Of a stretch of 64,000 nt of DNA, positions 1 through 64,000 are shown piece after piece. The position numbers and the translations under genes were made by a program. The stretch is from positions 3,162,001 through 3,226,000 of the forward strand of contig NZ_CP009110.1 of the NCBI RefSeq assembly GCF_000739085.1. Direction: 5' to 3'. The first letter of the stretch is position 1; each line of letters opens with the position of its first letter. The notes beneath the pieces were generated by a model. That model was not told the origin of the DNA. It worked only from the letters and a program-made list of their open reading frames with translations, and did not search any database. This DNA is from Amycolatopsis methanolica 239 (lineage in GTDB: Bacteria > Actinomycetota > Actinomycetes > Mycobacteriales > Pseudonocardiaceae).

Positions 1-569
1 CCGCCAGGACCGTCGTCCTCGGCTGTTCCGGGACCGGGGGGTTCACCGGGATGCTGGTCGGCTCGACGACCGTCGAGGTAGCCGCGCACGCGTGGTGCCC
101 CGTGGTGGTCGTCCGCGGGCGCGAGAACGCGGACGGCCCGGTGGTCGTCGGCGTCGACGGCAGCCCGGTCGGCGAGCGCGCGCTCGCGGCCGCGTTCGAG
201 GAGGCGTCCTGGCGAGGCGCCGGGCTGGTGGCGGTGCACGTGTGGTCCGATGTGGACTCCGGCGGCCACCCGTCGATGGTGCCGGTCGCGCTGGACTGGG
301 AGGAGATCGCCGCCGACGAGCGGCGGCTGCTGGCCGAGCGTCTCGCCGGGTGGCAGGAGAAGTACCCGGACGTGGTCGTGGAGCGGGTCGTCGCGCGGGA
401 CCGGCCGCGGCACCAGCTGCTGAGCTGGAGCGCGCAGGCCCAGCTGGTCGTCGTGGGCAGCCGCGGCCGGGGCGGGTTCAGCGGCCTGCTGCTGGGCTCG
501 ACCAGCCAGGCGCTGATCCACCACGCGCAGTGCCCGGTGATGGTCGTCCGCCCGCAGGCCGGCTCATGA
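1..569 (+). CDS. Universal stress protein (tandem USP), 5' end outside window
   Basis: The reading frame is open from the window edge (frame starting at base 3), so the gene begins upstream. The visible part is the end of a first USP domain ([17 protein letters not shown]) and one complete second USP domain. The second domain starts at VVVGVDGS and ends with the ATP-binding signature [18 protein letters not shown] and PVMVV. The family binds ATP or AMP and is linked to survival under hypoxia or starvation. The stop TGA overlaps the ATG of the phosphoketolase gene (ATGA), so the two are probably co-transcribed. The sequence is very close to the tandem USPs at 19.2 and 57.6 kb, so these are recent paralogs. 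Confidence 0.95.
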
Positions 570-2947
570 GCACCGCCGAGGCGCCGGCGCGCACCGCACT
601 GACCGGCCGGGAACTGTCCCAGGTGGACTGCCAGTGGCGCGCCGCGAACTACCTCGCGGCTGGCCAGATCTACCTGATGGACAACCCGCTGCTGCGCGAG
701 CCGCTGGTGCCGGGGCACGTCAAGCCGCGGCTGCTCGGCCACTGGGGCACCTCGCCCGGCCTGACCTTCGTCTACGCCCACCTCAACCGGGCCATCGTGG
801 CGCACGACCTGGACGCGATCTTCGTTACCGGGCCGGGCCACGGCGGGCCTGCGCTGCTGGCGCACACCTGGCTGGAGGGCAGCTACCCCGAGCTGACGCC
901 GGACGTCACGCGGGACGCGGTGGGCATGCGGACGCTGTTCCGCGAGTTCTCGTTCCCCGGCGGGGTGCCCAGCCACGTCGCCCCGGTGGTGCCCGGCTCG
1001 ATCCACGAGGGCGGCGAACTGGGCTACTCGCTGGCGCACGCGTTCGGCGCCGCGTTCGACAACCCGGACCTGCTGGTCGCGTGCGTGATCGGCGACGGCG
1101 AGGCCGAGACGGGGCCACTGGCCGCGAGCTGGCACGCCAACAAGTTCCTCGACCCGGTGCACGACGGCGCGGTGCTGCCGGTCCTGCACCTCAACGGCTA
1201 CAAGATCGCCAACCCGACGGTCCTGTCCCGGATCCCGCGCGAGGAGCTGGACGAACTGCTGCGGGGTTACGGCTACCGGCCCTACCACGTCGAAGGCTCC
1301 GACCCCGAGGCCATGCACCAGGCGATGGCCGCGACGCTCGACGACGTCGTCGCCGGGATCCGGGACATCCAGGCCGCGGCGCGGTCCGGCGCCGCGACGG
1401 GGCGGCCGCGGTGGCCGGTGATCCTGCTGCGCAGCCCGAAAGGCTGGACCGGTCCGGCCGAAGTGGACGGTGTGCCGGTCGAAGGCACGTGGCGCGCGCA
1501 CCAGGTGCCGCTGCCCGCGGTGCGGGAGAACCCGGACCACCTGGTGGCGCTGGAGCGCTGGCTGCGGTCCTACCGGCCGGAGGAGCTGTTCGACGCCGAC
1601 GGGCGCCCCGCACCGGAGGTGACCGCGCTGATCCCGTCCGGCGGCCGTCGCATGGGCGCCAACCCGCACGCCAACGGCGGCGCGCTGCTGCGGCCGCTCG
1701 ACCTGCCCGATCCACGTGACCACGCGCCACGGGTCGCCGAACCGGGCACGACCGTGCATGAACCGACCCGCGTGCTGGGCCGCTACCTACGGGAAGTGGC
1801 CGAGCGCAGCGCGGGCAGGCGCAACTTCCGGCTGTTCGGCCCGGACGAGACGGCCTCCAACCGGCTCGATGCGGTGTACCAGGCCACCGGCAAGGGCTGG
1901 CAGGCGGCGATCGAGCCGGTCGACGAGCACCTGTCCCGCGACGGCCGGGTGCTGGAGGTGCTGTCGGAGCACCTGTGCCAGGGTTGGCTGGAGGGCTACC
2001 TGCTCAGTGGGCGGCACGGGCTGTTCTCCTGCTACGAGGCGTTCGTGCACATCGTCGACTCGATGGTCAACCAGCACATCAAGTGGCTGCGCAGCTCGCG
2101 GGACATCCCGTGGCGGCGACCGGTGGCCTCACTGAACTACCTGCTCACCTCCCACGTGTGGCGGCAGGACCACAACGGCTTCTCGCACCAGGACCCCGGC
2201 TTCATCGACCACGTGGCCAACAAGAGCAGCGAGGTCGTGCGGGTGTACGTGCCGCCGGACACGAACACGCTGCTGACCGTCGCCGACCACTGCCTGCGCA
2301 GCCGGGACTACGTCAACGTCATCGTGGCCGGCAAGAACGACAGCCCGGACTGGCTCGACGCCGAGCAGGCGGCGCTGCACTGCGCCCGCGGCGCCGGGAT
2401 CTGGGAGTGGGCGGGCACCCACCCCGGCCACGAGCCCGACGTGGTGCTGGCCTGCGCGGGAGACGCCCCGACGCTGGAGGTGCTGGCCGCGGTCACCCTG
2501 CTGCGGGAGCACCTGCCGGAGCTGGCGGTGCGGGTGGTGAACGTGGTCGACCTGATGCGGCTGCAACCGGACACCGAACACCCGCACGGCATGACCGACC
2601 GCGAGTTCGACGCGTTGTTCACCCGGGACCGGCCGGTGATCTTCGCCTACCACGGCTACCCGTGGCTGATCCACCGGCTGGCCTACCGCCGCGCCAACCA
2701 CGCGGGGCTGCACGTGCGGGGCTACACGGAGCGCGGCACCACCACGACGCCGTTCGACATGCTGGTGCTCAACGACATGGACCGGTTCCAGCTGGTGATC
2801 GACGTGATCGACCGGGTGCCCGGGCTGTTGCGGACGGCGGGCACGACCCGGCAGGCGATGGCCGACGCGCGCGCCCGGCACCGCCGGTGGATCCGCGAGC
2901 ACGGCGAGGACCTGCCGGAGGTCCGCGAGTGGCGCTGGACCCGGTGA
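566..2947 (+). CDS. xfp: Phosphoketolase (xylulose-5-P/fructose-6-P)
   Basis: This 793-residue TPP enzyme cleaves xylulose 5-phosphate (and often fructose 6-phosphate) with phosphate to acetyl phosphate. Visible motifs are the N-terminal HWGTSPGL region, GPGHGGPA, the TPP/Mg motif [10 protein letters not shown] near residue 176, and the [12 protein letters not shown] block in the second half. Length matches the family (about 800). The ATG at 566 is chosen because it overlaps the upstream USP stop and the family N-terminus starts there; the frame stays open further upstream but that part is out-of-frame USP sequence. The stop overlaps the acetate kinase start, so acetyl phosphate is passed on to make ATP. 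This is a cytoplasmic fermentative bypass suited to low oxygen. Confidence 0.97.
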
Positions 2948-4038
2948 GCGCGATGCGGGTGCTGACCCTCAACCCCGGGTCGTCGTCGCTGAAGGCTGCC
3001 CTGCACGACGGCGACCTGGTGGACACGCGCACGTGGCAGGCGGCGGACGCTCGCGCCGACGAGCGGGCCGTGTCCGAGGCGCTGGCGGAGTGGGGGCCGC
3101 CCGGCTGCGTGGCGGTCCGGTTCGTGCACGGCGGGTCCCGGCCGGGGCCGGTCGTGCTCGACGACGCGGTGTTGCGCGAACTGGAACGGCTGAGCCCGCT
3201 GGCGCCGTTGCACCAGCCGTTGTCGGTCGACGTCGCCCGGGTGGTGCGCGGGCTGCTGCCGGGCACGCCGGTGGTGGGCTGCTTCGACACGTCCTTCCAC
3301 ACCGGACTGCCGGCGGCCGCCGCGCGTTACCCGCTGCCGCGGGCGTGGACGAGCCAGAACCGGTTGCGCCGCTACGGTTTCCACGGGCTGTCGTGCCGTC
3401 ACGCGCTGCGCCGGGCCGCGGAACTGCTCGGCCGCGCCGAAGACGAGCTGAGGCTGGTGGTCGCGCACATCGGGGCCGGCGTGTCGGTCACCGCGATCCG
3501 CGGCGGCGCGAGCGTCGACACCTCGATGGGGTTCACGGCACTGGAGGGCGCGGCGATGGCGACCCGGTCCGGATCGGTGGATCCCGGGTTGCTGCTGCAC
3601 GTGCTGGAAGCCGGCGAGGTCACCGTGCCGCGGCTGGCGCACGTGCTCCACCGCGAGTCCGGGCTGGCCGGGATGACGGGCACATCGGGCGACCTGCGGG
3701 ACGTGCTCGCGGCGCGGGATCAGGGGGACCACGATGCCCGCGAGGCGCTGGCGGTGTACGTGCACCGGCTGCGGCGGGAGATCGGCGCGGCGGCGATGAG
3801 CCTGGACCGGCTCGACGCGGTCGTGTTCACCGGCGGCGTGGCCGAACACCAGCCCGGCGTGGTCGGGGAAATCCTCGCCGGGTGCGGGGTCCTCGGCCTG
3901 CGTGCCGCCCTGCCCGGCGGGAGCGGCGACCGGGTGGTGAGGACCGGCGACGGCCCGGCGGTGCTGGTGGTGACGGCGCGCGAGGACCTCGAGCTGCGCC
4001 GGGGCGCGCTGGCCCTGGTGGGTGTTCGGTCCGGGTAG
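2944..4038 (+). CDS. ackA: Acetate kinase
   Basis: The enzyme converts acetyl phosphate plus ADP to acetate plus ATP. The N-terminal phosphate-binding motif NPGSSSLK, the FDTSFH block, the RYGFHGLS motif and the [12 protein letters not shown] stretch are all visible, as is the C-terminal [10 protein letters not shown]. At about 361-364 residues it is slightly shorter than the usual 400. Two starts are possible: GTG 2944, which overlaps the phosphoketolase stop as GTGA, or ATG 2953. The pair phosphoketolase-acetate kinase forms a two-gene ATP-yielding module directly downstream of a USP gene, which suggests shared stress control. Confidence 0.95.
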
Positions 4039-4144
4039 GCCATTGCGGAGGTGGCCAGCCGGTCCTGGGTGCCCGGGAGTGAAGCTGAAATCGCGGGCTG
4101 CCGGCCCGTCCGGCCACCTGCGCCGCGCCGGCCGAGGTGGGTGT

Positions 4145-5587
4145 TCAGGCCAGGTAGGCCAGCGCCTGCGCGAGCGAATCCTCGGTGGTGCCCGCCGTCA
4201 GCACCGTGTGCGCCTCCGGCCAGGGGTGCACGTCCGTCGCCATGTGCTGCAGGATTGCCGGCGTCGCGTCCGAGATCGAGCCGGTCCGGGTGGCCAGCCG
4301 GTGGGCGGTGACCGTTTCCGGCGCCCAGCAGCGGAGCTGCGTCAGCGGGCTGCCCGCGCGCTCGGCGGCCTTCGCCGCGGCGAGGCGGTGGTGCGCCTCG
4401 GACCAGGAGGCGTCCAGCACCACGCTCTCGCCGAGCGCGAGCAGTTCGCCGGCGCGGTGCAGCATCTCGTCGTAGGTCCGTTTCGTCGTCTCCGGGCCGT
4501 AGAGGCCTTCGCGGTACCCCGCGGCCGCGCTGTCCTCCGGGGTGACGCCGGCCAGTTCCTTGCGGATGCGGTCGCTACGCAGGACCGTGGCGCCCAGCCG
4601 GTCGGCGACCGCTCCGGCCAGGGTGGACTTGCCGGACGCGGGCAGCCCGCCGACGAGGATCATCCGCGGCCTGCCGAGCCGCAGGTGGCGCAGCGCGATC
4701 TCGGCGTAGGCCCGGGCGAGTACGGCTGCGCTGTCGTCGCCCTGAGCGAACCGGAGGCAGGCGACCTTGACGCGCACGAACGCGCGGTAGGCGGTGTAGT
4801 GGTGGCGCAGCGCCGGGGGAGCGGGGTCGCCGGAGAACTCGGCGTAGTCGTCGAGGAGCTGCCTGGCGAGCCCGGCCGCGCCGAGTCGTTCGAGGTCCAT
4901 GGCGAGGAAGGCGACGTCGTCGAGGCCGTCGACCCAGCGCAGCCGGTCGTCGAACTCCAGGCAGTCCAGCACGCGCGGTCCGTCGTCGAGGCAGAAGATG
5001 TCGTCGGCGAGCAGGTCGCCGTGACCGTCCACGACGCGCCCGTCGCCCAGCCGCCGCTCGAACAACGCGTCCCGCCCGTCGAGGAACTCGCGGGTCAGCC
5101 GCTCGATCTCGTCGGCGGTCTCCGGGTGCAGCGCGACGCCGTGGAACGGGCGGACCTGCGCGAAGCTGTCCTCCCAGCGGCGCCGGATCGCCGCCCGCGA
5201 GCCCTGCTCGCTGATGCGCGGCCCGCGTTCGGCGGCGGCGTGGAAGCGCGCCACGGTCCGGGCGAGCACGCGAACCGTGTGTGCCAGCGGCGCCCCCGCC
5301 CGGACCAGGGTCGACAGCCTGCGGTCCTCAGGCATGCGACGCATCACCACCAGGTGCTCGCACACCCGGTGGTCCGGGCCGTGCAGGTCGGCCACGCCGA
5401 GGTACACGTCCGGCGACAGGCGCCGGTTGAGCTCGACCTCCCGGTGGCACACCCGTTCCCGCGTGGCGCGGTCGGTGAAGTCGACGAACCCGAGGTCCAC
5501 CGGCTTCTTGAGCTTGTAGGCGCGGTCGCCCACGAGGAACACCGCCCCGATGTGGGTCTCGCGGACGTCGATCCCGGTCTCCGGCAT
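4145..5587 (-). CDS. Bifunctional phosphotransferase-like/ATP-binding kinase protein
   Basis: This 480-residue two-domain protein has an N-terminal APH-like kinase fold, with a catalytic-loop motif VVDGHGDLLADDIF and the downstream CLEFDDRLRWVDGLDD block. A C-terminal P-loop domain carries Walker A GLPASGKST at residues 314-322. Proteins of this architecture are common in actinobacteria and are annotated bifunctional aminoglycoside phosphotransferase/ATP-binding protein; the substrate is unknown and drug resistance should not be assumed. The ATG at 5587 is preferred over an upstream in-frame Met because the family starts at MPETGIDVRETHIGAVFLVG and the longer start would run over the promoter boxes at 5624-5659. 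The gene is convergent with ackA. Confidence 0.85.
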   Translation of the reverse strand: MPETGIDVRETHIGAVFLVGDRAYKLKKPVDLGFVDFTDRATRERVCHREVELNRRLSPDVYLGVADLHGPDHRVCEHLVVMRRMPEDRRLSTLVRAGAPLAHTVRVLARTVARFHAAAERGPRISEQGSRAAIRRRWEDSFAQVRPFHGVALHPETADEIERLTREFLDGRDALFERRLGDGRVVDGHGDLLADDIFCLDDGPRVLDCLEFDDRLRWVDGLDDVAFLAMDLERLGAAGLARQLLDDYAEFSGDPAPPALRHHYTAYRAFVRVKVACLRFAQGDDSAAVLARAYAEIALRHLRLGRPRMILVGGLPASGKSTLAGAVADRLGATVLRSDRIRKELAGVTPEDSAAAGYREGLYGPETTKRTYDEMLHRAGELLALGESVVLDASWSEAHHRLAAAKAAERAGSPLTQLRCWAPETVTAHRLATRTGSISDATPAILQHMATDVHPWPEAHTVLTAGTTEDSLAQALAYLA

Positions 5588-5623
5588 GCCTCCAGGCTCG
5601 CCGCCGGTGATCGGCGGCGGGAA

Positions 5624-5659
5624 GGGCAGGAAGTCCCAAGCCGAGCGGCTCGAAGTCCC
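5624..5659. promoter_or_regulatory. Two DosR-like boxes upstream of the phosphotransferase gene
   Basis: The sequence GGGCAGGAAGTCCC at 5624-5637 is, on the gene's strand, GGGAC-TTCC-TGCCC. A weaker copy, CGGCT-CGAA-GTCCC, lies at 5646-5659. They sit about 37 and 59 bases upstream of the start at 5587. They share the GGGAC-N4-GGCCC pattern found before many genes in this window. Binding by a DosR-type regulator is inferred. Confidence 0.6.
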
Positions 5660-5724
5660 TTGCACCGCGGGGCCGTCGTGCCCTGACGAGCGTCCTCAGT
5701 GGACGAAGGGCGCGAGCAGGACCG

Positions 5725-6093
5725 TCAGCAGCGCAGCGCGTCGGCCAGGGTGGGCCGGACGTCGAGCACCTCGGTGAGCCCGGTGATCTCCATCGGCCGC
5801 AGCACCCGCTGGTCGGAGGCGACCACCCGGACGCGCGTGGCGCCGCAGCGCTGCTCCAACCGGACCAGCACCCGCATCCCGGCGGAGCCGAAGTACGCCA
5901 CGCCGGTCAGGTCGACGACCAGCAGCGGCGGCAGCCGCTCGGCCGACTCGGTCAGGGCCTGCTCCAGGTGCGTGGCGCTGTCCAGGTCGACATCGCCCGC
6001 GACGCGCACCACGAGCTCGCGGTCCAGGACGTCAACGCCGACGCGCAGCTGGTCGCGCCCCGGCCCGCCCCGGGGAGCACCTTGCTCAGCCAT
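5725..6093 (-). CDS. STAS-domain anti-sigma factor antagonist
   Basis: A 122-residue single STAS domain. The protein reads VRVAGDVDLDSATHLEQAL, then LLVVDLTGVAYFGSAGMRVLVRL. The block DLTGVAYFGSAGM is the family phosphorylation-site region, with the conserved Ser in FGSAG. Such proteins bind anti-sigma kinases of the RsbW type and free a stress sigma factor. No anti-sigma or sigma gene is next to it, so its partner must lie elsewhere. ATG 6093 follows an in-frame GTG at 6096; neither has a clear ribosome site. It is followed at a distance by the phosphotransferase gene on the same strand. Confidence 0.88.
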   Translation of the reverse strand: MAEQGAPRGGPGRDQLRVGVDVLDRELVVRVAGDVDLDSATHLEQALTESAERLPPLLVVDLTGVAYFGSAGMRVLVRLEQRCGATRVRVVASDQRVLRPMEITGLTEVLDVRPTLADALRC

Positions 6094-6150
6094 CACCGCA
6101 CCAGCCTGGCAAACGGCGTGCGGGCAGCACCAGTGCGCCGGCGCCGGTTT

Positions 6151-6576
6151 TCACCGCACGGCCCGTGCGTTCAGCAGGTGCGTCAGCAGGTCGCGCCAGC
6201 TGACGATGCCGACCACCTTGCCGTGGTCGACCACCGGCAGGCAGCGCTGGTGCGCATCGACCAGACGGGTCGCCACCTCCGCGACGTCCGCGTCGGCAGG
6301 CACGGCCAGCGCCGCGACCCGCATCACCGACCGGACCGTGATCGCGTCGACGCCGAGCATCGCACCGCCGTCCGGTCCGGTCCGGCCCCGCAGCGCCGGG
6401 GCGTACCGGGCGGCCGCGAGGTCGCCCTCGGTGACCAGGCCGACGAGTTCGCCGGCCGTGGTCAGCACCGGCAGCGTGGTGTAGCCGCGCTCGAGCATCA
6501 GCGCGGCCGCCTCCTCCAGGGTCGCCCCGGCGGTGACGCCGACGACCGGCGAGCTCATCAGTTCCGGTATCCGCAT
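6151..6576 (-). CDS. CBS-domain pair protein
   Basis: A 141-residue protein made of two CBS motifs: MSSPVVGVTAGATLEEAAALMLERGYTTLPVL followed by LVGLVTEGDLA, and VRSVMRVAALAVPADADVAEVATRL followed by GIVSWRDLL. Stand-alone CBS pairs bind adenosyl nucleotides and act as energy sensors. The mycobacterial Hrp1 (Rv2626c) is a DosR-regulon protein of the same size and design, which fits the neighbourhood. Two DosR-like boxes lie 36 and 58 bases upstream in the divergent gap shared with the Rv1733c-like gene. Confidence 0.9.
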   Translation of the reverse strand: MRIPELMSSPVVGVTAGATLEEAAALMLERGYTTLPVLTTAGELVGLVTEGDLAAARYAPALRGRTGPDGGAMLGVDAITVRSVMRVAALAVPADADVAEVATRLVDAHQRCLPVVDHGKVVGIVSWRDLLTHLLNARAVR

Positions 6577-6611
6577 GCCCCGATCCTCGGCCGGCCGCGG
6601 CGGCGCGGGAA

Positions 6612-6647
6612 GGGACGTAGGGCCGCGACAGCGGAGACCAACGGCCC
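6612..6647. promoter_or_regulatory. Two DosR-like boxes in a divergent promoter region
   Basis: GGGAC-GTAG-GGCCG at 6612-6625 and GAGAC-CAAC-GGCCC at 6634-6647 lie between the CBS gene (start 6576, minus) and the Rv1733c-like gene (start 6705, plus). Both follow the GGGAC-N4-GGCCC pattern. Placement 36-71 bases from either start fits activator sites serving both genes. Confidence 0.6.
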
Positions 6648-6704
6648 TTCGCCGCGCGCCCGCCGGTGACGACCCTGGTGGTCAGGCGACACGAGGAGGA
6701 TCCG

Positions 6705-7268
6705 GTGGAGACTTGGCGACCGCCGCGCCTGCGCGGCAACCCGCTGACGCGGGATTCCGATCGCCGCGAACGGCTGGCGCTGCTCGTGGCCGTCACGGTC
6801 GTGGTGCTCACGGCGCCGTTCGCGGCCCTGCTGGGCGATCGCGTGCACCAGTGGCAGGAGCGGCTGGCGGTAAGCGAGCAGGACACCCGCACCGCGGTGA
6901 CCGCGACGCTGCTCGCCGACGCGCCCCCGCCCGCGGGCTACCCGGAGAGTGGCACCGCCCGCGTCGAGGCGGAATGGCCGCTTCCCGCCGGCGGTACCGC
7001 GACCGGCGAGGTCACCGCCCCGCGTGGCGCGGTCGCCGGCGACGCGGCGCCCATCTGGATCGACGAGAACGGTGAACCCGCGGCGCCCCCGGTGACCGCG
7101 GAGACCGCGGTCGTGAACGGGGTGACGACCGGCGCGCTGAGCTGGGCGGCCGTGATGGCCCTGTGCGGTCTGGGTTTCTGGCTCTACCGCCGGGTGCTCG
7201 ACCGGCGCAGGCGGGACGACTGGTCGGGCGCGTGGGACCGGTTCGACAGCAGGCACACGCCGTTCTGA
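6705..7268 (+). CDS. Rv1733c-like two-helix membrane protein
   Basis: About 187 residues. A first membrane helix (ALLVAVTVVVLTAPFAALLG) follows a short basic N-terminus, then comes an extracytoplasmic part rich in Pro and Gly. A second helix (ALSWAAVMALCGLGFWLYRRVL) follows, and a charged tail ending DRFDSRHTPF. This layout is that of the Rv1733c family, whose founder is a DosR-regulated mycobacterial protein of unknown function. GTG 6705 is chosen over GTG 6666 because a strong ribosome site (GAGGAGGA, 6693-6700) lies just before it. It is followed after 12 bases by another small membrane protein. Confidence 0.85.
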   Translation: METWRPPRLRGNPLTRDSDRRERLALLVAVTVVVLTAPFAALLGDRVHQWQERLAVSEQDTRTAVTATLLADAPPPAGYPESGTARVEAEWPLPAGGTATGEVTAPRGAVAGDAAPIWIDENGEPAAPPVTAETAVVNGVTTGALSWAAVMALCGLGFWLYRRVLDRRRRDDWSGAWDRFDSRHTPF

Positions 7269-7280
7269 GGAAGGGGAGGC

Positions 7281-7712
7281 ATGGACAGGCTCGGGGACCG
7301 GCTGGGGTGGCGCCGCGACGAGCGCCTGGCGCGGCGCAGGCCGTGGCTGGCGTCGCTGACCGCGCTGATCGCCGTCACCGCGTGGGCAGGCGCGGTGGGC
7401 CTCGTGATCGGCGCGGTCGATCTCGACGCCACGGTGACCGCGCGGCTTCCCTTCCACAGTACGGTGTTCGCCGGCATCAGCCTCGGGGTGCTGATCGCCG
7501 TGCCGATGACCGTGGTCACCTGGTTCGCCGCGCGGCGGGACCCGCGCACGAGCCCGGCCGCCGTCGTCGCGGGTACGGTGCTGATCGGGTGGATCGCCGT
7601 CGAGGTCGGCATCGTCCGGACGTTCAACGTCCTGCAGCCGGTGTGCGTGCTGGCCGGGCTGGTGTTGCTGGTGGCCGGGCTGCGGGACTTCGGGCGCGGG
7701 CGTGACCGGTGA
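7281..7712 (+). CDS. Small four-helix membrane protein, unknown function
   Basis: A 143-residue protein with a charged N-terminus (DRLGWRRDERLARRRP) and about four hydrophobic segments: residues 23-46 (ASLTALIAVTAWAGAVGLVIGA), 60-82, 93-108 and 114-133. A strong ribosome site, GGGGAGG, precedes ATG 7281. I do not recognise a named family. It sits between the Rv1733c-like gene and a USP gene, with an 11-base overlap with the latter, so it is part of the same stress transcript. Confidence 0.8.
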   Translation: MDRLGDRLGWRRDERLARRRPWLASLTALIAVTAWAGAVGLVIGAVDLDATVTARLPFHSTVFAGISLGVLIAVPMTVVTWFAARRDPRTSPAAVVAGTVLIGWIAVEVGIVRTFNVLQPVCVLAGLVLLVAGLRDFGRGRDR

Positions 7713-8478
7713 GGTCGTCGCCGGCGTCAGCGCCTCGCCCGGGTCGTGGTGCGGCGCGCAGTGGGCCGCGGATCTGGCGGCGAGCCGCCACCTTCCGCTT
7801 CGCCTCGTGCACGCCGGTGACGCGGACCTGGACGTGCGCCTGGCCGACGGCACCGCGTTCCGGGTGGAGCGGCTGCCCGGACCACCGGCCGACACGCTGC
7901 TCGCGTTGTCGGCGACCGCCGCGTTCCTGGTGTTCGGCCCCTCGGCGCGGGCGCGCACGGCCGACCGGTACCTGCGGTCGCCGGCGCTGGCACTCGCCGC
8001 CCGCAGCGCCTGCCCGGTGGTCGTGGTGCGGGGCCGTGCGGCGCCCTCGGGACCGGTAGTCGCCGGGATCGACGGTTCCGGGGCGGCCGGCCGGGCGATC
8101 GCCGTGGCGTTCCAGGAGGCCGCGTACCGGGGCGTGCCGCTCATCGCGCTGCACACTCGCAGCGACGCGGAGTACGTGACCGCCCCGGGTGACCGGCTTC
8201 GCCTGGAGTGGGAGCGCGCCGCGGGCGACGAGCACCGCACGATCGCCGAGCGGCTGGCCGGCTGGCAGGAGCGGTACCCCGACGTGGTCTTGCACCGGAT
8301 CGTGCGGCGGGACCGCCCGCGGCACCACCTCCTGGAGCTCAGCCGGCGGGCGCAGCTGGTGGTGGTCGGCAGCCGTGGCCGCGGCGGGGTGGGCGGTCTG
8401 GTGCTGGGTTCGACCGGGCGAGTGCTGGCGCAGCGGGCGGGCTGCCCGGTCGTGGTCGTGCCGCCGGGCGGGTCCTGA
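7702..8478 (+). CDS. Universal stress protein, degenerate first domain
   Basis: 258 residues. The second USP domain is canonical, VVAGIDGSGAAGRAIAVAFQEA through GSRGRGGVGGLVLGSTGRV and PVVVV. The first domain is shortened: it lacks most of the helix before its ATP loop, and the usual G-x2-G-x9-G motif is replaced by LVFGPSARARTADRYLRSPALALAA. So probably only the second domain binds nucleotide. GTG 7702 is the first start compatible with VVAGVSASPGSW; the gene overlaps the preceding membrane-protein gene. Confidence 0.92.
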   Translation: MTGEVVAGVSASPGSWCGAQWAADLAASRHLPLRLVHAGDADLDVRLADGTAFRVERLPGPPADTLLALSATAAFLVFGPSARARTADRYLRSPALALAARSACPVVVVRGRAAPSGPVVAGIDGSGAAGRAIAVAFQEAAYRGVPLIALHTRSDAEYVTAPGDRLRLEWERAAGDEHRTIAERLAGWQERYPDVVLHRIVRRDRPRHHLLELSRRAQLVVVGSRGRGGVGGLVLGSTGRVLAQRAGCPVVVVPPGGS

Positions 8479-8492
8479 GGTCCCCGCTTTCG

Positions 8493-8506
8493 AGGACCTT
8501 CGCACC
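8493..8506. promoter_or_regulatory. Weak DosR-like box upstream of flavodoxin gene
   Basis: AGGAC-CTTC-GCACC lies 55-68 bases before ATG 8561, the same distance as stronger copies elsewhere. The match is partial and taken alone would not be convincing. Confidence 0.4.
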
Positions 8507-8560
8507 TGTCCGGACGCACCGGTCCGGTCGCAGGGTTGGGGGAACGGGAAGGAGGAGGCC

Positions 8561-9076
8561 ATGCGAGCACTGGTCGTCTACGAGTCGATGTTCGGCAGCA
8601 CCGAGGAGGTCGCGCGGTCGGTCGCGAAAGGACTGTCCGGCCGGATGCACGTGGACGTGCTCAACGTCGACGACGCGCCCGACGATCTGGCGGGTGTCGA
8701 CCTGGTCGTGGCGGGCGGCCCGACCCACGTGCACGGGCTCACCGGCAAGCGGACCCGCGACGCGGCCGCGCAGCAGGCGGGGGAGCGGCCCCTGCACTCG
8801 CGCAAGCGCGGGCTGCGGGAGTGGCTGGAGGGACTGGCCACCGCGTCGCCGGGGACGCGGGCCGTCACCTTCGACACGCGGATCGACAAACCGGCGTGGC
8901 TGACCGGATCCGCCGCCCGTGCGGCGGCGAAGCGCCTGCGTCGCAAGGGTTACCGGGTGAGCGCGGCCCCGGAGAGCTTCTTCGTGACCGGCAAGGAGGC
9001 CGGTGACCTGCACCCTGGCGAGCTCGAGCGCGCCCGTTCGTGGGGGGAGTCCCTCGGTGACCGCGCCGATGGCTGA
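8561..9076 (+). CDS. Flavodoxin-family protein
   Basis: 171 residues, starting MRALVVYESMFGSTEEVARSVAKGL, the classical FMN phosphate-binding loop of flavodoxins (here ESMFGSTE). The second conserved block is DLVVAGGPTHVHGL. The C-terminal part (FFVTGKEAGDLHPGELERARSWGESL) matches flavodoxin-like proteins found in actinobacterial stress clusters. The start follows a strong ribosome site, GGAGGAGG at 8551. It probably carries electrons to the adjacent nitroreductase-like protein, whose gene overlaps it by 20 bases; this partnership is inferred. Confidence 0.88.
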   Translation: MRALVVYESMFGSTEEVARSVAKGLSGRMHVDVLNVDDAPDDLAGVDLVVAGGPTHVHGLTGKRTRDAAAQQAGERPLHSRKRGLREWLEGLATASPGTRAVTFDTRIDKPAWLTGSAARAAAKRLRRKGYRVSAAPESFFVTGKEAGDLHPGELERARSWGESLGDRADG

Positions 9077-10037
9077 CGGGTTCGCCCGCGCGCTGGCCGC
9101 CGCGGTGAAAGCGCCTTCGCTGCACAACACGCAGCCGTGGCGGTTCGAGGTCCGCGGGTCCCGCGTCGACGTCCTGCTCGATCCCGAGCGGGTGCTCCCG
9201 GTGAGCGATCCCGGCGCGCGGCAGGCCAGGCTCGCCTGCGGCGCGGCCGCGTTCAACCTGGTGGCCGCCCTGCGGGGCGAGGGACGCCGGGTGTCGGTGC
9301 GGTTCCTGCCCGGGCCGCGGCGGCTGGTCACCGTGGAGGTGCTGGGCAGGCGCGAGCCCACCGAGGCGGAACGCCGCCTGGCGGCCGCCGTGCACGCGCG
9401 TCACACCAACCGCAGGCCGTTCCAGGACCGGCCGGTGCCCGAGCGCGCTCGCTCGGCTCTCATCGCCGCGGCCCGGGGCGGCGGGGCGGAGCTGCACCTG
9501 CTCGACCGCGGCGCCCGGTACGACGCCGTCGCCGCGCTGGTGCGGCGCGCGGAACGCCTGCAGGAGACCGACGAGCGCTACCTCGGCGAAGCCCGCCGGT
9601 GGACCGGGCGTCCCCGCGGGGAGACCTCCGGGGTTCCGGCGACCGCGGCGGGACCGCCGGCCAGCCCGGTGCCCGCGCTGGCGTTGCGCGAGTTCGAGGG
9701 CAGCCGGGACCTACCGGCGCGTGAATACGAGCAGCAGCCCCTGCTCGGGGTCGTGACCACCCGCCACCCGGGGCAGGACACCAGGGCCGGGTTCGCGGTC
9801 GAGCGGGTCCTGCTCACGGCGACGGTGCACGGGCTGAGCGCCTCGTTCCTGTCCCAGCCGTTCGACGTGCCCGGTCCGCGCGCCGAGCTGGCCGCGCTGT
9901 TCCGGCCCGAGGGCGAGCCGCACACGTTGCTGCGCCTGGGTTTCGGCTTCACCACGCCGGGCGCGCCGCGGCGGCCCGCGGATGAGGTGACCACAGTGGT
10001 CGGCGAGTCCGGAAGGGCCGAAGGGCTCCCCGGGTGA
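9057..10037 (+). CDS. Acg-like nitroreductase-family protein
   Basis: About 326 residues. The opening ADGFARALAAAVKAPSLHNTQPWRFEV is the hallmark of the Acg family (Rv2032/Rv3131 type), degenerate twin-domain nitroreductases that bind FMN and are induced by DosR in mycobacteria. The ARHTNRRPF motif and the C-terminal GLSASFLSQPFDVPGPR block are also present. GTG 9057 is preferred because GGGGGGAG lies 9 bases before it; ATG 9069 is an alternative. The family may sequester flavin rather than catalyse reduction. Confidence 0.9.
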   Translation: MTAPMADGFARALAAAVKAPSLHNTQPWRFEVRGSRVDVLLDPERVLPVSDPGARQARLACGAAAFNLVAALRGEGRRVSVRFLPGPRRLVTVEVLGRREPTEAERRLAAAVHARHTNRRPFQDRPVPERARSALIAAARGGGAELHLLDRGARYDAVAALVRRAERLQETDERYLGEARRWTGRPRGETSGVPATAAGPPASPVPALALREFEGSRDLPAREYEQQPLLGVVTTRHPGQDTRAGFAVERVLLTATVHGLSASFLSQPFDVPGPRAELAALFRPEGEPHTLLRLGFGFTTPGAPRRPADEVTTVVGESGRAEGLPG

Positions 10038-10086
10038 GGCCGCCCGGCCCTGGCCGGCACCGGGCCCGGGACGCGAGAGTCGGAGC

Positions 10087-10881
10087 ATGGCGCGTGAACA
10101 GAAGGCGGTGCTCGCCTGTGTCGACGGATCGGCACGGGCGCTGGACGCGGTGCGCTGGGCGGCGCGGGACGCCGCGTTGCGGAAGCGGCCGTTGCGGCTG
10201 ATCCACGTCGGGGAGAACGCGGACTGCCTCGCCGCGGCCGAGGACGCGGCGGCGGTTCCGGGCGTGGAGATCCGGAGCGGGACGCGAACCGGCCACCCCG
10301 CGGAACGCCTGATCGAGGAATCGGCCACCGCGTCGGTGGTGGTGCTGGGCTCGCACGGGCTCGGCGGGTTCCCCGGCATGCTGCTCGGGTCCGTGGCGGG
10401 CGCGCTCGCGGCGTACGCGCACTGTCCGGTCGTCGTGGTGCGCGGCGCCCCACCGGAGGACGCTCCCGTGGCCGCCGGGATCGACGCCTCGCCGGGCGGT
10501 GACGCGGCACTGGCGTTCGCGCTCGACGAAGCGAACCTGCGCCGCGTGCCGCTGCTCGCGGTGCACACCTGGACCGACATGACGATGGGGGAGACCTGGT
10601 CGGTGCTGCCGATCGACGCCGACTACGGCGCCGTCGCCGAGGACGAGCGCCGCCTGCTGGCCGAGCGGCTCGCCGGGTGGCGGGAGAAGTACCCGGACGT
10701 GGACCTGCGCCCGGTGGTGGTGCGCGACCGTCCGGTGCGCGGGCTGCTCACGGCAGGCCCGGACGCCCAGCTCATCGTGGTGGGCTCGCGCGGGCGCGCC
10801 GATTTCGGCGGTGTGGGGCTGGGTTCGACGAGCCAGGCGCTGCTGCACCACGGCCCGTGCCCGGTGGCGGTCGTCCGGTGA
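10087..10881 (+). CDS. Universal stress protein (tandem USP)
   Basis: 264 residues with two USP domains. Domain 1 runs from VLACVDGSARALDAVRWAARDAAL to GSHGLGGFPGMLLGSVAGAL and PVVVV. Domain 2 runs from VAAGIDASPGGDAALAFALDEANL to [21 protein letters not shown]. Both ATP-binding glycine motifs are intact. The stop overlaps the GTG start of ppk2 (GTGA), so nucleotide sensing and polyphosphate metabolism are in one transcript. No clear ribosome site is seen, and only a weak GGGAC box lies near 10068. Confidence 0.94.
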   Translation: MAREQKAVLACVDGSARALDAVRWAARDAALRKRPLRLIHVGENADCLAAAEDAAAVPGVEIRSGTRTGHPAERLIEESATASVVVLGSHGLGGFPGMLLGSVAGALAAYAHCPVVVVRGAPPEDAPVAAGIDASPGGDAALAFALDEANLRRVPLLAVHTWTDMTMGETWSVLPIDADYGAVAEDERRLLAERLAGWREKYPDVDLRPVVVRDRPVRGLLTAGPDAQLIVVGSRGRADFGGVGLGSTSQALLHHGPCPVAVVR

Positions 10882-11660
10882 GCCTGCGCAGGGACGCCTA
10901 CCGGCGCGAGCTGGTGCGGCTGCAGGGCGAGCTGGTGAAGATCCAGGAGTGGGTCCGCGCCGAGCGCAGGCGGCTCGTGGTGATCTTCGAGGGCCGGGAC
11001 GGCGCGGGCAAGGGCAGCACCGTCAAGCGGGTCACCGAGTACCTCAACCCGCGGGTGGCGCGCATCGTCGCCCTGCCCCGGCCGGACGAGCGGGAGCGCG
11101 GCGAGTGGTACTTCCAGCGCTACGTCGCGCAGCTGCCCGCGGCCGGGGAGATCGTGCTGATGGACCGCAGCTGGTACAACCGCGCGGGCGTGGAACGGGT
11201 CATGGGGTTCTGCACGACCTCCCAGTACCAGCTGTTCCTGCGGCAGTGCCCGATCTTCGAGCGGATGCTCTCCGAGGACGGCATGCTGCTGCGCAAGTAC
11301 TGGTTCTCGGTGAGCCAGGACGAACAGGAGCGCCGCATCCGCGCCCGGCTGGACGACCCGATGCGCCGGTGGAAGCTGTCCCCGGTTGACCTGGACTCGC
11401 TGACCCGGTGGGACGACTACTCGCGCGCCAAGGACGACATGCTCGTCCACACCGACATCGCGGAAGCGCCGTGGCACCTGGTGGACAGCGACGACAAGCG
11501 CGCGGCCCGGATCAACATGATCCATCACCTCGTCACCAGCATCCCGTACATGGAGGTGCCGCCGCCCGCGCTGGAGGTCCCGCCGCGGCCGCCGTCGAAC
11601 TACGTGCGGCCGCCGTCGAACCCGGGCAGCTACGTCCCGGACCACGCGAGCACGCTGTGA
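10878..11660 (+). CDS. ppk2: Polyphosphate kinase 2
   Basis: 260 residues, the usual size for single-domain PPK2. Walker A EGRDGAGKGST lies at residues 38-48, Walker B-type DRSWYNRAGVERVMGF follows, and the lid-region FSVSQDEQERRIRARLDDP and HTDIAEAPWHLVDSDDKRAAR are intact. PPK2 makes NTPs from polyphosphate and NDPs or the reverse; the direction cannot be read from sequence. A proline-rich tail (VPPPALEVPPRPP with a repeated NYVRPPSN-like unit) extends beyond the catalytic core. GTG 10878 overlaps the USP stop. The gene adds a polyphosphate-based ATP source to the phosphoketolase-acetate kinase route. Confidence 0.96.
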   Translation: MSLRRDAYRRELVRLQGELVKIQEWVRAERRRLVVIFEGRDGAGKGSTVKRVTEYLNPRVARIVALPRPDERERGEWYFQRYVAQLPAAGEIVLMDRSWYNRAGVERVMGFCTTSQYQLFLRQCPIFERMLSEDGMLLRKYWFSVSQDEQERRIRARLDDPMRRWKLSPVDLDSLTRWDDYSRAKDDMLVHTDIAEAPWHLVDSDDKRAARINMIHHLVTSIPYMEVPPPALEVPPRPPSNYVRPPSNPGSYVPDHASTL

Positions 11661-11667
11661 GCGCCCG

Positions 11668-12114
11668 CTACTGCGCGGCGTGGGCCGTCATGACGACGAC
11701 CGGGCAGTGGGCGTGCCGGACCACCTGGGTCGCGACGCTGCCCACCAGCAGTTCGGTCAGCGGCCGCGCGCCGTGCGAGCCGACCACGAGCAGGTCGGCG
11801 TCGGCGGAGGCCTTGTTCAGCTCGGTGGCCGGGTCGCCGCTGAGGACGACCTCCTCCACCTCCGGCGCCCCCGGTTCACGGGTCTCCTGGACCGTCGAGT
11901 GCAGCAGGCCGGTGTAGGCGCTGTCGTCGCCGACGGGGATCCGCCCGTGCGGCTGGATGGCGTAGGACGTGCCCGGCAGCAGTTCGTCGCGGACGCGCAC
12001 CAGCATCGCGCGCACCCGGTCCCCCGGCCGCGCCTCCGCCAGCGCCCACCGCAGGGCGGCGCGGCTCTGCGCCGAACCGTCCACGCCGACCACGATCGTG
12101 CGGGATTCGCTCAT
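11668..12114 (-). CDS. Universal stress protein (single domain)
   Basis: 148 residues, one USP domain: TIVVGVDGSAQSRAALRWALAEA at the N-terminus and GSHGARPLTELLVGSVATQVVRHAHCPVVVM at the C-terminus, with the G-x2-G-x9-G(S) ATP motif slightly altered (GSHGARPLTELLVGS). It is convergent with ppk2, only 7 bases apart. An exact copy of the strongest DosR-like box lies 81-94 bases before the ATG at 12114. Confidence 0.94.
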   Translation of the reverse strand: MSESRTIVVGVDGSAQSRAALRWALAEARPGDRVRAMLVRVRDELLPGTSYAIQPHGRIPVGDDSAYTGLLHSTVQETREPGAPEVEEVVLSGDPATELNKASADADLLVVGSHGARPLTELLVGSVATQVVRHAHCPVVVMTAHAAQ

Positions 12115-12194
12115 CGGACTTCCTCCCTGTCAGGCTGCGGCCAGCGTCGCGTGTGGGGGCGGCGCTCCGGCAGGGCAGAACGGACCGGCCGGCG

Positions 12195-12208
12195 GGGACT
12201 TCCGGCCC
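12195..12208. promoter_or_regulatory. DosR-like box, best match
   Basis: GGGACTTCCGGCCC. The identical 14-mer, in reverse orientation, precedes the USP gene at 19.2 kb, and a one-base variant precedes the USP gene at 57.6 kb. Here it lies upstream of the minus-strand USP gene starting at 12114. Confidence 0.7.
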
Positions 12209-12431
12209 CTCCCCGCCGTCCCCGCGGCGGCGACCGAGGAGGACTGCGGCTCACCGACCGCTGGGCCTCGCTGTTCCCGCGGGTCGCCTACCGAGCGGGG
12301 CTGGCATTGCGTTCACGGCCGACCGGGGCACCGGCGACCGGGAGCGCGATCGCCTGCGCCGAGCGGCGGGTCCTGCTGCGTCGCGCCTGGTCCTGACCGC
12401 CGCCCGGCGGGGCCGGAATGCCCCCGGACCC

Positions 12432-12445
12432 GGGACCTTCGTGCC
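12432..12445. promoter_or_regulatory. DosR-like box upstream of DUF4389 gene
   Basis: GGGAC-CTTC-GTGCC lies 66-79 bases before ATG 12511. The left half-site is perfect; the right half keeps GNNCC. Confidence 0.5.
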
Positions 12446-12510
12446 TGGTGACCACGCCACCCTCGCGCGCAGCGTGGGCTTTCGACCGATTCTTCTGCCG
12501 GAGGTGTCCG

Positions 12511-13917
12511 ATGGACGTCCGCATGACCTACCCGGTCCGGGTCGAGGGGAACCTCGCCACCGGGCTGTCCCGGTGGCTGTGGCTGGTGAAGTGGCTGCTG
12601 GTCATCCCGCACCTGGTGGTGCTTTCGTTCCTGTGGCTCGGATTCTTCGTGCTCACCGTGGCCGCGTTCTTCGCGATCCTGGTGACCGGCCGCTACCCCC
12701 GCGCGATCTTCGACTTCAACGTCGGCGTGCTGCGCTGGTCGTGGCGGGTGCAGTTCTACTCCTACAGCGCGCTCGGCACGGACGCCTACCCGCCGTTCAC
12801 GCTCGCCGACGTGCCCGCCTACCCGGCGCGGCTGGAGATCGACTACCCGGAGCGGCTGTCCCGTGGGCTCGTGCTGGTGAAGTGGTGGCTGCTGGCCATC
12901 CCGCACTACATCATCGTCGGGTTGTTCGTCGGCGGCGGCACCTGGCTGCTCGGGTACACCGACGACCGCGGGTTCACCTGGGCGGCGGGCGGCCTGGTCG
13001 GCATCCTGGTGCTGGTGGCCGCGATCGTGCTGCTGTTCACCGGCCGCTACCCGAAGCCGGTCTTCGACTTCGTGCTCGGGATGGACCGCTGGGTGCTGCG
13101 GGTCGCCGCGTACGCCGCGCTCATGACCGACGCCTACCCGCCGTTCCGCCTCGACGTGGGCGCGCACGACCCGGCGGGGCCGGTCACCGAGCCGTCCTCG
13201 CCCGAGCACTGGCAGCCGGCGAACCACCGCTGGACCGGCGGCAAGATCACGTCCGTGGTCGCGGGCGCGGTGCTCGCGCTCACCGCCATGGGCCTGCTCA
13301 CCGGCGGCAGCACGCTGCTGTGGGCGGACCGCGCGGAGCGGGACGCCGACGGCTACCTGTCGGCGTCGAACAGCCTCAGCGCCACCGGCTACGCCATCGC
13401 GACGAAGGACATCGAGCTGGCCGGCACGGCCACCGACTGGAGCGGCATCCAGCGCCTCGTCGGTGACGTGCGGGTGCGGGCGACCGCGGCCGATCCGGCG
13501 ACCCCGGTGTTCATCGGCGTCGCGCCGTCCGCCGCCGCGGCGGGGTTCCTCGCGGGCGCCCAGTACGCCACGGTGACCGACTGGTCCAGCGACCGGTACG
13601 TCGTGCACCAGGGCAACCGCACCCTGCCGGCGCCGGAAACCGCGGGCATCTGGACGGCGCAGGCGAGCGGCGGCGGAACCCAGACGGTGGTGTGGCCGAT
13701 GCGCAGCGGCGACTGGACGGTCGTGGTGATGAACGCCGACGGCTCACCCGGGGTGAACGTGGTGACCGAGATCGGCGCGACGGTGCCCGCCCTCGACGAG
13801 ATCGCCTGGATCGTGATCGGGGTCGGCCTGGTGCTGCTGGCCGGCGGTGTGGCCCTGATCGCGGTGCCGGTGCACCGGGCCGCGCAGCGTCCCGTCGGCG
13901 CGCAGCCGGAGTCCTGA
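12511..13917 (+). CDS. DUF4389-repeat membrane protein
   Basis: 468 residues. Two related N-terminal units each read R-L-SRWLWLVKWLLVIPH / RGLVLVKWWLLAIPH, then a hydrophobic stretch and TGRYPRAIFDFNVGVLRW / TGRYPKPVFDFVLGMDRW. These are tandem DUF4389 domains (about residues 5-95 and 105-200). A further membrane helix lies near residue 250 (VVAGAVLALTAMGLLTGGSTLL), then an extracytoplasmic domain, and a last helix near 430-450. The function is unknown. ATG 12511 follows a good ribosome site (GGAGG). It is 6 bases upstream of the WS/DGAT gene, so the two are probably co-transcribed. Confidence 0.88.
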   Translation: MDVRMTYPVRVEGNLATGLSRWLWLVKWLLVIPHLVVLSFLWLGFFVLTVAAFFAILVTGRYPRAIFDFNVGVLRWSWRVQFYSYSALGTDAYPPFTLADVPAYPARLEIDYPERLSRGLVLVKWWLLAIPHYIIVGLFVGGGTWLLGYTDDRGFTWAAGGLVGILVLVAAIVLLFTGRYPKPVFDFVLGMDRWVLRVAAYAALMTDAYPPFRLDVGAHDPAGPVTEPSSPEHWQPANHRWTGGKITSVVAGAVLALTAMGLLTGGSTLLWADRAERDADGYLSASNSLSATGYAIATKDIELAGTATDWSGIQRLVGDVRVRATAADPATPVFIGVAPSAAAAGFLAGAQYATVTDWSSDRYVVHQGNRTLPAPETAGIWTAQASGGGTQTVVWPMRSGDWTVVVMNADGSPGVNVVTEIGATVPALDEIAWIVIGVGLVLLAGGVALIAVPVHRAAQRPVGAQPES

Positions 13918-13923
13918 CGCGAC

Positions 13924-15300
13924 ATGGAGCGACTGTCCCCGCTCGATCTCGGCATGCTGTGGCCGGACGACTTCGGCTGGCCGGAGGACATCGGTGTGCT
14001 GGCGGTCCTGGACGGGAACCGGACGGCGGGGCACTTCTCCCTCGACCTGGCACGCGAGGTCGTCGGGACGCGTCTCCCGCTGGTCCGCCGGATGCGGCAG
14101 GTCCTGCGGGTGCCGCGGTTCGGGCTGGGCGCGCCGTACTGGACGGATGCGTCCACAGTGGACGTCGATGACCACGTGCGGGCGGCCGAGGTGCCCGCTC
14201 CGGGTGACGACGAGCAGCTCCTGGGCGTGGTCGAGCGGATCCGGCGGCGCCGGCTGGACCGGTCCCGTCCGCTGTGGGAGATGTGGGTGCTGACCGGGCT
14301 GGCGGGCGGCCGCACCGGGCTGTTCGTCCGGCTCCACCACACGATCGCCGACGGGGTCGCCGCGGTCGCGCTGCTCGGTGCGTTCTTCGACCCCGGGCCC
14401 GAGGTGCGCGCCCTCGCTCCGCCCTGGCCGGAGGCTGAGCCGGAACCGACGGTGCCGCAATTGCTGGCGGACAACGCGCGGCGCCGGTGGCGGGAGGTGC
14501 GCCGGGGCGTGTCCGCGCTGGCCCGCCTGCCGGAATCGGTCTCCGCGGTGCGCCAAGCATGGCCGGCGTTCCGGGAGTTCGCCGCGGAGGGACGGGCGCC
14601 GCGGACGAGCCTGAACACGCCGATCGGGCCGGGGCGGCGGTTCGCGCTCGTCCGCGGCGACCTGCCGCTCGCGAAGCGGATCGCGGCCGCGCACGGCGCG
14701 AAGGTCAACGACGTGCTGATGGCGGCGATGTCCGGCGCGCTGCGTGAACTCCTGTGCGCCCGGGGCGAGCCGGTGGACGCACTGGTGCTTCGCGCCTACG
14801 TGCCGGTGTCCCTGCACCGGGAGCCGCGGGACCGGCTCCGCGGCAACTTCGACGGCATGATGCTGGTGCCGTTTCCGGTCGGGGTGGCCGATCCGGTGCG
14901 GCGGCTCGAGATGATCGCCGCCGAGACGGCGAAGCGCAAGAAGCACAAGCGTTCCGCGGGCGGTGGCGCGCTCTTCCGCGTCAGCGCGTTGCAGCGGGCG
15001 GTCATGCGCCGGATGGACCGGCAACGGTGGGCGAACGTCTACGCCGCGAACGTGCCGGGCCCGCCGGAGCCCCTCCACTTCGCGGGTGCGCGCGTGCTGG
15101 AGTTGTTCCCGATCGTGCCGCTGATCGGCAACGTCACCCTCGGCCTCGGCGCGCTGTCCTACGCGGGGCAGCTGGCGATCACGGTCGTGGGCGACGCGGA
15201 CGCCTGCCCGGACGTCGAGGTGTTCGCCCGCGGCGCCGCGCACGCGCTGGACGCGCTCGCGGGCTCCCGCGGCAGGGACTTTGGTCCAGTCGATCGGTGA
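13924..15300 (+). CDS. Wax ester synthase/diacylglycerol acyltransferase (WS/DGAT)
   Basis: 458 residues beginning MERLSPLDLGMLWPDD. The catalytic HHxxxDG motif is present as HHTIADG at residues 138-144, and the conserved C-terminal region has the family's VYAANVPGPPEPLHFAGARV and PLIGNVTLGLGALSYAG blocks. These enzymes make triacylglycerol or wax esters from acyl-CoA at the membrane. Mycobacterial Tgs1 is the DosR-regulated member that stores lipid during hypoxia, which fits this island. Only 6 bases separate it from the DUF4389 gene. Confidence 0.93.
   Translation: MERLSPLDLGMLWPDDFGWPEDIGVLAVLDGNRTAGHFSLDLAREVVGTRLPLVRRMRQVLRVPRFGLGAPYWTDASTVDVDDHVRAAEVPAPGDDEQLLGVVERIRRRRLDRSRPLWEMWVLTGLAGGRTGLFVRLHHTIADGVAAVALLGAFFDPGPEVRALAPPWPEAEPEPTVPQLLADNARRRWREVRRGVSALARLPESVSAVRQAWPAFREFAAEGRAPRTSLNTPIGPGRRFALVRGDLPLAKRIAAAHGAKVNDVLMAAMSGALRELLCARGEPVDALVLRAYVPVSLHREPRDRLRGNFDGMMLVPFPVGVADPVRRLEMIAAETAKRKKHKRSAGGGALFRVSALQRAVMRRMDRQRWANVYAANVPGPPEPLHFAGARVLELFPIVPLIGNVTLGLGALSYAGQLAITVVGDADACPDVEVFARGAAHALDALAGSRGRDFGPVDR
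15275..15288. promoter_or_regulatory. DosR-like box inside the 3' end of the WS/DGAT gene
   Basis: GGGAC-TTTG-GTCCA is a near-perfect inverted repeat and the closest match here to the mycobacterial GGGAC...GTCCC form. It lies about 97-110 bases before ATG 15385 and could drive the small membrane protein and metal ATPase genes. It overlaps coding sequence, so chance is possible. Confidence 0.5.
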
Positions 15301-15384
15301 CGCTCGGCCGCGTCGCGGGGCCGGGCGCACGCGGTTCGCTGGGAGGCGCCGGGCACCGGCATGTGAATCCCCTCGGAGGCGGAC

Positions 15385-15747
15385 ATGGACGAACCCGGAA
15401 CCGGAGCCAGGTCACGGGTGCTCGGGGGACGGCTGTGGGCCGGAGGCGTGGCGAGCGCCTGCGTGGCCGCCCTGGCCTCCGCCGCGGCCGCCCTGGCCGC
15501 GACCGCGCTGCTGCACCTGCTGCTCCTCACCACCCCGCGGGCCCGCGCGTTATTCGGGTGGATCATGGTCCTGCTGACCGCCATCGCGGTGGTGATCCCG
15601 CTCGGGCTGTCGGCGGCGCTGGGCGCCCGCCTCGCCACCGCGATCCTCAACCTGGCCATCGGGTTGTCGATCACGGTGACCCTGAGCGGCGTCGCGGGGG
15701 CGGCGATCGTCCGCGGCACCGCCCCGACGACCCACCGGTACCCGTGA
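15385..15747 (+). CDS. Small four-helix membrane protein (DUF6069-like)
   Basis: 120 residues with about four hydrophobic segments: 18-46 (GGVASACVAALASAAAALAATALLHLLLL), 53-72 with the FGWIMVLLTAIAVVIPL block, 73-85, and 88-110 (LNLAIGLSITVTLSGVAGAAIV). The FGW...INL/LNLAIG pattern resembles DUF6069 proteins, but this is from memory and uncertain. The ribosome site GGAGG precedes ATG 15385. The stop overlaps the ATPase GTG start, so the two are translationally coupled. Confidence 0.8.
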   Translation: MDEPGTGARSRVLGGRLWAGGVASACVAALASAAAALAATALLHLLLLTTPRARALFGWIMVLLTAIAVVIPLGLSAALGARLATAILNLAIGLSITVTLSGVAGAAIVRGTAPTTHRYP

Positions 15748-18020
15748 CGCGGCGCGAACCGCTGCTGCTCGGCGCGGTCGCCGCGCTGCTGGCCGGCGGC
15801 GGACTGGCCTGGCTGCTGGACGCTCCGCGCGTCGGGGACGGGCTGTGGGGCGGCGCCACTGCGGTCGCCCTGGTGCCCACGCTGGCCTGGGTAGCGGCGG
15901 ACCTGCGGGCCCGCCGCTGGGGCGCCGACGTGCTCGCCGTTCTCGCGCTGGCCGGCACGCTCGCGGTCGGCGAGTACCTGGCCGGGGCCGTCATCGCCGT
16001 CATGGTCGCCACCGGCCGGGTCCTGGAGTCGGCAGCGCGGGCCCGCGCCGGGCGCGACCTGTCGGCGCTGCTGCGGCGCAGTCCGCGACTGGCGCGCCTG
16101 CGCCGCGACGGGCGGCTCAGCACCGTTGCCGTGGACGAGGTCCGCCCCGGCGACCGCGTGGTGGTGCGGCCGGGGGAGATCGTTCCGGTGGACGGGGAAC
16201 TGCGCGAACCGGGTGTCTTCGACGAATCGGCGCTCACCGGGGAAGCGGTCCCGGTCGCGCGGCCCGCCGGGGAGGCCGTGCGCAGCGGCGTGGTGAACGC
16301 GGGCGCGGCGACCGACCTGACGGCGCGGTCGAGCGCCGAGCAGAGCACCTACGCCGGCGTCGTCCGGCTGGCCAGGCAGGCCGCGGCGTCGTCCGCGCCG
16401 GTCGCCCGGCTCGCCGACCGCATCGCCGTCTGGTTCCTGCCCGCGGCGCTGCTCATCGCCGCCGTCGCGTGGATCGCCTCGGGCGATCCGGACCGCGCCG
16501 TGGCCGTGCTGGTCACCGCGACGCCCTGCCCGCTGCTCCTCGCGGTCCCGATCGCGATCACCGGCGGGATGTCCAGCGCGTCCCGCGCCGGCGTCGTCGT
16601 CAAGGGCGGCGCGGCCCTGGAACTGCTCGGCCGCGCCCGGACGCTGTTGCTGGACAAGACCGGCACCATCACCGAGGGCGCCCCGCAGGTCCTGGACATC
16701 GTGTGCGCGCCGGGCAGCACCCCCGCCGGGGCGCTGGCGCTGGCGGCCGGCGTGGAGCAGGACTCGCCGCACGTGCTGGCCGGCGCGGTGCTCCGGGCCG
16801 CGCGGGCCGCCGGTGTCGAGCCCGCCCACGCCGAACAGGTCACGGAAGAGCCCGGCCGCGGTGCCTCCGGCCGGGTCGGCGACAACATCGTCCGCGTGGG
16901 CAAGCCACCGGACGACTCGCTGCCGGAGTGGGCGATGGCCGCCGCCCGCCGCGGCAGGCTCGACCTGGCCACCGTGATCTGGGTGGTGCGGGACGACCGG
17001 CTGCTGGCGGCGCTGCTGGTCCGCGACCGGATCCGGCCGGACGCGCCGCGGACGCTGCGCCGGCTGCGCGGCATCGGGCTCGGCTACGTGGTGCTGCTGA
17101 CCGGCGATCGCGTCGACAACGCGCGTGAGGTGGGTGAGCAGCTGGGCCTGGACGAGGTCGTCGCCGGGGCCGGCCCGGCGGACAAGATCGCCCGCGTGCG
17201 GCGTGGCCCCGGGGTGACCGTGATGGTCGGCGACGGCCTCAACGACGCACCGGCCCTCGCCGCGGCCGACGTCGGCATCGCGCTCGGCTCGCGGGGTTCC
17301 ACCGCGGCGGCGCAGGCCGCCGACGCGGTGATCCTGGACGACCGTATCGACCGGCTGGCGGAGTCGGTGGAGATCGCGCGCCGGGCGCGCCGGCTGGCCG
17401 TCCAGAGCGCGGCGGCCGGCACCGTGCTGTCGGCGCTCGCGATGGTCGCCGCCGGGTTCGGGTTGCTGGTCCCGGTCGCCGGGGCCGTGGTGCAGGAGGC
17501 CATCGACGTCGTGGTGATCCTGAACGCGCTGCGGGTCGTGTGGTGGCAGCGGCCCAAGCCGGAGCCTGCCACCGACGTCCTGCTGCACCGATTCGCGCAC
17601 GAGCACGAGGAACTGCTTCCGGCGCGCGCCGCGGTCCGGCAGGCCGCGGACGCGCTGACGCGGGGGACCGGCCCCGAGACCGAAGCCGCGGTGCGGCGCG
17701 CCCACCGGATGCTCGTGGACCGGCTGCTGCCGCACGAACTCGCCGAGGAGACACAGCTCTACCCGGCGCTGGCCGGGATGCTCGGCGCCGAGAGCACCGT
17801 GCCGATGAGCCGGGGACACGCCGAGATCACCCGCCTGACCCGCCGCCTGGGACGCCACCTCGCCGAGGCGCCGGACGGGCTGCGCCCCGACCAGATCGAC
17901 GACCTGCGCGCCACCCTCTACGGTCTGGACGCCGTGCTCACCCTCCACTTCGCTCAAGAGGAGGAGGCGTACTTCTCGCTGGCCGCCGATTCCACCGGGG
18001 ACGGCACGACAAGGCAGTAG
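15744..18020 (+). CDS. Heavy-metal P1B-type ATPase fused to hemerythrin domain
   Basis: 758 residues. The P-type core has the TGEA actuator motif (DESALTGEAVPVA), a TPCP metal-site motif in the transmembrane helix at 260-263 (instead of the common CPC or SPC), the phosphorylation site DKTGTIT with Asp at residue 304, and GDGLNDAP at 496-503. No N-terminal metal-binding domain is present. From about residue 610 a hemerythrin-like four-helix domain follows, with His/Glu ligand candidates in HRFAHEHEE, LLPHELAEE, RGHAEI and LHFAQEEEAYF. Such domains bind a di-iron centre and can sense oxygen or NO. The metal is unknown. GTG 15744 overlaps the upstream stop. Confidence 0.93.
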   Translation: MTRREPLLLGAVAALLAGGGLAWLLDAPRVGDGLWGGATAVALVPTLAWVAADLRARRWGADVLAVLALAGTLAVGEYLAGAVIAVMVATGRVLESAARARAGRDLSALLRRSPRLARLRRDGRLSTVAVDEVRPGDRVVVRPGEIVPVDGELREPGVFDESALTGEAVPVARPAGEAVRSGVVNAGAATDLTARSSAEQSTYAGVVRLARQAAASSAPVARLADRIAVWFLPAALLIAAVAWIASGDPDRAVAVLVTATPCPLLLAVPIAITGGMSSASRAGVVVKGGAALELLGRARTLLLDKTGTITEGAPQVLDIVCAPGSTPAGALALAAGVEQDSPHVLAGAVLRAARAAGVEPAHAEQVTEEPGRGASGRVGDNIVRVGKPPDDSLPEWAMAAARRGRLDLATVIWVVRDDRLLAALLVRDRIRPDAPRTLRRLRGIGLGYVVLLTGDRVDNAREVGEQLGLDEVVAGAGPADKIARVRRGPGVTVMVGDGLNDAPALAAADVGIALGSRGSTAAAQAADAVILDDRIDRLAESVEIARRARRLAVQSAAAGTVLSALAMVAAGFGLLVPVAGAVVQEAIDVVVILNALRVVWWQRPKPEPATDVLLHRFAHEHEELLPARAAVRQAADALTRGTGPETEAAVRRAHRMLVDRLLPHELAEETQLYPALAGMLGAESTVPMSRGHAEITRLTRRLGRHLAEAPDGLRPDQIDDLRATLYGLDAVLTLHFAQEEEAYFSLAADSTGDGTTRQ

Positions 18021-18179
18021 GAGCGGGTATTTCCCCACCCGCAACGGAAAGGGTGCCGCGCGCGCGGCCTGCTCGATGGTTGGTTCCTCAGGTGGCGGAC
18101 CGGGTGCTGGGTGGCGTGACGACGTGCGCCAGCGGGCGGCGCGGCGTGGCGGGGCAGGGCCGGGATGCCACGCGCGGCG

Positions 18180-18402
18180 GCGACCAACGGCCCTTCCTGC
18201 CGCCCCGGTGCCCTTGTGCGATCCTGCTGTCGGACCGCAGGCCCTTGTGCCTGCCCGCTCGGACCAGGGGGCCAGGGCGGTGGTCCACTTGCGACAACGC
18301 GTGGCCAGCGGCGCGGCGGGCTCGCCGGCCGGGGACCCCCGACCTCCGGCAGGGACCTTGGTCACTTGTCGCTCTGATGATCGATCTGGGGACCTTCGAC
18401 CC
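18180..18402. promoter_or_regulatory. Array of six DosR-like boxes
   Basis: The 420-base gap 18021-18440 has no gene but holds six 14-mers of the same pattern and orientation: GCGAC-CAAC-GGCCC (18180), CGGAC-CGCA-GGCCC (18231), CGGAC-CAGG-GGGCC (18260), GGGAC-CCCC-GACCT (18332), GGGAC-CTTG-GTCAC (18352) and GGGAC-CTTC-GACCC (18389). The last lies 39-52 bases before the start at 18441. Multiple boxes in front of one promoter are known for strongly induced DosR targets in mycobacteria. Confidence 0.6.
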
Positions 18403-18440
18403 TGTCCGGCGCGCGGAGCCGGGGCGACGATGACGAGGTG

Positions 18441-18986
18441 ATGGATCCGACTCCGCCGAGGGCTGGGCGTGAACTGGGCCGCGCCGAGTCGTTGAACCTG
18501 CTGGGCAGTGTGAGTGTCGGCCGTGTCGTGTTCACCCATCGGGCGCTGCCCACCGTCCGGCCGGTGAACCACGTGCTCCACGACGGCTGCGTCATCGTCC
18601 GGACCCACCCCGGCGCGGCGCTGCTGTCCGCGATCGGCACCGTGGTCGCCTACGAGGCCGACCTCATCCACGAAGGTGACCGGATCGGGTGGAGTGTGAT
18701 CGCGGTCGGGTACGCGCGCCGCGTCGGCGATCGAGAGCTGACCCAGTTCCGGACGTTGCCGAGCCCGTGGGTGGCGGGCGAGATGACCGAGGTGATCCGG
18801 ATCGAGCCGGAACTCGTCACCGGCTTCGCCCTCGACGGCGAACTCCTGCCGTGCAGCCCGTCTGGAAACGAGGGAAGCGCGCCCACGCCCAACGAAAGCC
18901 CCGCCGTCCCGGGAGTCCGCGCATCGCCCGAGACCGGGACCACCACACTCGGCGCATCCGGAGATTCATGCTCGACGGCGCGTTGA
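18441..18986 (+). CDS. Pyridoxamine 5'-phosphate oxidase-family FMN-binding protein
   Basis: 181 residues. The N-terminal two-thirds read SLNLLGSVSVGRVVFTHRALPTVRPVNHVLHDGCVIVRTHPGA and then VVAYEADLIHEGDRIGWSVIAVGYARRV, the split-barrel fold of the small PNPOx-like family that binds FMN or F420. The Val-Gly-Arg-Val-Val-Phe and Pro-Val-Asn motifs are conserved features. The last 50 residues are low-complexity and may be non-homologous tail. DosR-regulated Rv0080 and Rv3129 are of this type. ATG 18441 directly follows an in-frame GTG; GACGAGG is a plausible ribosome site. Confidence 0.88.
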   Translation: MDPTPPRAGRELGRAESLNLLGSVSVGRVVFTHRALPTVRPVNHVLHDGCVIVRTHPGAALLSAIGTVVAYEADLIHEGDRIGWSVIAVGYARRVGDRELTQFRTLPSPWVAGEMTEVIRIEPELVTGFALDGELLPCSPSGNEGSAPTPNESPAVPGVRASPETGTTTLGASGDSCSTAR

Positions 18987-19092
18987 CGTCCACAGTGCGC
19001 GGACCAAGGTCGTTGCGCCGCTAGCGAAGGGGGCTCCAGAAGCCTGCGGTGGCGAAGAAGTACACATTGGACGAGCGCGCGGCCCAACCGCA

Positions 19093-19106
19093 GGGCCGGA
19101 AGTCCC
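19093..19106. promoter_or_regulatory. DosR-like box upstream of USP
   Basis: GGGCCGGAAGTCCC, the exact reverse complement of the box at 12195-12208, lies 60-73 bases before ATG 19166. Confidence 0.7.
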
Positions 19107-19165
19107 TCCGGCCGGTGACCATGGCCTGCTGCCCGCGGGCGGCTCGTCTCCCTCGGTTCGTCGGC

Positions 19166-20225
19166 ATGACCATGAGCAGCGCGCAGGACGCGATCGTCGC
19201 CGGGATCGACGGTTCCGATCATTCCCTCCGGGCATTGCGGTGGGCCGCCGCGAACGCGCGGCGCCGCCACGCGCCCTTGCACGTCGTGTACGCGTTCGCC
19301 CCGCTCGCCGGGTTCTACGGGGCCGGGATGCCGGTGCTGCAGAACGCCTACGACGAGCTGGTGCGGGCAGTCGAGAGAACGCTGGCGGAGGCGGTGCGGA
19401 CCGCCCGTGAGGTCGCCGGCGACGAAGTCACGATCACCTCGGAGATGCCGGACGAGCCGGCCGCGCCCCTGCTGGTGTCCCGGTCCCGCGGCGCCCGGAT
19501 GATCGTCCTCGGCAGCTCCGGCGCCGGAGGCTTCACCGGTATGCTCGCCGGTTCGACGACGCTCGGAGTCTCGGCCCACGCCCACTGCTCCGTCGTGGTC
19601 GTCCGCGGCCGGGATACCGAGGACGGACCGGTGGTCGTCGGCGTGGACGGCAGCGCCAACAGCGCGTGGGCGCTGGACACGGCGTTCGAGGAGGCGTCCT
19701 GGCGGGGCGCGCCGCTGATCGCGGTGCACGCGTGGAGCGACGACCGGTTCACCGGCTACTACGGGACCCTGCCGCTGGCGGTGGACTGGGACGAGATCGA
19801 GCAGGACGAGCAGCGGCTGCTGGCCGAGCAGCTGAGCGGCGGGGCAGGAGCGGCACCCGGACGTGAAGGTCGAGCGGGTCGTGGCGCGGGACCGGCCCCG
19901 GCACCAGCTGCTCGACTGGAGCGCCAATGCCCAGCTGGTCGTGGTCGGCAGCCGTGGGCGCGGCGGGTTCGGCGGGCTGTTGCTCGGTCCGACCAGCCAG
20001 GCGCTCCTCCACCACGCCCAGTGCCCGGTGATGGTCGTCTCTCCCGGCGACGACCGCTGGACGAGAATCCCGTGGGGGCACGAGAGATCCCACAACGGTC
20101 AGGACTTCCGCCGTCGCCGCCGGGCGGGCGCGGTGACGGCGGGGCGGCTGAAGATCGAGCTCATCAGGGCGATGCCGAGGACGAAGCCGAAGTTGTACCA
20201 GTTGCCGTTGTTGTGCACCTCGTAG
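19166..20225 (+). pseudogene. Universal stress protein, frameshifted in second domain
   Basis: A tandem USP of the same type as the 57.6-kb gene. Domain 1 is intact (IVAGIDGSDHSLRALRWAAANAR to GSSGAGGFTGMLAGSTT) and domain 2 is intact up to LLAEQLSG. Near 19850, inside GCGGCGGGG, the frame changes. The expected [19 protein letters not shown] continues one frame over, down to [33 protein letters not shown], and the shifted frame then stays open to 20225, into the convergent lipoprotein gene. One extra G explains the break, so sequencing error or a genuine recent mutation are both possible. If real, the product would have only one working domain. Confidence 0.85.
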
Positions 20226-20413
20226 ATGCCGACGCCGTCGTCGAACAGCGAGACGATGAACGCGATCGGGCAGATGATCCCGTGCCACAGGCCGAGCCAG
20301 AACCCGGCCGGGTCGGGCGTGCCCGCCGCGGCGTCGTTCGGCCCGGCCGCGCACGAGGCGACGAGCAGAGCGGTGACCAGGACCAGCCCGGCGATCCGGG
20401 CGCGGCGCTTCAC
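20099..20413 (-). CDS. Small lipoprotein with a membrane-spanning tail
   Basis: 104 residues. The N-terminus KRRARIAGLVLVTALLVASC is a lipoprotein signal with lipobox LVASC, cleavage before Cys21. After a short Ala/Gly/Pro linker comes WLGLWHGIICPIAFIVSLFDDGVGIYEVHNNGNWYNFGFVLGIALMSSIF, a pattern with two hydrophobic stretches around EVHNNGNWYNFGF that recurs in small actinobacterial membrane proteins of unknown function. GTG 20413 overlaps the stop of the upstream gene (GTGA), so both are made together. Confidence 0.8.
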   Translation of the reverse strand: MKRRARIAGLVLVTALLVASCAAGPNDAAAGTPDPAGFWLGLWHGIICPIAFIVSLFDDGVGIYEVHNNGNWYNFGFVLGIALMSSIFSRPAVTAPARRRRRKS

Positions 20414-20658
20414 GGGTGCGCCGGTTCCGGCTCGACGACCGGCTTGCGGCCGAAGCGCCGGTAGGCCAGCGGGCCGAGGAAGTTCACGGCGATCGCCAGC
20501 GCCCAGGCGCCTTTGGGGCCGCGCACCGAGTCGGCCGGGCGGCGGGACAGGTCCCACCACGCGTCGGCTGCCATGGCCACCTGCAGGGCCGCCGCCGCCA
20601 CGATGGCTCCCTGTTCGGTCCGGCTCAGTTCGTGCCAGTGCCGGTGGGTGTGTCGCAT
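20410..20658 (-). CDS. PLDc_N-type two-helix membrane protein
   Basis: 82 residues. After MRHTHRHWHELSRTEQ come a first helix (GAIVAAAALQVAMAADAWWDL), the linker RRPADSVRGPKGAWAL, and a second helix (AIAVNFLGPLAYRRFGRK). The R-P-x(5)-G-x-K-x-WAL-x(5)-N-x-x-GP-x-x-Y pattern is that of the PLDc_N (phospholipase D nuclease N-terminal) membrane family found in short stand-alone proteins. ATG 20658 follows GAGGAGGAA. Two DosR-like boxes lie 61-96 bases upstream. The role is unknown. Confidence 0.82.
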   Translation of the reverse strand: MRHTHRHWHELSRTEQGAIVAAAALQVAMAADAWWDLSRRPADSVRGPKGAWALAIAVNFLGPLAYRRFGRKPVVEPEPAHP

Positions 20659-20718
20659 GGGGTTCCTCCTCGTCGGCTCTCCGGTCCCAGGGTGTGCGGG
20701 CGGTGCCGCCGCGGGAAA

Positions 20719-20754
20719 CGGACGTAAGGCACTCGCGGCGAGGACCTTGGTCAG
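20719..20754. promoter_or_regulatory. Two DosR-like boxes upstream of the PLDc_N-lipoprotein pair
   Basis: CGGAC-GTAA-GGCAC at 20719-20732 and AGGAC-CTTG-GTCAG at 20741-20754 lie 61-96 bases from the start at 20658. Each has one mismatch-prone half-site. Confidence 0.5.
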
Positions 20755-21000
20755 CACGTGCCCGGCTGCTGGCAGACTGCCGCGGTGAGGCTGTTGTCCG
20801 AGGGTGAGCTGCACGTGCACGACGGGCAGTTCTCCGTGAGAGCCGGACCGGGGAGTTCTTCGACGGCCTGACGGACGCCCGCGGCGGGCATTCGAACAGC
20901 CTGCGCGGACGTTGGCCAAAGTCGTGCCGCCCAGGTCGTGGACCTTTGGCGGCTGCGCCCGCAACGCCAGGGCCGAGCGCGATGCCGACCGTGGCAATGC

Positions 21001-21190
21001 CTGCGGCGCCGAGGACCGCGCGGCGGGCCCGCCCCACGGTCGTGGCCGTCAACGTCGCGCTGGTCGTGCTGGCGTTCGTGAGCACGCTGATCATCGCCTG
21101 GTCCCTCGAAGCGCGGCGGTCGCTGGCTGTGGCCAGGGCGTTCGGCGCCACCCCGGGCCAGGTCAGGGCCGCGCGTTCGGTTGCGCAGCT
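21001..21190 (+). pseudogene. FtsX-type ABC permease remnant
   Basis: A short in-frame stretch reads ARPTVVAVNVALVVLAFVS, TLIIAWSLEARRSLAVARAF and GATPGQVRAA. A hydrophobic helix followed by E-x-RR-x-x-x-x-x-R-A-x-G-A-T-x-x-Q is the C-terminal signature of FtsX-family permeases. Nothing of the remaining protein, nor an ATPase partner, is nearby. The rest of the gap 20755-21256 has no supported gene; a few residues near 20785 (RLLSEGELHVHDGQF) look like another eroded coding stretch that I cannot identify. Confidence 0.55.
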
Positions 21191-21256
21191 CCCGGTCGTC
21201 CTGCACACGCCCCGCCCGGTCGCGCCGGTGCTCAGAGACCGTCCAGGCGCCCAGGA

Positions 21257-22286
21257 TCAGCCGCCCAGCGCGCTCAGCACCAGCGCCGACACGGTGGAGC
21301 GGTGCGCGGGGCTGTCCTCCCACCGCAAGCGGCGCCCGAACTCGACCACCACGCCGAAACCGGCGTGCACCAGCACCCGCGCCAGACGCGAGTCCAGGTC
21401 CGGCCGCACCGCCCGCAGGTGCTGCTCCCACACCGCGATGTGATCGCGCTGCGCGGCGACCAGCGGCCGCCGCAGGTTGTCCGGCAGCCCGACGATCTCG
21501 GCGTTCGCGACGGTGGTGAGCGCGTTGTACTCGAAGCTGTATGCCACGTAGGTGGCCGTCAGCGCGGCGAGCGCGTCACGCGGGTCCGTCACCCCGCGCA
21601 GGTTGTGGTCCACCGCCTGGGTCAGGAGCGCCGCCGCCTGCAGGCACGCCGCCGCCAGGATGTCGGCCTTGCCGGTGAAGTAGCGGTACAGCGCGGACGG
21701 AACCAGTCCGACGGCCTCGGCGATCCGGCCGTTGGTGACGGCAGCGAACCCGTCCCGTTCGAACAGCGGCACGGCGGCCGCGAGGATCTCCGAACGCCGG
21801 GTCCGCGCCACGGGCTGCGCGGGGAGTTCGACCGCGTGCGCGGTGCTCGCCTCCGGGTCGGCCGCCGCCACGCGCAGCGCGCAGCTCTGCAGCTCGTCCT
21901 CCAGCCGCCGCTGGGCGATCGACGTGTGGTGCATCGTGATGGACCCGATCGCGCCGAGCGCCGCCACGGCCCGCAGGTGCTCGCCGGGCCGCGGGTGCTC
22001 GCGCCGCACCGCCTCCGCCACCCGCTCGACGACGCGCGCGAACTTGCCCCGCAGCACCCGCCGGTCCGCGCGGTCGAGGTAGCGGGACTCCCACCGGTAG
22101 AGGCCGCCGGACGCGCGGTGGGCGACGGTGACGCGGGTCGCCGCTGCGAGCACGTCGGCCAGGGGCGCGCCGTCCGGCACCTCGTCCAGCGCGGCGAGGA
22201 GACCGTCGACCATGACGTCCGCGCACTCGGCGAACAACGCGTACTTGTTCGGGAAGTGCCGGTACAGGGCCGCGGCAGTGCTGCCG
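21257..22286 (-). pseudogene. Tandem TetR-type regulator lacking its N-terminal DNA-binding helices
   Basis: Two TetR units were fused in the ancestor. The second is complete, RRSEILAAAVPLFERDGFAAVTNGRIAEAVGLVPSALYRYFTGKADIL being a full helix-turn-helix, followed by its ligand domain. The first is cut: it begins within the recognition helix as AAALYRHFPNKYALFAECADVMV and lacks everything before. Upstream, the sequence switches at about 22286 directly into the C-terminus of a molybdenum hydroxylase gene in another frame. So a deletion joined the two genes. The only internal starts (TTG 22237) would give a protein with one intact helix-turn-helix, so partial function cannot be excluded. Confidence 0.75.
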
Positions 22287-23995
22287 TCAGCTCCTCGCCC
22301 GGCGCCGACAACCCGACCGCGGTGAGGTTCGGCCTGCCCACCGCGCGCAGCACCTCGCCGAAGGTCATCGACCGGCCGCCGCCGTGGACGCGGCCGTCGG
22401 CGTAGGTGACCTCCTCACCGGCGAACGGCGCCCCGGGAGCCGAGGCCAGCGCGAGCAGTTCGTCGATCACCTGCGCGGCGCCCGCCATGATCGCCGTGCC
22501 CGCGCTCGCCGTGGCGGTGGACCCGCCGGACATCCCGCCGGGCGGCAGGGCCGAGTCGCCGAGAAGCGCGGGGTGATCCGGCCGGCCGGGATGTCCAGCG
22601 ATTCGGCGTCCACCAGGGACAGCACGGTCAGCATTCCGGTGCCCGGGTCCGCGCCGCTGGTCGCGATGTCCGCGGTGTCGTCCGCGTTGAGCGTGATCCC
22701 GACCGACGCGGGGAACCGGAGCGCGGGGAACATCGCACGGCCATGCCCATGCCGACCAGCCAGTCCCCGTCGGTGCGGCCGCCCGGCCTGCGGTCGGCCC
22801 ACCCGAACCGCTGCGCGCCGATGCGGAAGCACTCGTCGAGGTGCTTGCTCGACCACTGCAGGTCCTTGCCGGGCGGGGCGAGCGAGTTGTTCCGCTGCCG
22901 TAGCTCGATCGGGTCCATGCCGAGCGCGTCGGCCAGCTCGTCGATCGCGCTCTCCAGCGCGAACGAGCCGGGCGCCTCGCCTGGCGCGCGCATGAATGTG
23001 ATCGGCGGCAGGTTCAGCGGGACGATCCGCTGGCTGATCTGCAGGTTGCGCGTCGAGTACCATTCGCGGGAGGTGCCGTGCGAGGTCGGCTCGATGAACG
23101 AGCGCGCGGTGTCCGTGTGCTGCACCACGAGTCGTGCCGCAGCGCGACCAGCGTGCCGTCCCGTTCCGCGCCCAGGTGATCCGCTGCACGGTCGCCGCGC
23201 GGCCCGCCGTCACCGTGAACACCTGCTCGCGGGGCAGCGACGCCTTCACCGGCCTGCCCAGCGCGCGGGACGCGGCGGCCGCGAGGAACGCGGGCGCCGT
23301 GGTGCGGCCCTTGCCGCCGAACGCGCCACCCACGAACGGTTCACCGCCCGCACCGCTGCCGGGTCCAGCCCCAGCGCCATCGCCAGCGCCATGGCCTGCA
23401 GGTGGGCGCCCTGGTTTCCACTGTAGACGGTGAGCGTGTCGTCGGCCCACACCGCGACGGCCGAGTGCGGCTCCATCGGGGTGTGGTTCTGCGACGCGGT
23501 GCGGTAGGTCGCGTCGACGACCACCGGGCCGGCGGCGATCGCGTCCTTGATGGACTCGACGGCGTCTTCGAGCACGCTGAGCGTCGGCGGCGCGTCCACG
23601 TGCCCGGGCGAGGCCTCGATGGCCGTGGCCAGCCCGTCCTCCAGCGAGGTCAGCGGGGGCAGTTCCCGGTAGGCGGCCCGCGCCTGCTCGAACGTCTCCG
23701 CCACGACGAACCCGATGGGCTGGCCGACGTAGGTGACCTGCCGGTCGCGCAGCGGAACCCACGTCTCGCCGAACATCGGCGTCGTGGCCTGGTTCAGCGC
23801 CCGCGGGTCGAAGGGGGAGTACACGCCGAGCACACCCGGCGCGCTCTTCGCGGCGGTGACGTCCATGCTCTCGATCTCGCCGTGCGCGATCGTGCTGACC
23901 ACGATGTAGCCGTAGACCATGCCCGGGAAGTTGTGGTCCACCCCGTACTTCGCGCCGCCGGTGACCTTCAGCGGCGCGTCCAGCCGTGTCGGCAT
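22287..23995 (-). pseudogene. Molybdenum hydroxylase (xanthine dehydrogenase family) large subunit, broken
   Basis: The start MPTRLDAPLKVTGGAKYGVDHNFPG at 23995 overlaps the end of the FAD-subunit fragment (ATGA), the native operon layout. Homology then continues through frame changes near 23335 (a 4-base loss before FVGGAFGGKG), 23131 (one base lost in HDS-VQHTDTARS), 22738 (before MFPALRFPASVGITL) and 22573. The visible end is SAGTAIMAGAAQVIDELL to FGEVLRAVGRPNLTAVG, which runs into TetR sequence at about 22287. The C-terminal end and the frame are lost, so no molybdenum enzyme can be made. The family oxidises aldehydes or N-heterocycles. Confidence 0.85.
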
Positions 23996-24240
23996 CAGCG
24001 GCTCCCCTCGGTGACTTCGAGCAGGGCGCGGACGATCGTCCGCGGCAGCAGGGACAGCTTGAAAGCGCTTTCCGACAGTGGCCGAGCGCCATCGGTGGCG
24101 AGCGCGGCGGCGGCCGTGAACGACTCCTCGGTCGCCGGCTTCCCGCGCAGGGCCGCCTCGACGGCGGTGAGCCGCCACGGCACGGTGGCCACGCCACCGG
24201 CCGCGACCCGCGCGTCGGCGACGACCCCGTCCAGCTCAGC
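23995..24240 (-). pseudogene. Molybdenum hydroxylase FAD subunit, C-terminal fragment
   Basis: The stretch LDGVVADARVAAGGVATVPWRLTAVEAALRGKPATEESF and onward to SLLPRTIVRALLEVTEGSR is the C-terminal domain of the FAD-binding (CoxM/XdhB-like) subunit. It joins abruptly near 24239 to sequence from the middle of the same protein lying on the opposite strand. Confidence 0.8.
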
Positions 24241-24704
24241 GCGTCCCAGCAGCTGCGCAACATGGCGAGCATCGGCGGCAACCTGACGCAGCGCACGCGG
24301 TGCACGTACTTCCGCGACGTGACCACGCCGTGCAACCGGCGCGAGCCGGGCAGCGGCTGCCCCGCCATCGACGGCGCGAACCGGATGCACGCGGTGCTCG
24401 GCACGAGCGACAGGTGCGTCGCCCCCCCACCCCAGTGACGTGGCGGTCGCCCTCGTCGCGTTCGACGCCGAGGTCCGGCTCGCCGGGCCGGACGGCGAGC
24501 GCACCGTCAAACTGACCGACTTCTACCGCACGCCGGGCGACACCCCGCACGTCGAGCACGACCTGCGTCCCGGCGAGCTGATCACCGAGGTCGTCGTGCC
24601 GCGGCTGGACTGGGCCACGCACACGACCTACGTCAAGGTGCGAGACCGGCAGTCCTACGAGTTCGCGCTCTGCTCGGCCGCGGTCGCGCTCGACGTGCGG
24701 GACA
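24239..24704 (+). pseudogene. Inverted internal segment of the FAD subunit gene
   Basis: Read on the plus strand, this segment encodes SQQLRNMASIGGNLTQRTRC, then YFRDVTTPCNRREPGSGCPAIDG, then VAVALVAFDAEVRLAGPDGER to YEFALCSAAVALDVRD. These are the FAD-binding GGNL region and middle of the same FAD subunit whose C-terminus lies next to it on the minus strand. So about 465 bases are inverted within the gene. A one-base frameshift in a C7 run (24422-24428) also separates two frames inside it. The N-terminal 80-90 residues of the subunit are missing. Confidence 0.8.
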
Positions 24705-25020
24705 TGCCTTGCCCCGGCGTGCAGAAGCCGCACTGCAGGGCGTCCTGGTCGGCGAAGGCCTGCTGCACGGGATGCAGTTCGTCCCCTGTGGACAGACCTT
24801 CGACGGTGGTGACCGGCTTGGTCACGGCGGCGGCGAGGGTGAGGAAGGACAGCACGGGCCGTCCGCCGACGTGCATGGTGCTGGCGCCGCACTGGCCGCG
24901 GTCGCAGCCCTTCTTGGGGCCGGTGATCCCGAGCCGTTCACGCAGCGCGTCGAGCAGCGTGACGCCCGGGTCGACGCTCAGGTGTTCGGGATGGCCGTTC
25001 ACTTCGAGTGAGATGTCCAC
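24705..25020 (-). pseudogene. 2Fe-2S subunit of molybdenum hydroxylase, truncated
   Basis: Starting at GTG 25020, DISLEVNGHPEHLSVDPGVTLLDALRERLGI is followed by the plant-type ferredoxin cluster CDRGQCGAST and by DQDALQCGFCTPGQGM, where the second 2Fe-2S motif begins. The protein then ends at the inversion boundary, losing the CRC half of the second cluster. The first cluster is also altered: the expected third Cys of C-x4-C-x2-C is Ser here (CDRGQCGAS). It was the first gene of the operon. Confidence 0.82.
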
Positions 25021-25060
25021 TGGATCGCTTCCCTGACGGCGTGGAGGTCCGGAAGCGGAG

Positions 25061-25105
25061 CGGATACTTATCCGATTTCTCTCGACGGTATCGGATTACA
25101 ATCCG
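25061..25105. promoter_or_regulatory. Two tandem operator palindromes for TetR
   Basis: CGGATA-CT-TATCCG at 25061-25074 and CGGATT-AC-AATCCG at 25092-25105 are perfect 6+2+6 inverted repeats with centres 31 bases apart, in the divergent gap between the broken molybdenum hydroxylase operon (start 25020) and the TetR gene (start 25189). The AT-rich composition and divergent layout are typical of TetR operators controlling both directions. Confidence 0.7.
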
Positions 25106-25188
25106 CTTCCCAATGAAGAGTACGCCCGGAGCGGCTCCAGGTGGGCGGGTTACCGTGAAGCGGCACCGGAACGGCGAGGGAGGGACCA

Positions 25189-25756
25189 ATGACGACGGGT
25201 TCGGTCAGCCCACGGCGTGCCGACACCCGCCGCAACCACGAGCGCATCCTCGCCGTCGCGGCGCAGACCCTCGCCGAGTCGGGGGAGGTGTCGTTCAACG
25301 CGATCGCCAAGCGCGCCGGGGTCGGCGTCGGCACGGTGTACCGCCACTTTCCCCCCGGCGGACCTCATCCTGGCCGTCTACGAGCGGGAGGTCCGGCACC
25401 TGCTGGAGGTCGTGCCGGAGCTGCTGGAGCACGCCGGCCCGGCCGGGGCGTTCCGGACCTGGGTGACGGACCACCTCGCGCCGTACATGATGACCAAGCG
25501 CGGCCTGGCGAGGGCGCTGGCCGAGGCGACGGCGCAGCGCGGGACGCTGCCGGCCAGCGCCGTCCAGTCGATCCGCGAGGCGATGGAAGCGCTGCTGACG
25601 GCCGGCGTCGAGGCGGGCCTGGTGCGGCCCGGGGTCGACGTCGAGACCGTGATGCGCAGCCTGCTGGGCCTGCTCCACCTCGACCCCGAGGACGACTGGC
25701 GGTGCCAGACGGCGGACCTGGTGGACCTCGTGTGGCGCGGCCTCCGCGCGGACTGA
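25189..25756 (+). pseudogene. TetR-family regulator with a frameshift in a C-run
   Basis: The N-terminus has a complete helix-turn-helix (HERILAVAAQTLAESGEVSFNAIAKRAGVGVGTVYRHFP). Just after it a run of six C (25351-25356) puts the frame out by one base: removing one C restores PADLILAVYEREVRHLLEVVPELL to the natural end DLVWRGLRAD. As written, the protein would continue out of frame to 25884. The position in a homopolymer makes sequencing error a serious alternative. ATG 25189 has a strong ribosome site (GAGGGAGGGA). The divergent molybdenum hydroxylase operon was probably its target. Confidence 0.8.
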
Positions 25757-25828
25757 GCACCATCGACCGCTGCCGGGTTCGAGTCGTTCCCGGCCGCCGA
25801 GCAGTGCGAACGACAGGCCCGGCCAGCG

Positions 25829-25846
25829 CTAGACGAGTAATGCGTA
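25829..25846 (+). repeat. IS left inverted repeat (with CTAG)
   Basis: CTAGACGAGTAATGCGTA, exact complement of the right end at 26795-26812. Confidence 0.9.
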
Positions 25847-26808
25847 TCTCGGTTAGTGGTCGTAGGCGGTCAGTGATCGGGTGATGGGTTGGCCGGTGGC
25901 GCGGTTGTGCCAGATGGCGGCGGTGAGGGCCAGGAGGCGTTGGGCGACGCGGGTTCCGACGCCTTCGATGGTGCGTCCGCCGTGCTGTTCGAGGTCGAGT
26001 TGGCCTTTGAGGGTGTCGTTGACTGACTCGATGAGCTGGCGGATGGACTTGAGCAGCGGCTCGCCGGGATGGGGCCGGCGGTTGCGGTAGGACGGTCGGA
26101 TCAGCCGGACCCCGCGCTCGGTGAGGTAGTGGTCGAGTTCGCGGGAGACGTAGCCCTTGTCGGCGATGATCAGCAGGCCGGGGCGGTCGGTGAGCAGGTG
26201 GGGTTCGTGGTCGCAGATCGCCATGAGTACCTGCCGCTCGTCGATCTTCGGGTCCGCCAGCGCCCAGGCCACCGGGAGTCCGGCAGGGGTGCAGACCAGA
26301 TGCAGCCGCAGTCCCCAGAACCAGCGGGAGTGTGAGCGGCAGAAGCCGTACTTGGCCCAGCCGGCCAGCTCTGAGCGCTTGACCGTCGGTCGGGACCGGC
26401 CGCACTCCACCGGGGTGGAGTCGACGATCCAGGTGGTGTCGGTCCACAGGTCGGTATCGGCCGCCAGCCAGCGCATCACGTGCTTGATCAGTGGCAGCGC
26501 AGCGCGCAGGCGACGGTTGTAGCCGGACTGGCCGGGCAGGTAGCGGAACGCGCCGGGCATCCGGGCGGGCAGGAACCGCAGCCAGCGGGCCTCGGAGGTG
26601 AACCCCAGCAACGCCTGGGCGACGGCCAGCGTGACCAGCTCAGCGTCGGTCAGCTTCGGCGGTCTGCCCATCCGCCGCCTGCCCGCGAGATGGTCGTCGA
26701 TCTTGACGTAGAGTGCGGTGAGAAGGGTGTTCAGGTCGGTCGTCACAAACTGATCTTGGACACCCTTCACCTCACTCCGGGCATCACCCCGACTTACGCA
26801 TTACTCGT
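25833..26808. mobile_element. IS982-family insertion sequence
   Basis: A 976-base element with near-perfect terminal inverted repeats (ACGAGTAATGCGTA on the left and its complement on the right) and one transposase gene on the minus strand. CTAG flanks both ends (25829-25832 and 26809-26812), either a 4-base target duplication or part of the ends, since CTAG is its own complement. Frame, ends and transposase are intact, so the copy looks recent. It inserted between the TetR gene and the arsenic operon. Confidence 0.88.
25853..26770 (-). CDS. IS982-family transposase
   Basis: 305 residues. The DDE catalytic core is visible: WIVDSTPVECGRS (first Asp), LLIIADKGYVSRELDHYL (second Asp) and LIESVNDTLKGQLDLEQHGGR (Glu). 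The N-terminal MGRPPKLTDAELVTLAVAQALLGF region is the usual helix-turn-helix of IS4/IS5-like enzymes; the spacing of motifs and the QLDLEQHGGR block fit IS982. The start is GTG 26770. Full length suggests an active element. Confidence 0.92.
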   Translation of the reverse strand: MKGVQDQFVTTDLNTLLTALYVKIDDHLAGRRRMGRPPKLTDAELVTLAVAQALLGFTSEARWLRFLPARMPGAFRYLPGQSGYNRRLRAALPLIKHVMRWLAADTDLWTDTTWIVDSTPVECGRSRPTVKRSELAGWAKYGFCRSHSRWFWGLRLHLVCTPAGLPVAWALADPKIDERQVLMAICDHEPHLLTDRPGLLIIADKGYVSRELDHYLTERGVRLIRPSYRNRRPHPGEPLLKSIRQLIESVNDTLKGQLDLEQHGGRTIEGVGTRVAQRLLALTAAIWHNRATGQPITRSLTAYDH

Positions 26809-26812
26809 CTAG
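26795..26812 (-). repeat. IS right inverted repeat (with CTAG)
   Basis: TACGCATTACTCGTCTAG, exact complement of the left end at 25829-25846; beyond these 18 bases the two ends diverge after a few partial matches. Confidence 0.9.
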
Positions 26813-26864
26813 GGCGGGGTCGCGTCGCTGGGGGAGCGGGTTGTACCCGCGGGTAGGGGTCTGA

Positions 26865-27266
26865 TCAGCTGCTCACCAATTCCGCCAGCAGTGCGCGCAC
26901 GCGACGGTCGATGTCGTCGCGGATGGGCCGCACCGCGTCGACGTCCTTGCCTGCCGGGTCTTCGAGTCGCCAGTCGAGGTAGCGCTTGCCGGGGAACACG
27001 GGGCAGGCGTCGCCGCAGCCCATGGTGATCACGACGTCGGCGGCCCGCACGGCTTCGGTGGTCAGCGGCTTGGGGAATTCCTTCGACAGGTCGAGGCCGA
27101 TTTCGCGCATGGCTTCGACGACGGCCGGGTTGATGGTGTCGGCGGGAGCGGAGCCGGCGGAGCGCACGGTGACCCGCCCGGCGGCGTGGTGGCCGAGCAG
27201 GGCGGCGGCCATCTGGGAGCGGCCGGCGTTGTGGACGCAGACGAAGAGGACTTCGGGTGTGGTCAT
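26865..27266 (-). CDS. arsC: Arsenate reductase, LMW-phosphatase type
   Basis: 133 residues. VLFVCVHNAGRSQMAAALL has the C-x5-R phosphatase-type loop, and VVITMGCGDACPVFPGKRYLDWRLEDPAG carries the further cysteines used in the thioredoxin- or mycothiol-coupled redox relay. It reduces arsenate to arsenite in the cytoplasm. ATG 27266 overlaps the end of the Acr3 remnant by 4 bases, showing the original arsR-acr3-arsC operon order. Without the pump, reduction alone would not detoxify. Confidence 0.93.
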   Translation of the reverse strand: MTTPEVLFVCVHNAGRSQMAAALLGHHAAGRVTVRSAGSAPADTINPAVVEAMREIGLDLSKEFPKPLTTEAVRAADVVITMGCGDACPVFPGKRYLDWRLEDPAGKDVDAVRPIRDDIDRRVRALLAELVSS

Positions 27267-27494
27267 CGGGCGATCTCCGTTGTGGTGAACCGGCGGCGCA
27301 GGAACCGGGACCGTGCCAGTCGCGGCCGGCGTGCAAGCGCGATCGGCGGCGATATCCCGTCGACGGCCACGGCGTTGAGCCCGGTCTCCAGGCCGGGGAT
27401 CCAGCGCCCGGCAACCCGGGGACCATCGCGGCGCCGATCCGCACCGGCAGGAAGCGGTCCGGTGTGGACAGTTCGCCGGCGAGTGGTGGTCACG
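27263..27494 (-). pseudogene. Acr3 arsenite efflux pump, reduced to a fragment
   Basis: One frame reads ELSTPDRFLPVRIGAAMVPG, and another, from about 27410, continues GRWIPGLETGLNAVAVDGISPPIALA. Together they are the N-terminal 60 residues of Acr3, the arsenite/H+ antiporter of about 360 residues. A frameshift divides them and the remaining 80% of the gene is missing; the arsC start follows directly. The lost transporter makes this arsenic operon incomplete unless an acr3 copy lies elsewhere. Confidence 0.8.
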
Positions 27495-27843
27495 CAGTCA
27501 CCGCCGCCGGCGTGAGGACGGCGGACAGGCGGGCCAGCGTCTCCGGCCGGACCCGGTAGTAGATCCAGGTGCCCCGCCGCTCGCCGGTGATCAGCCCGGA
27601 CCCGCGCAGCACCTTGAGGTGGTGCGAGATCGTCGGGCCGGTCAGCTCGAACGCGCCGGTCAGGTCGCACACGCACGCCTCGCCGCCGTCACGCGAGGCG
27701 ATCAGCGACAGCAGCCGCAACCGCACCGGGTCGCCGACCGCCTTGAACACCCTGGCCAGCTCCGCGGCCTGCGGCTCGGACAGGGGCTCGCGCACGAGCG
27801 GCGAGCAGCACTCGGCGTCCACGACCGGCAACTGGTTCGACAT
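27490..27843 (-). CDS. arsR: ArsR/SmtB-family arsenic repressor
   Basis: 117 residues starting MSNQLPVVDAECCSPLVREPLSE. A winged helix-turn-helix is visible (FELTGPTISHHLKVLRGSGLITGERRGTWIYYRV). Candidate As(III) ligands are the N-terminal ECC pair and the ACVCDL cysteines, as in the actinobacterial ArsR type. ATG 27843 is preferred to an in-frame start at 27885 because the operator palindrome lies between them. The 4-base overlap with the acr3 remnant shows the operon order. Confidence 0.92.
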   Translation of the reverse strand: MSNQLPVVDAECCSPLVREPLSEPQAAELARVFKAVGDPVRLRLLSLIASRDGGEACVCDLTGAFELTGPTISHHLKVLRGSGLITGERRGTWIYYRVRPETLARLSAVLTPAAVTA

Positions 27844-27868
27844 AGGCCTATCTAAGCAGACTTCTAAT

Positions 27869-27882
27869 TTGACACCTGTCAA
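27869..27882. promoter_or_regulatory. Probable ArsR operator
   Basis: TTGACACCTGTCAA, a perfect 6+2+6 palindrome, 26-39 bases before the arsR start. On the arsR strand the TTGACA half could also serve as a -35 element, which would explain repression. Confidence 0.65.
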
Positions 27883-27952
27883 CACAGGCTATGCCGGGAC
27901 GGCAGCCGGGTTGGGTATGCTGGTGCCGGTTCCGGGTCACGGCCCGGCGCCC

Positions 27953-28018
27953 GGCGGTGGGGCCCGCCGACCCCGGCGACCGGGGTGAACCGCGGAGCGT
28001 CTGCCAACGGTCCCTGCC
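27953..28018 (+). ncRNA. Possible divergent fluoride riboswitch
   Basis: Just upstream of crcB, CGGCG pairs with CGCCG around an 8-base loop GTGGGGCC; in the known fluoride aptamer this loop is AUGAGGCC. The loop bases GGGGCC can pair with GGTCCC at 28009-28014, the expected pseudoknot. Between them lie a perfect extra hairpin (ACCCCGG-CGA-CCGGGGT) and GAACCGC-GGA-GCG. The usual UGAUG before the second pseudoknot strand is not conserved, so this is a diverged candidate. Confidence 0.4.
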
Positions 28019-28051
28019 AGTGAGTGTCGTTTACGCTGGTAGGAGGACTGC

Positions 28052-28546
28052 GTGGAACCCGCGACCAACCCCGTCGATCCGGATGTGGATCCGCACGTGC
28101 CCGCCGAGCGGCGGGAGGTGCGGCCGAGTCCGCGGCCGGTGCTCGCGGTGATCTCCGCCGGCGGTGTGCTCGGCGCGCTGGCCCGCTACGGGCTGCAGCA
28201 GGCCTTCCCCCACCGCGCCGGGCAATTCGCGTGGGCCACCTTTGCGATCAACGTGTCCGGTTGCCTGCTGATCGGCGTGCTGATGGCCCTGCTCAACGAG
28301 GTGTGGCCCGGACGGCGACTGGTGCGCCCCTTCCTCGGCGTGGGTGTGCTGGGCGGGTTCACCACCTTCTCCACCTACATCGTGGACATCCAGCAGGCAC
28401 TGGCCGCCGGGGCGGCCCGTACCGCCCTGGCCTACCTCGCCGCCACCGCCCTGGCCGCGCTGCTCGCGGTCTGGACCGGCGTCACACTCAGCATGTGGGC
28501 GCTGCGCATGCGCCCGGTCTCCCGGGAAGCGGGTGGGAACCGATGA
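28052..28546 (+). CDS. crcB: Fluoride channel CrcB/Fluc, subunit 1
   Basis: 164 residues with four membrane helices. Conserved blocks are [26 protein letters not shown] (the family Asn) and [12 protein letters not shown] (the Phe-box/Thr track). Fluc channels expel fluoride as dual-topology dimers; actinobacteria often use two different adjacent subunits, as here. A charged 28-residue N-terminal extension precedes the first helix. GTG 28052 follows AGGAGG. The stop overlaps the next gene (ATGA). Confidence 0.95.
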
Positions 28547-28893
28547 AACTCCAGGGTCCCGCGCTGCGGCTGACGATCTTCGTCGGCGAGACCGACAAGT
28601 GGCACCACAAGCCGCTGTTCACCGAGATCGTGCACCGCGCCCACACCGCAGGGCTGGCCGGTGCCACCGTGCTGCGCGGCATCGAGGGCTACGGCGCCTC
28701 CAACCACGTGCACACCACCCGGATCCTGTCCCTGTCCGACGACCTGCCGGTGGTGATCCTCATCGTCGACGACGAAACCCGCATCCGTGACTTCCTGCCC
28801 ACCCTCGACGAGCTGATCGGGGAGGGCCTGGTGATCGTCGAACCGGTCGAGGTCATCCGCTACGTCGGCCGGGACCGGGCGGCCGGCCGATGA
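28543..28893 (+). CDS. DUF190 protein
   Basis: 116 residues: [44 protein letters not shown] and later [22 protein letters not shown]. This is the DUF190 family, a PII-like ferredoxin-fold protein that usually sits between two crcB genes. It overlaps both neighbours by 4 bases. A signalling or regulatory role for the channel is plausible but unproven. Confidence 0.93.
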
Positions 28894-29252
28894 CCGTTCT
28901 GCTGGTCGCCCTCGGCGCCGCGGTCGGCGCGCCGCTGCGCTACCTGACCGACCGCGCGATCCAGGCCCGCCACGACACCGTGTTCCCCTGGGGCACCTTC
29001 ACCGTCAACGTCGCCGGCTCCGCGATCCTCGGGTTCCTCACCGGCCTGCCCACCAACCCGGCGCTGACCGCACTGATCGGCAGCGGGTTCTGCGGCGCGC
29101 TGACCACCTATTCCACCTTCAGCTACGAAACGCTGCGCCTGGCCCAGGAACGGGCCCGCTTCTACGCGGTGGCCAACGTGACCGCCAGCATCGTCGCCGG
29201 GCTCGGCGCCGCCTACACCGGCCTCGCCCTCGCCCAAGCCCTCACTAACTGA
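28890..29252 (+). CDS. crcB: Fluoride channel CrcB/Fluc, subunit 2
   Basis: 120 residues, four helices: [26 protein letters not shown] and [16 protein letters not shown] carry the conserved Asn and the TT-x-STF motif. It is the short partner of the upstream crcB; the two probably form a heterodimeric channel. Its end overlaps the convergent gene at 29245 by 8 bases. Confidence 0.95.
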
Positions 29253-29835
29253 GCAGGCGCTTCGTCAGGTTGCTGCATCGCGGCCGGCGCGCGGTGCTGG
29301 TCAACGACCGAGCGGTCAGGTGATGGTCGGCGGCGCTGCGGTCGCGGATGTGCCGCGTCGGCGCCACCAGCTTCCGGAGCCGGTCGAGGATCCGCCGTGG
29401 CGGAGCGGCCGCCTTCGCCGAGCGGTATGTCATCAGGTGGTGGATCAGGCGGATGATCAGCCGGCAGGCCCGGTCACGGAGACGCAGGGCGCCAAGCGCG
29501 GGCAGGGATACCATCGCGACGCCGTGAGCGACGTTGTAGTCCGACGCGATCGGGACCGTGCCGGCCCGCCGCGGGAGGTCCGTGATCAGCACGACCAGGT
29601 CCCACTCGTGCTCGGCCCGGTGCTCCTCCGCGAGGGCGAGCATCGGGATGTTGCCTTCCTCGTCAAGTGGCAACGATCGCGTCTCGTGCTCGACGTGCCA
29701 GGTCGTCCCGTCGTCGAGATCCTGGGCCAGGCGGGCGGGCCGGCCCTCCGCGATTCGTCCGGCGAGCTGCCGGGGCAGTCCGTCATCGGTCAGGAGACCC
29801 ACCGAGAGGGCCTCCGGCTCGCGCTGGGCAGTCAT
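29245..29835 (-). CDS. Conserved hypothetical protein, C-terminus probably altered
   Basis: 196 residues. The first 120 look conserved-type: SVGLLTDDGLPRQLAGRIAEGRPARLAQDL, then WDLVVLITDLPRRAGTVPIASDYNVAHGVAMVSLPALGALRL. From about residue 135 (YRSAKAAAPPRRILDRL) the sequence becomes basic and low in hydrophobics, where I would expect membrane helices in similar proteins, so a frameshift or truncation is likely. No named family is recognised. It is convergent with crcB. Confidence 0.6.
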   Translation of the reverse strand: MTAQREPEALSVGLLTDDGLPRQLAGRIAEGRPARLAQDLDDGTTWHVEHETRSLPLDEEGNIPMLALAEEHRAEHEWDLVVLITDLPRRAGTVPIASDYNVAHGVAMVSLPALGALRLRDRACRLIIRLIHHLMTYRSAKAAAPPRRILDRLRKLVAPTRHIRDRSAADHHLTARSLTSTARRPRCSNLTKRLLS

Positions 29836-29942
29836 GCGAGGGCCTCTCCTCGATCTCTGGGAGTGAGGCCGCCAGGGTTCCCGATGTGTCCCCAGGCAAA
29901 CGGCCGGCAGGACGCCCGGTTGCGGGGAGAGATCCGGTGTCG

Positions 29943-30515
29943 CTAGTCCTGCGTTGAACGCTTTTCGGTCGTGAACTCGCCGCGGGCCGCGCGCTCGCGC
30001 ACGCGGCGCCAGAACTCGAGGGCGGCGTATTCCATGCCCAGCCCGAGTTCCAGGGTGATCATCCGGCCGGCGACCTCTTCGATGTGGCCGAAGCGGCGCT
30101 GCATCTCCTCGTACTCGGCGATTCTGCGCTCGTGCTGCTCGACCTGCTCCTTCGCGAGCCGAGCCACGTCATCGGGGCCGGCCAGCTCGCTGAAGAAGAG
30201 CTTGATCTCCGCGACGTCGCGCAGCTCGAAATGCTCGTTGACCGGCTCGGCCATCCACTCGCGCAGCGCCTTGCGGCCGGCCTCGGTGATCGAGAACGTC
30301 TTGCGCCGGCGCCCCGAGTCCTCCTCGTCGAGTTCCAGCAGGCCGGCCTCCTCGAGGCGCTTGGGCTCCGAGTACAGCTGCGCGTGCGGGAAGTTCCAGA
30401 AGTACCCCACTGACCGGCCGATCGCGCGCTTGAGGTCGTAGGACGTGGACGGACCGCGCAGCGCGATCATGCCGAGCACCACGTACGACGTCGTCGACAG
30501 CCGAACCGTTGACAT
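29943..30515 (-). CDS. PadR-family transcriptional regulator
   Basis: 190 residues. The winged helix is SYVVLGMIALRGPSTSYDLKRAIGRSVGYFWNFPHAQLYSEPKRLEEAGLLELDEEDSGRRRKTFSITEAGRKALREW, standard for PadR. The C-terminal part (LAKEQVEQHERRIAEYEEMQRRFG) is the coiled dimer helix. ATG 30515 is preferred over upstream Met codons because MSTVRLSTTSYVVLGM matches family starts. It is divergent from the acyl-CoA ligase operon, with a clear palindromic operator between them, so it probably represses that operon until a phenolic or aromatic ligand is bound. Confidence 0.92.
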   Translation of the reverse strand: MSTVRLSTTSYVVLGMIALRGPSTSYDLKRAIGRSVGYFWNFPHAQLYSEPKRLEEAGLLELDEEDSGRRRKTFSITEAGRKALREWMAEPVNEHFELRDVAEIKLFFSELAGPDDVARLAKEQVEQHERRIAEYEEMQRRFGHIEEVAGRMITLELGLGMEYAALEFWRRVRERAARGEFTTEKRSTQD

Positions 30516-30539
30516 GCTCCGAACCATACCGTAGGTTCT

Positions 30540-30590
30540 CAACCGTCCGAAACAGATGGTCCTTCTCGTATCGTTTGTTACGGACGGTTA
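30540..30590. promoter_or_regulatory. Inverted-repeat operator between padR and the ligase operon
   Basis: CAACCGTCCGAAACA at 30540-30554 is matched on the other strand by TGTTACGGACGGTTA at 30576-30590, 13 of 15 positions. The arms are 21 bases apart, a layout expected for a PadR dimer pair. Confidence 0.7.
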
Positions 30591-30631
30591 GCTCTGCTCG
30601 GCACGATCACTGTCGCGATGGAGGGACGGTC

Positions 30632-32185
30632 ATGGATCTGGGCACGGTTCTGCGCTGGACGGCGGAGCGTTATCCCGGGCGCCGCGCGGTGGGTGGCAGC
30701 ACCCCCATGACCTACGCGGACTGGGACGCGCACACCGACCGCCTGGCACGGGCACTGGTCGCGCTCGGCGTCCGGCCCGGTGAGCGCGTGGTGCTCGCGC
30801 TGGCCGGCGGCGAACCGCTGGCCAGCCTGCACCTGGCCGCGCAGAAACTCGGCGTCGTCTCGGTGCCGCTGTCCTTCCGGCTCGCGCCGCCCGAATTTGC
30901 CTACTGCGTCGCCGACGCCGAGCCCGCCCTCGTGATCACCGACGCCTCGACTGCCGCTCTCGCGGACGAGGCGCTGGCCGAGCTGCCCCCGGTGCCCCGG
31001 ATCGCCTCCGGCCCGCCGGACGAGGACACCGTCGAGCGCCTCGCCCTGCGGCAGCCGGGCGGCGCCCCGGACGTCCGGGTGTCCGGCCAGGACATCAGCG
31101 TGATGCTCTACACCTCGGGCACCACCGGGAAGCCGAAGGGCGTACCGCGCACGCACTCCGCGGAGCACTACGCCGCGCTCGCTCACTTGATCCAGAGTGG
31201 ACAGTCCCGTTTCGACGCGACGCTGGGCGTGATGCCGCTGTTCCACACCATGGGGCTGCGGACCCTGCTGGCCACCCTGGTCGGCGCGGGAACCTGGGTG
31301 CCGCAGGTGAGGTTCGACGCGGACGAGGCGCTCGAGCTCATCACCGCCGAGCAGATCGGTTCCCTGTACCTGGTGCCGACGATCTACTGGTCGCTGGTGC
31401 GCACCGGCCGGCTGTCCGAGGCGCGGACCGTGCGCAGACTGGCGTACGCGGGTTCGTCGATGACCCCGGCACTGGCCGAGCAACTCACCGATGCGCTGGA
31501 ACCGGAGTCCTTCGTCAACCACTTCGGCAGCACCGAGATCTACACCTTCACCGTCGGTCCGGACGTGATCGCGAAGCCGGGGTCGGCGGGCCGCGCGGGC
31601 GTGTTCTCCCGGGTCCGGCTGGTGGACCCGGATCCCGCCGCGCCGCCGGACGCGCAGGTCGCGCCGGGGGAGCAGGGCCAGGTCGCCATCTCGATGTCCA
31701 GCCCCGAGGCGTTCGCCGGGTACTGGCACCGCCCCGACGCCGACGCCAGGTCCATCCGGGACGGCTGGTACTTCCCGGGCGACCTGGCGATCGCCGACGA
31801 GGACGGGGACCTCTGGGTGGCGGGCCGCGTCGACGACATGATCAACTCCGGCGGCGAGAACATCTACCCGGACGAGATCGAGGACGCGCTGATCCGCTGC
31901 GCGGCGGTGCGCGAACTGGTCGTGGTCGGCATGGCCGACGACAGGTGGGGTCAGGCCGCCACCGCGTTCTTCGTCCCGGGTGAGGACATGACCCCCGAGC
32001 ATGCGACGGAGGTGCTGGAAGCCTTCGCCCGCGAGCAATCCGGACTGCCGTCGCTGAAGCGCCCCAAGCGGTTCGTCGCCGTGGCGACCATCCCCAAATC
32101 GGCGGTGGGCAAAGTCCTCCGCCGCGAACTGAGCTCCGGTAACTACCGCGCGTTGTCCGACAGCATCGCAGAAGCAGGCAGGTGA
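30632..32185 (+). CDS. AMP-forming acyl-CoA ligase
   Basis: 517 residues. A3 motif YTSGTTGKPKG is at 160-170, NHFGSTEIY is the A5 block, GWYFPGDLA and the A8 hinge GRVDDMINSGGENIYPDEIE are intact, and the catalytic A10 Lys is in PKSAVGKVLRREL. It resembles benzoate- or chlorobenzoate-type CoA ligases more than fatty-acid ones, but the substrate cannot be assigned. It activates the carboxylic acid handled by the molybdenum hydroxylase and hydratase genes that follow, with a 4-base overlap (GTGA) to the next. Confidence 0.92.
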   Translation: MDLGTVLRWTAERYPGRRAVGGSTPMTYADWDAHTDRLARALVALGVRPGERVVLALAGGEPLASLHLAAQKLGVVSVPLSFRLAPPEFAYCVADAEPALVITDASTAALADEALAELPPVPRIASGPPDEDTVERLALRQPGGAPDVRVSGQDISVMLYTSGTTGKPKGVPRTHSAEHYAALAHLIQSGQSRFDATLGVMPLFHTMGLRTLLATLVGAGTWVPQVRFDADEALELITAEQIGSLYLVPTIYWSLVRTGRLSEARTVRRLAYAGSSMTPALAEQLTDALEPESFVNHFGSTEIYTFTVGPDVIAKPGSAGRAGVFSRVRLVDPDPAAPPDAQVAPGEQGQVAISMSSPEAFAGYWHRPDADARSIRDGWYFPGDLAIADEDGDLWVAGRVDDMINSGGENIYPDEIEDALIRCAAVRELVVVGMADDRWGQAATAFFVPGEDMTPEHATEVLEAFAREQSGLPSLKRPKRFVAVATIPKSAVGKVLRRELSSGNYRALSDSIAEAGR

Positions 32186-34629
32186 GCCGAATGACCGCAG
32201 TCGCCGGCACGCCGGGCAGGAGGACGGCGCGGGTCGAGGACCCCGCGCTGCTCACCGGCCGCGGCAGGTTCCTCGACGACATGGACCCGCTGCCGGGCAC
32301 GCTGACCGCGGCGGTGGTGCGCAGCCCGCACCCGCACGCCCGGATCCGCCGGGTCGACCTCGAGCGCGCGCGACGGCACCCCGGGGTCGCCGCGGTGATC
32401 GGCCCCGAGGAGGTCAAGGCGAACCTGCGCCCGTTCCCGCTGGCGCTCAAAGCGCCCATGCCGTACTACCCGACGGCCACGGACAAGGTGCGTTTCGTGG
32501 GCGAACCGGTCGCGGTCGTGGTCGCCGCCGACCGCTATCTGGCCGAGGACGCCGCGGAACTCGTCGAGATCGACTACGAGCCGCTGCCGCCGGTGGTCGA
32601 CGTGGAGAAGGCGCTCCTGCCGGACGCGCCGCGGTTGCACGAGGACGCGGACGGCAACGTCGCGACCGACCGGACCTTCACCTTCGGCGACGTGGACGGG
32701 GCGTTCGCCACGGCGGATCACGTGGTGACGGGCAAGTACGACTTCCCGCGCTACTCCTCCACCCCGATGGAGTGCTACGCGGTCGTCGCCGAGTGGCAGG
32801 ACGAAGTGGACGGACCGGCCATCCAGGCCTGGGCCAACTTCCACGGACCGTTCTCGATGGTGGCGGTGCTGGCCGGCGCCTTCGGCCTGCCCGCGTCGCG
32901 GATCCGGCTGATGATCCCGGCCGACAACGGCGGCAGCTTCGGCATCAAGGCGGGCATCTACCCCTACGTCGCGCTGATGGCGCTGGCGAGCAAGTACGCG
33001 GGCAGGCCGGTGCGCTGGACCGAGGACCGCATCGAGCACATGCTGGCCAGCTCCGCCGGATCCGACCGGGCCATGTGGTTCGAGGCAGCCGTCTCGGCCG
33101 ACGGCACGGTGCAGGCGCTGCGGGCCGACCTGGTGGACAACGTGGGCGCCTACCTGCGCCCGCCGGAACCCAGCACGCTGTACCGCTGCTTCGGCAACAT
33201 CACCGGCGCCTACAAGATCGACGCCGTCCAGATCCGGTCGCGTGCGGTCGTCACGAACAAGACGCCCACCGGACTCAACCGCGGCTTCGGCGGCCAGCAG
33301 CTGTACTTCGGCCTGGAGCGGCTGATGGACAAGGTCGCCGCGACCTGCGGCCTGGACCCGATCGAGCTGCGCAGGCGCAACTTCGTGCGGCACGAGGACT
33401 TCCCGTACGCCACACCGAGCGGCGGCATCTACGATTCCGGCGACTACCACCGCGCGCTGGACATGGTCGTGAAGAACGCGGACTACCAGGCCCTGCGCGA
33501 GAAACAACGGGAAGCGCGGGCGCGGGGCGAGTACTTCGGACTCGGCGTGGCCACCATCGTCGATCCGTCCGCGACCAACATCGGCTACGTCGGCCTGGCC
33601 ACCCCGGCCGAGCAGCGGGCGTCCGGGCGCGGCAAGTCGGGTTCCACCGAACACGTCCGGATCAGCGTGGACCCCAGTGGACTGGTCTCGGTCCTGCTGG
33701 GCTCCGTGCCGCAGGGGCAGGGCCACGCCACCGTCGCGCAGCAGGTGGTCGCCGACCAGCTCGGGCTTCCGCTGGACCAGGTGCGCCCGATCGTCGAGAT
33801 GGACACCGCCACCACGCCGTGGACGATCAGCTCGGGCAGCTACTCCTCGCGCTTCGCGCCGCTGCTGACCAGTGCGCTCGTGGAGGCCGCGGAGAAGATC
33901 GCGGAGACGATCAAGATCGCCGGCGCGGCCCAGCTCGGCGTCGCGGCCGAGGAGGTGGAACTCGCCGACGGCCAGGTCCGGCTGCGCGCAGAACCGGGCA
34001 GGGCGGTCCCGTTCAAGCACGCGGCCGGCCTGGTGCACTGGGACCCCGGTGCGCTGCCGGCGGGCACCTCCGCGCGGCTGTACGAGGAGGCCGCGTTCAC
34101 CCCTCCGCAGTCCACGGCGGCGAGCCGCACCGACCAGATCAACTCCAGCCTGTGCTACGGCTTCGTCGCCGAACTGGCCGTCGTCCGGATCGACCCGGAG
34201 ACCCGCGAGGTCAAGCTCGAGCAGGTGGTCACCGTGCACGACGCCGGGACCATCCTCAACCCGGCCCTGCTCGAAGGCCAGGTGCACGGCGCGCTCGCAC
34301 ACGCCCTGGGCGGCGCGCTGTTCGAGGAGATGCACTACACCGAGGCCGGGCAGCCCACCGCCACCTTCATGGACTACCTGTGCCCGACCAGCGCCGAGAC
34401 CACCTTCGAGCTCGACAGTGACCACCTGGAAACGCCGTCCCCGCTGACCAGGCTCGGCGCGAAGGGCTGCGGTGAAGGCAGCTGCATGAGCCTGCCGGTC
34501 GCGATCGCCAACGCGGTCGCGGACGCGCTCGCCCCGGCCGGCGTGGACATCACGAGCCTGCCCCTGCACGGAAACGTGCTCCACGAGCTGCTGAGCGGCA
34601 GCACATCGGAAAACGGAAGGAACCACTGA
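32182..34629 (+). CDS. Molybdenum hydroxylase large (Mo-cofactor) subunit
   Basis: 815 residues, xanthine dehydrogenase/CoxL family. Recognisable parts are the N-terminal RVEDPALLTGRGRFLDDM and ATDKVRFVGEPVAVVVA (a/b hammerhead), GGSFGIKAGIYPYVALMALASK, the active-site loop LNRGFGGQQLYFGLER, the Mo-pterin contact SVPQGQGHATVAQQVVAD, and the catalytic Glu in GAKGCGEGSCMSLP. The loop lacks the Cys of CO dehydrogenase (AYRCSFR), so CO oxidation is unlikely. With the FAD and 2Fe-2S subunits downstream it would hydroxylate or dehydroxylate a CoA-linked or free ring substrate. Confidence 0.9.
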   Translation: MSRMTAVAGTPGRRTARVEDPALLTGRGRFLDDMDPLPGTLTAAVVRSPHPHARIRRVDLERARRHPGVAAVIGPEEVKANLRPFPLALKAPMPYYPTATDKVRFVGEPVAVVVAADRYLAEDAAELVEIDYEPLPPVVDVEKALLPDAPRLHEDADGNVATDRTFTFGDVDGAFATADHVVTGKYDFPRYSSTPMECYAVVAEWQDEVDGPAIQAWANFHGPFSMVAVLAGAFGLPASRIRLMIPADNGGSFGIKAGIYPYVALMALASKYAGRPVRWTEDRIEHMLASSAGSDRAMWFEAAVSADGTVQALRADLVDNVGAYLRPPEPSTLYRCFGNITGAYKIDAVQIRSRAVVTNKTPTGLNRGFGGQQLYFGLERLMDKVAATCGLDPIELRRRNFVRHEDFPYATPSGGIYDSGDYHRALDMVVKNADYQALREKQREARARGEYFGLGVATIVDPSATNIGYVGLATPAEQRASGRGKSGSTEHVRISVDPSGLVSVLLGSVPQGQGHATVAQQVVADQLGLPLDQVRPIVEMDTATTPWTISSGSYSSRFAPLLTSALVEAAEKIAETIKIAGAAQLGVAAEEVELADGQVRLRAEPGRAVPFKHAAGLVHWDPGALPAGTSARLYEEAAFTPPQSTAASRTDQINSSLCYGFVAELAVVRIDPETREVKLEQVVTVHDAGTILNPALLEGQVHGALAHALGGALFEEMHYTEAGQPTATFMDYLCPTSAETTFELDSDHLETPSPLTRLGAKGCGEGSCMSLPVAIANAVADALAPAGVDITSLPLHGNVLHELLSGSTSENGRNH

Positions 34630-34631
34630 CC

Positions 34632-35411
34632 ATGGCACTCACCGGAGGCGAGATCAGGTTCGACCGCGGTCACGACGGCCGGGTCGCGTACCTGACCCTC
34701 GATCACGGCAAGTACAACATCATCACCTGGGAGACCCGTCAGGTGATGGCCGACCGGTTCGCCGAGATCGACGCCGACGACGACATCAAGGTCGTGGTGA
34801 TCCAGGCCACGGGGGAGCACTTCTCCTCCGGCGGCGACATCGCCGGGTTCATGGAGGTCGACCCGATCGACTTCACCGACCTGGGGCACAACGTCACCGC
34901 ACCGGCGCGCAGCCCGAAACCGGTGATCACCGCGGTCGACGGCTACTGCTTCGGCGTCGGGCTCGAACTCGCGCTGTCCACCGACATCCGGGTGGCGACC
35001 AAGCGAGCCGAGTTCGCGCTGCCGGAAATGCGGCTGGGCATGATTCCCGGCTCCGGCGGCACGCAGCGCCTCGCCCGGCTGATCGGCCTTTCCCGGGCGA
35101 AGTACCACGTGATGACCGCGTCCCGGATCAACGCGCAGCAGGCCGGGGACTGGGGCCTGGTGGCGAACGTGGTCGAGGACCGCGCCGCGCTGGACGCGGA
35201 GGTGGAGCGAATCGTGGGTGTGCTGCTCGGGTTCTCCCCGCTGGCCGCCCGCACCGCCAAGGAGGTGCTCGACAAGGGCGTGGACGCGCCGCTGTACTCC
35301 GGCATCGAGCTGGAGCGCAAGGCGTACGCGATGCTGCGCTCCAGTAACGACTTCGCCGAGGGTGTCGCCGCGTTCACCGGGAAGCGGGCGCCGAAGTTCC
35401 AGGGCCGGTGA
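34632..35411 (+). CDS. Enoyl-CoA hydratase/isomerase
   Basis: 259 residues, crotonase fold. The oxyanion hole region is GEHFSSGGDIAGF, and both catalytic Glu positions are present: YCFGVGLELALSTDIRV and FALPEMRLGMIPGSGGTQRLARLIG. It sits between the large and FAD subunit genes of the molybdenum hydroxylase, so it very likely acts on the same CoA thioester. The ribosome site GGAAGG precedes ATG 34632. Confidence 0.92.
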   Translation: MALTGGEIRFDRGHDGRVAYLTLDHGKYNIITWETRQVMADRFAEIDADDDIKVVVIQATGEHFSSGGDIAGFMEVDPIDFTDLGHNVTAPARSPKPVITAVDGYCFGVGLELALSTDIRVATKRAEFALPEMRLGMIPGSGGTQRLARLIGLSRAKYHVMTASRINAQQAGDWGLVANVVEDRAALDAEVERIVGVLLGFSPLAARTAKEVLDKGVDAPLYSGIELERKAYAMLRSSNDFAEGVAAFTGKRAPKFQGR

Positions 35412-35419
35412 GCTGAGCC

Positions 35420-36325
35420 ATGAAGGCCGCACCATTCGCCTACGTCCGGCCGTCGAGTCTGTCCGACGCGATCGCCGAACTCGCGAGCACGGGCGGCGGC
35501 GGCAAGGTCATCGCGGGTGGGCAGTCGCTGGTGCCTGTTCTGGCGATGCGGCTCGCCCGCCCCGAAACCCTGGTGGACATCAACGCTGTCGCGGAGCTCG
35601 ACCGGTTCGGCACCGCGGACGGTTACCTGGAGATCGGCGCCACGGTACGCCAGCGCCGGGTCGAGCGGGACCCGGTGAGCGCCACGGTTCCCTTGCTGGG
35701 CATGGCGCTGCCGTGGGTCGGTCACCGGGAACTGCGCAGCCGCGGCACCGTGTGCGGGAGCCTCGCGCACGCCGACCCGGCCGCCGAGCTGCCTGCCGTG
35801 GCGTGCTGCCTGAACGCCGAGCTGACCGTGACCGGAACCGGCGGCGCCCGCCGGGTGCCTGCCAGGGAGTTCTTCTCCGGCGCGATGACGACCGCGCTCG
35901 GGCCCGAGGACATCCTGACCGCGGTGCGCTTCCCCGTCGCCGGGAAGGGTGAGGGTTTCGGGTTCGCCGAGATCGCGCGCAGGCACGGCGACTTCGCACT
36001 CGCCGGGGTCGTCGCCCGGGTTCGCGTGCGCGGCACGGAGACCGACGCGCAACTGACCGGATTCGGCGTGTCCGACCGGCCGGTCACCCGCTCGGCCGCC
36101 GGTGAGCTCGCCGCGGCACTGCGCGAAAGCGGGGGTGAGGTGAGCCGCCTGCCGGGCGCACTGTCCGATCCGCTCACCGCACTCGCGGAGGAGCTGGTCG
36201 ACACCGATGGCGACGCCCACGCCTCACGCGACTACCGCCGCCGCCTGTTCCGGACGCTGGCGAGCCGGGAACTGAGCAAGGCATACGAGCGCGCTCGCAG
36301 GAGCGCCGGTGAGGTGGACTCGTGA
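35420..36325 (+). CDS. Molybdenum hydroxylase FAD subunit
   Basis: 301 residues. The first FAD loop is GGGGKVIAGGQSLVPVLAMRLARP, and the second is HRELRSRGTVCGSLAHADPAAELPAVACCL; both are standard for CoxM/XdhB-type subunits. The C-terminal domain (FGFAEIARRHGDFALAGVVARV) is intact. No 4Fe-4S insertion typical of 4-hydroxybenzoyl-CoA reductase is present, so a ring reductase of that type is less likely. The stop overlaps the next gene start (GTGA). Confidence 0.9.
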   Translation: MKAAPFAYVRPSSLSDAIAELASTGGGGKVIAGGQSLVPVLAMRLARPETLVDINAVAELDRFGTADGYLEIGATVRQRRVERDPVSATVPLLGMALPWVGHRELRSRGTVCGSLAHADPAAELPAVACCLNAELTVTGTGGARRVPAREFFSGAMTTALGPEDILTAVRFPVAGKGEGFGFAEIARRHGDFALAGVVARVRVRGTETDAQLTGFGVSDRPVTRSAAGELAAALRESGGEVSRLPGALSDPLTALAEELVDTDGDAHASRDYRRRLFRTLASRELSKAYERARRSAGEVDS

Positions 36326-37542
36326 CCGAAGTGTTGGCAGAAAACGGGAAACCCCGCGCGGTGAAGGCGGCGGCGGACGACCTTGTCGAAGTCAGGATGA
36401 CGGTGAACGGCACCCCCGCCGTGCTCAGCCTGCCCGCGCGCGTCACGCTCGCCGACGCGCTGCGCGACCACCTCGGGCTCACCGGCACGCACGTGGGTTG
36501 CGAACACGGGGTGTGCGGGATGTGCACGGTGCTCGTGGACGGGGAGGCGGCCCGGGCCTGCCTGCTGTTCGCGGTCCAGCTCGACGGGGCCGACATCGTC
36601 ACCGTGGAGGGCCTCGGCAGGCCGGACGACCTGCACCCGCTGCAGGAGGCCTTCGGCCGCAACCACGCGCTGCAGTGCGGTTTCTGCACACCGGGCTTCC
36701 TGATGAGTTCCTACGACCTGCTCAGCAACCAGCCGGAGGTGACCGAGGAGGAACTGCCGGCGGAGCTGTCCGGTGTCATCTGCCGCTGCACCGGGTACCG
36801 CAACATCCTCACGGCGGTCAGGGAAACCAAGTCGGCACACCCCGGCGGAATCCCCGCCCCGGGCAACTGCGCGCACCGCGCGCTCGTGGGCCGGGCCACC
36901 GGCCAGGCGGGGGTTAGCACCGACGGCCGTGAGGTCACCGAGGAAACCGGGGACACGCGCCGGATCGACATCGTGCTTCCGGACGGCGATCCGACGATCG
37001 CGGTCGACGTCGGGACCGAGATCGGCGTGCCAGTGGACGCGGTGTGGCGCGTGTTCGACGACGTGTCCCTGCTCGCCCGCTGCCTGCCCGGTGCGGAGCT
37101 CACCGAGGACCTCGGCGAGGACCAGTACGCCGGCCGCGCGCGCGTGTCAGTGGGCCCGATCAAGCTCGCGTTCAAGGGCGTCGCGCACGTCGTCGAGCAC
37201 GACCGCGCCGGTCAGCGCCTGCGCGTGCTCGCGCAGGGGCAGGACACCGGTGGCGCGCAGACCCAGGCCGACATCGTGCTGCGCACCGAGGCCACCGCCA
37301 CCGGCACCGTAATGCGGGCCGAGGCCAAGGTGTACCTCACCGGGCGCATCGCGCAGTTCGGCCGTGCGCTGGCCGGTGACGTGAGCCGGCGCATGTTCGA
37401 GCAGTTCGCGGACGCCCTGCGCGAAACCGCGACCTCCGGGCAGGCTCCCACCGGGCCGGTCGCAGCGCCGAGCGCGCTGAAGCTCCTGTTCGCCCCGCTG
37501 TTCGACCGGATCCGGACAGCCCTGCGCCGCAAGTCCCGCTGA
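36322..37542 (+). CDS. 2Fe-2S subunit fused to CoxG-like SRPBCC domain
   Basis: 406 residues. The N-terminal 160 residues form the small subunit, with cluster 1 GCEHGVCGMCTVLVDGEAARAC and cluster 2 QCGFCTPGF and ICRCTGYRNI. After a linker (about 185-205) a carbon monoxide dehydrogenase subunit G-like START domain follows (GTEIGVPVDAVWRVFDDVSLLARCLPGAELTED to DVSRRMFEQFADAL). CoxG is normally a separate protein that helps maturation or membrane docking of CoxSML; here it is tethered to the electron-transfer subunit. GTG 36322 overlaps the FAD subunit stop. Confidence 0.9.
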   Translation: MTEVLAENGKPRAVKAAADDLVEVRMTVNGTPAVLSLPARVTLADALRDHLGLTGTHVGCEHGVCGMCTVLVDGEAARACLLFAVQLDGADIVTVEGLGRPDDLHPLQEAFGRNHALQCGFCTPGFLMSSYDLLSNQPEVTEEELPAELSGVICRCTGYRNILTAVRETKSAHPGGIPAPGNCAHRALVGRATGQAGVSTDGREVTEETGDTRRIDIVLPDGDPTIAVDVGTEIGVPVDAVWRVFDDVSLLARCLPGAELTEDLGEDQYAGRARVSVGPIKLAFKGVAHVVEHDRAGQRLRVLAQGQDTGGAQTQADIVLRTEATATGTVMRAEAKVYLTGRIAQFGRALAGDVSRRMFEQFADALRETATSGQAPTGPVAAPSALKLLFAPLFDRIRTALRRKSR

Positions 37543-37578
37543 TCCGGTTCCCGGTCCCTGTCCCGTGAGGGGAAAACT

Positions 37579-38913
37579 GTGACACCCGATATCGCACCAC
37601 GGTCAAAGTCGCCTCGTGCCGCGGTATTCGCTTCCGTCGCCGGCTGGTCCTTCGACCTGTTCGACCTGTTCCTGCTGCTCTACGTGGCCGGACCGATCAG
37701 CAAGAACATCTTCCCGAGCACCAGCCCCACCCTGGGGATCGCCGCGGTGTTCGGTTCGTTCGCGGTCACCGTCGTGATGCGCCCGGCGGGCGCGGCGATC
37801 TTCGGCGAGCTGGCCGACCGCAAGGGGCGCAAGGCGACCATGGTCCTCGTGATGGGCGGCGTCGGCCTCACCACGGCCGCGATGGGCCTGGTGCCGCCCC
37901 ACGCCACGGTCGGGGTGCTCGCCCCGATCCTGTTCCTGGCACTGCGGATCGCGCAGGGACTGTTCGTCGGCGGGGTCACCGCGACCACGCACACGCTCGG
38001 CACGGAGAGCATCGGTCCCCGCTGGCGTGGGCTGATGAGCGGGCTGATCGGGGCCGGGGGAGCGGGCCTCGGCGCCGCGCTGGCCAGCCTGGCCTACATC
38101 GTGGTCACGGCGCTCTTCTCCGGCCCGGCGTTCGACCAGTGGGGCTGGCGGGTGTTGTTCTTCTGCGGGCTGCTCAGCGCGCTGCTGAGCCTGTTCGTGC
38201 TGCGCAAGGTCGACGAATCCCCGCAGTTCCAGGGCGAGCGGCAGGCGCCGGTGCCGTTCCGGGAGCTGCTCCGGGGCCGCGGCAAGAAGATCCTCGCGCT
38301 GAACATCGCGGTGGCCGCCGGCGGTGGCGCGCAGTACTACCTGACCTCCGGGTACCTGCCCACGCTGCTCAGCGAAGTGGTCGGGGTCCCGGCCGCCCAG
38401 CGCGGAATCGTCCTGCTGGTCAGCAGCGTCGTGGTGGTCGGGGCGGCGATCGGCGCGGGCGAGCTGAGCGAACGTCTCGGCCGCCGCCGGACCATGCTCG
38501 GGTTCGGTCTGTGCAACCTCGTCGCGCTGCCGGTGCTCACCTGGGGCATCGCCGCCGCGGGAGGCGGTCGCGGCGCGGTCGTCGCGCTGCTGTGCGTGGT
38601 CATGGTGATGCTGTCCAACGCCGCGTACTCGCCGCTGATGATCTTCCTCAACGAGCGGTACCCGACCGGACTGCGGGCCAGGGGCACGGCGGTGAGCTGG
38701 AACCTGGGCTTCATGCTCGGCGGGCTGATGCCGACCCTGGTGAGCCTCTTCAGCCCGGAGCTGGCTGACGTCCCCTCGCGGCTCGCGATGTTCCTGGTGG
38801 GCGCGACCGTGGTGTTCGTCCTCGCAGTCCTCGCGAGCCCGGAAACCCGGGGCGCGCTCGACCGCGAGCGCGAAGCGCGGCCAACCGCCGCCGACGACGT
38901 GACGCCCGCCTGA
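37579..38913 (+). CDS. MFS transporter, aromatic/organic-acid type
   Basis: 444 residues with 12 membrane helices. The loop 2-3 signature ELADRKGRKATMV and the loop 8-9 copy ELSERLGRRRTML are present, and SVAGWSFDLFDLFLLLYV at helix 1 resembles the D-x-x-D motif of the aromatic acid:H+ and MHS-type symporters. The last gene of the PadR-flanked operon, it probably imports the acid that the ligase activates. GTG 37579 follows GAGGGG. The C-terminus is a short charged tail. Confidence 0.88.
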   Translation: MTPDIAPRSKSPRAAVFASVAGWSFDLFDLFLLLYVAGPISKNIFPSTSPTLGIAAVFGSFAVTVVMRPAGAAIFGELADRKGRKATMVLVMGGVGLTTAAMGLVPPHATVGVLAPILFLALRIAQGLFVGGVTATTHTLGTESIGPRWRGLMSGLIGAGGAGLGAALASLAYIVVTALFSGPAFDQWGWRVLFFCGLLSALLSLFVLRKVDESPQFQGERQAPVPFRELLRGRGKKILALNIAVAAGGGAQYYLTSGYLPTLLSEVVGVPAAQRGIVLLVSSVVVVGAAIGAGELSERLGRRRTMLGFGLCNLVALPVLTWGIAAAGGGRGAVVALLCVVMVMLSNAAYSPLMIFLNERYPTGLRARGTAVSWNLGFMLGGLMPTLVSLFSPELADVPSRLAMFLVGATVVFVLAVLASPETRGALDREREARPTAADDVTPA

Positions 38914-39486
38914 GGGCCGGCCGCCGAGGCTCGTTGGGCGGCCGTCGAGCCACCAGGGAAAGAACTCGTTGTTTGGACATGGGGGAGTCGACTCCGGTGA
39001 TCCCGACCGGATGTGCGGGATCACCGCCCGGGAGGCCTTGAACACTCCGGCCAGGTTAACGGCCGCGGCCGGAACCGGCGGTGCCGGCGCCGCCCGCCGG
39101 GTACCCCGATGGGGGAACGGGAACTGTCCTCATGGCATCGCGTCGATGCCGGTGCGATCCACAGGAGCCTCCCGGTGCGGCAACCGCCGCACCGGGAGGA
39201 GGAATCCGGTGCTTCAGGCCGCCGCCCAAGGCGGTTCGGGTAGGGCCCGGCCTCCCCGGGCACGGATATCAGCAACCCGCGCTAGGGCGGGTGGGAGCCG
39301 CCGTGCCCGCTGCCCTGAACGAGCGGTCGAACACCGAACCCGAGCCCAGGCACTGCACGTATTCGGCCTGGTGCCCGGTGAGGGCGAGCGCCGGCTGATC
39401 GCGTGGGCCGCGTTGTTCTGCCCGACAAAGGAGAACTCGCGGGTGTACACAGTGGTCTCCATCATCATGTACGTCGGCGCGGAGTG
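38914..39486. other. 570-base non-coding stretch
   Basis: No gene is supported. A 9-base inverted repeat, GTGATCCCG (38997-39005) and CGGGATCAC (39016-39024), lies about 85 bases past the MFS stop; it could be a weak terminator or an operator but has no T-run. Confidence 0.5.
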
Positions 39487-40160
39487 TCGTCGCCCGTAGC
39501 GCTGCCGGCCGCGCTCGCCGAGCAGTCCCGCGCCCCGCTGGAGGAGAACGGGCTCACGCGGGAGGACCTGACTGTTTCGGTCGGCCTGCCAGGGCCGGCC
39601 GGCTCGCACCTGGGCATGGCCGTGCGGCCACCGCTGATGCCCGGCTGGGACGGTTTCGGCGTGTGCCGGTTCCTGGCCGAACGGCGGGGATGCGACGTGA
39701 TCGCCGACAACGACGTGAACCTGAAGGCGCTGGGGGAGGCCGGCACACCTGCCGCTGCTCGTCCACATCGGACCCGGTGTCGGCGACGGGCTCGTCGGCG
39801 AGAACAGCAGGCTCCTGCACGGCGCGGACGGTGCCGCTGCGGAAACCATGGCTGCCTCGACGCCATCGCCTCGACCGGGCCCATCACGCCCCGGCTCGGG
39901 CTGAGCGAGAACGACTTCGCGGCGAGGCGAACACCGTCAGCGTGGTCCGCGAGGTGGCCACCGTCGTCGGCCGGGTGATCGCCGACCTGGTGAACTTCCG
40001 CAACCCGGTGCGGATCGTCCTCAGCGGACCGGTCGTCCAGTGCACCTGCTGTGGCTCGGACTGTGACCTGCCCGGTCGCCGGCGCCCAGGATGGGAGCGC
40101 TACCGCGAGGCGGTCAGCGGTGCGGCGGTGAGCGCACCGTCCACTCGCCGGGGGATGTGA
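39487..40160 (+). pseudogene. ROK-family sugar kinase/regulator, broken
   Basis: Fragments in successive frames spell a ROK protein: LPAALAEQSRAPLEENGLTREDLTVSVGLPGPAG, then DVIADNDVNLKALGEAG (the family Asp/Asn site), then LLVHIGPGVGDGLVGENSRLLHGADGAA in a shifted frame. CRCGNHGCLDAIAS (the zinc-site cysteines) is next, and EVATVVGRVIADLVNFRNPVRIVLSG follows in a third frame. The N-terminal part is not visible. At least two frameshifts, near 39745 and 39925, kill it. The end overlaps the convergent aldehyde dehydrogenase gene. Confidence 0.75.
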
Positions 40161-41575
40161 AGTTCATTCGCGTCGCGCAGCGGGGGTGGCAGCAGCGCGT
40201 CGGGCACCGACTGGTAGGCGACCGGGCGCAGGAACCGGCGCATCGCGGTGGCGCCGACCGAGGTGTGCACCGAAGTCGTCGCCGGGTACGGGCCGCCGTG
40301 GTGCTGCGCCCAGCCGACCGTCACACCCGTCGGCCAGCCGTTCCAGATGACCCGCCCCGCCGTTCGGGTCAAGGCGTGCAGCAGCGCCGGTGCGACCGCG
40401 TCACCGCTCCGTTCCCCGTGTACCGTAGCGGTGAGGTTGCCCTCCATCAGGTCCGCCGCGGCAGCCAGTTCCGCGTCGTCGGCGTAGATCACGACCAGCG
40501 CGAACGGTCCGAAACACTCGACGAGCAACTGCTTGGAACACCGGGCGAATTCCGCGGCGGTGGTGCTGATCAGAACGGACCGGACGACCGATTCGTCCGC
40601 GGCGTCCTGCTCGGGGACGCTCAGCGGGCGGACCGCCGGATGGGCGGCCAGTCGCGCGGCCTCCGCCCGGAACGCGGCGCCGATGTCCTCGTGCAGCAAC
40701 CTCATCGGAGCCGTGGCCGCTCCGGCGGCGATCAGATCTTCCAGTCCGTACTCGGCCGGCACGAACAACACGCCCGGTTTGGTGCAGAACTGGCCGCCGC
40801 CCAGTGACATCGACCGCAGGAAGCCGTCGACGATTTCCGTGCCGCGCGCCCGGGCCGCTTCGCGGGTGACGAACACCGGGTTGAGGCTGCCCAGTTCCCC
40901 GTAGAAGGGAATGGGGGAGGGCCGGGCCGCGGCCAGGTCTGCCAGGGCCCGTCCTCCCGCGGTGGAACCGGTGAAGGCGACGGCGGTGATCCGGGCGTCG
41001 GTCACCAGCTTGCGCCCGGTCTCCATCCCGTGGACCACGGCGAACGTGCCCTCGGGCGCACCGGCGGCACGCAAGGCGTCGATGACCACCCGTGCGTAGG
41101 CGCCGGACAGCCGGGGTTGCGCGGGATGTGCTTTCGCGATCACCGGGCACCCCGCCGCCAGCGCCGACGCGGTGTCGCCCCCGGCCAGCCCGAAGGCGAA
41201 CGGGAAGTTGCTCGCGCCGAACACCGCGACCGGACCGAGCGGGATCAGCATCCGCCGCAGATCCGGGCCTGCGCCCGCGCGGTCGATGATCGCCTCCAGC
41301 CACGAGCCTTCCTCCACGGCATCGGCGAACATCTCGAGCTGCCCGGCGGTCCGTTCGACCTCTCCGGTGAGCCGCGGCACGCCGAGCGAGCTGTCCGCGT
41401 CGGCCAGCGGCACCAGCGAGTCCGCCTGCGCGCGCAGAGCGCCGGCGATGGCGCGCAACAGGCCGGCGCGCTCGGTCAAGGGCATCGCCGCGAGCACCGG
41501 CGCGGCCGTGAGGGCCGCGGCCAGCACCTCCTCGTACTTCTGGCAGGTGGTGTCCGCGATCGCGGGGGCAGGCAT
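40100..41575 (-). CDS. Aldehyde dehydrogenase, ketoglutarate-semialdehyde type
   Basis: 491 residues. Catalytic Glu is in FYGELGSLNPVFVT and nucleophile Cys in SLGGGQFCTKPGVLFVP; the N-terminal ...PLGPVAVFGASNFPFAFGLAGGDTASALAAGCPVIAKAHPAQP and C-terminal GWPTGVTVGWAQHHGGPYPATT blocks are those of 2,5-dioxovalerate (alpha-ketoglutaric semialdehyde) dehydrogenases that use NADP. These close pentose, hexarate or hydroxyproline catabolism. Start ATG 41575 has GGAG upstream; a longer in-frame start would run through the operator palindrome at 41664. It is divergent from the CoA-racemase operon. Confidence 0.88.
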   Translation of the reverse strand: MPAPAIADTTCQKYEEVLAAALTAAPVLAAMPLTERAGLLRAIAGALRAQADSLVPLADADSSLGVPRLTGEVERTAGQLEMFADAVEEGSWLEAIIDRAGAGPDLRRMLIPLGPVAVFGASNFPFAFGLAGGDTASALAAGCPVIAKAHPAQPRLSGAYARVVIDALRAAGAPEGTFAVVHGMETGRKLVTDARITAVAFTGSTAGGRALADLAAARPSPIPFYGELGSLNPVFVTREAARARGTEIVDGFLRSMSLGGGQFCTKPGVLFVPAEYGLEDLIAAGAATAPMRLLHEDIGAAFRAEAARLAAHPAVRPLSVPEQDAADESVVRSVLISTTAAEFARCSKQLLVECFGPFALVVIYADDAELAAAADLMEGNLTATVHGERSGDAVAPALLHALTRTAGRVIWNGWPTGVTVGWAQHHGGPYPATTSVHTSVGATAMRRFLRPVAYQSVPDALLPPPLRDANELHIPRRVDGALTAAPLTASR

Positions 41576-41663
41576 CGTCGCTCCTTCTGTTCGCCGGAAT
41601 GGCCGGAAGTCCCGGCTGCACGGGAATCCGTGGCTCCTCACGATCACCGCCGGGCCGCGGAAA

Positions 41664-41689
41664 CCGGTACCTCCAGGTGGAGGTACCGG
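41664..41689. promoter_or_regulatory. 26-base palindrome, probable operator
   Basis: Perfect 12-base arms, CCGGTACCTCCA and TGGAGGTACCGG, separated by GG, lie in the divergent gap between the aldehyde dehydrogenase (start 41575) and racemase (start 41804) genes. Seventeen bases of it (CTCCAGGTGGAGGTACC) recur exactly at 50388-50404 before the MHS transporter gene, so it is probably a shared regulator site. Confidence 0.7.
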
Positions 41690-41803
41690 CGTTGCGGCGG
41701 CCCGGGCGAGCATCGATCCATCGCGGCGATCCGCGACCTCACCGAGGAGGACGGTTTTGCTTCAATCCGCAGTACTTTCCCGGTCTTCCGCCGGGGGCAC
41801 CCG

Positions 41804-42946
41804 GTGACCCGCCGGGCGGCCGGACCGCTCGCCGGAATCCGGGTGCTCGACATGACCAGGCTCGCTCCGGGCCCGTACGGCAGTATGCTGCTGGCCGATC
41901 TCGGCGCCGAAGTGATCGCGATCGGTGGCGGCCGCTCCGGCCTGCCGGTTCCGGCGCTGTCCCGGGGCAAGGAATTCATCACGCTCGACCTGAAGACCAC
42001 GCAGGGCCGCGCTGCCCTGCACCGGCTGGTCGCCGAGTCCGACGTGCTCATGGAGGGCTTCCGGCCCGGGGTGGCCGATCGGCTCGGCGCCGGGTACGCG
42101 GAGCTCAGCGCGCTCAACCCGCGCCTGGTCTACTGCAGTGTCACCGGTTACGGCCAGACCGGCCCGCTCTCGCAGCGCGCCGGACACGACATCAACTACC
42201 TCGCGATCGGCGGCGCGCTGGGCACCTTCGGCCCGCCTGGCGGTCCACCGGTGCCCCCGCTGAACCTGGTCGCCGACTTCGCCGGCGGCGGTCTGCTCGC
42301 GGCGTTCGGCATCGTGGGTGCGCTCTACGAACGGGAGCGTTCCGGCCGCGGGCAGTACCTCGACGCGGCCATGGTCGACGGGGTGCTGTCCATGATGGGC
42401 ATGAACTTCACCGACTGGGGCAGGGGAGCATTGCCGCGGCGCGGTGAGGGTGTGCTCACCGGGTCGATGCCGGCCTACCGCTGCTACGAGTGCGCCGACG
42501 GTCGTTACGTGGCGGTCGGCGCACTGGAGAAGGCGTTCTTCGCGAACCTGTGGCAGGCACTGGACCTGGGCGCCGTGCCCGACCACTTCGACCCGGCCAA
42601 CTTCGCCGGGATCGAGGCGCGGCTCGGCGATGCCTTCCGGCAGCGAACGATGGCGGAGTGGACGAAGTTCTTCGCCGGGATCGACGCGTGTGTCACACCG
42701 GTCCTCGAACCGCACGAGCTGGGTGAGTTCGAGCAGATTGCCGAGCGATACCAGGGATTCGCCCCGGAGTCGGTGCCGGCGGTGCCGGTGTACTCCCGGA
42801 CCGCGGCGGCGCCCGGCCGGATCGACACCGCCGACGCGACCGAGCGGGTGCTCGCCCGGTTCGGCCTCTCCGCCGAGGAAGCGGGCAAGGCGGCGGGGAC
42901 CCGCGACGCCAGCGCCGTCACGGGCCTGCGCTGGCCGCCGATGTGA
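41804..42946 (+). CDS. Alpha-methylacyl-CoA racemase/family III CoA-transferase
   Basis: 380 residues. GIRVLDMTRLAPGPYGSMLLADLGAEVIAI is the family N-terminus, and GHDINYLAIGGALGTFG contains the His-Asp pattern of alpha-methylacyl-CoA racemase (catalytic Asp), rather than only the Asp of CoA-transferases. C-terminal VEPHELGEF-like region (PVLEPHELGEFEQI) also fits racemase. GTG 41804 follows GGGGG. It would epimerise a 2-methyl-branched acyl-CoA so that the next gene, an acyl-CoA dehydrogenase, can oxidise it. Confidence 0.88.
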   Translation: MTRRAAGPLAGIRVLDMTRLAPGPYGSMLLADLGAEVIAIGGGRSGLPVPALSRGKEFITLDLKTTQGRAALHRLVAESDVLMEGFRPGVADRLGAGYAELSALNPRLVYCSVTGYGQTGPLSQRAGHDINYLAIGGALGTFGPPGGPPVPPLNLVADFAGGGLLAAFGIVGALYERERSGRGQYLDAAMVDGVLSMMGMNFTDWGRGALPRRGEGVLTGSMPAYRCYECADGRYVAVGALEKAFFANLWQALDLGAVPDHFDPANFAGIEARLGDAFRQRTMAEWTKFFAGIDACVTPVLEPHELGEFEQIAERYQGFAPESVPAVPVYSRTAAAPGRIDTADATERVLARFGLSAEEAGKAAGTRDASAVTGLRWPPM

Positions 42947-42983
42947 AGCGGTAGTTGGAAAAAGCATTGAGGAGCACGAAGAC

Positions 42984-44114
42984 GTGAACACCGAGTACGA
43001 GGACTTCCGGTTCAGCGTGCGCCGGCTGGCGGCGGACAAGATCGCGCCCCACGCCGCGGATGTGGACGACAAGGAGCGTTTCCCAGAGGAGGCCTGGGCC
43101 GCACTGCGCGCGGCGGACCTGCCGGGCCTGCCCTACGACGAAAAGCTCGGCGGCTCCGGCGCCGACCTGCTGTCCCAGGTGATCGCCGTCGAGGAGGTGG
43201 CGGCGGCCTGTGCCAGCTCCGCGCTGGTGATGCTGGTCAACTGGGCTGGCACGTCCACTGTGGTCAGTCATGGTTCGGACGAGCTGCGTGCCGAGGTCGT
43301 GCCGCGGGTCGCCGCCGGTGACGCGGGGGCGGCCTGGTGCATGACCGAACCGACCGTGGGCTCCGATCTGTCCGGCATCAGGACCACCGCGACCCGGGAC
43401 GGTGACGACTGGGTACTCAACGGACAGAAGCGGTTCATCAGCAACGCCCCGTGGGCCGAGTGGTACGCCGTGCTCGCCCGGACCGGCGAGCAGGACTTCG
43501 GTGTCTTCATGGTCCGCAACGACGACGCCGGGATCTCCTTCGGCCCGCACGAGAAGAAGATGGGCATGCGGGGCAGCCCGACCACCGACGTCCTCCTGGA
43601 GGACTGCCGGATCCCCGGCGGCCGTGTCGTCGCCGATCCGGTGCAGGGCTACCGCTACATCAATGGCGAGCTCAACACCAGTCGCGCCCTGATCGCCGCG
43701 CAGGCGCTCGGGATCGCCCAGGGCGCCTTCGACGCCGCCGTCGCCTACACCTGCGATCGCCGGCAGTTCGGGCAGTCACTGTCGCGGTTCCAGTTGCTCC
43801 GGGGAATGGTCGCCGACATGGCGGTGAAGATCGAGTCCGCCCGTGCGCTGCTCTACGACGCGGTCGCGCTGATCTCCGCGGGCGACCCGCGGGCGCGATC
43901 CCGGGTCTCGATGGCGAAGCTGCTCTGCAGCGACAACGCGATGTCGGTGGCCACGGACGCCCTGCAACTGCACGGCGGCTACGGATTCACCCGTGACTAC
44001 CCGGTGGAACGCATGATGCGTGACGTGAAGATCACCCAGATCTACGAGGGTACCAACCAGATCCAGCGGCTGGTCATCGCGAAGGACGTCTACGCCCGGC
44101 AGGCTCGGTCATGA
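42984..44114 (+). CDS. Acyl-CoA dehydrogenase
   Basis: 376 residues. AWCMTEPTVGSDLSGIRTTATR and the FAD-binding RRQFGQSLSRFQLLRGMVADM and QLHGGYGFTRDYPVERMMRDVKITQIYEGTNQIQRLVIAKDV blocks are complete; the catalytic Glu is in YEGTNQIQR. The substrate is unknown but likely branched or alicyclic given the racemase next door. GTG 42984 has the ribosome site GAGGAG. The stop overlaps the next CoA-transferase (ATGA). Confidence 0.94.
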   Translation: MNTEYEDFRFSVRRLAADKIAPHAADVDDKERFPEEAWAALRAADLPGLPYDEKLGGSGADLLSQVIAVEEVAAACASSALVMLVNWAGTSTVVSHGSDELRAEVVPRVAAGDAGAAWCMTEPTVGSDLSGIRTTATRDGDDWVLNGQKRFISNAPWAEWYAVLARTGEQDFGVFMVRNDDAGISFGPHEKKMGMRGSPTTDVLLEDCRIPGGRVVADPVQGYRYINGELNTSRALIAAQALGIAQGAFDAAVAYTCDRRQFGQSLSRFQLLRGMVADMAVKIESARALLYDAVALISAGDPRARSRVSMAKLLCSDNAMSVATDALQLHGGYGFTRDYPVERMMRDVKITQIYEGTNQIQRLVIAKDVYARQARS

Positions 44115-45295
44115 CCCGCGCACTCGAGGGAATCCGCGTCCTCGACCTCGGCGAGATCATGCAGGGCCCGCTCGCGGCGCAGGTGCTCGGCGACTTCGGC
44201 GCCGATGTGGTCAAGGTCGAGCGCGGGATCGGCGGCGACATGATGCGGTCACTGGACCGCGTGGCGGGGGAGACGGGCGAACCGTGCTCCTACTACGTCG
44301 CGGTGAACCGGAACAAGCGCAGCGTCTCGCTCAACCTCAAGACCCGCGAGGGCATGGAGGCGTTGCACCGGTTGCTGGCGGAGGCCGACGTGCTGGTGCA
44401 CAGCTACCGGCCGGCAGCGGTGCGGCGGCTCGGCCTGGCCTACGAAGACCTGGCCGAGCGCTACCCGAAGCTGGTCTACGCTTCGGCCTCCGGCTTCGGG
44501 GAAAGCGGGCCTTACGCGCACAAGGCGGGACAGGACATGCTCGCCCAGTCGCTGAGCGGCATGGCCCGCACCGTGGGCGACCCGAACCTGAAGGCGCACA
44601 TCCTGCCGGTTCCCGTGGTCGACTACGCGTCGGGAATGGCGCTGGCACAGGGAATTCTCGCGGCCCTCCTGGAACGGGAGCGATCCGGCCGGGGGCAGCG
44701 GGTGAGCGTCAACCTGCTCGACACGGCGCTGGCGCTGCAGACACTCGAAAGCGCGTCACTGCTGATGTACCGGCGTGAGACGAACTGGGTCACCGACTGG
44801 TACAGCGGGATCTTCGAAACCACCGACGGCATGGTCACCGTGCTCGGGTTGTTCCGGGACAACGCACTGCACCTGGTGTGCAAGGCGCTCGGGGTGGAGG
44901 ACCTGAGCCGCCGCCCCGAGTTCGCCACGGCGGAGCTGCAGGCCCGCAACAAGGACAAGGCCAACGAGGTCCTGCGGGGTACTGTCCGCGCCCTCACCAC
45001 GGACGAGGCGATCGCTCGATTCGACGCCGTCGATCTGCTCTCCGCGCCGCTGCTGACCCTCGAGGAGGCACTGGCGCACCCCCAGGTGCTCGAGAACGGC
45101 ACGATCACCCAGGTCGAGGTCGGCGGGGGGCGGACGACCCGCATTCTCGGCAACCCGGTCAAGCTCTCCCGGACCCCGGCCACGACCAGGCGGGGCGTCG
45201 CCGGCGTGGGCGAGCACACCGAACCGGTGTTGCGGGAGTCCGGCTTCACCGACGACGACCTCGCGCGACTGCGCGCGAGCGGGGGCATCCGATGA
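44111..45295 (+). CDS. Family III (CaiB/BaiF) CoA-transferase
   Basis: 394 residues. ALEGIRVLDLGEIMQGPLAAQVLGDFGADVVKVE and GQDMLAQSLSGMARTVGDP, with the catalytic Asp in GQD, mark CaiB/BaiF transferases. It moves CoA between an acyl-CoA and a free acid, such as the pathway substrate. It is the second CaiB-fold protein in this operon; the first looks like a racemase, so their roles differ. ATG 44111 overlaps the dehydrogenase stop. Confidence 0.92.
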   Translation: MTRALEGIRVLDLGEIMQGPLAAQVLGDFGADVVKVERGIGGDMMRSLDRVAGETGEPCSYYVAVNRNKRSVSLNLKTREGMEALHRLLAEADVLVHSYRPAAVRRLGLAYEDLAERYPKLVYASASGFGESGPYAHKAGQDMLAQSLSGMARTVGDPNLKAHILPVPVVDYASGMALAQGILAALLERERSGRGQRVSVNLLDTALALQTLESASLLMYRRETNWVTDWYSGIFETTDGMVTVLGLFRDNALHLVCKALGVEDLSRRPEFATAELQARNKDKANEVLRGTVRALTTDEAIARFDAVDLLSAPLLTLEEALAHPQVLENGTITQVEVGGGRTTRILGNPVKLSRTPATTRRGVAGVGEHTEPVLRESGFTDDDLARLRASGGIR

Positions 45296-45329
45296 GGACG
45301 CTCGACCCCACGCTGCGAGGAGGATCCCG

Positions 45330-46445
45330 ATGAACGAGCGCAACGCCGTGGTGCTGACGGAGTTCGGCGCCGACCTGGAGGTCACCCGGTTCCCCGGGGT
45401 GCGTCCCGGACCCGGTGCGGTGGTCGCCGATGTCACCCACGCCGGTGTCTGTGGCACCGACATGCACCTCCAGCAGGGCCGGATGGCGATTCCCCTTCCG
45501 GTCGTGCTCGGCCACGAAGCGGTCGGCCGCATCCGGGAACTCGGTGAAGGCGTGTCGGCCGATGCCACCGGTGCACCTCTGCGGGAGGGCGACCTGGTGT
45601 CGTGGGCGTCGAACATCCCCTGCGGGACCTGCTTCCACTGCGCGACGGAGGGCGAGCCGTCGCTGTGCGAGACCCGCAAGGTCTACGGCATCAACCAGAG
45701 TTGCGCCCAGCCCCCGCATCTGTCCGGCGGCTGGTCCGAGCAGATCTACCTGCAGCCGGGCTCCACCATCGTCAAACTGCCCGAAGGCATCGGGCCGCGG
45801 CAGGTGATCGCGCTCGGTTGTGCCGGCCCGACCGTCGTGCACGCGGTGCTGGACATCGGCAAGCCCCGTGCAGGCGATGTCGTGGTGGTCCAGGGCAGTG
45901 GGCCGGTCGGCATGGCGGCGGCCATGTTCGCCGCCGTCGCCGGTGCGAGCAAGGTGATCATTGTCGGCGGGCCGGCCAACCGGCTCGAAGTCGCACGGGA
46001 GATCGGCGTCGGCGACGTGCACCTCGACATCTTCACCGAGACCGACCAGGAGGCCCGCGTGGCGAAGGTCCTTGCCGAAACCCCGGACGGGCGCGGCGCG
46101 GACCTCGTGATCGAGGCGACCGGGGTGCCTGCCGCGGTCGCCGAGGGTATGGACATGACCCGGCGCGGCGGCAAATACCTGGTGGTCGGCCAGTACACCG
46201 ACCACGGGCCGACGATGATCAACCCGCACCACATCACCCGCAAGCAGTTGCGGGTGCTCGGCAGCTGGGCGTTCTCGCCGCGGAACCACCTGGACTACGT
46301 GCTGGCCCTGCCCAGTCTCGCCGCGCGCTTCGACCTGGACCGGCTGGTCACCGCCTATCCGCTGGAGCGGGCCAACGAGGCGCTGGCGGACATGCGTGCC
46401 GGCAGGACTCTCAAGCCGGTGCTGGTGAGCGGAGACCGGTCGTGA
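45330..46445 (+). CDS. Zinc-dependent alcohol dehydrogenase (MDR family)
   Basis: 371 residues. Catalytic zinc ligands are in CGTDMHLQQG and GHEAVG; the structural zinc cysteines are in CGTCFHCATEGEPSLC. The nucleotide loop is VQGSGPVGMAAAMFAAVAGA. It oxidises an alcohol to a ketone or aldehyde with NAD(P). The ribosome site GAGGAGGA precedes ATG 45330. The stop overlaps the GH88 gene start (GTGA). Confidence 0.93.
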   Translation: MNERNAVVLTEFGADLEVTRFPGVRPGPGAVVADVTHAGVCGTDMHLQQGRMAIPLPVVLGHEAVGRIRELGEGVSADATGAPLREGDLVSWASNIPCGTCFHCATEGEPSLCETRKVYGINQSCAQPPHLSGGWSEQIYLQPGSTIVKLPEGIGPRQVIALGCAGPTVVHAVLDIGKPRAGDVVVVQGSGPVGMAAAMFAAVAGASKVIIVGGPANRLEVAREIGVGDVHLDIFTETDQEARVAKVLAETPDGRGADLVIEATGVPAAVAEGMDMTRRGGKYLVVGQYTDHGPTMINPHHITRKQLRVLGSWAFSPRNHLDYVLALPSLAARFDLDRLVTAYPLERANEALADMRAGRTLKPVLVSGDRS

Positions 46446-47557
46446 GCGGGCGGTGGGACGAAGCGTCGCGGAGGATGCGTCTGCGGATCGACGAGACCGC
46501 GGCCGAGGTGGCGACGGGCTTCCCGAACTACGCCGACACGGACACCGGCCTCTGGACCCGCAGTGCGGACGGGTTCTGGACCGGCGGCTTCTGGGGCGGC
46601 CTCCTCGCGCTGTCGGCCGCCGACTCCGGTGCCCGGCGCTACGCGCGGGCTGCCGACGACGTGGCGGAGCGGCTCACGGTCCGGGCGAGCTCGGACACCG
46701 CGTTCCGTGGGTTCCTGTTCTTCTACGGCGCCGGAGTCGCACATCTGACCGGGAAGAGCGACACCACACGTGCCGCGGCACTCGCCGGTGCACAGGGGCT
46801 CGCGGCGAGCTTCAACCACGACGCGGGACTGATCCCGCTCGGCAGCCAGGCCGAGGAATCCGACGCGGTCGGCGCCGGCGCCGCCAACATCGACGCCGTG
46901 CCCGGCACCGTGGCACTGCTCGCGTGGGCCGCACGGGAGACGGACCGGCCGGAGCTGGCGGACATGGCACGCGCGCACGCGCAGCGCCATGTCGAGTACT
47001 GCGTGCGCGAGGACGGTTCCGTGTGCCAGTCCGCCGCCTTCGACGAGTGGGACGGGACCCTGTTGCGGCGCTACACCCACAAGGGACGCTCTGACGACAG
47101 CACGTGGGCCCGCGCCCAGGCCTGGGCGATGCTCGGTTTCGCCCAGGCCACCCGCTGGGTGGATCCCGAGTTCGCCGGACCGGCGAAGACGGTCGCGGAC
47201 TGGTGGATCGAGCAGCTGCCCCCCGACCGCGTCGCGCCGTGGGACTTCAGCGCCGGACCGGACGAGCCGCGGGACACCTCCGCGACCGCCATCGCCGCGG
47301 CCGCATTGCTCAAGCTGGCCGCGTTGGTTCCGGGCCGGCCGCGGTACCGGGAGCACGCCGCCGCGATGGTGGACACGCTGACCACGTTCGTCACGCCGAC
47401 CGGAGCGGGGGACCACCGGCGGCCGGGCATGCTCACCGGAGGCTGTTTCGACCCGCGGCGCGGGGTGGCCACCGACGCGGAGCTCGTGTGGGGTGACTAT
47501 TTCCTGCTGGAGAGCCTGCTGGCGCTGCGGGGCGTGCTCGATCCGGCGGACCTGTAG
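46442..47557 (+). CDS. GH88-like glycoside hydrolase
   Basis: 371 residues. The (alpha/alpha)6 barrel signatures of unsaturated glucuronyl hydrolases are present: GFWTGGFWGGLLALSAAD, GAANIDAVPGTVALLAWAARETD (Asp site), STWARAQAWAMLGFAQATRW and PWDFSAGPDEPRDTSATAIAAAALLKL. GH88 enzymes add water across the enol ether of unsaturated uronic acid residues. No signal peptide is seen, so it acts inside the cell. Its place in a CoA-ester and dehydrogenase operon is unusual and suggests that the pathway substrate arrives as a glycoside or uronide. GTG 46442 overlaps the dehydrogenase stop. Confidence 0.88.
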   Translation: MSGRWDEASRRMRLRIDETAAEVATGFPNYADTDTGLWTRSADGFWTGGFWGGLLALSAADSGARRYARAADDVAERLTVRASSDTAFRGFLFFYGAGVAHLTGKSDTTRAAALAGAQGLAASFNHDAGLIPLGSQAEESDAVGAGAANIDAVPGTVALLAWAARETDRPELADMARAHAQRHVEYCVREDGSVCQSAAFDEWDGTLLRRYTHKGRSDDSTWARAQAWAMLGFAQATRWVDPEFAGPAKTVADWWIEQLPPDRVAPWDFSAGPDEPRDTSATAIAAAALLKLAALVPGRPRYREHAAAMVDTLTTFVTPTGAGDHRRPGMLTGGCFDPRRGVATDAELVWGDYFLLESLLALRGVLDPADL

Positions 47558-47602
47558 ATCACCCGGGTTACCATGGCCGTACCTCGACGAAGAGAGAACG
47601 TG

Positions 47603-48760
47603 ATGACGCGTGCGCCGGAGACCCCCGCGGAAGCGCTGCTGGAGCAGCTCGCCTCGCGGCATTCGGAGCTGCTCGTCCTGTCGGACAGTTCGCTCGCGAT
47701 GAAGACGGTGGCCCGCCGGATCCGGGAGCTGGGCGAGTTCGACATGTCCCTGGTGGGCCGGCTCGAGTCGGGGCGCCGGCTGGTGCACCGGAGCTGGCAG
47801 GGCACCACGAGCACGGCGTTGCACCGGCTTGTCGTGCCCGAGGGCGTCGGCCTGGGCGGCAAGAGCATCGCCCAGCGGCGGCCGGTGTGGGTCCGCGACT
47901 ACTGCACGTCGGACGCGATCACGCACGACTTCGACGAGCTGGTCGCGCGGGAGGGGCTCGGTGCGATGCTGGCCGTCCCCATGATCTACGACGGGGAAGT
48001 GCTCGGCGCCGTGTACGTCGGCATCCGCGCCGAGGCCTCCTTCGGCGACCAGGTCATCGCGCGGCTGGAGGAGGCGGCGGCCGTCGCGTCGGTGACGTTG
48101 GTCAGCTCGGAGCGGGCGAAGCTGCAGACCGGGGTGGCGCTGGACGCCGAGCGGCGGCGGATGGCAGCCGACCTGCACGATTCGGTCAGCCCGGTCCTCT
48201 TCCGCATCGGCGCCGAGCTCCGCAGCCTGCGGTCGATGGACGACCTCGACCGGATCCGGGACCGGCTCGACGAGGTGCAGCGGCAGGTGGCCTCGGTGAG
48301 CGCGCTGCTGCGCAACTCCCTGGCCCACCTCAACGAACAACCCCCGGAGCGCCGGCTGGCGGTGGTCATCCAGGAGGACTGCGAGGCCTTCGAGGAGCGG
48401 ACCGGTCTGCCGGCCTCCTTCGTGGCGCTCGCGGACATCCCCGAGCTGGGGCCGGGCCGGACGGAGGCGCTGACCAGCGTCGTGCGCGAAGCGCTGGTCA
48501 ACGTCGAGAAGCACGCCCAGGCGTCCACCGTGGTCGTGAGCCTCGTGGTGGCGGGCGGGCGGCTCACCGTCGCGGTCGCCGACGACGGGAACGGCTGGGC
48601 CAGCGGCGACCTGGACAAGGCAGGCCACCTCGGCCTGCCGCTGTCCCTGCGCCGGATGGAACGGGTGGGCGGCGGCATGTCGATCATCGGCAACGAGGAC
48701 GGTGGCACGACCGTGCGGGCCTGGGTGCCCTGCGTGGCCGAGGGCGCCGACGATGTCTGA
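47603..48760 (+). CDS. GAF-domain sensor histidine kinase (NarL type)
   Basis: 385 residues, soluble. A coiled N-terminus (ASRHSELLVLSDSSLAMKTVARRIREL) leads to a GAF domain (about 50-170: GLGGKSIAQRRPVWVRDY, GAMLAVPMIYDGEVLGAVYVG). The HisKA_3 domain follows, with phospho-His 192 in ADLHDSVSPVLFRIG, and a HATPase with VVREALVNVEKHAQA and VADDGNGW. No heme-His pattern of DosS is evident, so I read it as sensing a pathway ligand. ATG 47603 directly follows a GTG. It overlaps the regulator gene by 8 bases. Confidence 0.92.
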   Translation: MTRAPETPAEALLEQLASRHSELLVLSDSSLAMKTVARRIRELGEFDMSLVGRLESGRRLVHRSWQGTTSTALHRLVVPEGVGLGGKSIAQRRPVWVRDYCTSDAITHDFDELVAREGLGAMLAVPMIYDGEVLGAVYVGIRAEASFGDQVIARLEEAAAVASVTLVSSERAKLQTGVALDAERRRMAADLHDSVSPVLFRIGAELRSLRSMDDLDRIRDRLDEVQRQVASVSALLRNSLAHLNEQPPERRLAVVIQEDCEAFEERTGLPASFVALADIPELGPGRTEALTSVVREALVNVEKHAQASTVVVSLVVAGGRLTVAVADDGNGWASGDLDKAGHLGLPLSLRRMERVGGGMSIIGNEDGGTTVRAWVPCVAEGADDV

Positions 48761-49388
48761 CCACGCCGGCGTCCGGGTGCTCGTGGTGGACGACCATCCG
48801 GTGATCCGCGGCGGGGTCGAGCTGCTCGCCGCCGAAGACCCGGCGATCACCGTGGTGGGCGGCGCGAGCACGGGGCACGAGGCGATCAAGGTCGCGCAGG
48901 AGGTGGCCACCGACGTCATCCTGCTGGACCTGCGCCTTCCGGACATACCGGCACCCGAACTCGTCACCCAGCTGCGGCGGGTCGCACCGCGCGTGAAGAT
49001 CCTGCTGTTCACGGCCTTCGCCGATCACGGCGCGATCGACGTGCTGATCGAGGCGGGTGCGGACGGCTGCCTGGTCAAGGACATCACCGGCGGTGACTTC
49101 GCCACCGCGGTGCGCCGGGTGGCCCGCGGTGTCCGGGTCGTCGATCCCCGGCTGACCGGCCGGCACGCGTCCGCGACCCCGGAACTGCTGTTCCGGGTCG
49201 GTCTCACCAGGCGTGAGTACGAGGTGCTGCGGCTCGCCGCGATGGGGCACAGCAATCCGGAGATCGCCGACCGGCTCGCGCTCGCCCGCAACACCGTGAA
49301 GACGTACCTGCAGACCGCGATGCAGAAACTGAATGCGCGGAACAGGGTCGAGGCCATCGCCAAGGCCCACGAACTCCGGCTGCTCTAG
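48753..49388 (+). CDS. NarL/LuxR-family response regulator
   Basis: 211 residues. The receiver domain has VLVVDDHPVIRGGVELL, phospho-acceptor Asp59 in LLDLRLPD, and the Lys of VKDITGGD. The LuxR-type helix-turn-helix is LTRREYEVLRLAAMGHSNPEIADRLALARNTVKTYLQTAMQKLNARNR. It pairs with the kinase upstream. Natural targets are the flanking catabolic operon and possibly the palindrome at 41664 and 50388; this is inferred. Confidence 0.95.
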   Translation: MSDHAGVRVLVVDDHPVIRGGVELLAAEDPAITVVGGASTGHEAIKVAQEVATDVILLDLRLPDIPAPELVTQLRRVAPRVKILLFTAFADHGAIDVLIEAGADGCLVKDITGGDFATAVRRVARGVRVVDPRLTGRHASATPELLFRVGLTRREYEVLRLAAMGHSNPEIADRLALARNTVKTYLQTAMQKLNARNRVEAIAKAHELRLL

Positions 49389-49454
49389 TAAATTCCCTTT
49401 CCCGGCGATTTCCGTGATTCTCGCGCTGCCCTGAAATCGGTGAGGTGTTTCGTC

Positions 49455-50384
49455 ATGAGTGCGTTCCTGGATTACTGGGGAAAACACGCCGCCCGGCCGG
49501 CGTTGATCTGGGTGGACCGATGCGGTCGCCATCGGCTGCTCCCGTATTCGCATTTCGCCGACCGTGCCGCGCGGTTCGCCGGCCTCCTGAACGGCCTCGG
49601 GCTGGCGACGGGGGAGTCGGTCGCGGTGCTGCTGCGGCCGGTGCCCGAATGGTGGGAGGTCGCCGCCGGGGCGATGCGGGCCGGGGTCCCGTTCGCGCCG
49701 ATGCCCGGCGGGGCGCCGGACGGCGACCGGTTGCGAGCCGCCGGAGCGGCCGTCGTGGTGGTCGACGATGCGCACCTCGAACCCGCGCTGGCCCTGCGGC
49801 GGGCGGGTGTGGTGCGGTACGTGGTCTGCGTCGGGGGCCTGCCGCACGCCGAGGCGATGAACTACCGGGCCATGATGTTCCTGGCCGGGACCGAACCCGC
49901 ACCGGCGCCACCGGACAGCCCGGTTCTGCTGGCCGAGGACGAGAGGTACAGCCACGCCGACCTTCGGCGACTGGCGGACGAACTCGGCCTGGCGTGGCTG
50001 GATCGGCACCGCGACGACCTGCACCTGAGTCTCACCCCGCGGCACACCGCCGCCGGCGTCTTGCTCGGCATGATCGAGCCGTGGTCGGCGGGGGCGGCGA
50101 TCCTGGTCGATGAAACCGATGGTGACCCCACCCGGATCCGCGGCCTGCTGGAACGATTCCCGGTGACCACCTTCTCCGCGCCCGGTTCGTCCTATGTGGA
50201 CCTCGATCGAACCGGTCTGCGTGGTCTGCGGAACTCGTCGTTGCGCCGCGTGCTCGCCACCGGTGCGCAACCGGACGCCGACGCCGCCCGTGCCTGGTTC
50301 CGGGAGAAGGGTCTGTGGATACACCCCGGTCCCGCGCCCGTCGAGGCGCCGACTACTTGCGCGACTTTTCCCGGCGCTTTCTGA
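49455..50384 (+). CDS. AMP-ligase-like protein lacking catalytic motifs
   Basis: About 309 residues, similar to the N-terminal domain of acyl-CoA synthetases (SAFLDYWGKHAARPALIW, LLNGLGLATGESVAVLLRPVPEWWEVAAGAMRAGVPFAPM). The P-loop A3 (YTSGTTGxPK) is absent: at its position the text is LHLSLTPRHTAAGVLLGMI. The C-terminal domain with the catalytic Lys is missing altogether. So it is not a ligase. It may be a degraded gene or a binding protein for the acid; being a clean 930-base frame with a good start (ATG 49455, GGTGAGGT), I keep it as a CDS. It lies between the two-component system and the transporter. Confidence 0.7.
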   Translation: MSAFLDYWGKHAARPALIWVDRCGRHRLLPYSHFADRAARFAGLLNGLGLATGESVAVLLRPVPEWWEVAAGAMRAGVPFAPMPGGAPDGDRLRAAGAAVVVVDDAHLEPALALRRAGVVRYVVCVGGLPHAEAMNYRAMMFLAGTEPAPAPPDSPVLLAEDERYSHADLRRLADELGLAWLDRHRDDLHLSLTPRHTAAGVLLGMIEPWSAGAAILVDETDGDPTRIRGLLERFPVTTFSAPGSSYVDLDRTGLRGLRNSSLRRVLATGAQPDADAARAWFREKGLWIHPGPAPVEAPTTCATFPGAF

Positions 50385-50387
50385 CCT

Positions 50388-50404
50388 CTCCAGGTGGAGG
50401 TACC
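50388..50404. promoter_or_regulatory. Second copy of the CTCCAGGTGGAGGTACC motif
   Basis: Seventeen bases identical to 41671-41687, lying 58-74 bases before the MHS transporter start. The left arm is less complete here (CTCTCCA instead of CCTCCA). Confidence 0.65.
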
Positions 50405-50461
50405 ACGGGGTGCCCGCCACGAAGAAGCTTTCGGAAAACTTCCCGACGAAAAGGAACACCG

Positions 50462-51784
50462 ATGTCCCTGATCTCGCGCAGCGGAAAAGCAGGATTCGCC
50501 AGCGCCGTCGGCACGACCGTGGAATGGTACGATTTCTTCATCTACGGCACCGCGGCCGGACTCGTCTTCAACACCCAGTTCTTCCCGCAGTTCGACGCCG
50601 TGATCGGCACGTTGTTGTCGTTCGCGACGTTTTCCGCCGCCTTCGTCGCGCGGCCGATCGGCGGTGTCCTGTTCGGGCACTTCGGCGACCGGATCGGCCG
50701 CAAGTCCATGCTGGTGCTGACCCTGAGCATCATGGGGACCACGACCTTCGCCGTGGGTGTGCTGCCCAGCTACGGGACCATCGGGGTGGCCGCCCCGATC
50801 ATCCTCGTCACGCTGCGGTTCATCCAGGGCCTCTCGCTCGGCGGTGAGTACGGTGGTGCGGTGCTGATGACGGTCGAGCACGCGCCGGCCCACCGCCGCG
50901 GCTACTACGGCAGCTGGGTGCAGATGGGCGTGCCGGCGGGCCTCATGCTCGGCAACGCGGTCTTCCTCGCCTTCGGCGCGATGTCGCCCGAGAGCTTCCT
51001 GTCCTGGGGCTGGCGAGTGCCGTTCCTGATCGGCGGCGTGTTCGTGCTCGTCGGACTCGTCGTGCGGCTGAAGATCGGTGAAAGCCCCAGCTTCGACCGC
51101 CTGAAGGACAAGGAGAACGTGGTCAAGCTGCCGATCGCCCTCGTGCTGCGACACTACCCGAAACAGGTCCTGCTGACCGGCGGTGCCTACCTCTCGATCG
51201 GCGTCACGTTCTACCTGACCACGGTGTTCGGCCTGAGCTACGGCGCCCAGCAGATCGGCTTCAGCCGGAACTCGATGCTGTGGATCGTGCTGGCGGCGAT
51301 GGCGCTCACCTTCGTCACCCTGCCGCTCTTCGGCGCGCTCTCCGACCGTTTCGGCCGCAAGCCGGTCTTCGCCGCGGGAACGGTGGCGATGGGGGTGCTG
51401 GCGTTTCCCTGGTTCTGGCTGCTCGGCTCCGGCTCGTTCCTGCTCGCCGTGCTCGGTTACCTGTTGATCTGCACTGGTTTCTCCGCCGCGTTCGGCCCAC
51501 TCGCCGCGTTCTTCGCCGAGGCCTTCGAGACCAGGATCCGGTACTCGGGCATCTCGTTCGGCTACACCCTCGGCACGCTGGCCAGCAGCGCGCTGGCGCC
51601 GGTCATCGCCACCTGGCTGCTCGACCGCACGGGAGGCATCACGGCGGTCGCCTGGTACATGGTCGGCACCGCGGTGCTCTCGCTGGTGTGCACGTTCGCC
51701 CTGCGTGAGACCAAGGGATCGAACCTGGCCGACCGGCCGGGAGCCGCGTCCCGGAGCGAGTCGCCATTGCTCCCTGCCGAGTGA
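50462..51784 (+). CDS. MHS-family metabolite:H+ symporter
   Basis: 440 residues, 12 helices. GTTVEWYDFFIYGTAAGLVF, FGHFGDRIGRKSML, LRFIQGLSLGGEYGGAVLMTVEHAPAHRRGYYGSWVQMG and ALSDRFGRKPVF are classical metabolite:H+ symporter (ShiA/KgtP/ProP) signatures. It probably imports the acid or its conjugate that the cluster degrades. ATG 50462 has a weak ribosome site; the shared palindromic motif is 58 bases upstream. Confidence 0.93.
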   Translation: MSLISRSGKAGFASAVGTTVEWYDFFIYGTAAGLVFNTQFFPQFDAVIGTLLSFATFSAAFVARPIGGVLFGHFGDRIGRKSMLVLTLSIMGTTTFAVGVLPSYGTIGVAAPIILVTLRFIQGLSLGGEYGGAVLMTVEHAPAHRRGYYGSWVQMGVPAGLMLGNAVFLAFGAMSPESFLSWGWRVPFLIGGVFVLVGLVVRLKIGESPSFDRLKDKENVVKLPIALVLRHYPKQVLLTGGAYLSIGVTFYLTTVFGLSYGAQQIGFSRNSMLWIVLAAMALTFVTLPLFGALSDRFGRKPVFAAGTVAMGVLAFPWFWLLGSGSFLLAVLGYLLICTGFSAAFGPLAAFFAEAFETRIRYSGISFGYTLGTLASSALAPVIATWLLDRTGGITAVAWYMVGTAVLSLVCTFALRETKGSNLADRPGAASRSESPLLPAE

Positions 51785-51849
51785 GGGCGCGGCCGCGCCG
51801 TCCAGCCCGCGGACCGCGACGTGACGCGAGCTGGACGGCGCGGACACCT

Positions 51850-52178
51850 TGCGCGAGTGCACGAAGTCGCGGACGAACCGGACGGCGGCGGGTTCCATCC
51901 GCAGCTTGTCCGGGTTCACCGTCCCGCCGGGCAGGAGCGGCGCGTCGTAGTCGCCGGGGTAGACCTCGCGGACCACGCGGTCGACGGGGAAGGTGCCGGC
52001 ATCCTCGAGGTCGTGGTCGCGTGCCTGGATCTCCCCAGTTGCCGAGGGAAACCACGTCGGTTCGCGCGCCGGTGTCCTCCAGCGCCCGCCGCGGCTGCTC
52101 CAGTTCGGCCCGCTCCACCGCGTCGGCCGCGAGGATGGCCACCCGGCGCCCGTCCAGAGTTCCGGCCAGTTCAGGCAC
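51850..52178 (-). pseudogene. PfpI/DJ-1-type amidotransferase-like protein, broken
   Basis: GTG 52178 begins VPELAGTLDGRRVAILAADAVERAELEQPRRALEDTGARTDVVS. Near 52035 the frame changes; the next part, VREVYPGDYDAPLLPGGTVNPDKLRMEPAAVRFVRDFVHSRK, lies one frame over and ends at about 51850. The catalytic Cys region (normally AAICHG) is lost at the edge, where the sequence meets the end of the MHS gene. Its start overlaps the stop of the upstream dehydrogenase remnant, so both were one operon. Confidence 0.75.
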
Positions 52179-53290
52179 CCGCCATCGCCGGGTGCAGGAC
52201 GACCTTTGTCCAGCCGTCGTCGCGGTTGTCGGAAGCTCGTGACCCACGATGAACGACGGCTCGGCCTTGCGCCCGGCGATCAGGTCGCGCAATTGCCGGT
52301 TGTACTTCTTGACCGGCGCTTGGCCGCTGCCGATGTGCTGGCCTTGAACCAGCACAGGCCGTAGTCGAAGGCGAGCTGGCCCTGCTTGGCCAATTCGTCG
52401 CCGGCGCCGGGATCCTGCGGCACGAAGACACCGACGTTGCCGATCCTCCCGGTGAAGCGGACCGAGCCGACCAGCCGGTTCATGGTCAGGTTCGCCTGCT
52501 CCTGACCGTCCGGCTCGTGCGCCTGGTAACCGACGCATTCGCAGCCGTTGTCCGCTCCCAGACCCGTGGTCTCCTCGAGGACGGCCTGCACCGGGTCGAC
52601 CTTCGAGTCGTCGATGGCGATCGCGCCGATGGATTCGGCCAACCGGAGCCGGTCGGGGTGCCGGTCGACGATCATCACCTTGCTCGCCCCGCGCAGGGTC
52701 GCCGACAGGGCAGCCATCAACCCGACCGGGCCGGCGCCGTAGATGACGGTCTCGTCGCCGGGCTGCACGCCGGCCATTTCGGTCGCGTGATAGCCGGTCG
52801 GGAAGATGTCGGCGAGCATCACGTGGTCGCTCTGGCGCTCCTCCGCATCCTCGCCGAGCCGCAGGCAGTTGAAGTCACCCCACGGCACGCGCAGCAGCTC
52901 GGCGTGTCCTCCGGCCCACGGCCCCATGTCCGCGAAGCCGTACGCGGCGCCGGCCAACTTCGGCTCAGGCTGGGCGGTCAGGCAGTAGTTCGTGAGCTGA
53001 CGCTCGCAGTTCTTGCAGTGTCCACAGGAGATGTTGAACGGCAGGACGACATAGTCCCCCACCTGCACCTTGTCGACCCCGTCGCCGACTTCGACCACCT
53101 GCCCCAGGTTCTCGTGCCCGAACCAGCGGCCGGGCTCGAAGTCGGTCCGGCCCTCGTACATGTGGAGATCGGAGCCACAAATGTTCGTCGACGTGATACG
53201 AACCAGGACGTCGGTGGGCCGTTCGATCCTCGCGTCCGGCACGTCCTTGACGCTCACCTGCCGCGGCCCTTCGTACACCACTGCCTTCAT
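52171..53290 (-). pseudogene. Zinc-dependent formaldehyde/alcohol dehydrogenase, C-terminus broken
   Basis: Intact over about 310 residues: MKAVVYEGPRQVSVKDVPDARIERPTDVLVRITSTNICGSDLHMYEG, GHENLGQVVEVGDGV, structural cysteines CGHCKNCERQLTNYC and the GAGPVGLMAALSATLRGAS loop of glutathione-independent formaldehyde dehydrogenases (FdhA type). Near 52340 the frame shifts (CWFKA vs GQHIGSGQAPVKKYNRQL). Near 52230 about 15 codons are lost before RDDGWTKVVLHPAMAGA. ATG 53290 has GAGGGAG before it. A 6-base inverted repeat, CGGTAT/ATACCG (53368-53393), lies upstream. Confidence 0.8.
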
Positions 53291-53609
53291 CTGCCTGCTC
53301 CCTCGTGCCGGATTCCAGCCGCCCGCGGCCGGGCGGCAGTTTCCATACACGGAGCGGACGCCCGGGGCGGTATCGGCAGACATGCCCATACCGGCCTGAG
53401 GTCCCTCCACATGCTCCGGGGTGCCGTTCGAACGCAGCGCGCTCACCTTCACCGGGCCGGTTGGGTGTCGTCGTAGCGGGTACCGCAAGGCCAAATCCAG
53501 TCGCGACGGCCTCAGCGGGTCAACAGCATCCGATCGCCGGCGCTCGGTACGCCCCTGCTCGCGCGCCGCTGAAGGGAGCTGTCATGCCGGACGATCCGAT
53601 CGTTGCCAA

Positions 53610-54425
53610 ATGATCGAAATCGCCGCCACCGGCGTCCCCTTGTCCGAGCCGGCTCAGACCCTGTTGGAGACGCCGCAGCGGCGGTTGCCCGCCGAAGTGA
53701 GCTGGCTGGCCCTGTCCACCCCGGGGACGAACGCCTACGCGACGGTCGGAAGCACCGGGCTGCAGCGATCCGTCCTCGACCGCCTCGATCGTCCGTCGGT
53801 TTCGCGCGAGATCCGGTTGGCCGAACTCGACCGGAACCGGCCACCGGTCAGCCTGGCCGAGCTCCCCGTCCCGGCCGATGAGCTGCCCACCTGGACGGAG
53901 TGCCTCATCCCGGCCGGCTTCCGCGACGGCCTGGGCGTGCCGCTCTTCGAGCCTGGCGGCCCGTACCTGGGGCTGCTCGCCCTGCTCTTCTCCGGCCGGA
54001 ATGCGCCATCCGATGATCTTCGCGACCGCGTCGGGCAGCTCGCGCCACTGGTCGCCCGGTGCGTGTCGCCCATGCGCTCGCTGCTCGGTACCGCGCGCCT
54101 GGTACAGAGCGTCACATCGGGTGCCGTCCTGTACCGCGACGGCGCCACCCACCCGCTGCCGGGACTCGAGGACCACTCGCTCCTGGCGGACGCGTGGGAG
54201 CACCACGCGCGTTCAATGCTGACCCTGCGCCCCGACAACCCGATCACGCAGACCGGGGTACTCAGCGAGTTCTCCCGGCGCGGTGTCTCGTCCCGTCTCG
54301 GGAAGAATCGCGCGGACGTGAAACACCAGATGCTGGACCCGATCATCGTCGCCGGTCCCTGGGGCTTGGTGGGCGGCCTCGTCGCCGTGACTGTCCGGAA
54401 GCTGCTGCGGCGCGCCGGCAACTGA
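53610..54425 (+). CDS. GAF-like stress regulator fragment, N-terminus frameshifted
   Basis: 271 residues from ATG 53610. The sequence AATGVPLSEPAQTLLETPQRRLPAEVSWLALSTPGTNAYATVGSTGLQ and LIPAGFRDGLGVPLFEPGGPYLGLLALLF is GAF-like, of the kind found in front of LuxR-type regulators. No helix-turn-helix follows. The nine codons MPDDPIVAK at 53584, with the ribosome site AAGGGAG, end in TGA that overlaps this ATG; restoring one base would fuse both frames, so 53584 is probably the true start. Whether the protein is functional is unclear. Confidence 0.6.
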   Translation: MIEIAATGVPLSEPAQTLLETPQRRLPAEVSWLALSTPGTNAYATVGSTGLQRSVLDRLDRPSVSREIRLAELDRNRPPVSLAELPVPADELPTWTECLIPAGFRDGLGVPLFEPGGPYLGLLALLFSGRNAPSDDLRDRVGQLAPLVARCVSPMRSLLGTARLVQSVTSGAVLYRDGATHPLPGLEDHSLLADAWEHHARSMLTLRPDNPITQTGVLSEFSRRGVSSRLGKNRADVKHQMLDPIIVAGPWGLVGGLVAVTVRKLLRRAGN

Positions 54426-54479
54426 GGAACAGCCGGCTCGTTGGATTGACCATGTATGGTGCGACTCGCCGCAGTTCTT

Positions 54480-54805
54480 TGAGATTTGTCGGGCCGGTGC
54501 TCGACTCCGTGCGTGAGCCGGTGCGCCTGGGCGACGGTGAGGGTGGCGTCGACGCCGACTGTCAGTTCGGCGTGTGGCGAGGGACCGATCCAGCGGATGC
54601 GCACCTGCCCGGCGCGCTGCTCCCCGTCGACGGCGGCTGCGGCGTGCTCGACCAGTTCGACCGTGGTGCGATCGACGGGCCGATGATGGCGCCGGCCAGC
54701 GGGAACCCGAGCCCGACCCCGGCCGCGCCGAGCAAGGCGAGCGAGGTGAACCCCGCGGTGCGGCCGTGCAGCCCGTCGGCGACCAGCGCGGCCGACCCGA
54801 GATCT
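54480..54805 (-). pseudogene. Cation diffusion facilitator remnant
   Basis: One minus-strand frame reads SAALVADGLHGRTAGFTSLALLGAAGVGLGFPLAGAIIGPSIA, the helix 5-6 region of CDF metal/H+ antiporters (with His and Asp metal ligands). Another frame continues VELVEHAAAAVDGEQRAGQVRIRWIGPSPHAELTVGVDATLTVAQAHRLTHGVEH, the cytoplasmic domain. Helices 1-4 and the end are missing and the frames do not match. Confidence 0.75.
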
Positions 54806-54810
54806 TGCGG

Positions 54811-56799
54811 TCAGAGGATGCCGCGGCGGACGTCGCCGGGGAGGCGGTTGGCGCGTTCGAGGTCGCGGCGGGCGCTGGAGCGCAGTTGCCAGGGGACGCT
54901 GACGACCATCACGCCCGGTTCGAAGAGCAGGTGTCCCTTGAGTCGTAGCGCGCTTTGGTTGTGCAGGAGGTTTTCCCACCAGTGCCCGACGACGTATTCG
55001 GGGATGTAGACGCAGATGACGTCGCGGGGGCTGACCCGGCGCATGTTCTTGATGTAGGCCACCACGGGCCGGGTGATCTCGCGGTAGGGGGATTCGAGGA
55101 CTTTCAGCGGCACCTTGACGTCGTAGATCTCCCAGGTCCGTTCGAGTTCGCGGGTTTCGGCCTCGTCGACGTTGATGGTGATCGCGGTCAGCGTGTCCGG
55201 GTTCGCGGCCCTGGCGAAGGCGAGGGCACGCTGGGTCGGTTTGTGCAGGGTGGAGATCAGCACCAGGGCGTGCACCCGGCTGGGAAGGAGGGCGCCGGTT
55301 TCGTCGGGGGCGAGTTCTTCGCGAACCCGGCGGTAGTGGCCCTGGATGACGCGCATCATCACGAACAGCGCCGGGATGGCTATGACCACGAGGTAGGCGC
55401 CGTGGGAGAACTTGGTGATCAGCACGACCGCCAGCACCACGCCGGTGAAGCAGGCGCCGAATGCGTTGATGATCCGGGCGCGGTGGAGGCGCCGTCGTTC
55501 TGCGCCCGTGCCGGCTGCGCGGAGTTCGCGGTTCCAATGCCGCACCATGCCGGTCTGGCAGAGGGTGAACGAGGTGAACACGCCGATGATGTAGAGCTGG
55601 ATCAGCCTGGTGGTGGACCCGTCGAAGCTATAGATCAGTACCGCGGCGATCAGGGCGAGCAGGATGATCCCGTTGGAGAAGGTCAACCGGTCACCTCGTG
55701 TGTGCAGCTGTCGCGGCAGGTAGCGGTCCCGGGCCAGGATCGAGCAGAGCAGCGGGAAGCCGTTGAACGCGGTGTTGGCCGCGAGGATCAGGATCAGCGC
55801 GGCGCTGGCCTGGAGATAGTAGAACCCGACGCTGTTGTCGCCGCCGAACACGGCCGCGGCGACCTGCGCGATGACCGTGCGCTGGTCGCCGTTCGCGCAG
55901 TCGCCGGGGTAGCCGATGAGGTCGCAGGCGTTTTCGGCGATCTTGACCTGGGAGACCAGGGCCAGGAGGGTGATCCCGCCGAACATTGTGAGCGACAGGA
56001 GGCCCATGGCGGTCATGGTGCGGGCGGCGTTGAGGCCCTTCGGCTTGCGGAAGGCCGGAACCCCGTTGGAGATCGCCTCCGCCCCGGTCAGGGCGGTGCA
56101 GCCGGAGGAGAACGCCCGCAGCACCAGGAATACCAGGGCCAGCCCGGACAGCCCGACGTGCTCGGCACGGATGCCGTAGTGCGCGCTCTCGGCCACCGGA
56201 CGGTGACCGACAGCGGTCTCGACCAGTCCGACCACGATCATCAGCAGCACACCGGCCACGAACGCGTAGGTGGGGACGGCGAAGATGCGTCCCGACTCCC
56301 GCACCCCGCGCAGGTTCATCGCCGTCAGCAGCAGGACGCACACGAAGTTGATCAGCATCCGGTGGGGGCCGAGCTCGGGGACTGCCGAGATGATGTTGTC
56401 CACCCCCGCGGCGACCGACACGGCGACGGTCAGGACGTAATCGACCAGCAGCGCCCCGGCGACCACCAGGCCCGCGTCGCGGCCGAGGTTGCGCGAGGCG
56501 ACCTCGTAGGACCCGCCGCCGCTGGGGTATGCCTGCACCACTTGCCGGTAGGACAGCACTACCACGACCAGCAGCGCCACGACCGCGAGCGCGATCCACG
56601 ACGTCAGGTGCAGGAAAGCCACCCCGCCCAGGGCGAGGATGAGCAGGATCTCCTGGGTGGCATAGGTGACCGACGACAGCGGGTCACTGGCGAAGATCGG
56701 CAGTGCGATCCGCTTCGGCAGCAACTCGTGCGCGAGGTGGTCGCTGCGGAACGGGCGGCCGACCACCAGGCGCTTGAGCACGGACGTCGCGGTGGGCAC
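54811..56799 (-). CDS. KimA-type APC-superfamily permease
   Basis: 662 residues. About 12 membrane helices span residues 30-510 (FASDPLSSVTYATQEILLILALGG, SYRQVVQAYPSGGGSYEVASRNLGRDAGLVVAGALLVDYVLTVAVSVAAGVD). A soluble C-terminal domain follows (about 515-662: RVHALVLISTLHKPTQRALAFARA...). This is the arrangement of the KimA/YdaO potassium importer family; Rv2690c is a mycobacterial relative. Potassium as the substrate is a family inference. The start is GTG 56799. It is directly followed on the same strand by the CDF remnant. Confidence 0.88.
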   Translation of the reverse strand: MPTATSVLKRLVVGRPFRSDHLAHELLPKRIALPIFASDPLSSVTYATQEILLILALGGVAFLHLTSWIALAVVALLVVVVLSYRQVVQAYPSGGGSYEVASRNLGRDAGLVVAGALLVDYVLTVAVSVAAGVDNIISAVPELGPHRMLINFVCVLLLTAMNLRGVRESGRIFAVPTYAFVAGVLLMIVVGLVETAVGHRPVAESAHYGIRAEHVGLSGLALVFLVLRAFSSGCTALTGAEAISNGVPAFRKPKGLNAARTMTAMGLLSLTMFGGITLLALVSQVKIAENACDLIGYPGDCANGDQRTVIAQVAAAVFGGDNSVGFYYLQASAALILILAANTAFNGFPLLCSILARDRYLPRQLHTRGDRLTFSNGIILLALIAAVLIYSFDGSTTRLIQLYIIGVFTSFTLCQTGMVRHWNRELRAAGTGAERRRLHRARIINAFGACFTGVVLAVVLITKFSHGAYLVVIAIPALFVMMRVIQGHYRRVREELAPDETGALLPSRVHALVLISTLHKPTQRALAFARAANPDTLTAITINVDEAETRELERTWEIYDVKVPLKVLESPYREITRPVVAYIKNMRRVSPRDVICVYIPEYVVGHWWENLLHNQSALRLKGHLLFEPGVMVVSVPWQLRSSARRDLERANRLPGDVRRGIL

Positions 56800-57575
56800 G
56801 CCCGAAGAGTAGGCAGACCGTGATCGGCCGGGCGGTCCGCGAGCCGTATAAATGCCGTCAAAATCCGCGTCCGTGCCGTCCGGGACACGTCCGGAAGGAC
56901 ACGCCGCCCGTCGTGGGTGTCAATGCGCCGGCACCGCACCATCGGCGCAGGCGAGCGCATCGCCCACCGCAATGGCACTTGACATGACCCTGTCGTCCTG
57001 GGACGCCACAACAGCATCAGCCGAGTTCCGATCACCGCGGATGAGCAGAGTCGTCCACCCCGATCACTCGGGGTACCGACCTGGTCGGCAACGGCAATTG
57101 CAGCAGCGCCCGAACGCCGTTTTGCCTTACGGTGCAACACGGATGGTGGTGGCTGAAACCCATCCCCACACGCGCTCTACCAGCGGAAACGTTTTGAGCT
57201 ACCGTAGGGGAAGGGGCGTCATCGCTGGGCGGATGGCATCCTGCGTGAACCCCTGGACAGCACCGGTTATCACTCTGCATCTCGTGGTATGCGGAAGGAG
57301 GGCCGGAACCGGCCGCGGGCGGCGGGCAGTTCCGCGGCGCTGAGGAAGAGCGGAACGTCCCACTGCCGCGCCAGGGTGCCAGCCGTTGCGGAGTGTCCGG
57401 GCAGGATGTGGGTGAGCGGGATCCCCGCGGCGGGTTGAGCCCGGGAGTCCGCTGCGCCTGCCGGTGCGTCCGCAACGGGGCCGCGCGACGTGCGGATGAG
57501 CAGGGCCGGAAGTCCTCGCCGCGGATGACCATGGCCCGCAGCGGCGCCCGGCCCGCTGTTCCTAGCGTCGGTGTC
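56800..57575. other. 776-base divergent intergenic region
   Basis: No supported gene between the KimA-type permease and the USP gene. The only recognised element is the DosR-like box at 57503. On the minus strand near 57300-57440 a stretch reads AAGIPLTHILPGHSATAGTLARQWDVPLFLSAAEL, which looks protein-like but is not identified. I looked for a c-di-AMP riboswitch before the permease and saw none. Confidence 0.5.
57503..57516. promoter_or_regulatory. DosR-like box upstream of USP
   Basis: GGGCCGGAAGTCCT, one mismatch from the 12195 and 19093 copies, 60-73 bases before the ATG at 57576; spacing identical to the 19.2-kb USP gene. Confidence 0.7.
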
Positions 57576-58457
57576 ATGAACACGAGCAACGCGAAGTACG
57601 CGATCGTCGTCGGGATCGACGGCTCCGGGGAGTCCCTTCGGGCCGTCCGCTGGGCAGCCGCCGCCGCGCGGCTGCGTCACGAGCCACTGCACATCGTCTA
57701 CGGGTTCGCGCCCCTGTCGGGCTTCTACGGGGCCGGCATGCCAGTTCTGCAGAACGCCTACGACGACCTCGTGCGGGCCGGCGAGCGCGTGGTGGCGGAG
57801 GCAGTCGGCGCGGCCAGGGAGATCACGGGCGAGCACGTGCGGATCACCTCCGAGATGCCCAACGAGCCGGCGGCGCCGCTACTCGTCGAACGGTCCCGCA
57901 ACGCCCGCATGATCGCCCTAGGCAGCTCCGGCACGGGCGGCTTCACCGGCATGCTCATCGGATCGACCACGGTGGCGGTCTCGGCGCACGCCGCGTGCCC
58001 GGTGGTGGTCGTCCGCGGCCGGGACGCCGAGTCCGGTCCGGTGGTGGTCGGGGTCGACGGCAGTCCCTCCGGGGAGCGCGCGCTGGCCATGGCGTTCGAG
58101 GAGGCGTGCCGCCGCGAGACCCCGCTGGTGGCGGTGCACGTGTGGAGCGACGACCAGTTCACCGGCTTCTACGGCTCGCTGCCGCTGGCGCTGGACTGGG
58201 AGGAGATCGAGCGGGACGAGCAGCGGCTGCTCGCGGAGCGGCTGGCCGGGTGGCAGGAGGAGTACCCGGACGTCAAGGTCGAGCGGGTCGTTGTGCGCGA
58301 CCGGCCGCGCCACCAGCTGGTGGAGTGGAGCGGGCAGGCGCAGCTGGTCGTGGTCGGAAGCCGTGGCCGCGGCGGGTTCACCGGGCTGTTGCTGGGCTCG
58401 ACCAGCCAGGCCCTCATCCATCACGCGGAGTGTCCCGTGATGGTCGTCCGTCCCTGA
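57576..58457 (+). CDS. Universal stress protein (tandem USP)
   Basis: 293 residues, two intact domains. Domain 1: AIVVGIDGSGESLRAVRWAAAAARL to [20 protein letters not shown] and PVVVV. Domain 2: [22 protein letters not shown] to [31 protein letters not shown]. It is the intact counterpart of the truncated copy at the window start and the frameshifted copy at 19.2 kb; the linker GFAPLSGFYGAGMPVLQNAYDDL is nearly identical to the latter. ATG 57576 matches the family start. The cation ATPase gene follows after 28 bases. Confidence 0.95.
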   Translation: MNTSNAKYAIVVGIDGSGESLRAVRWAAAAARLRHEPLHIVYGFAPLSGFYGAGMPVLQNAYDDLVRAGERVVAEAVGAAREITGEHVRITSEMPNEPAAPLLVERSRNARMIALGSSGTGGFTGMLIGSTTVAVSAHAACPVVVVRGRDAESGPVVVGVDGSPSGERALAMAFEEACRRETPLVAVHVWSDDQFTGFYGSLPLALDWEEIERDEQRLLAERLAGWQEEYPDVKVERVVVRDRPRHQLVEWSGQAQLVVVGSRGRGGFTGLLLGSTSQALIHHAECPVMVVRP

Positions 58458-58485
58458 TCCGCGACCGGATCCCCAGGAGAACGTG

Positions 58486-60877
58486 ATGCGAGCTGCCTCC
58501 GGCGCGGTGCTCGACAACGGGTTGTCCGCGGCCGAAGCCGCCGAGCGGTCGCGCCGCGACGGGCCCAATGCCCTGCCCGCCGCACGGCGGGCCAATCCGG
58601 TCGTGGAGTTCGTCAAACAGTTGGTGCACTTTTTCGCCCTCATGTTGTGGGTCGCCTCGGGGCTGGCGCTGCTGGCGGGGATGCCCGCGCTGGCGATCGC
58701 GATCGCCGTGGTCGTCCTGGTAAACGGGGTGTTCTCGTTCGTGCAGGAGTACCGCGCCGACCGCGCGGCGGAACGGTTGCGGGACCTGCTACCCGTGCGC
58801 GCCACCGTGCGGCGGGACGGCAAACCGATCACGGTCGACGCCACCGAGTTGGTGGTCGGCGACGTGCTGTTGCTGGAAGCCGGAGACCGCGTCTGCGCCG
58901 ACGCCACCGTGCTCTCCGGCGGCCGGCTGTCGGTGGACGAATCGTTGCTGACCGGGGAGAGCGCTCCCGAGCATCCGGACGAGGGTGGCCGCGTGCACGC
59001 CGGCACCTACGTCGTGGAGGGGCACGGTGCCGCCTCTGTGACGGCCACCGGCACGCACACCAGGCTGGCCGGGATCGCCCAGATCACGGCACAAGCTACC
59101 CGCCCGCGCAGCCCGCTGACCGGGCAGTTGCAGCGGGTGGTGCGGATCGTCTCGGTGATCGCGGTGTCGGTGGGCGTGCTGTTCTTCGGGATCGCGCTGC
59201 TGCTCGGCTTCGCCCCGGGCGAGGGGTTCCTGTTCGCCATCGGGGTAACCGTCGCGCTCGTGCCGGAAGGTCTCCTGCCGACCGTGACGTTGTCCTTGGC
59301 CCGTGCGGTGCAGAAGATGGCCGCGCGCAACGCGCTCGTGCGGCAGCTGGAGTCCGTGGAGACGCTGGGCGCCACTACGTTCATCTGCACCGACAAGACC
59401 GGGACCCTGACCCGCAACGAGATGTCGGTGGTGGCCGCCTGGACCGCGGACGGGACCGTGACCGTGGACGGCGAGGGGTACCTGCCCGAGGGACGGCTGT
59501 ACGGGAGCTCCGCGGCGCTGAGCGCGGCGGGGGCCCTGGCCGATTCCGCGGCGCGCTGCTCGCCGGACTCGCGGGCGGTGGAGCGCGGCGGGACGTGGCA
59601 TCCGGTCGGCGACCCGATGGAGGTCGCCTTGCACGTGCTCGCGAGCCGTGCCGGGCGGCCCGCTCCGCCGCCTCCGCTCGGCCGCCGGCCATTCGACCCG
59701 TACCGGCGCCGCTCATCGGTGTCCGATGTGGACGGCCTCCATGTGACGGGCGCGCCGGACAGCGTGCTCCCGCTGTGCGTGGACCTGCCCGCCGGCGCGG
59801 CCGACGCGGTGCAGGAGCTGAGCGCGCCGCGATGATCACCGGCGACCACCCGGCACCGCGGCCGCGATCGCCGCCGAAATCGGGTTGCTGGGTGCGGACC
59901 GGGTGGTGGTCGAGGGCACGGAACTGCCCGGGGACGACACGGCGCTCGCCGAGTTGCTCGACACCGACGGGGCGGTGGTGGCGCGGGTGAGCCCGGAGCA
60001 GAAGCTGCGCATCGCGAGGGCGTTGCAGTCGCGCGGGCACGTCGTGGCGATGACCGGCGACGGGGTGAACGACGGCCCGGCGTTGCGCACCGCCGATATC
60101 GGCGTCGCCATGGGTGCCTCCGGCACCGACGTCGCCCGTGAGGCCGCCGACCTGGTGTTGCTGGACGACCGCTTCACCACCATCGTCAGGGCGATCGAGC
60201 TGGGGCGGGCCACGTTCGCCAACATCCGCCGGTTCCTGACCTACCACCTCACGGACAACGTCGCCGAGCTGGCGCCGTTCGCGGTGTGGGCGCTCTCCGG
60301 CGGCTCGATCCCGCTGGGTCTCACAGTGCTGCAGGTGCTGGCGCTGGACATCGGCACCGACCTGGTGCCCGCGCTCGCGCTCGGCGCGGAGCCGCCCAAC
60401 CCGCGCACCATGCGGGGCCGGGCGCGCACCGGCAACCTCATCGACGGCCGGCTGGTGCGCCGGGCATTCGGGGTGCTCGGCCCGGCCGAGGCGCTCACCG
60501 CGATGGCAGCGTTCCTGGCAGTGCTGCTCGCCGGCGGCTGGTGGTTCGGGGAGGAGCCGGGTGCGGCGCTACTGGCGACCGCGTCGGGAACCGCTTTCAC
60601 CGAGATCGTCCTCGGCCAGCTCGCCAACGCGTTCGCCTGCCGCAGCGAAAGCAGCTGGATCGGCCGCCGCGGTTTCCGGGGCAACCCGCTGCTCCTGTGG
60701 GCCACCGCGCTGGAAGCCGGGATGCTCGCGGTGTTCCTGCTGGTTCCGCCGTTGCCCGGCCTGCTGGGCAGCGACCCGCCGACCCCGTTGGGCTGGTCAC
60801 TCGCGGCGCTGGCGGTCCCGGCGGTGTGGGGAGCGGATGCGCTGCACAAGGCCCTCCGCGCCCACCGGGTCCGCTGA
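58486..60877 (+). pseudogene. P2-type cation ATPase (CtpF-like), internal deletion and frameshift
   Basis: First part: 450 residues, intact through the N-terminal helices, DESLLTGESAPEH (actuator), GVTVALVPEGLLPTVTLSLA (ion site PEG) and DKTGTLTRNE (phospho-Asp), up to DAVQELSAP. Then about 60 codons of the nucleotide domain's end are lost. At 59830 MITGDHP resumes and is shifted by one base, and from 59885 the frame continues LGADRVVVEGTEL, MTGDGVNDGPALRTADIGVAMG and the last helices. Mycobacterial CtpF (Rv1997), a DosR target, has this type. The enzyme cannot be complete. ATG 58486 has AGGAGA upstream. Confidence 0.85.
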
Positions 60878-60969
60878 GCCCCGCGTGCTAGGCCGGCCGG
60901 CATGCGCTGCGCGCGCTGCCGGTTCGTCAGCCCCTCACCGATGATGTCGAGCAGGGCCGGTGCCCCTCG

Positions 60970-61626
60970 TCAGCGCAGGTGGTCGCGGAAGAAGGTGACT
61001 ATCCGCCGTCGCGCGTCGGCGGTCGCGGCCTGGTCGTACCGGGTGCCGGGCAGGCGCCCCAGCACCCGCAACATCAAGGTCAGGTCGGCCGGGGCATGGT
61101 CGTTCATGAACCCGTGCCCGGCGCCGGGGTAGATCTTGACGTTGTGGGGCACGCCGAGGCGGGTGAGGAGGTCGTCGAGGCGGCGTCCGGCCTTGGCGCC
61201 CAGGGGCCCGGCCCGCGCCGCAGAAGCTGCCGACGACCGGGCAGGCTCCGGCCAGCCACGCTTCGGCGTCGGCGGGGCATCCGCCGTAGTTGACGGCCGC
61301 GGCCGCGTAACCGCGGTCCGGCGCCAGCGCGAGGGCGTACCCGCCGCCCATGCAGAACCCGATGACGCCGACCGCCGGTGCACCGGTCGTCCCCGGCGAG
61401 CAGAGCACGGGCGGCCGCGATGTCGTCGAACGTCCGCCCCCGCCGGGCGCCGATGTCCCGTATGGATCGTGCGCAGGCAGCCGAGCCGGCTGCCCCAGTG
61501 GTACAGATCGGGCGCGACGGTGAGGAGCCCTTCGCCCGCGAGCCAGTCAACCTGGGCCCGCGGGTCGTGGCTCACCCCGGTGGAGTCGTGGACCACCATT
61601 GGCGTGCCGATCAGCAGGTCCGTCAC
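60970..61626 (-). pseudogene. Dienelactone hydrolase-family protein, broken
   Basis: MTDLLIGTPMVVHDSTGVSHDPRAQVDWLAGEGLLTVAPDLYHWGSRLGC starts the gene, already missing about 20 codons after the first ten. The fold then continues in two other frames (TFDDIAAARALLAGDD, then VGVIGFCMGGGYALALAPDRGYAAAAVNYGG with the nucleophile Cys of GFCMGG). It returns to the first frame for LGAKAGRRLDDLLTRLGVPHNVKIYPGAGHGFMNDH (catalytic His). So three frameshifts, near 61460, 61385 and 61215, inactivate it. Its start overlaps the DUF1003 gene stop (4 bases). Confidence 0.8.
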
Positions 61627-62030
61627 GACGGGCTCCGGTCGTCGGCCAGCATCCGGCGGTGCAGCTCGGCCGTCATGGCGTGGATGGGCCGGGTCAGTTC
61701 GGTGTTGGTCTTGAGCTCGAGTTCCTGCTGGACGAACTCGTGGTCGGCCTTCATCTGCTGGAAGGCCGCCTGCCGGTTCTGCCCGATCATCACGAACGTG
61801 GACAGGAAGATCGCCTCGAACGACACGACCAGGGTGAGGGTGGGCCAGGGACCGCGCTCAAGGGCCAGCATCCAGGCCGCGATCCCGATCGCGTGCAGGT
61901 AGACGAACCACATCGAGCCCGCGAACCGGGTGATCGAGTCGGCGAGCCGCAACTGCGCGTCACCGCTGCGGTGGGCGCGGTGGGCGACCACCGCGGGGTG
62001 GTGTCGCGGCTCGCCGCTCGGCTGGATCAC
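61623..62030 (-). CDS. DUF1003 membrane protein
   Basis: 135 residues: RLADSITRFAGSMWFVYLHAIGIAAWMLALERGPWPTLTLVVSFEAIFLSTFVMIGQNRQAAFQQMKADHEFVQQELELKTNTEL. Two helices around the ERGPWP turn and the IGQNRQ...D motif define DUF1003 proteins. The function is unknown. GTG 62030 overlaps the SDR stop as GTGA, which supports this start; the frame is open further upstream but as shadow of the SDR gene. Confidence 0.88.
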   Translation of the reverse strand: MIQPSGEPRHHPAVVAHRAHRSGDAQLRLADSITRFAGSMWFVYLHAIGIAAWMLALERGPWPTLTLVVSFEAIFLSTFVMIGQNRQAAFQQMKADHEFVQQELELKTNTELTRPIHAMTAELHRRMLADDRSPS

Positions 62031-62545
62031 GACAACAGCGCTCCGCCATCGACGACGATCTGGGTGCCCGTCGTGTACGAGGACAGCTCCGAGGCCAGGA
62101 ACAACGCGGCCCGGCCGATCTCGTCCGGGTCGCCGAGGCGTTTCATGGGGATCCTGGCCAGGAACCCTTCGAGCACGGCCGCCATGTCCACCCCCGCCGG
62201 GGCTGCGGACTGCGCGGCCGCCACGCCCGGGGTGGCGATGCCGCCGGGCCCGACGCCGTTCACCCAGATGCCGTGCGGTGCCAGTTCCAGAGCGACGTTC
62301 TTGGTGAACCCCCACGCGCCGTGCTTGGACGCGTCGTAGTGCGCCAGCCCGGGAGCCGACGGGTGCAGCGCGTCGATCGAGGTGATGTTGATGATCCGGC
62401 CGCCTTCGCCCCGCTCGATCATGTGCCGCGCCACGTGGCGCGTGCACAGGAACAGCCCGTGCAGGTTGACCCGGAGCACGCGCTCGACCCTCGGATCACC
62501 GGCTCGTCCTTCGGCGCGGGCCGGTGTCGTGGAGGCGGCCTTCAT
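62027..62545 (-). pseudogene. Short-chain dehydrogenase, N-terminus missing
   Basis: The C-terminal two-thirds are intact: RVLRVNLHGLFLCTRHVARHMI (Asn), GGRIINITSIDALHPSAPGLAHYDASKHGAWGF (catalytic Ser, Tyr and Lys in YDASK) and GPGGIATPG to YTTGTQIVVDGGALLS. The N-terminal NAD-binding TGxxxGIG part is absent; instead ATG 62545 starts MKAASTTPARAEGRAGDPRV. About 95 residues are missing, so it cannot bind the cofactor normally. A non-homologous short start has replaced the Rossmann region. Confidence 0.75.
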
Positions 62546-62596
62546 GGTCCTCGACGAGCTTTCGCGCCCGGCCGGCTGTCCCGCTGGGGGGCCGGT

Positions 62597-62648
62597 AGCC
62601 CGGCTGCCACCCCGACCGGTTGTCGGCGGTCGGGGTGGCAGCCGGGCT
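62597..62648. terminator. Long hairpin terminator
   Basis: Perfect 22-base arms (62597-62618 and 62627-62648; core GGCTGCCACCCCGACCG) around an 8-base loop, just downstream of the NCS1 permease gene. No T-run follows, as is common in actinomycetes. It separates the permease from the SDR-DUF1003 group on the same strand. Confidence 0.85.
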
Positions 62649-62667
62649 GGGGCGGTGCGCCTCCGGC

Positions 62668-64000
62668 TTACCCGAGGGTGTGCAGCGCCGGTACTCCGCT
62701 CGGTTGCCCGCCGGGTGTGCGCGGGTTGTTGCGGATCTTGCCGCTGAGGAGGAGGTACAGACCGCCCGACACCAGCAGGCCCACGATGAAGGCGATGTCG
62801 GCGCCCCCGAGCGCCGTGGTCATCGGTCCCGTGTAGAAGCCGAGCGACAGGAACGGGATCATCGCGAGGAACCCACCGAAGTAGGCGGTCAGGCCACGCC
62901 ACGCCCAGCGGCCGTACACGCCCCCGTCGGGGTCGCTGATGTCGGCGATCGCGTAGCGGCCGTGGCGGACGAGGTAGAAGTCGACCAGGTTCACGGCCGT
63001 CCACGGAACCAGCAGGTTCACCATGATCATGATGAACTCCTCGAAGCTGCTCATGTAGTCGGCGGGCATGGTCACGCTGATCAACGCGCCGACGACGCCG
63101 ACGAACACGACTCCCGTGATCCGTACGCGCAAGGTGGGGTTCACCCGCCTGATCCCGTCGACGATCGTCATCCCCGAGAGCATCGCGCCGTAGGCGTTGA
63201 CCCCGGAAGTGCCGATGAGCGCAGGGAGGGTGGCCAGCACGGCCACCACGCCGAAGCCGGGGAAGATGCCGTCACCGATGTGGTAGAGCTCGGTGAGCGC
63301 GTTCGGGCCCGGCACGTAGCTGGCGATGAGGCTGCCGAGGCAGGCGAGCCACGCCGCACCGGTGAAGCCGCCCAGGAACGTCCAACCGATCAGCTTGCCC
63401 TCGGGAAGGTCCTGCGGTAGGTACCGGGTGTAGTCCGAGACGTAGATGCTGTAGCTGATCTGGTACCCGCCGGCGGCCGCGAACTGCGCCAGGAACGCCG
63501 AGAACGTGAACCCGGACGAGACTGGCGTCGCCCCGCTGAGCGGGAACCGGACGACGGCGGCGACCGTGAGGATCGCGAAGATCACGATGATCAGGTAACT
63601 GAAATACCGCTGCACGGTGTGCAGCAGGTCGTGTCCCACCACGGCGATGACGACCGCGACAACCGAGAACACCAGGTACCAGACACGGCCGCCGGACAGG
63701 AACATCGCGACCGCGTCTCCGGCGAGAACCATCTGGAAGACGTTGTACCCGACGTAGATGAACACGGCCATCAGGAGCGGGAAAATCGCTCCGCGTGAGC
63801 CGAACTGCGCCCGGGACTGGATCATCTGCGGTAACCCGAGCCGTGGTCCTTGGTTGGCGTGCAACGCCATGAACAGGGTGCCGAAGCCCATGCCGCAGAC
63901 AACCGCGACCAGGGACCACACCAGTCCCAGCCCCAGCGACGGCCCGAGGAAGCCGATCAGAAGAGAGGGCAGCATGAACCCGCCGGTGAGCCAGAACGGG
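62668..64000 (-). CDS. NCS1 nucleobase/cation permease, 5' end outside window
   Basis: The frame is open to the right edge and reads PFWLTGGFMLPSLLIGFLGPSLGLGLVWSLVAVVCGMGFGTLFMALHANQGPRLGLPQMIQSRAQFG, so the start lies beyond. At least ten helices are visible. The FMALHANQGPRLGLPQMIQSRAQFG segment is the signature of the NCS1 cytosine/purine/allantoin permease family, as is GGYQISYSIYVSDYTRYLP. VPWTAVNLVDFYLVRHGRYAI is the conserved late loop. The substrate is probably a purine, cytosine or hydantoin-type compound. A strong hairpin follows the stop. Confidence 0.93.
   Translation of the reverse strand, partial: PFWLTGGFMLPSLLIGFLGPSLGLGLVWSLVAVVCGMGFGTLFMALHANQGPRLGLPQMIQSRAQFGSRGAIFPLLMAVFIYVGYNVFQMVLAGDAVAMFLSGGRVWYLVFSVVAVVIAVVGHDLLHTVQRYFSYLIIVIFAILTVAAVVRFPLSGATPVSSGFTFSAFLAQFAAAGGYQISYSIYVSDYTRYLPQDLPEGKLIGWTFLGGFTGAAWLACLGSLIASYVPGPNALTELYHIGDGIFPGFGVVAVLATLPALIGTSGVNAYGAMLSGMTIVDGIRRVNPTLRVRITGVVFVGVVGALISVTMPADYMSSFEEFIMIMVNLLVPWTAVNLVDFYLVRHGRYAIADISDPDGGVYGRWAWRGLTAYFGGFLAMIPFLSLGFYTGPMTTALGGADIAFIVGLLVSGGLYLLLSGKIRNNPRTPGGQPSGVPALHTLG

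Follow-up and report, generated by a model that had tools for sequence, protein, structure and literature searches.

A predicted DosR/DevR regulon with paired boxes and a phased -10 in Amycolatopsis methanolica

The short palindromic boxes in the window, the whole 64,000-nucleotide stretch analysed here, are very probably operators of a DosR/DevR regulon, as judged from promoter sequence. Most of the boxes form pairs of one stronger and one weaker member at a spacing of about 22 bp, and a -10-like hexamer follows 22-24 nt downstream. The type of system is known, with M. tuberculosis DevR and Streptomyces OsdR as prior art; among the less expected elements are the single layout found across genera and the confinement of enriched pairs to part of the Amycolatopsis genomes. 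A DosR-type regulon outside mycobacteria had been suggested in a preliminary description of this DNA, and it is well supported by the target families and by the DosR and DosS relatives in the genome. The 22-bp pairing, the phased -10, and dosR and dosS elsewhere in the genome were all missed in that description. A literature search of titles and abstract openings, mainly open-access, found no report of a DosR/DevR regulon in Amycolatopsis. This reading extends the DosR/DevR dormancy system, complete with its promoter layout, to a genus of antibiotic-producing soil bacteria and may allow its study outside pathogens; the layout also offers a rule, open to testing, by which DosR targets could be recognised in sequence.

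Regulators, sensor kinases and proposed mechanism

The absence of a DosR/DosS pair, as first described, holds for the window, but both partners are present elsewhere in the genome: the genome search that had been suggested found three DosR paralogues and two twin-GAF DosS-type kinases. The DNA-reading helix, whose residues we take to be DNA contacts, is LAEKTVKNYVSRLL in the aligned DevR, DosR1 and DosR3 and LAEKTIKNYVSRLL in DosR2. DosR1 aligns with M. tuberculosis DevR (3c3w) over residues 1-216 (E 2.3e-94), the next best match being VraR (5hev, 3.6e-40). Both kinases, DosS1 (genome 3518387-3520108) and DosS2 (genome 3780154-3781830), have the domain order GAF-GAF-HisKA_3-HATPase, and DosS1 matches the GAF-A and ATPase domains of DosT/DevS. 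Each contains an HHPPM stretch, whose HPPM histidine is presumably the haem ligand in GAF-A of DevS; this histidine is kept in DosS1 (compared with 2vzw and 2y8h) and is visible in DosS2. Family models were set aside for the identity of DosR and DosS, none being above its cut-off; among the 25 NCBIfam matches listed there is no DosR model, and every one of the 25 falls short of its cut-off.

In the mechanism we propose, DosS1 and DosS2, probably haem-bound, would sense oxygen loss or NO/CO through their twin GAF domains and phosphorylate DosR. DosR dimers would then occupy two 14-bp boxes of unequal strength, spaced by about 22 bp or two helical turns; the proximal dimer, bordering the -35 region on its upstream side, would recruit RNA polymerase to a -10 located 22-24 nt further on. 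The predicted targets are USP, CBS, Rv1733c-family, Acg-family, Rv2632c-like (PF08962), flavodoxin, PPK2, DUF4389-WS/DGAT and phosphoketolase/acetate kinase genes, together with dosR1 and dosR2. Induction of this regulon by hypoxia or NO may be expected. The twin-GAF order and the histidine-bearing HHPPM stretch in both kinases speak against a different signal or use, in which DosR binds the boxes but responds to nutrient, redox or developmental stress; this has been proposed in part for Streptomyces OsdR, and we consider it unlikely here. Consistent with it, the host is a soil actinomycete, a Spore_YtfJ gene is preceded by a weak box pair, and OsdR is reported to affect development and stress genes as well (PMC5069765).

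It is quite improbable that a NarL/LuxR-type regulator other than DosR1-3 binds the boxes, even though the genome has 60 matches to DosR at E <=0.001 and the regulators at genome 184159 and 5815909 keep LAEKTVKN at the helix start. The layout precedes dosR1 and dosR2 themselves, as well as dosR in several relatives; it also surrounds mycobacterial dosR, where binding of DevR to paired sites has been published (PMC3029386). A third such candidate, the one-GAF histidine kinase and NarL-type regulator inside the window (47600..49388, plus strand), shares its broad domain types with DosR/DosS, but it has 37% identity to DosR1, a single GAF domain and a different helix (LARNTVKTYLQ). It was judged not to be a DosR/DosS pair and was rejected as the regulator of the boxes.

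Boxes and promoter layout in the window

The boxes of the DosR reading are real, and the layout, not the number, is their non-random part. In the window, the exact GGGAC-N4-G[G/T]CCC was seen 2 times, against an expectation of 1.76, and GGGACN4GGCCC with one mismatch 25 times, against 27.5; genome-wide, GGGACN4GGCCC with up to two mismatches occurred 212 times, against 224 in controls. Raw counts of short motifs were dropped as evidence because they are at chance level. Position is another matter. Allowing up to one mismatch to GGGACN4GKCCC, boxes fall on 16 of 9,769 non-coding and 14 of 54,218 coding positions in the window (odds ratio 6.35, p 1.4e-6), by our own gene calls, from which four doubtful ORFs had been dropped and to which one USP had been added beforehand. 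The preliminary description had named equal frequency in coding and upstream sequence as its refuter; the excess in non-coding DNA means that this check did not refute it. Thirteen of the non-coding boxes lie within 250 bp of a called start, nine of them upstream of regulon-type genes and the remaining four (27960, 41600, 53392, 62569) not; box 41600, before an aldehyde dehydrogenase gene, has neither a notable partner box nor a -10.

The left end of the window is taken up by the distal genes of a CBS-USP-XFP-AckA row (51..4038, plus strand: a USP gene starting before the window, phosphoketolase XFP at 566-2947 and acetate kinase at 2929-4038); the exact box of this row is located some 980 bp ahead of the window (L006:19011-19024). 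The gene for a phosphotransferase-like protein with an AAA_33 domain (4145..5587, minus strand) is preceded by a pair at 5624..5659 (minus; proximal 5624-5637, distal 5646-5659) and the -10-like GAGCCT at 5594-5599, and this pair is also present in two close relatives. The divergent genes for a CBS-domain protein (6151..6576, minus) and an Rv1733c family protein (6705..7268, plus; NF050032, 163.4 bits against a curated cut-off of 80) share the pair at 6612..6647 (6612-6625, 6634-6647), with GAGGAT at 6583-6588 for the former and GACCCT at 6671-6676 for the latter. Flavodoxin (8561-9076) and an overlapping Acg family oxidoreductase (9057-10037; NF047509, 271.6 bits, curated cut-off 199), together 8561..10037 on the plus strand, follow a pair at 8471..8506 (plus; 8471-8484, 8493-8506) and CAGGGT at 8531-8536. 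A weak pair (score 15) at 10015..10050 (plus), with GAGAGT 24 nt past it, stands before USP 10087-10881 and PPK2 10878-11660 (10087..11660, plus).

The USP gene at 11668..12114 (minus) has a pair at 12173..12208 (minus), in which the distal box is an exact GGGACTTCCGGCCC (12195-12208) and the proximal box is weaker (12173-12186), with GACGCT at 12143-12148. The DUF4389 gene (12511-13917) and a wax ester/triacylglycerol synthase family gene (13924-15300), together 12511..15300 on the plus strand, are preceded by a pair at 12410..12445 (plus; 12410-12423, 12432-12445) and CAGCGT at 12470-12475; in four distant homologues the DUF4389 promoter pairs are spaced 23 bp. No -10-like hexamer is found in the usual place after the pair at 15275..15310 (plus), upstream of a DUF6069 gene and a heavy-metal P-type ATPase with a hemerythrin domain (15418-18020). 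The same holds for NANNNT at 19093..19128 (plus), where an exact box (19093-19106, minus orientation) and a weak partner (19115-19128) precede a USP gene from 19172. The second half of this USP gene is in another frame. Finally, USP 57576..58457 (plus) follows a pair at 57503..57538 (plus; 57503-57516, weak partner 57525-57538) and TAGCGT at 57563-57568.

As first described, the USP boxes at 12195-12208, 19093-19106 and 57503-57516 have the common spacer TTCC and are at most one base apart; box 5624-5637 is one base off this group. The claim of a box near about ten genes stands for most of the gene types named, but only two places in the window match the exact pattern, most of the "ten sites" carry one or two mismatches, and the pair at PLDc_N is weak (score 15). 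The PPOX-like gene has a single good box, GGGACCTTCGACCC (18389..18402, plus), 35 nt upstream of GTG 18438, with GACGAT 23 nt past it; this is weak evidence, and the combination of box and hexamer alone is not significant. A single box plus -10 was also discarded as a predictor, since it barely exceeds the control (16 vs 9, and 4 vs 1 at a higher cut-off). The exact GGGACTTCCGGCCC occurs five times in the genome and not at all in the reversed control. All five sites are 55-80 nt upstream of gene starts, and one of them is called coding because it overlaps the 3' end of the upstream ORF. Boxes of the GGGACTTNNGNCCC type are present upstream of targets, and the weaker ones are off by 1-4 bases. 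With respect to the Streptomyces OsdR consensus AGGGCCGATCGGCCCT, 24 of the 25 sites of this genome have A at position 4, but they had been chosen by resemblance to GGGAC.

NANNNT stands 22-24 nt past the proximal box in 15 of 17 own promoters, while only one such hexamer occurs elsewhere in the 34-nt stretches; the weak-box register was set by eye in three of the 17, and the count omits four of 21 promoters, one with and three without the hexamer by eye. Over 241 kb, the combined layout gave 30 raw matches (18 distinct hexamers) against one raw match in the reversed sequence; 13 regulon-type promoters were among those found, that of the CBS-USP-XFP-AckA row included. The layout had been defined on promoters that are also counted in the 17-promoter test and in the 241-kb scan. 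In the whole 7.24-Mb genome, the pair pattern with at most three mismatches was found 20 times, against 14 in controls. No pair, or only weak pairs, were found at dosR3, at dosS2 and at the USP and Rv1733c-like genes behind dosS2.

Recurrence in other genomes and the phosphoketolase operon

Among promoters of distant homologues, 14 of 27 have a pair scoring >=16 at 21-23 bp, against a mean of 1.1 and a maximum of 3 in 40 shuffles. Near dosR, the layout was found 47 times (3 in controls) in other Amycolatopsis, 58 times (14) in Nocardia and 74 times (6) in Mycobacteriaceae, and the hexamer offset peaks at 23-24 in all three alike; it was not found at the three Rhodococcus loci near dosR (0 vs 1). 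That the boxes are chance matches in DNA of 70-75% G+C, beside gene families that are merely clustered, is extremely improbable: the raw counts do equal the shuffled expectation, but position, spacing, -10 phase and recurrence in homologous promoters go beyond what shuffles and reversed sequence give.

DosR is present in all 19 Amycolatopsis genomes, seven of which are without the cluster genes searched. Enrichment of pairs is confined to the 12 genomes that carry cluster genes (47, against 5 in controls); the other seven have none (6, against 15 in controls). These 12 genomes and the seven that keep DosR without such genes form a natural comparison for gain or loss of a dormancy regulon.

The CBS-USP-phosphoketolase-acetate kinase operon is a less expected, predicted DosR target, and the literature search of titles and abstract openings, mainly open-access, found no report tying phosphoketolase to DosR in hypoxia. 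Acetyl phosphate, the intermediate of this route, phosphorylates OsdR in vitro (PMC5069765). Tentatively, and with some doubt, we suggest that DosR promoters of Pseudonocardiaceae, Nocardia and mycobacteria share a fixed layout (boxes about 22 bp apart, -10 at 23-24 nt) readable by sequence alone, that this layout captured the operon in Amycolatopsis, so that the dormancy response would include substrate-level ATP production, and that acetyl phosphate could feed back on DosR. The phosphoketolase operon, if so controlled, suggests one route to ATP without oxygen.

Comparison with known DosR systems

Rv1733c, Acg, Rv2632c-like, USP, CBS and WS/DGAT proteins belong to the M. tuberculosis DosR regulon, and all these families are also found here, as are relatives of the regulator and kinases of M. 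tuberculosis and M. smegmatis. Unlike these species, A. methanolica has closely related DosR proteins in three copies and DosS in two; its predicted targets also include phosphoketolase, acetate kinase and PPK2 genes. The preliminary description had proposed a consensus peculiar to this organism. However, GGGACTTCCGGCCC fits the consensus GGGACTTNNGNCCCT printed for M. smegmatis (PMC6448022), and at most sites near mycobacterial dosR (10 of 12) the second half is likewise GGCCC; a separate Amycolatopsis consensus was therefore rejected. Mycobacterial DevR binds adjacent high- and low-affinity sites, the proximal one overlapping the -35 (PMC3029386); analogously, strong and weak sites are adjacent here, with the proximal site at the putative -35, and the spacing and -10 phase are those of the mycobacterial dosR vicinity. 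Outside mycobacteria, a DevR-type regulon is already in print for Streptomyces: OsdR/OsdK of S. coelicolor includes a DevR-type regulator that has USP and nitroreductase genes as targets in the neighbourhood of its own locus, and its printed consensus is AGGGCCGATCGGCCCT, compared with GGGACTTCCGGCCC for the strongest boxes here (PMC5069765).

Frequency and placement of the box

The preliminary description proposed a 14-bp DosR-like box as the mark of a stress regulon. As a raw count the box is at chance level: the window contains two literal matches to GGGAC-N4-G[G/T]CCC (at 12195 and 19093) versus 1.76 in shuffles, and GGGAC-N4-GGCCC with at most one mismatch is found 25 times versus 27.5. 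Its placement outside genes was borne out. Boxes with at most one mismatch occupy 16 of 9,769 non-coding but 14 of 54,218 coding positions in the window (odds ratio 6.35, p 1.4e-6), the split following our own gene calls after four doubtful ORFs were removed and one USP gene added. Coding and non-coding frequencies, whose equality had been named beforehand as evidence against the regulon, are unequal, with non-coding sequence the richer. For thirteen of these non-coding boxes a called start is no more than 250 bp away, and nine of the thirteen precede regulon-type genes. The evidence for the box is its position, not its raw number.

Over the single contig of 7,237,391 bases, of which the window is bases 3162001-3226000, exact GGGACTTCCGGCCC has 5 copies versus 0 for the reversed pattern. 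All five are 55-80 nt upstream of gene starts: two window USP genes (one broken), the CBS-led operon just upstream of the window, an Rv2632c-like gene and a USP gene elsewhere. Four of the 14 one-mismatch copies are intergenic, upstream of Rv2632c-like, phosphotransferase, aldehyde dehydrogenase and USP genes, and 10 are called coding; 3 of 11 examined two-mismatch copies (193 in total) are intergenic. At up to two mismatches there is no genome-wide excess (212 versus 224 control matches). GGGACTTNNGNCCC occurs 72 times versus 33 controls in 18 other Amycolatopsis genomes, and 7 versus 4 in its own genome.

Paired boxes and the -10-like hexamer

In the window, sites spaced by 22 bp lie at 5624/5646, 6612/6634, 10015/10037, 12410/12432 and 15275/15297. 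The pair pattern with at most three mismatches has 20 matches in the own genome versus 14 controls. Five of the 17 distinct places fall within window bases 5,624-15,310, and 10 precede regulon-type genes, one of these (Spore_YtfJ) doubtful. Searching 19 Amycolatopsis genomes with three window genes gave 37 homologue loci and, from these, 36 promoters. Nine of the promoters belong to the own genome or to two close relatives; without them a distant set of 27 remains, which are homologues and not all orthologues, because one genome contributes additional CBS copies. A pair scoring at least 16 at 21-23 bp is present in 14 of these 27 versus an average of 1.1 in 40 shuffles (maximum 3); a cut-off of 15 gives 20 versus 5.1 (maximum 10), and 17 gives 9 versus 0.18 (maximum 2).

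When own promoters are aligned on the proximal box, with the weak-box register placed by eye in three, NANNNT (often TAGCGT or CAGCGT) stands 22-24 nt downstream in 15 of 17, and just one other NANNNT occurs anywhere in these 34-nt stretches. The DUF6069 and broken USP promoters lack it at the usual place. The 17 were taken from 21; among the four left out, inspection by eye places the hexamer at 24 for one, a second Rv2632c-like gene, and shows none for the aldehyde dehydrogenase and two nitroreductase genes. In the broken USP gene (19172-20060), which follows an exact box, the second half is in a different reading frame; with this frame break and the missing hexamer, it looks like a decaying copy. 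Among 22 promoters of distant homologues, 14 have YANNNT at 21-24. In several cases 6-8 nt separate the end of the hexamer from the start codon, a distance that suggests leaderless or nearly leaderless mRNAs.

The composite layout of pair and phased hexamer gave 30 raw matches in 241 kb scanned versus 1 in reversed sequence. These represent 18 distinct hexamers, of which 13 precede regulon-type genes, one precedes an unrelated gene, three fall in coding sequence and one has no same-strand gene. Because the thresholds were set on some of the own promoters, loci elsewhere are the fairer test. Near dosR, matches number 47 versus 3 controls in Amycolatopsis (20 loci), 58 versus 14 in Nocardia (21), 74 versus 6 in Mycobacteriaceae (27), 7 versus 2 in other Pseudonocardiaceae (6) and 0 versus 1 in Rhodococcus (3). 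By our own gene caller, trained on the window, 43/47, 41/58 and 47/74 matches in the first three groups are upstream of a gene. With one near-identical locus (L040) left out, offsets of 23-24 are the commonest for the hexamer in all three, and pair spacing peaks at 22 in Amycolatopsis and Nocardia and 21-22 in Mycobacteriaceae. A single box with a -10 predicts poorly (16 matches versus 9 in the control).

Predicted targets and regulators

The predicted window targets are phosphotransferase/AAA_33, CBS, the Rv1733c family, flavodoxin with an Acg-family oxidoreductase, USP with PPK2 (a weaker pair, score 15), USP, DUF4389 with a WS/DGAT protein, DUF6069 with a hemerythrin-carrying heavy-metal ATPase (pair present, -10 absent) and USP 57576. 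A cation P-type ATPase gene is split over two ORFs (58483-59835 and 59903-60877). By eye, short ORFs at 22600-26770 resemble molybdenum-hydroxylase fragments and adjoin a transposase-like ORF (25853-26770).

The row of genes that continues into the window with USP, phosphoketolase and acetate kinase begins just upstream of it, at a CBS gene preceded by an exact box. The CBS promoter pair with downstream XFP recurs in two close relatives, as well as in three genomes further removed, where XFP is 80-84% identical; in one of these no USP match lies between CBS and XFP. For the remaining CBS homologues examined, XFP was not found within the 2.2 kb covered. Predicted targets elsewhere are Rv2632c-like genes, a PPK2 gene at 3406 kb and USP genes at 3506, 3778 and 4546 kb. 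An Acg-type nitroreductase at 4116 kb has a box but neither the 22-bp partner nor a -10. At genome 3406009-3406044 the pair is readable on both strands between the PPK2 gene and a divergent gene, SulP transporter-like by eye.

The preliminary description also noted the absence of a DosR/DosS pair from the window. This is correct: the kinase/regulator pair at 47600-49388 was judged to be another system. Elsewhere in the genome, three close DosR paralogues (DosR1-3) lie at genome positions 3515036, 3826638 (82%) and 3487123 (74%) and share the helix LAEKT[V/I]KNYVSRLL; two more DosR-like regulators are at 57% and 55%. Residues 1 to 216 of DosR1 match M. tuberculosis DevR (3c3w; E 2.3e-94), and the closest DosR proteins in named genomes are from Amycolatopsis (best A. 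tucumanensis, 96%), on which basis the genome was assigned to that genus. Two DosS-type kinases, mutually 82% alike, have the order GAF-GAF-HisKA_3-HATPase. DosS1 matches GAF-A of DosT and DevS, retaining the HPPM histidine, as well as their ATPase domains and the 'GAF family protein' 2vjw, which we take to be DevS GAF-B. The layout precedes dosR1 and dosR2, and also dosR in several relatives; no convincing pair was seen in the dosR3 and dosS2 promoters.

Gas vesicle genes of two families, Gas_vesicle and GvpL_GvpF (L139:7331-13959, genome ~3827-3834 kb), adjoin dosR2, with a weak box pair upstream of the Spore_YtfJ gene at their end. At another locus (L140:3949-6598, genome ~5814-5817 kb), three genes follow one another: one with a PPOX-like start (by eye), a GAF kinase and the 55% DosR-like regulator, which has the LAEKTVKN motif. 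They may form a second DosR-like circuit.

Distribution in Amycolatopsis and comparison with known systems

DosR is present in 19 of 19 Amycolatopsis genomes, and at least one of the three searched window genes in 12. Counted on both strands, so that near-palindromic pairs count twice, pairs with at most two mismatches number 47 versus 5 controls in the 12 carriers, and 6 versus 15 in the seven non-carriers, where one genome supplies 8 of the 15 (Fisher p 3e-7). One carrier (G009) has zero pairs. The non-carriers (G003, G005, G006, G007, G008, G014 and G018) keep DosR, lack the three genes and show unenriched paired boxes. The single motif follows a weak trend in the same direction (Mann-Whitney p 0.045). 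Among pair loci examined in relatives, 21 of 23 are intergenic.

Neither an Amycolatopsis DosR regulon nor phosphoketolase as a DosR target was found in the literature searched. The 14-mer agrees with the mycobacterial consensus GGGACTTNNGNCCCT as printed in PMC6448022. For M. tuberculosis DevR, PMC3029386 describes closely packed neighbouring high- and low-affinity sites, the proximal one overlapping the -35. In Streptomyces, according to PMC5069765, a DevR orthologue has USP-rich targets and a GGGCC-type consensus. Since these mycobacterial and Streptomyces counterparts are in print, the Amycolatopsis system is very probably a further case of the already known DosR/DevR type.
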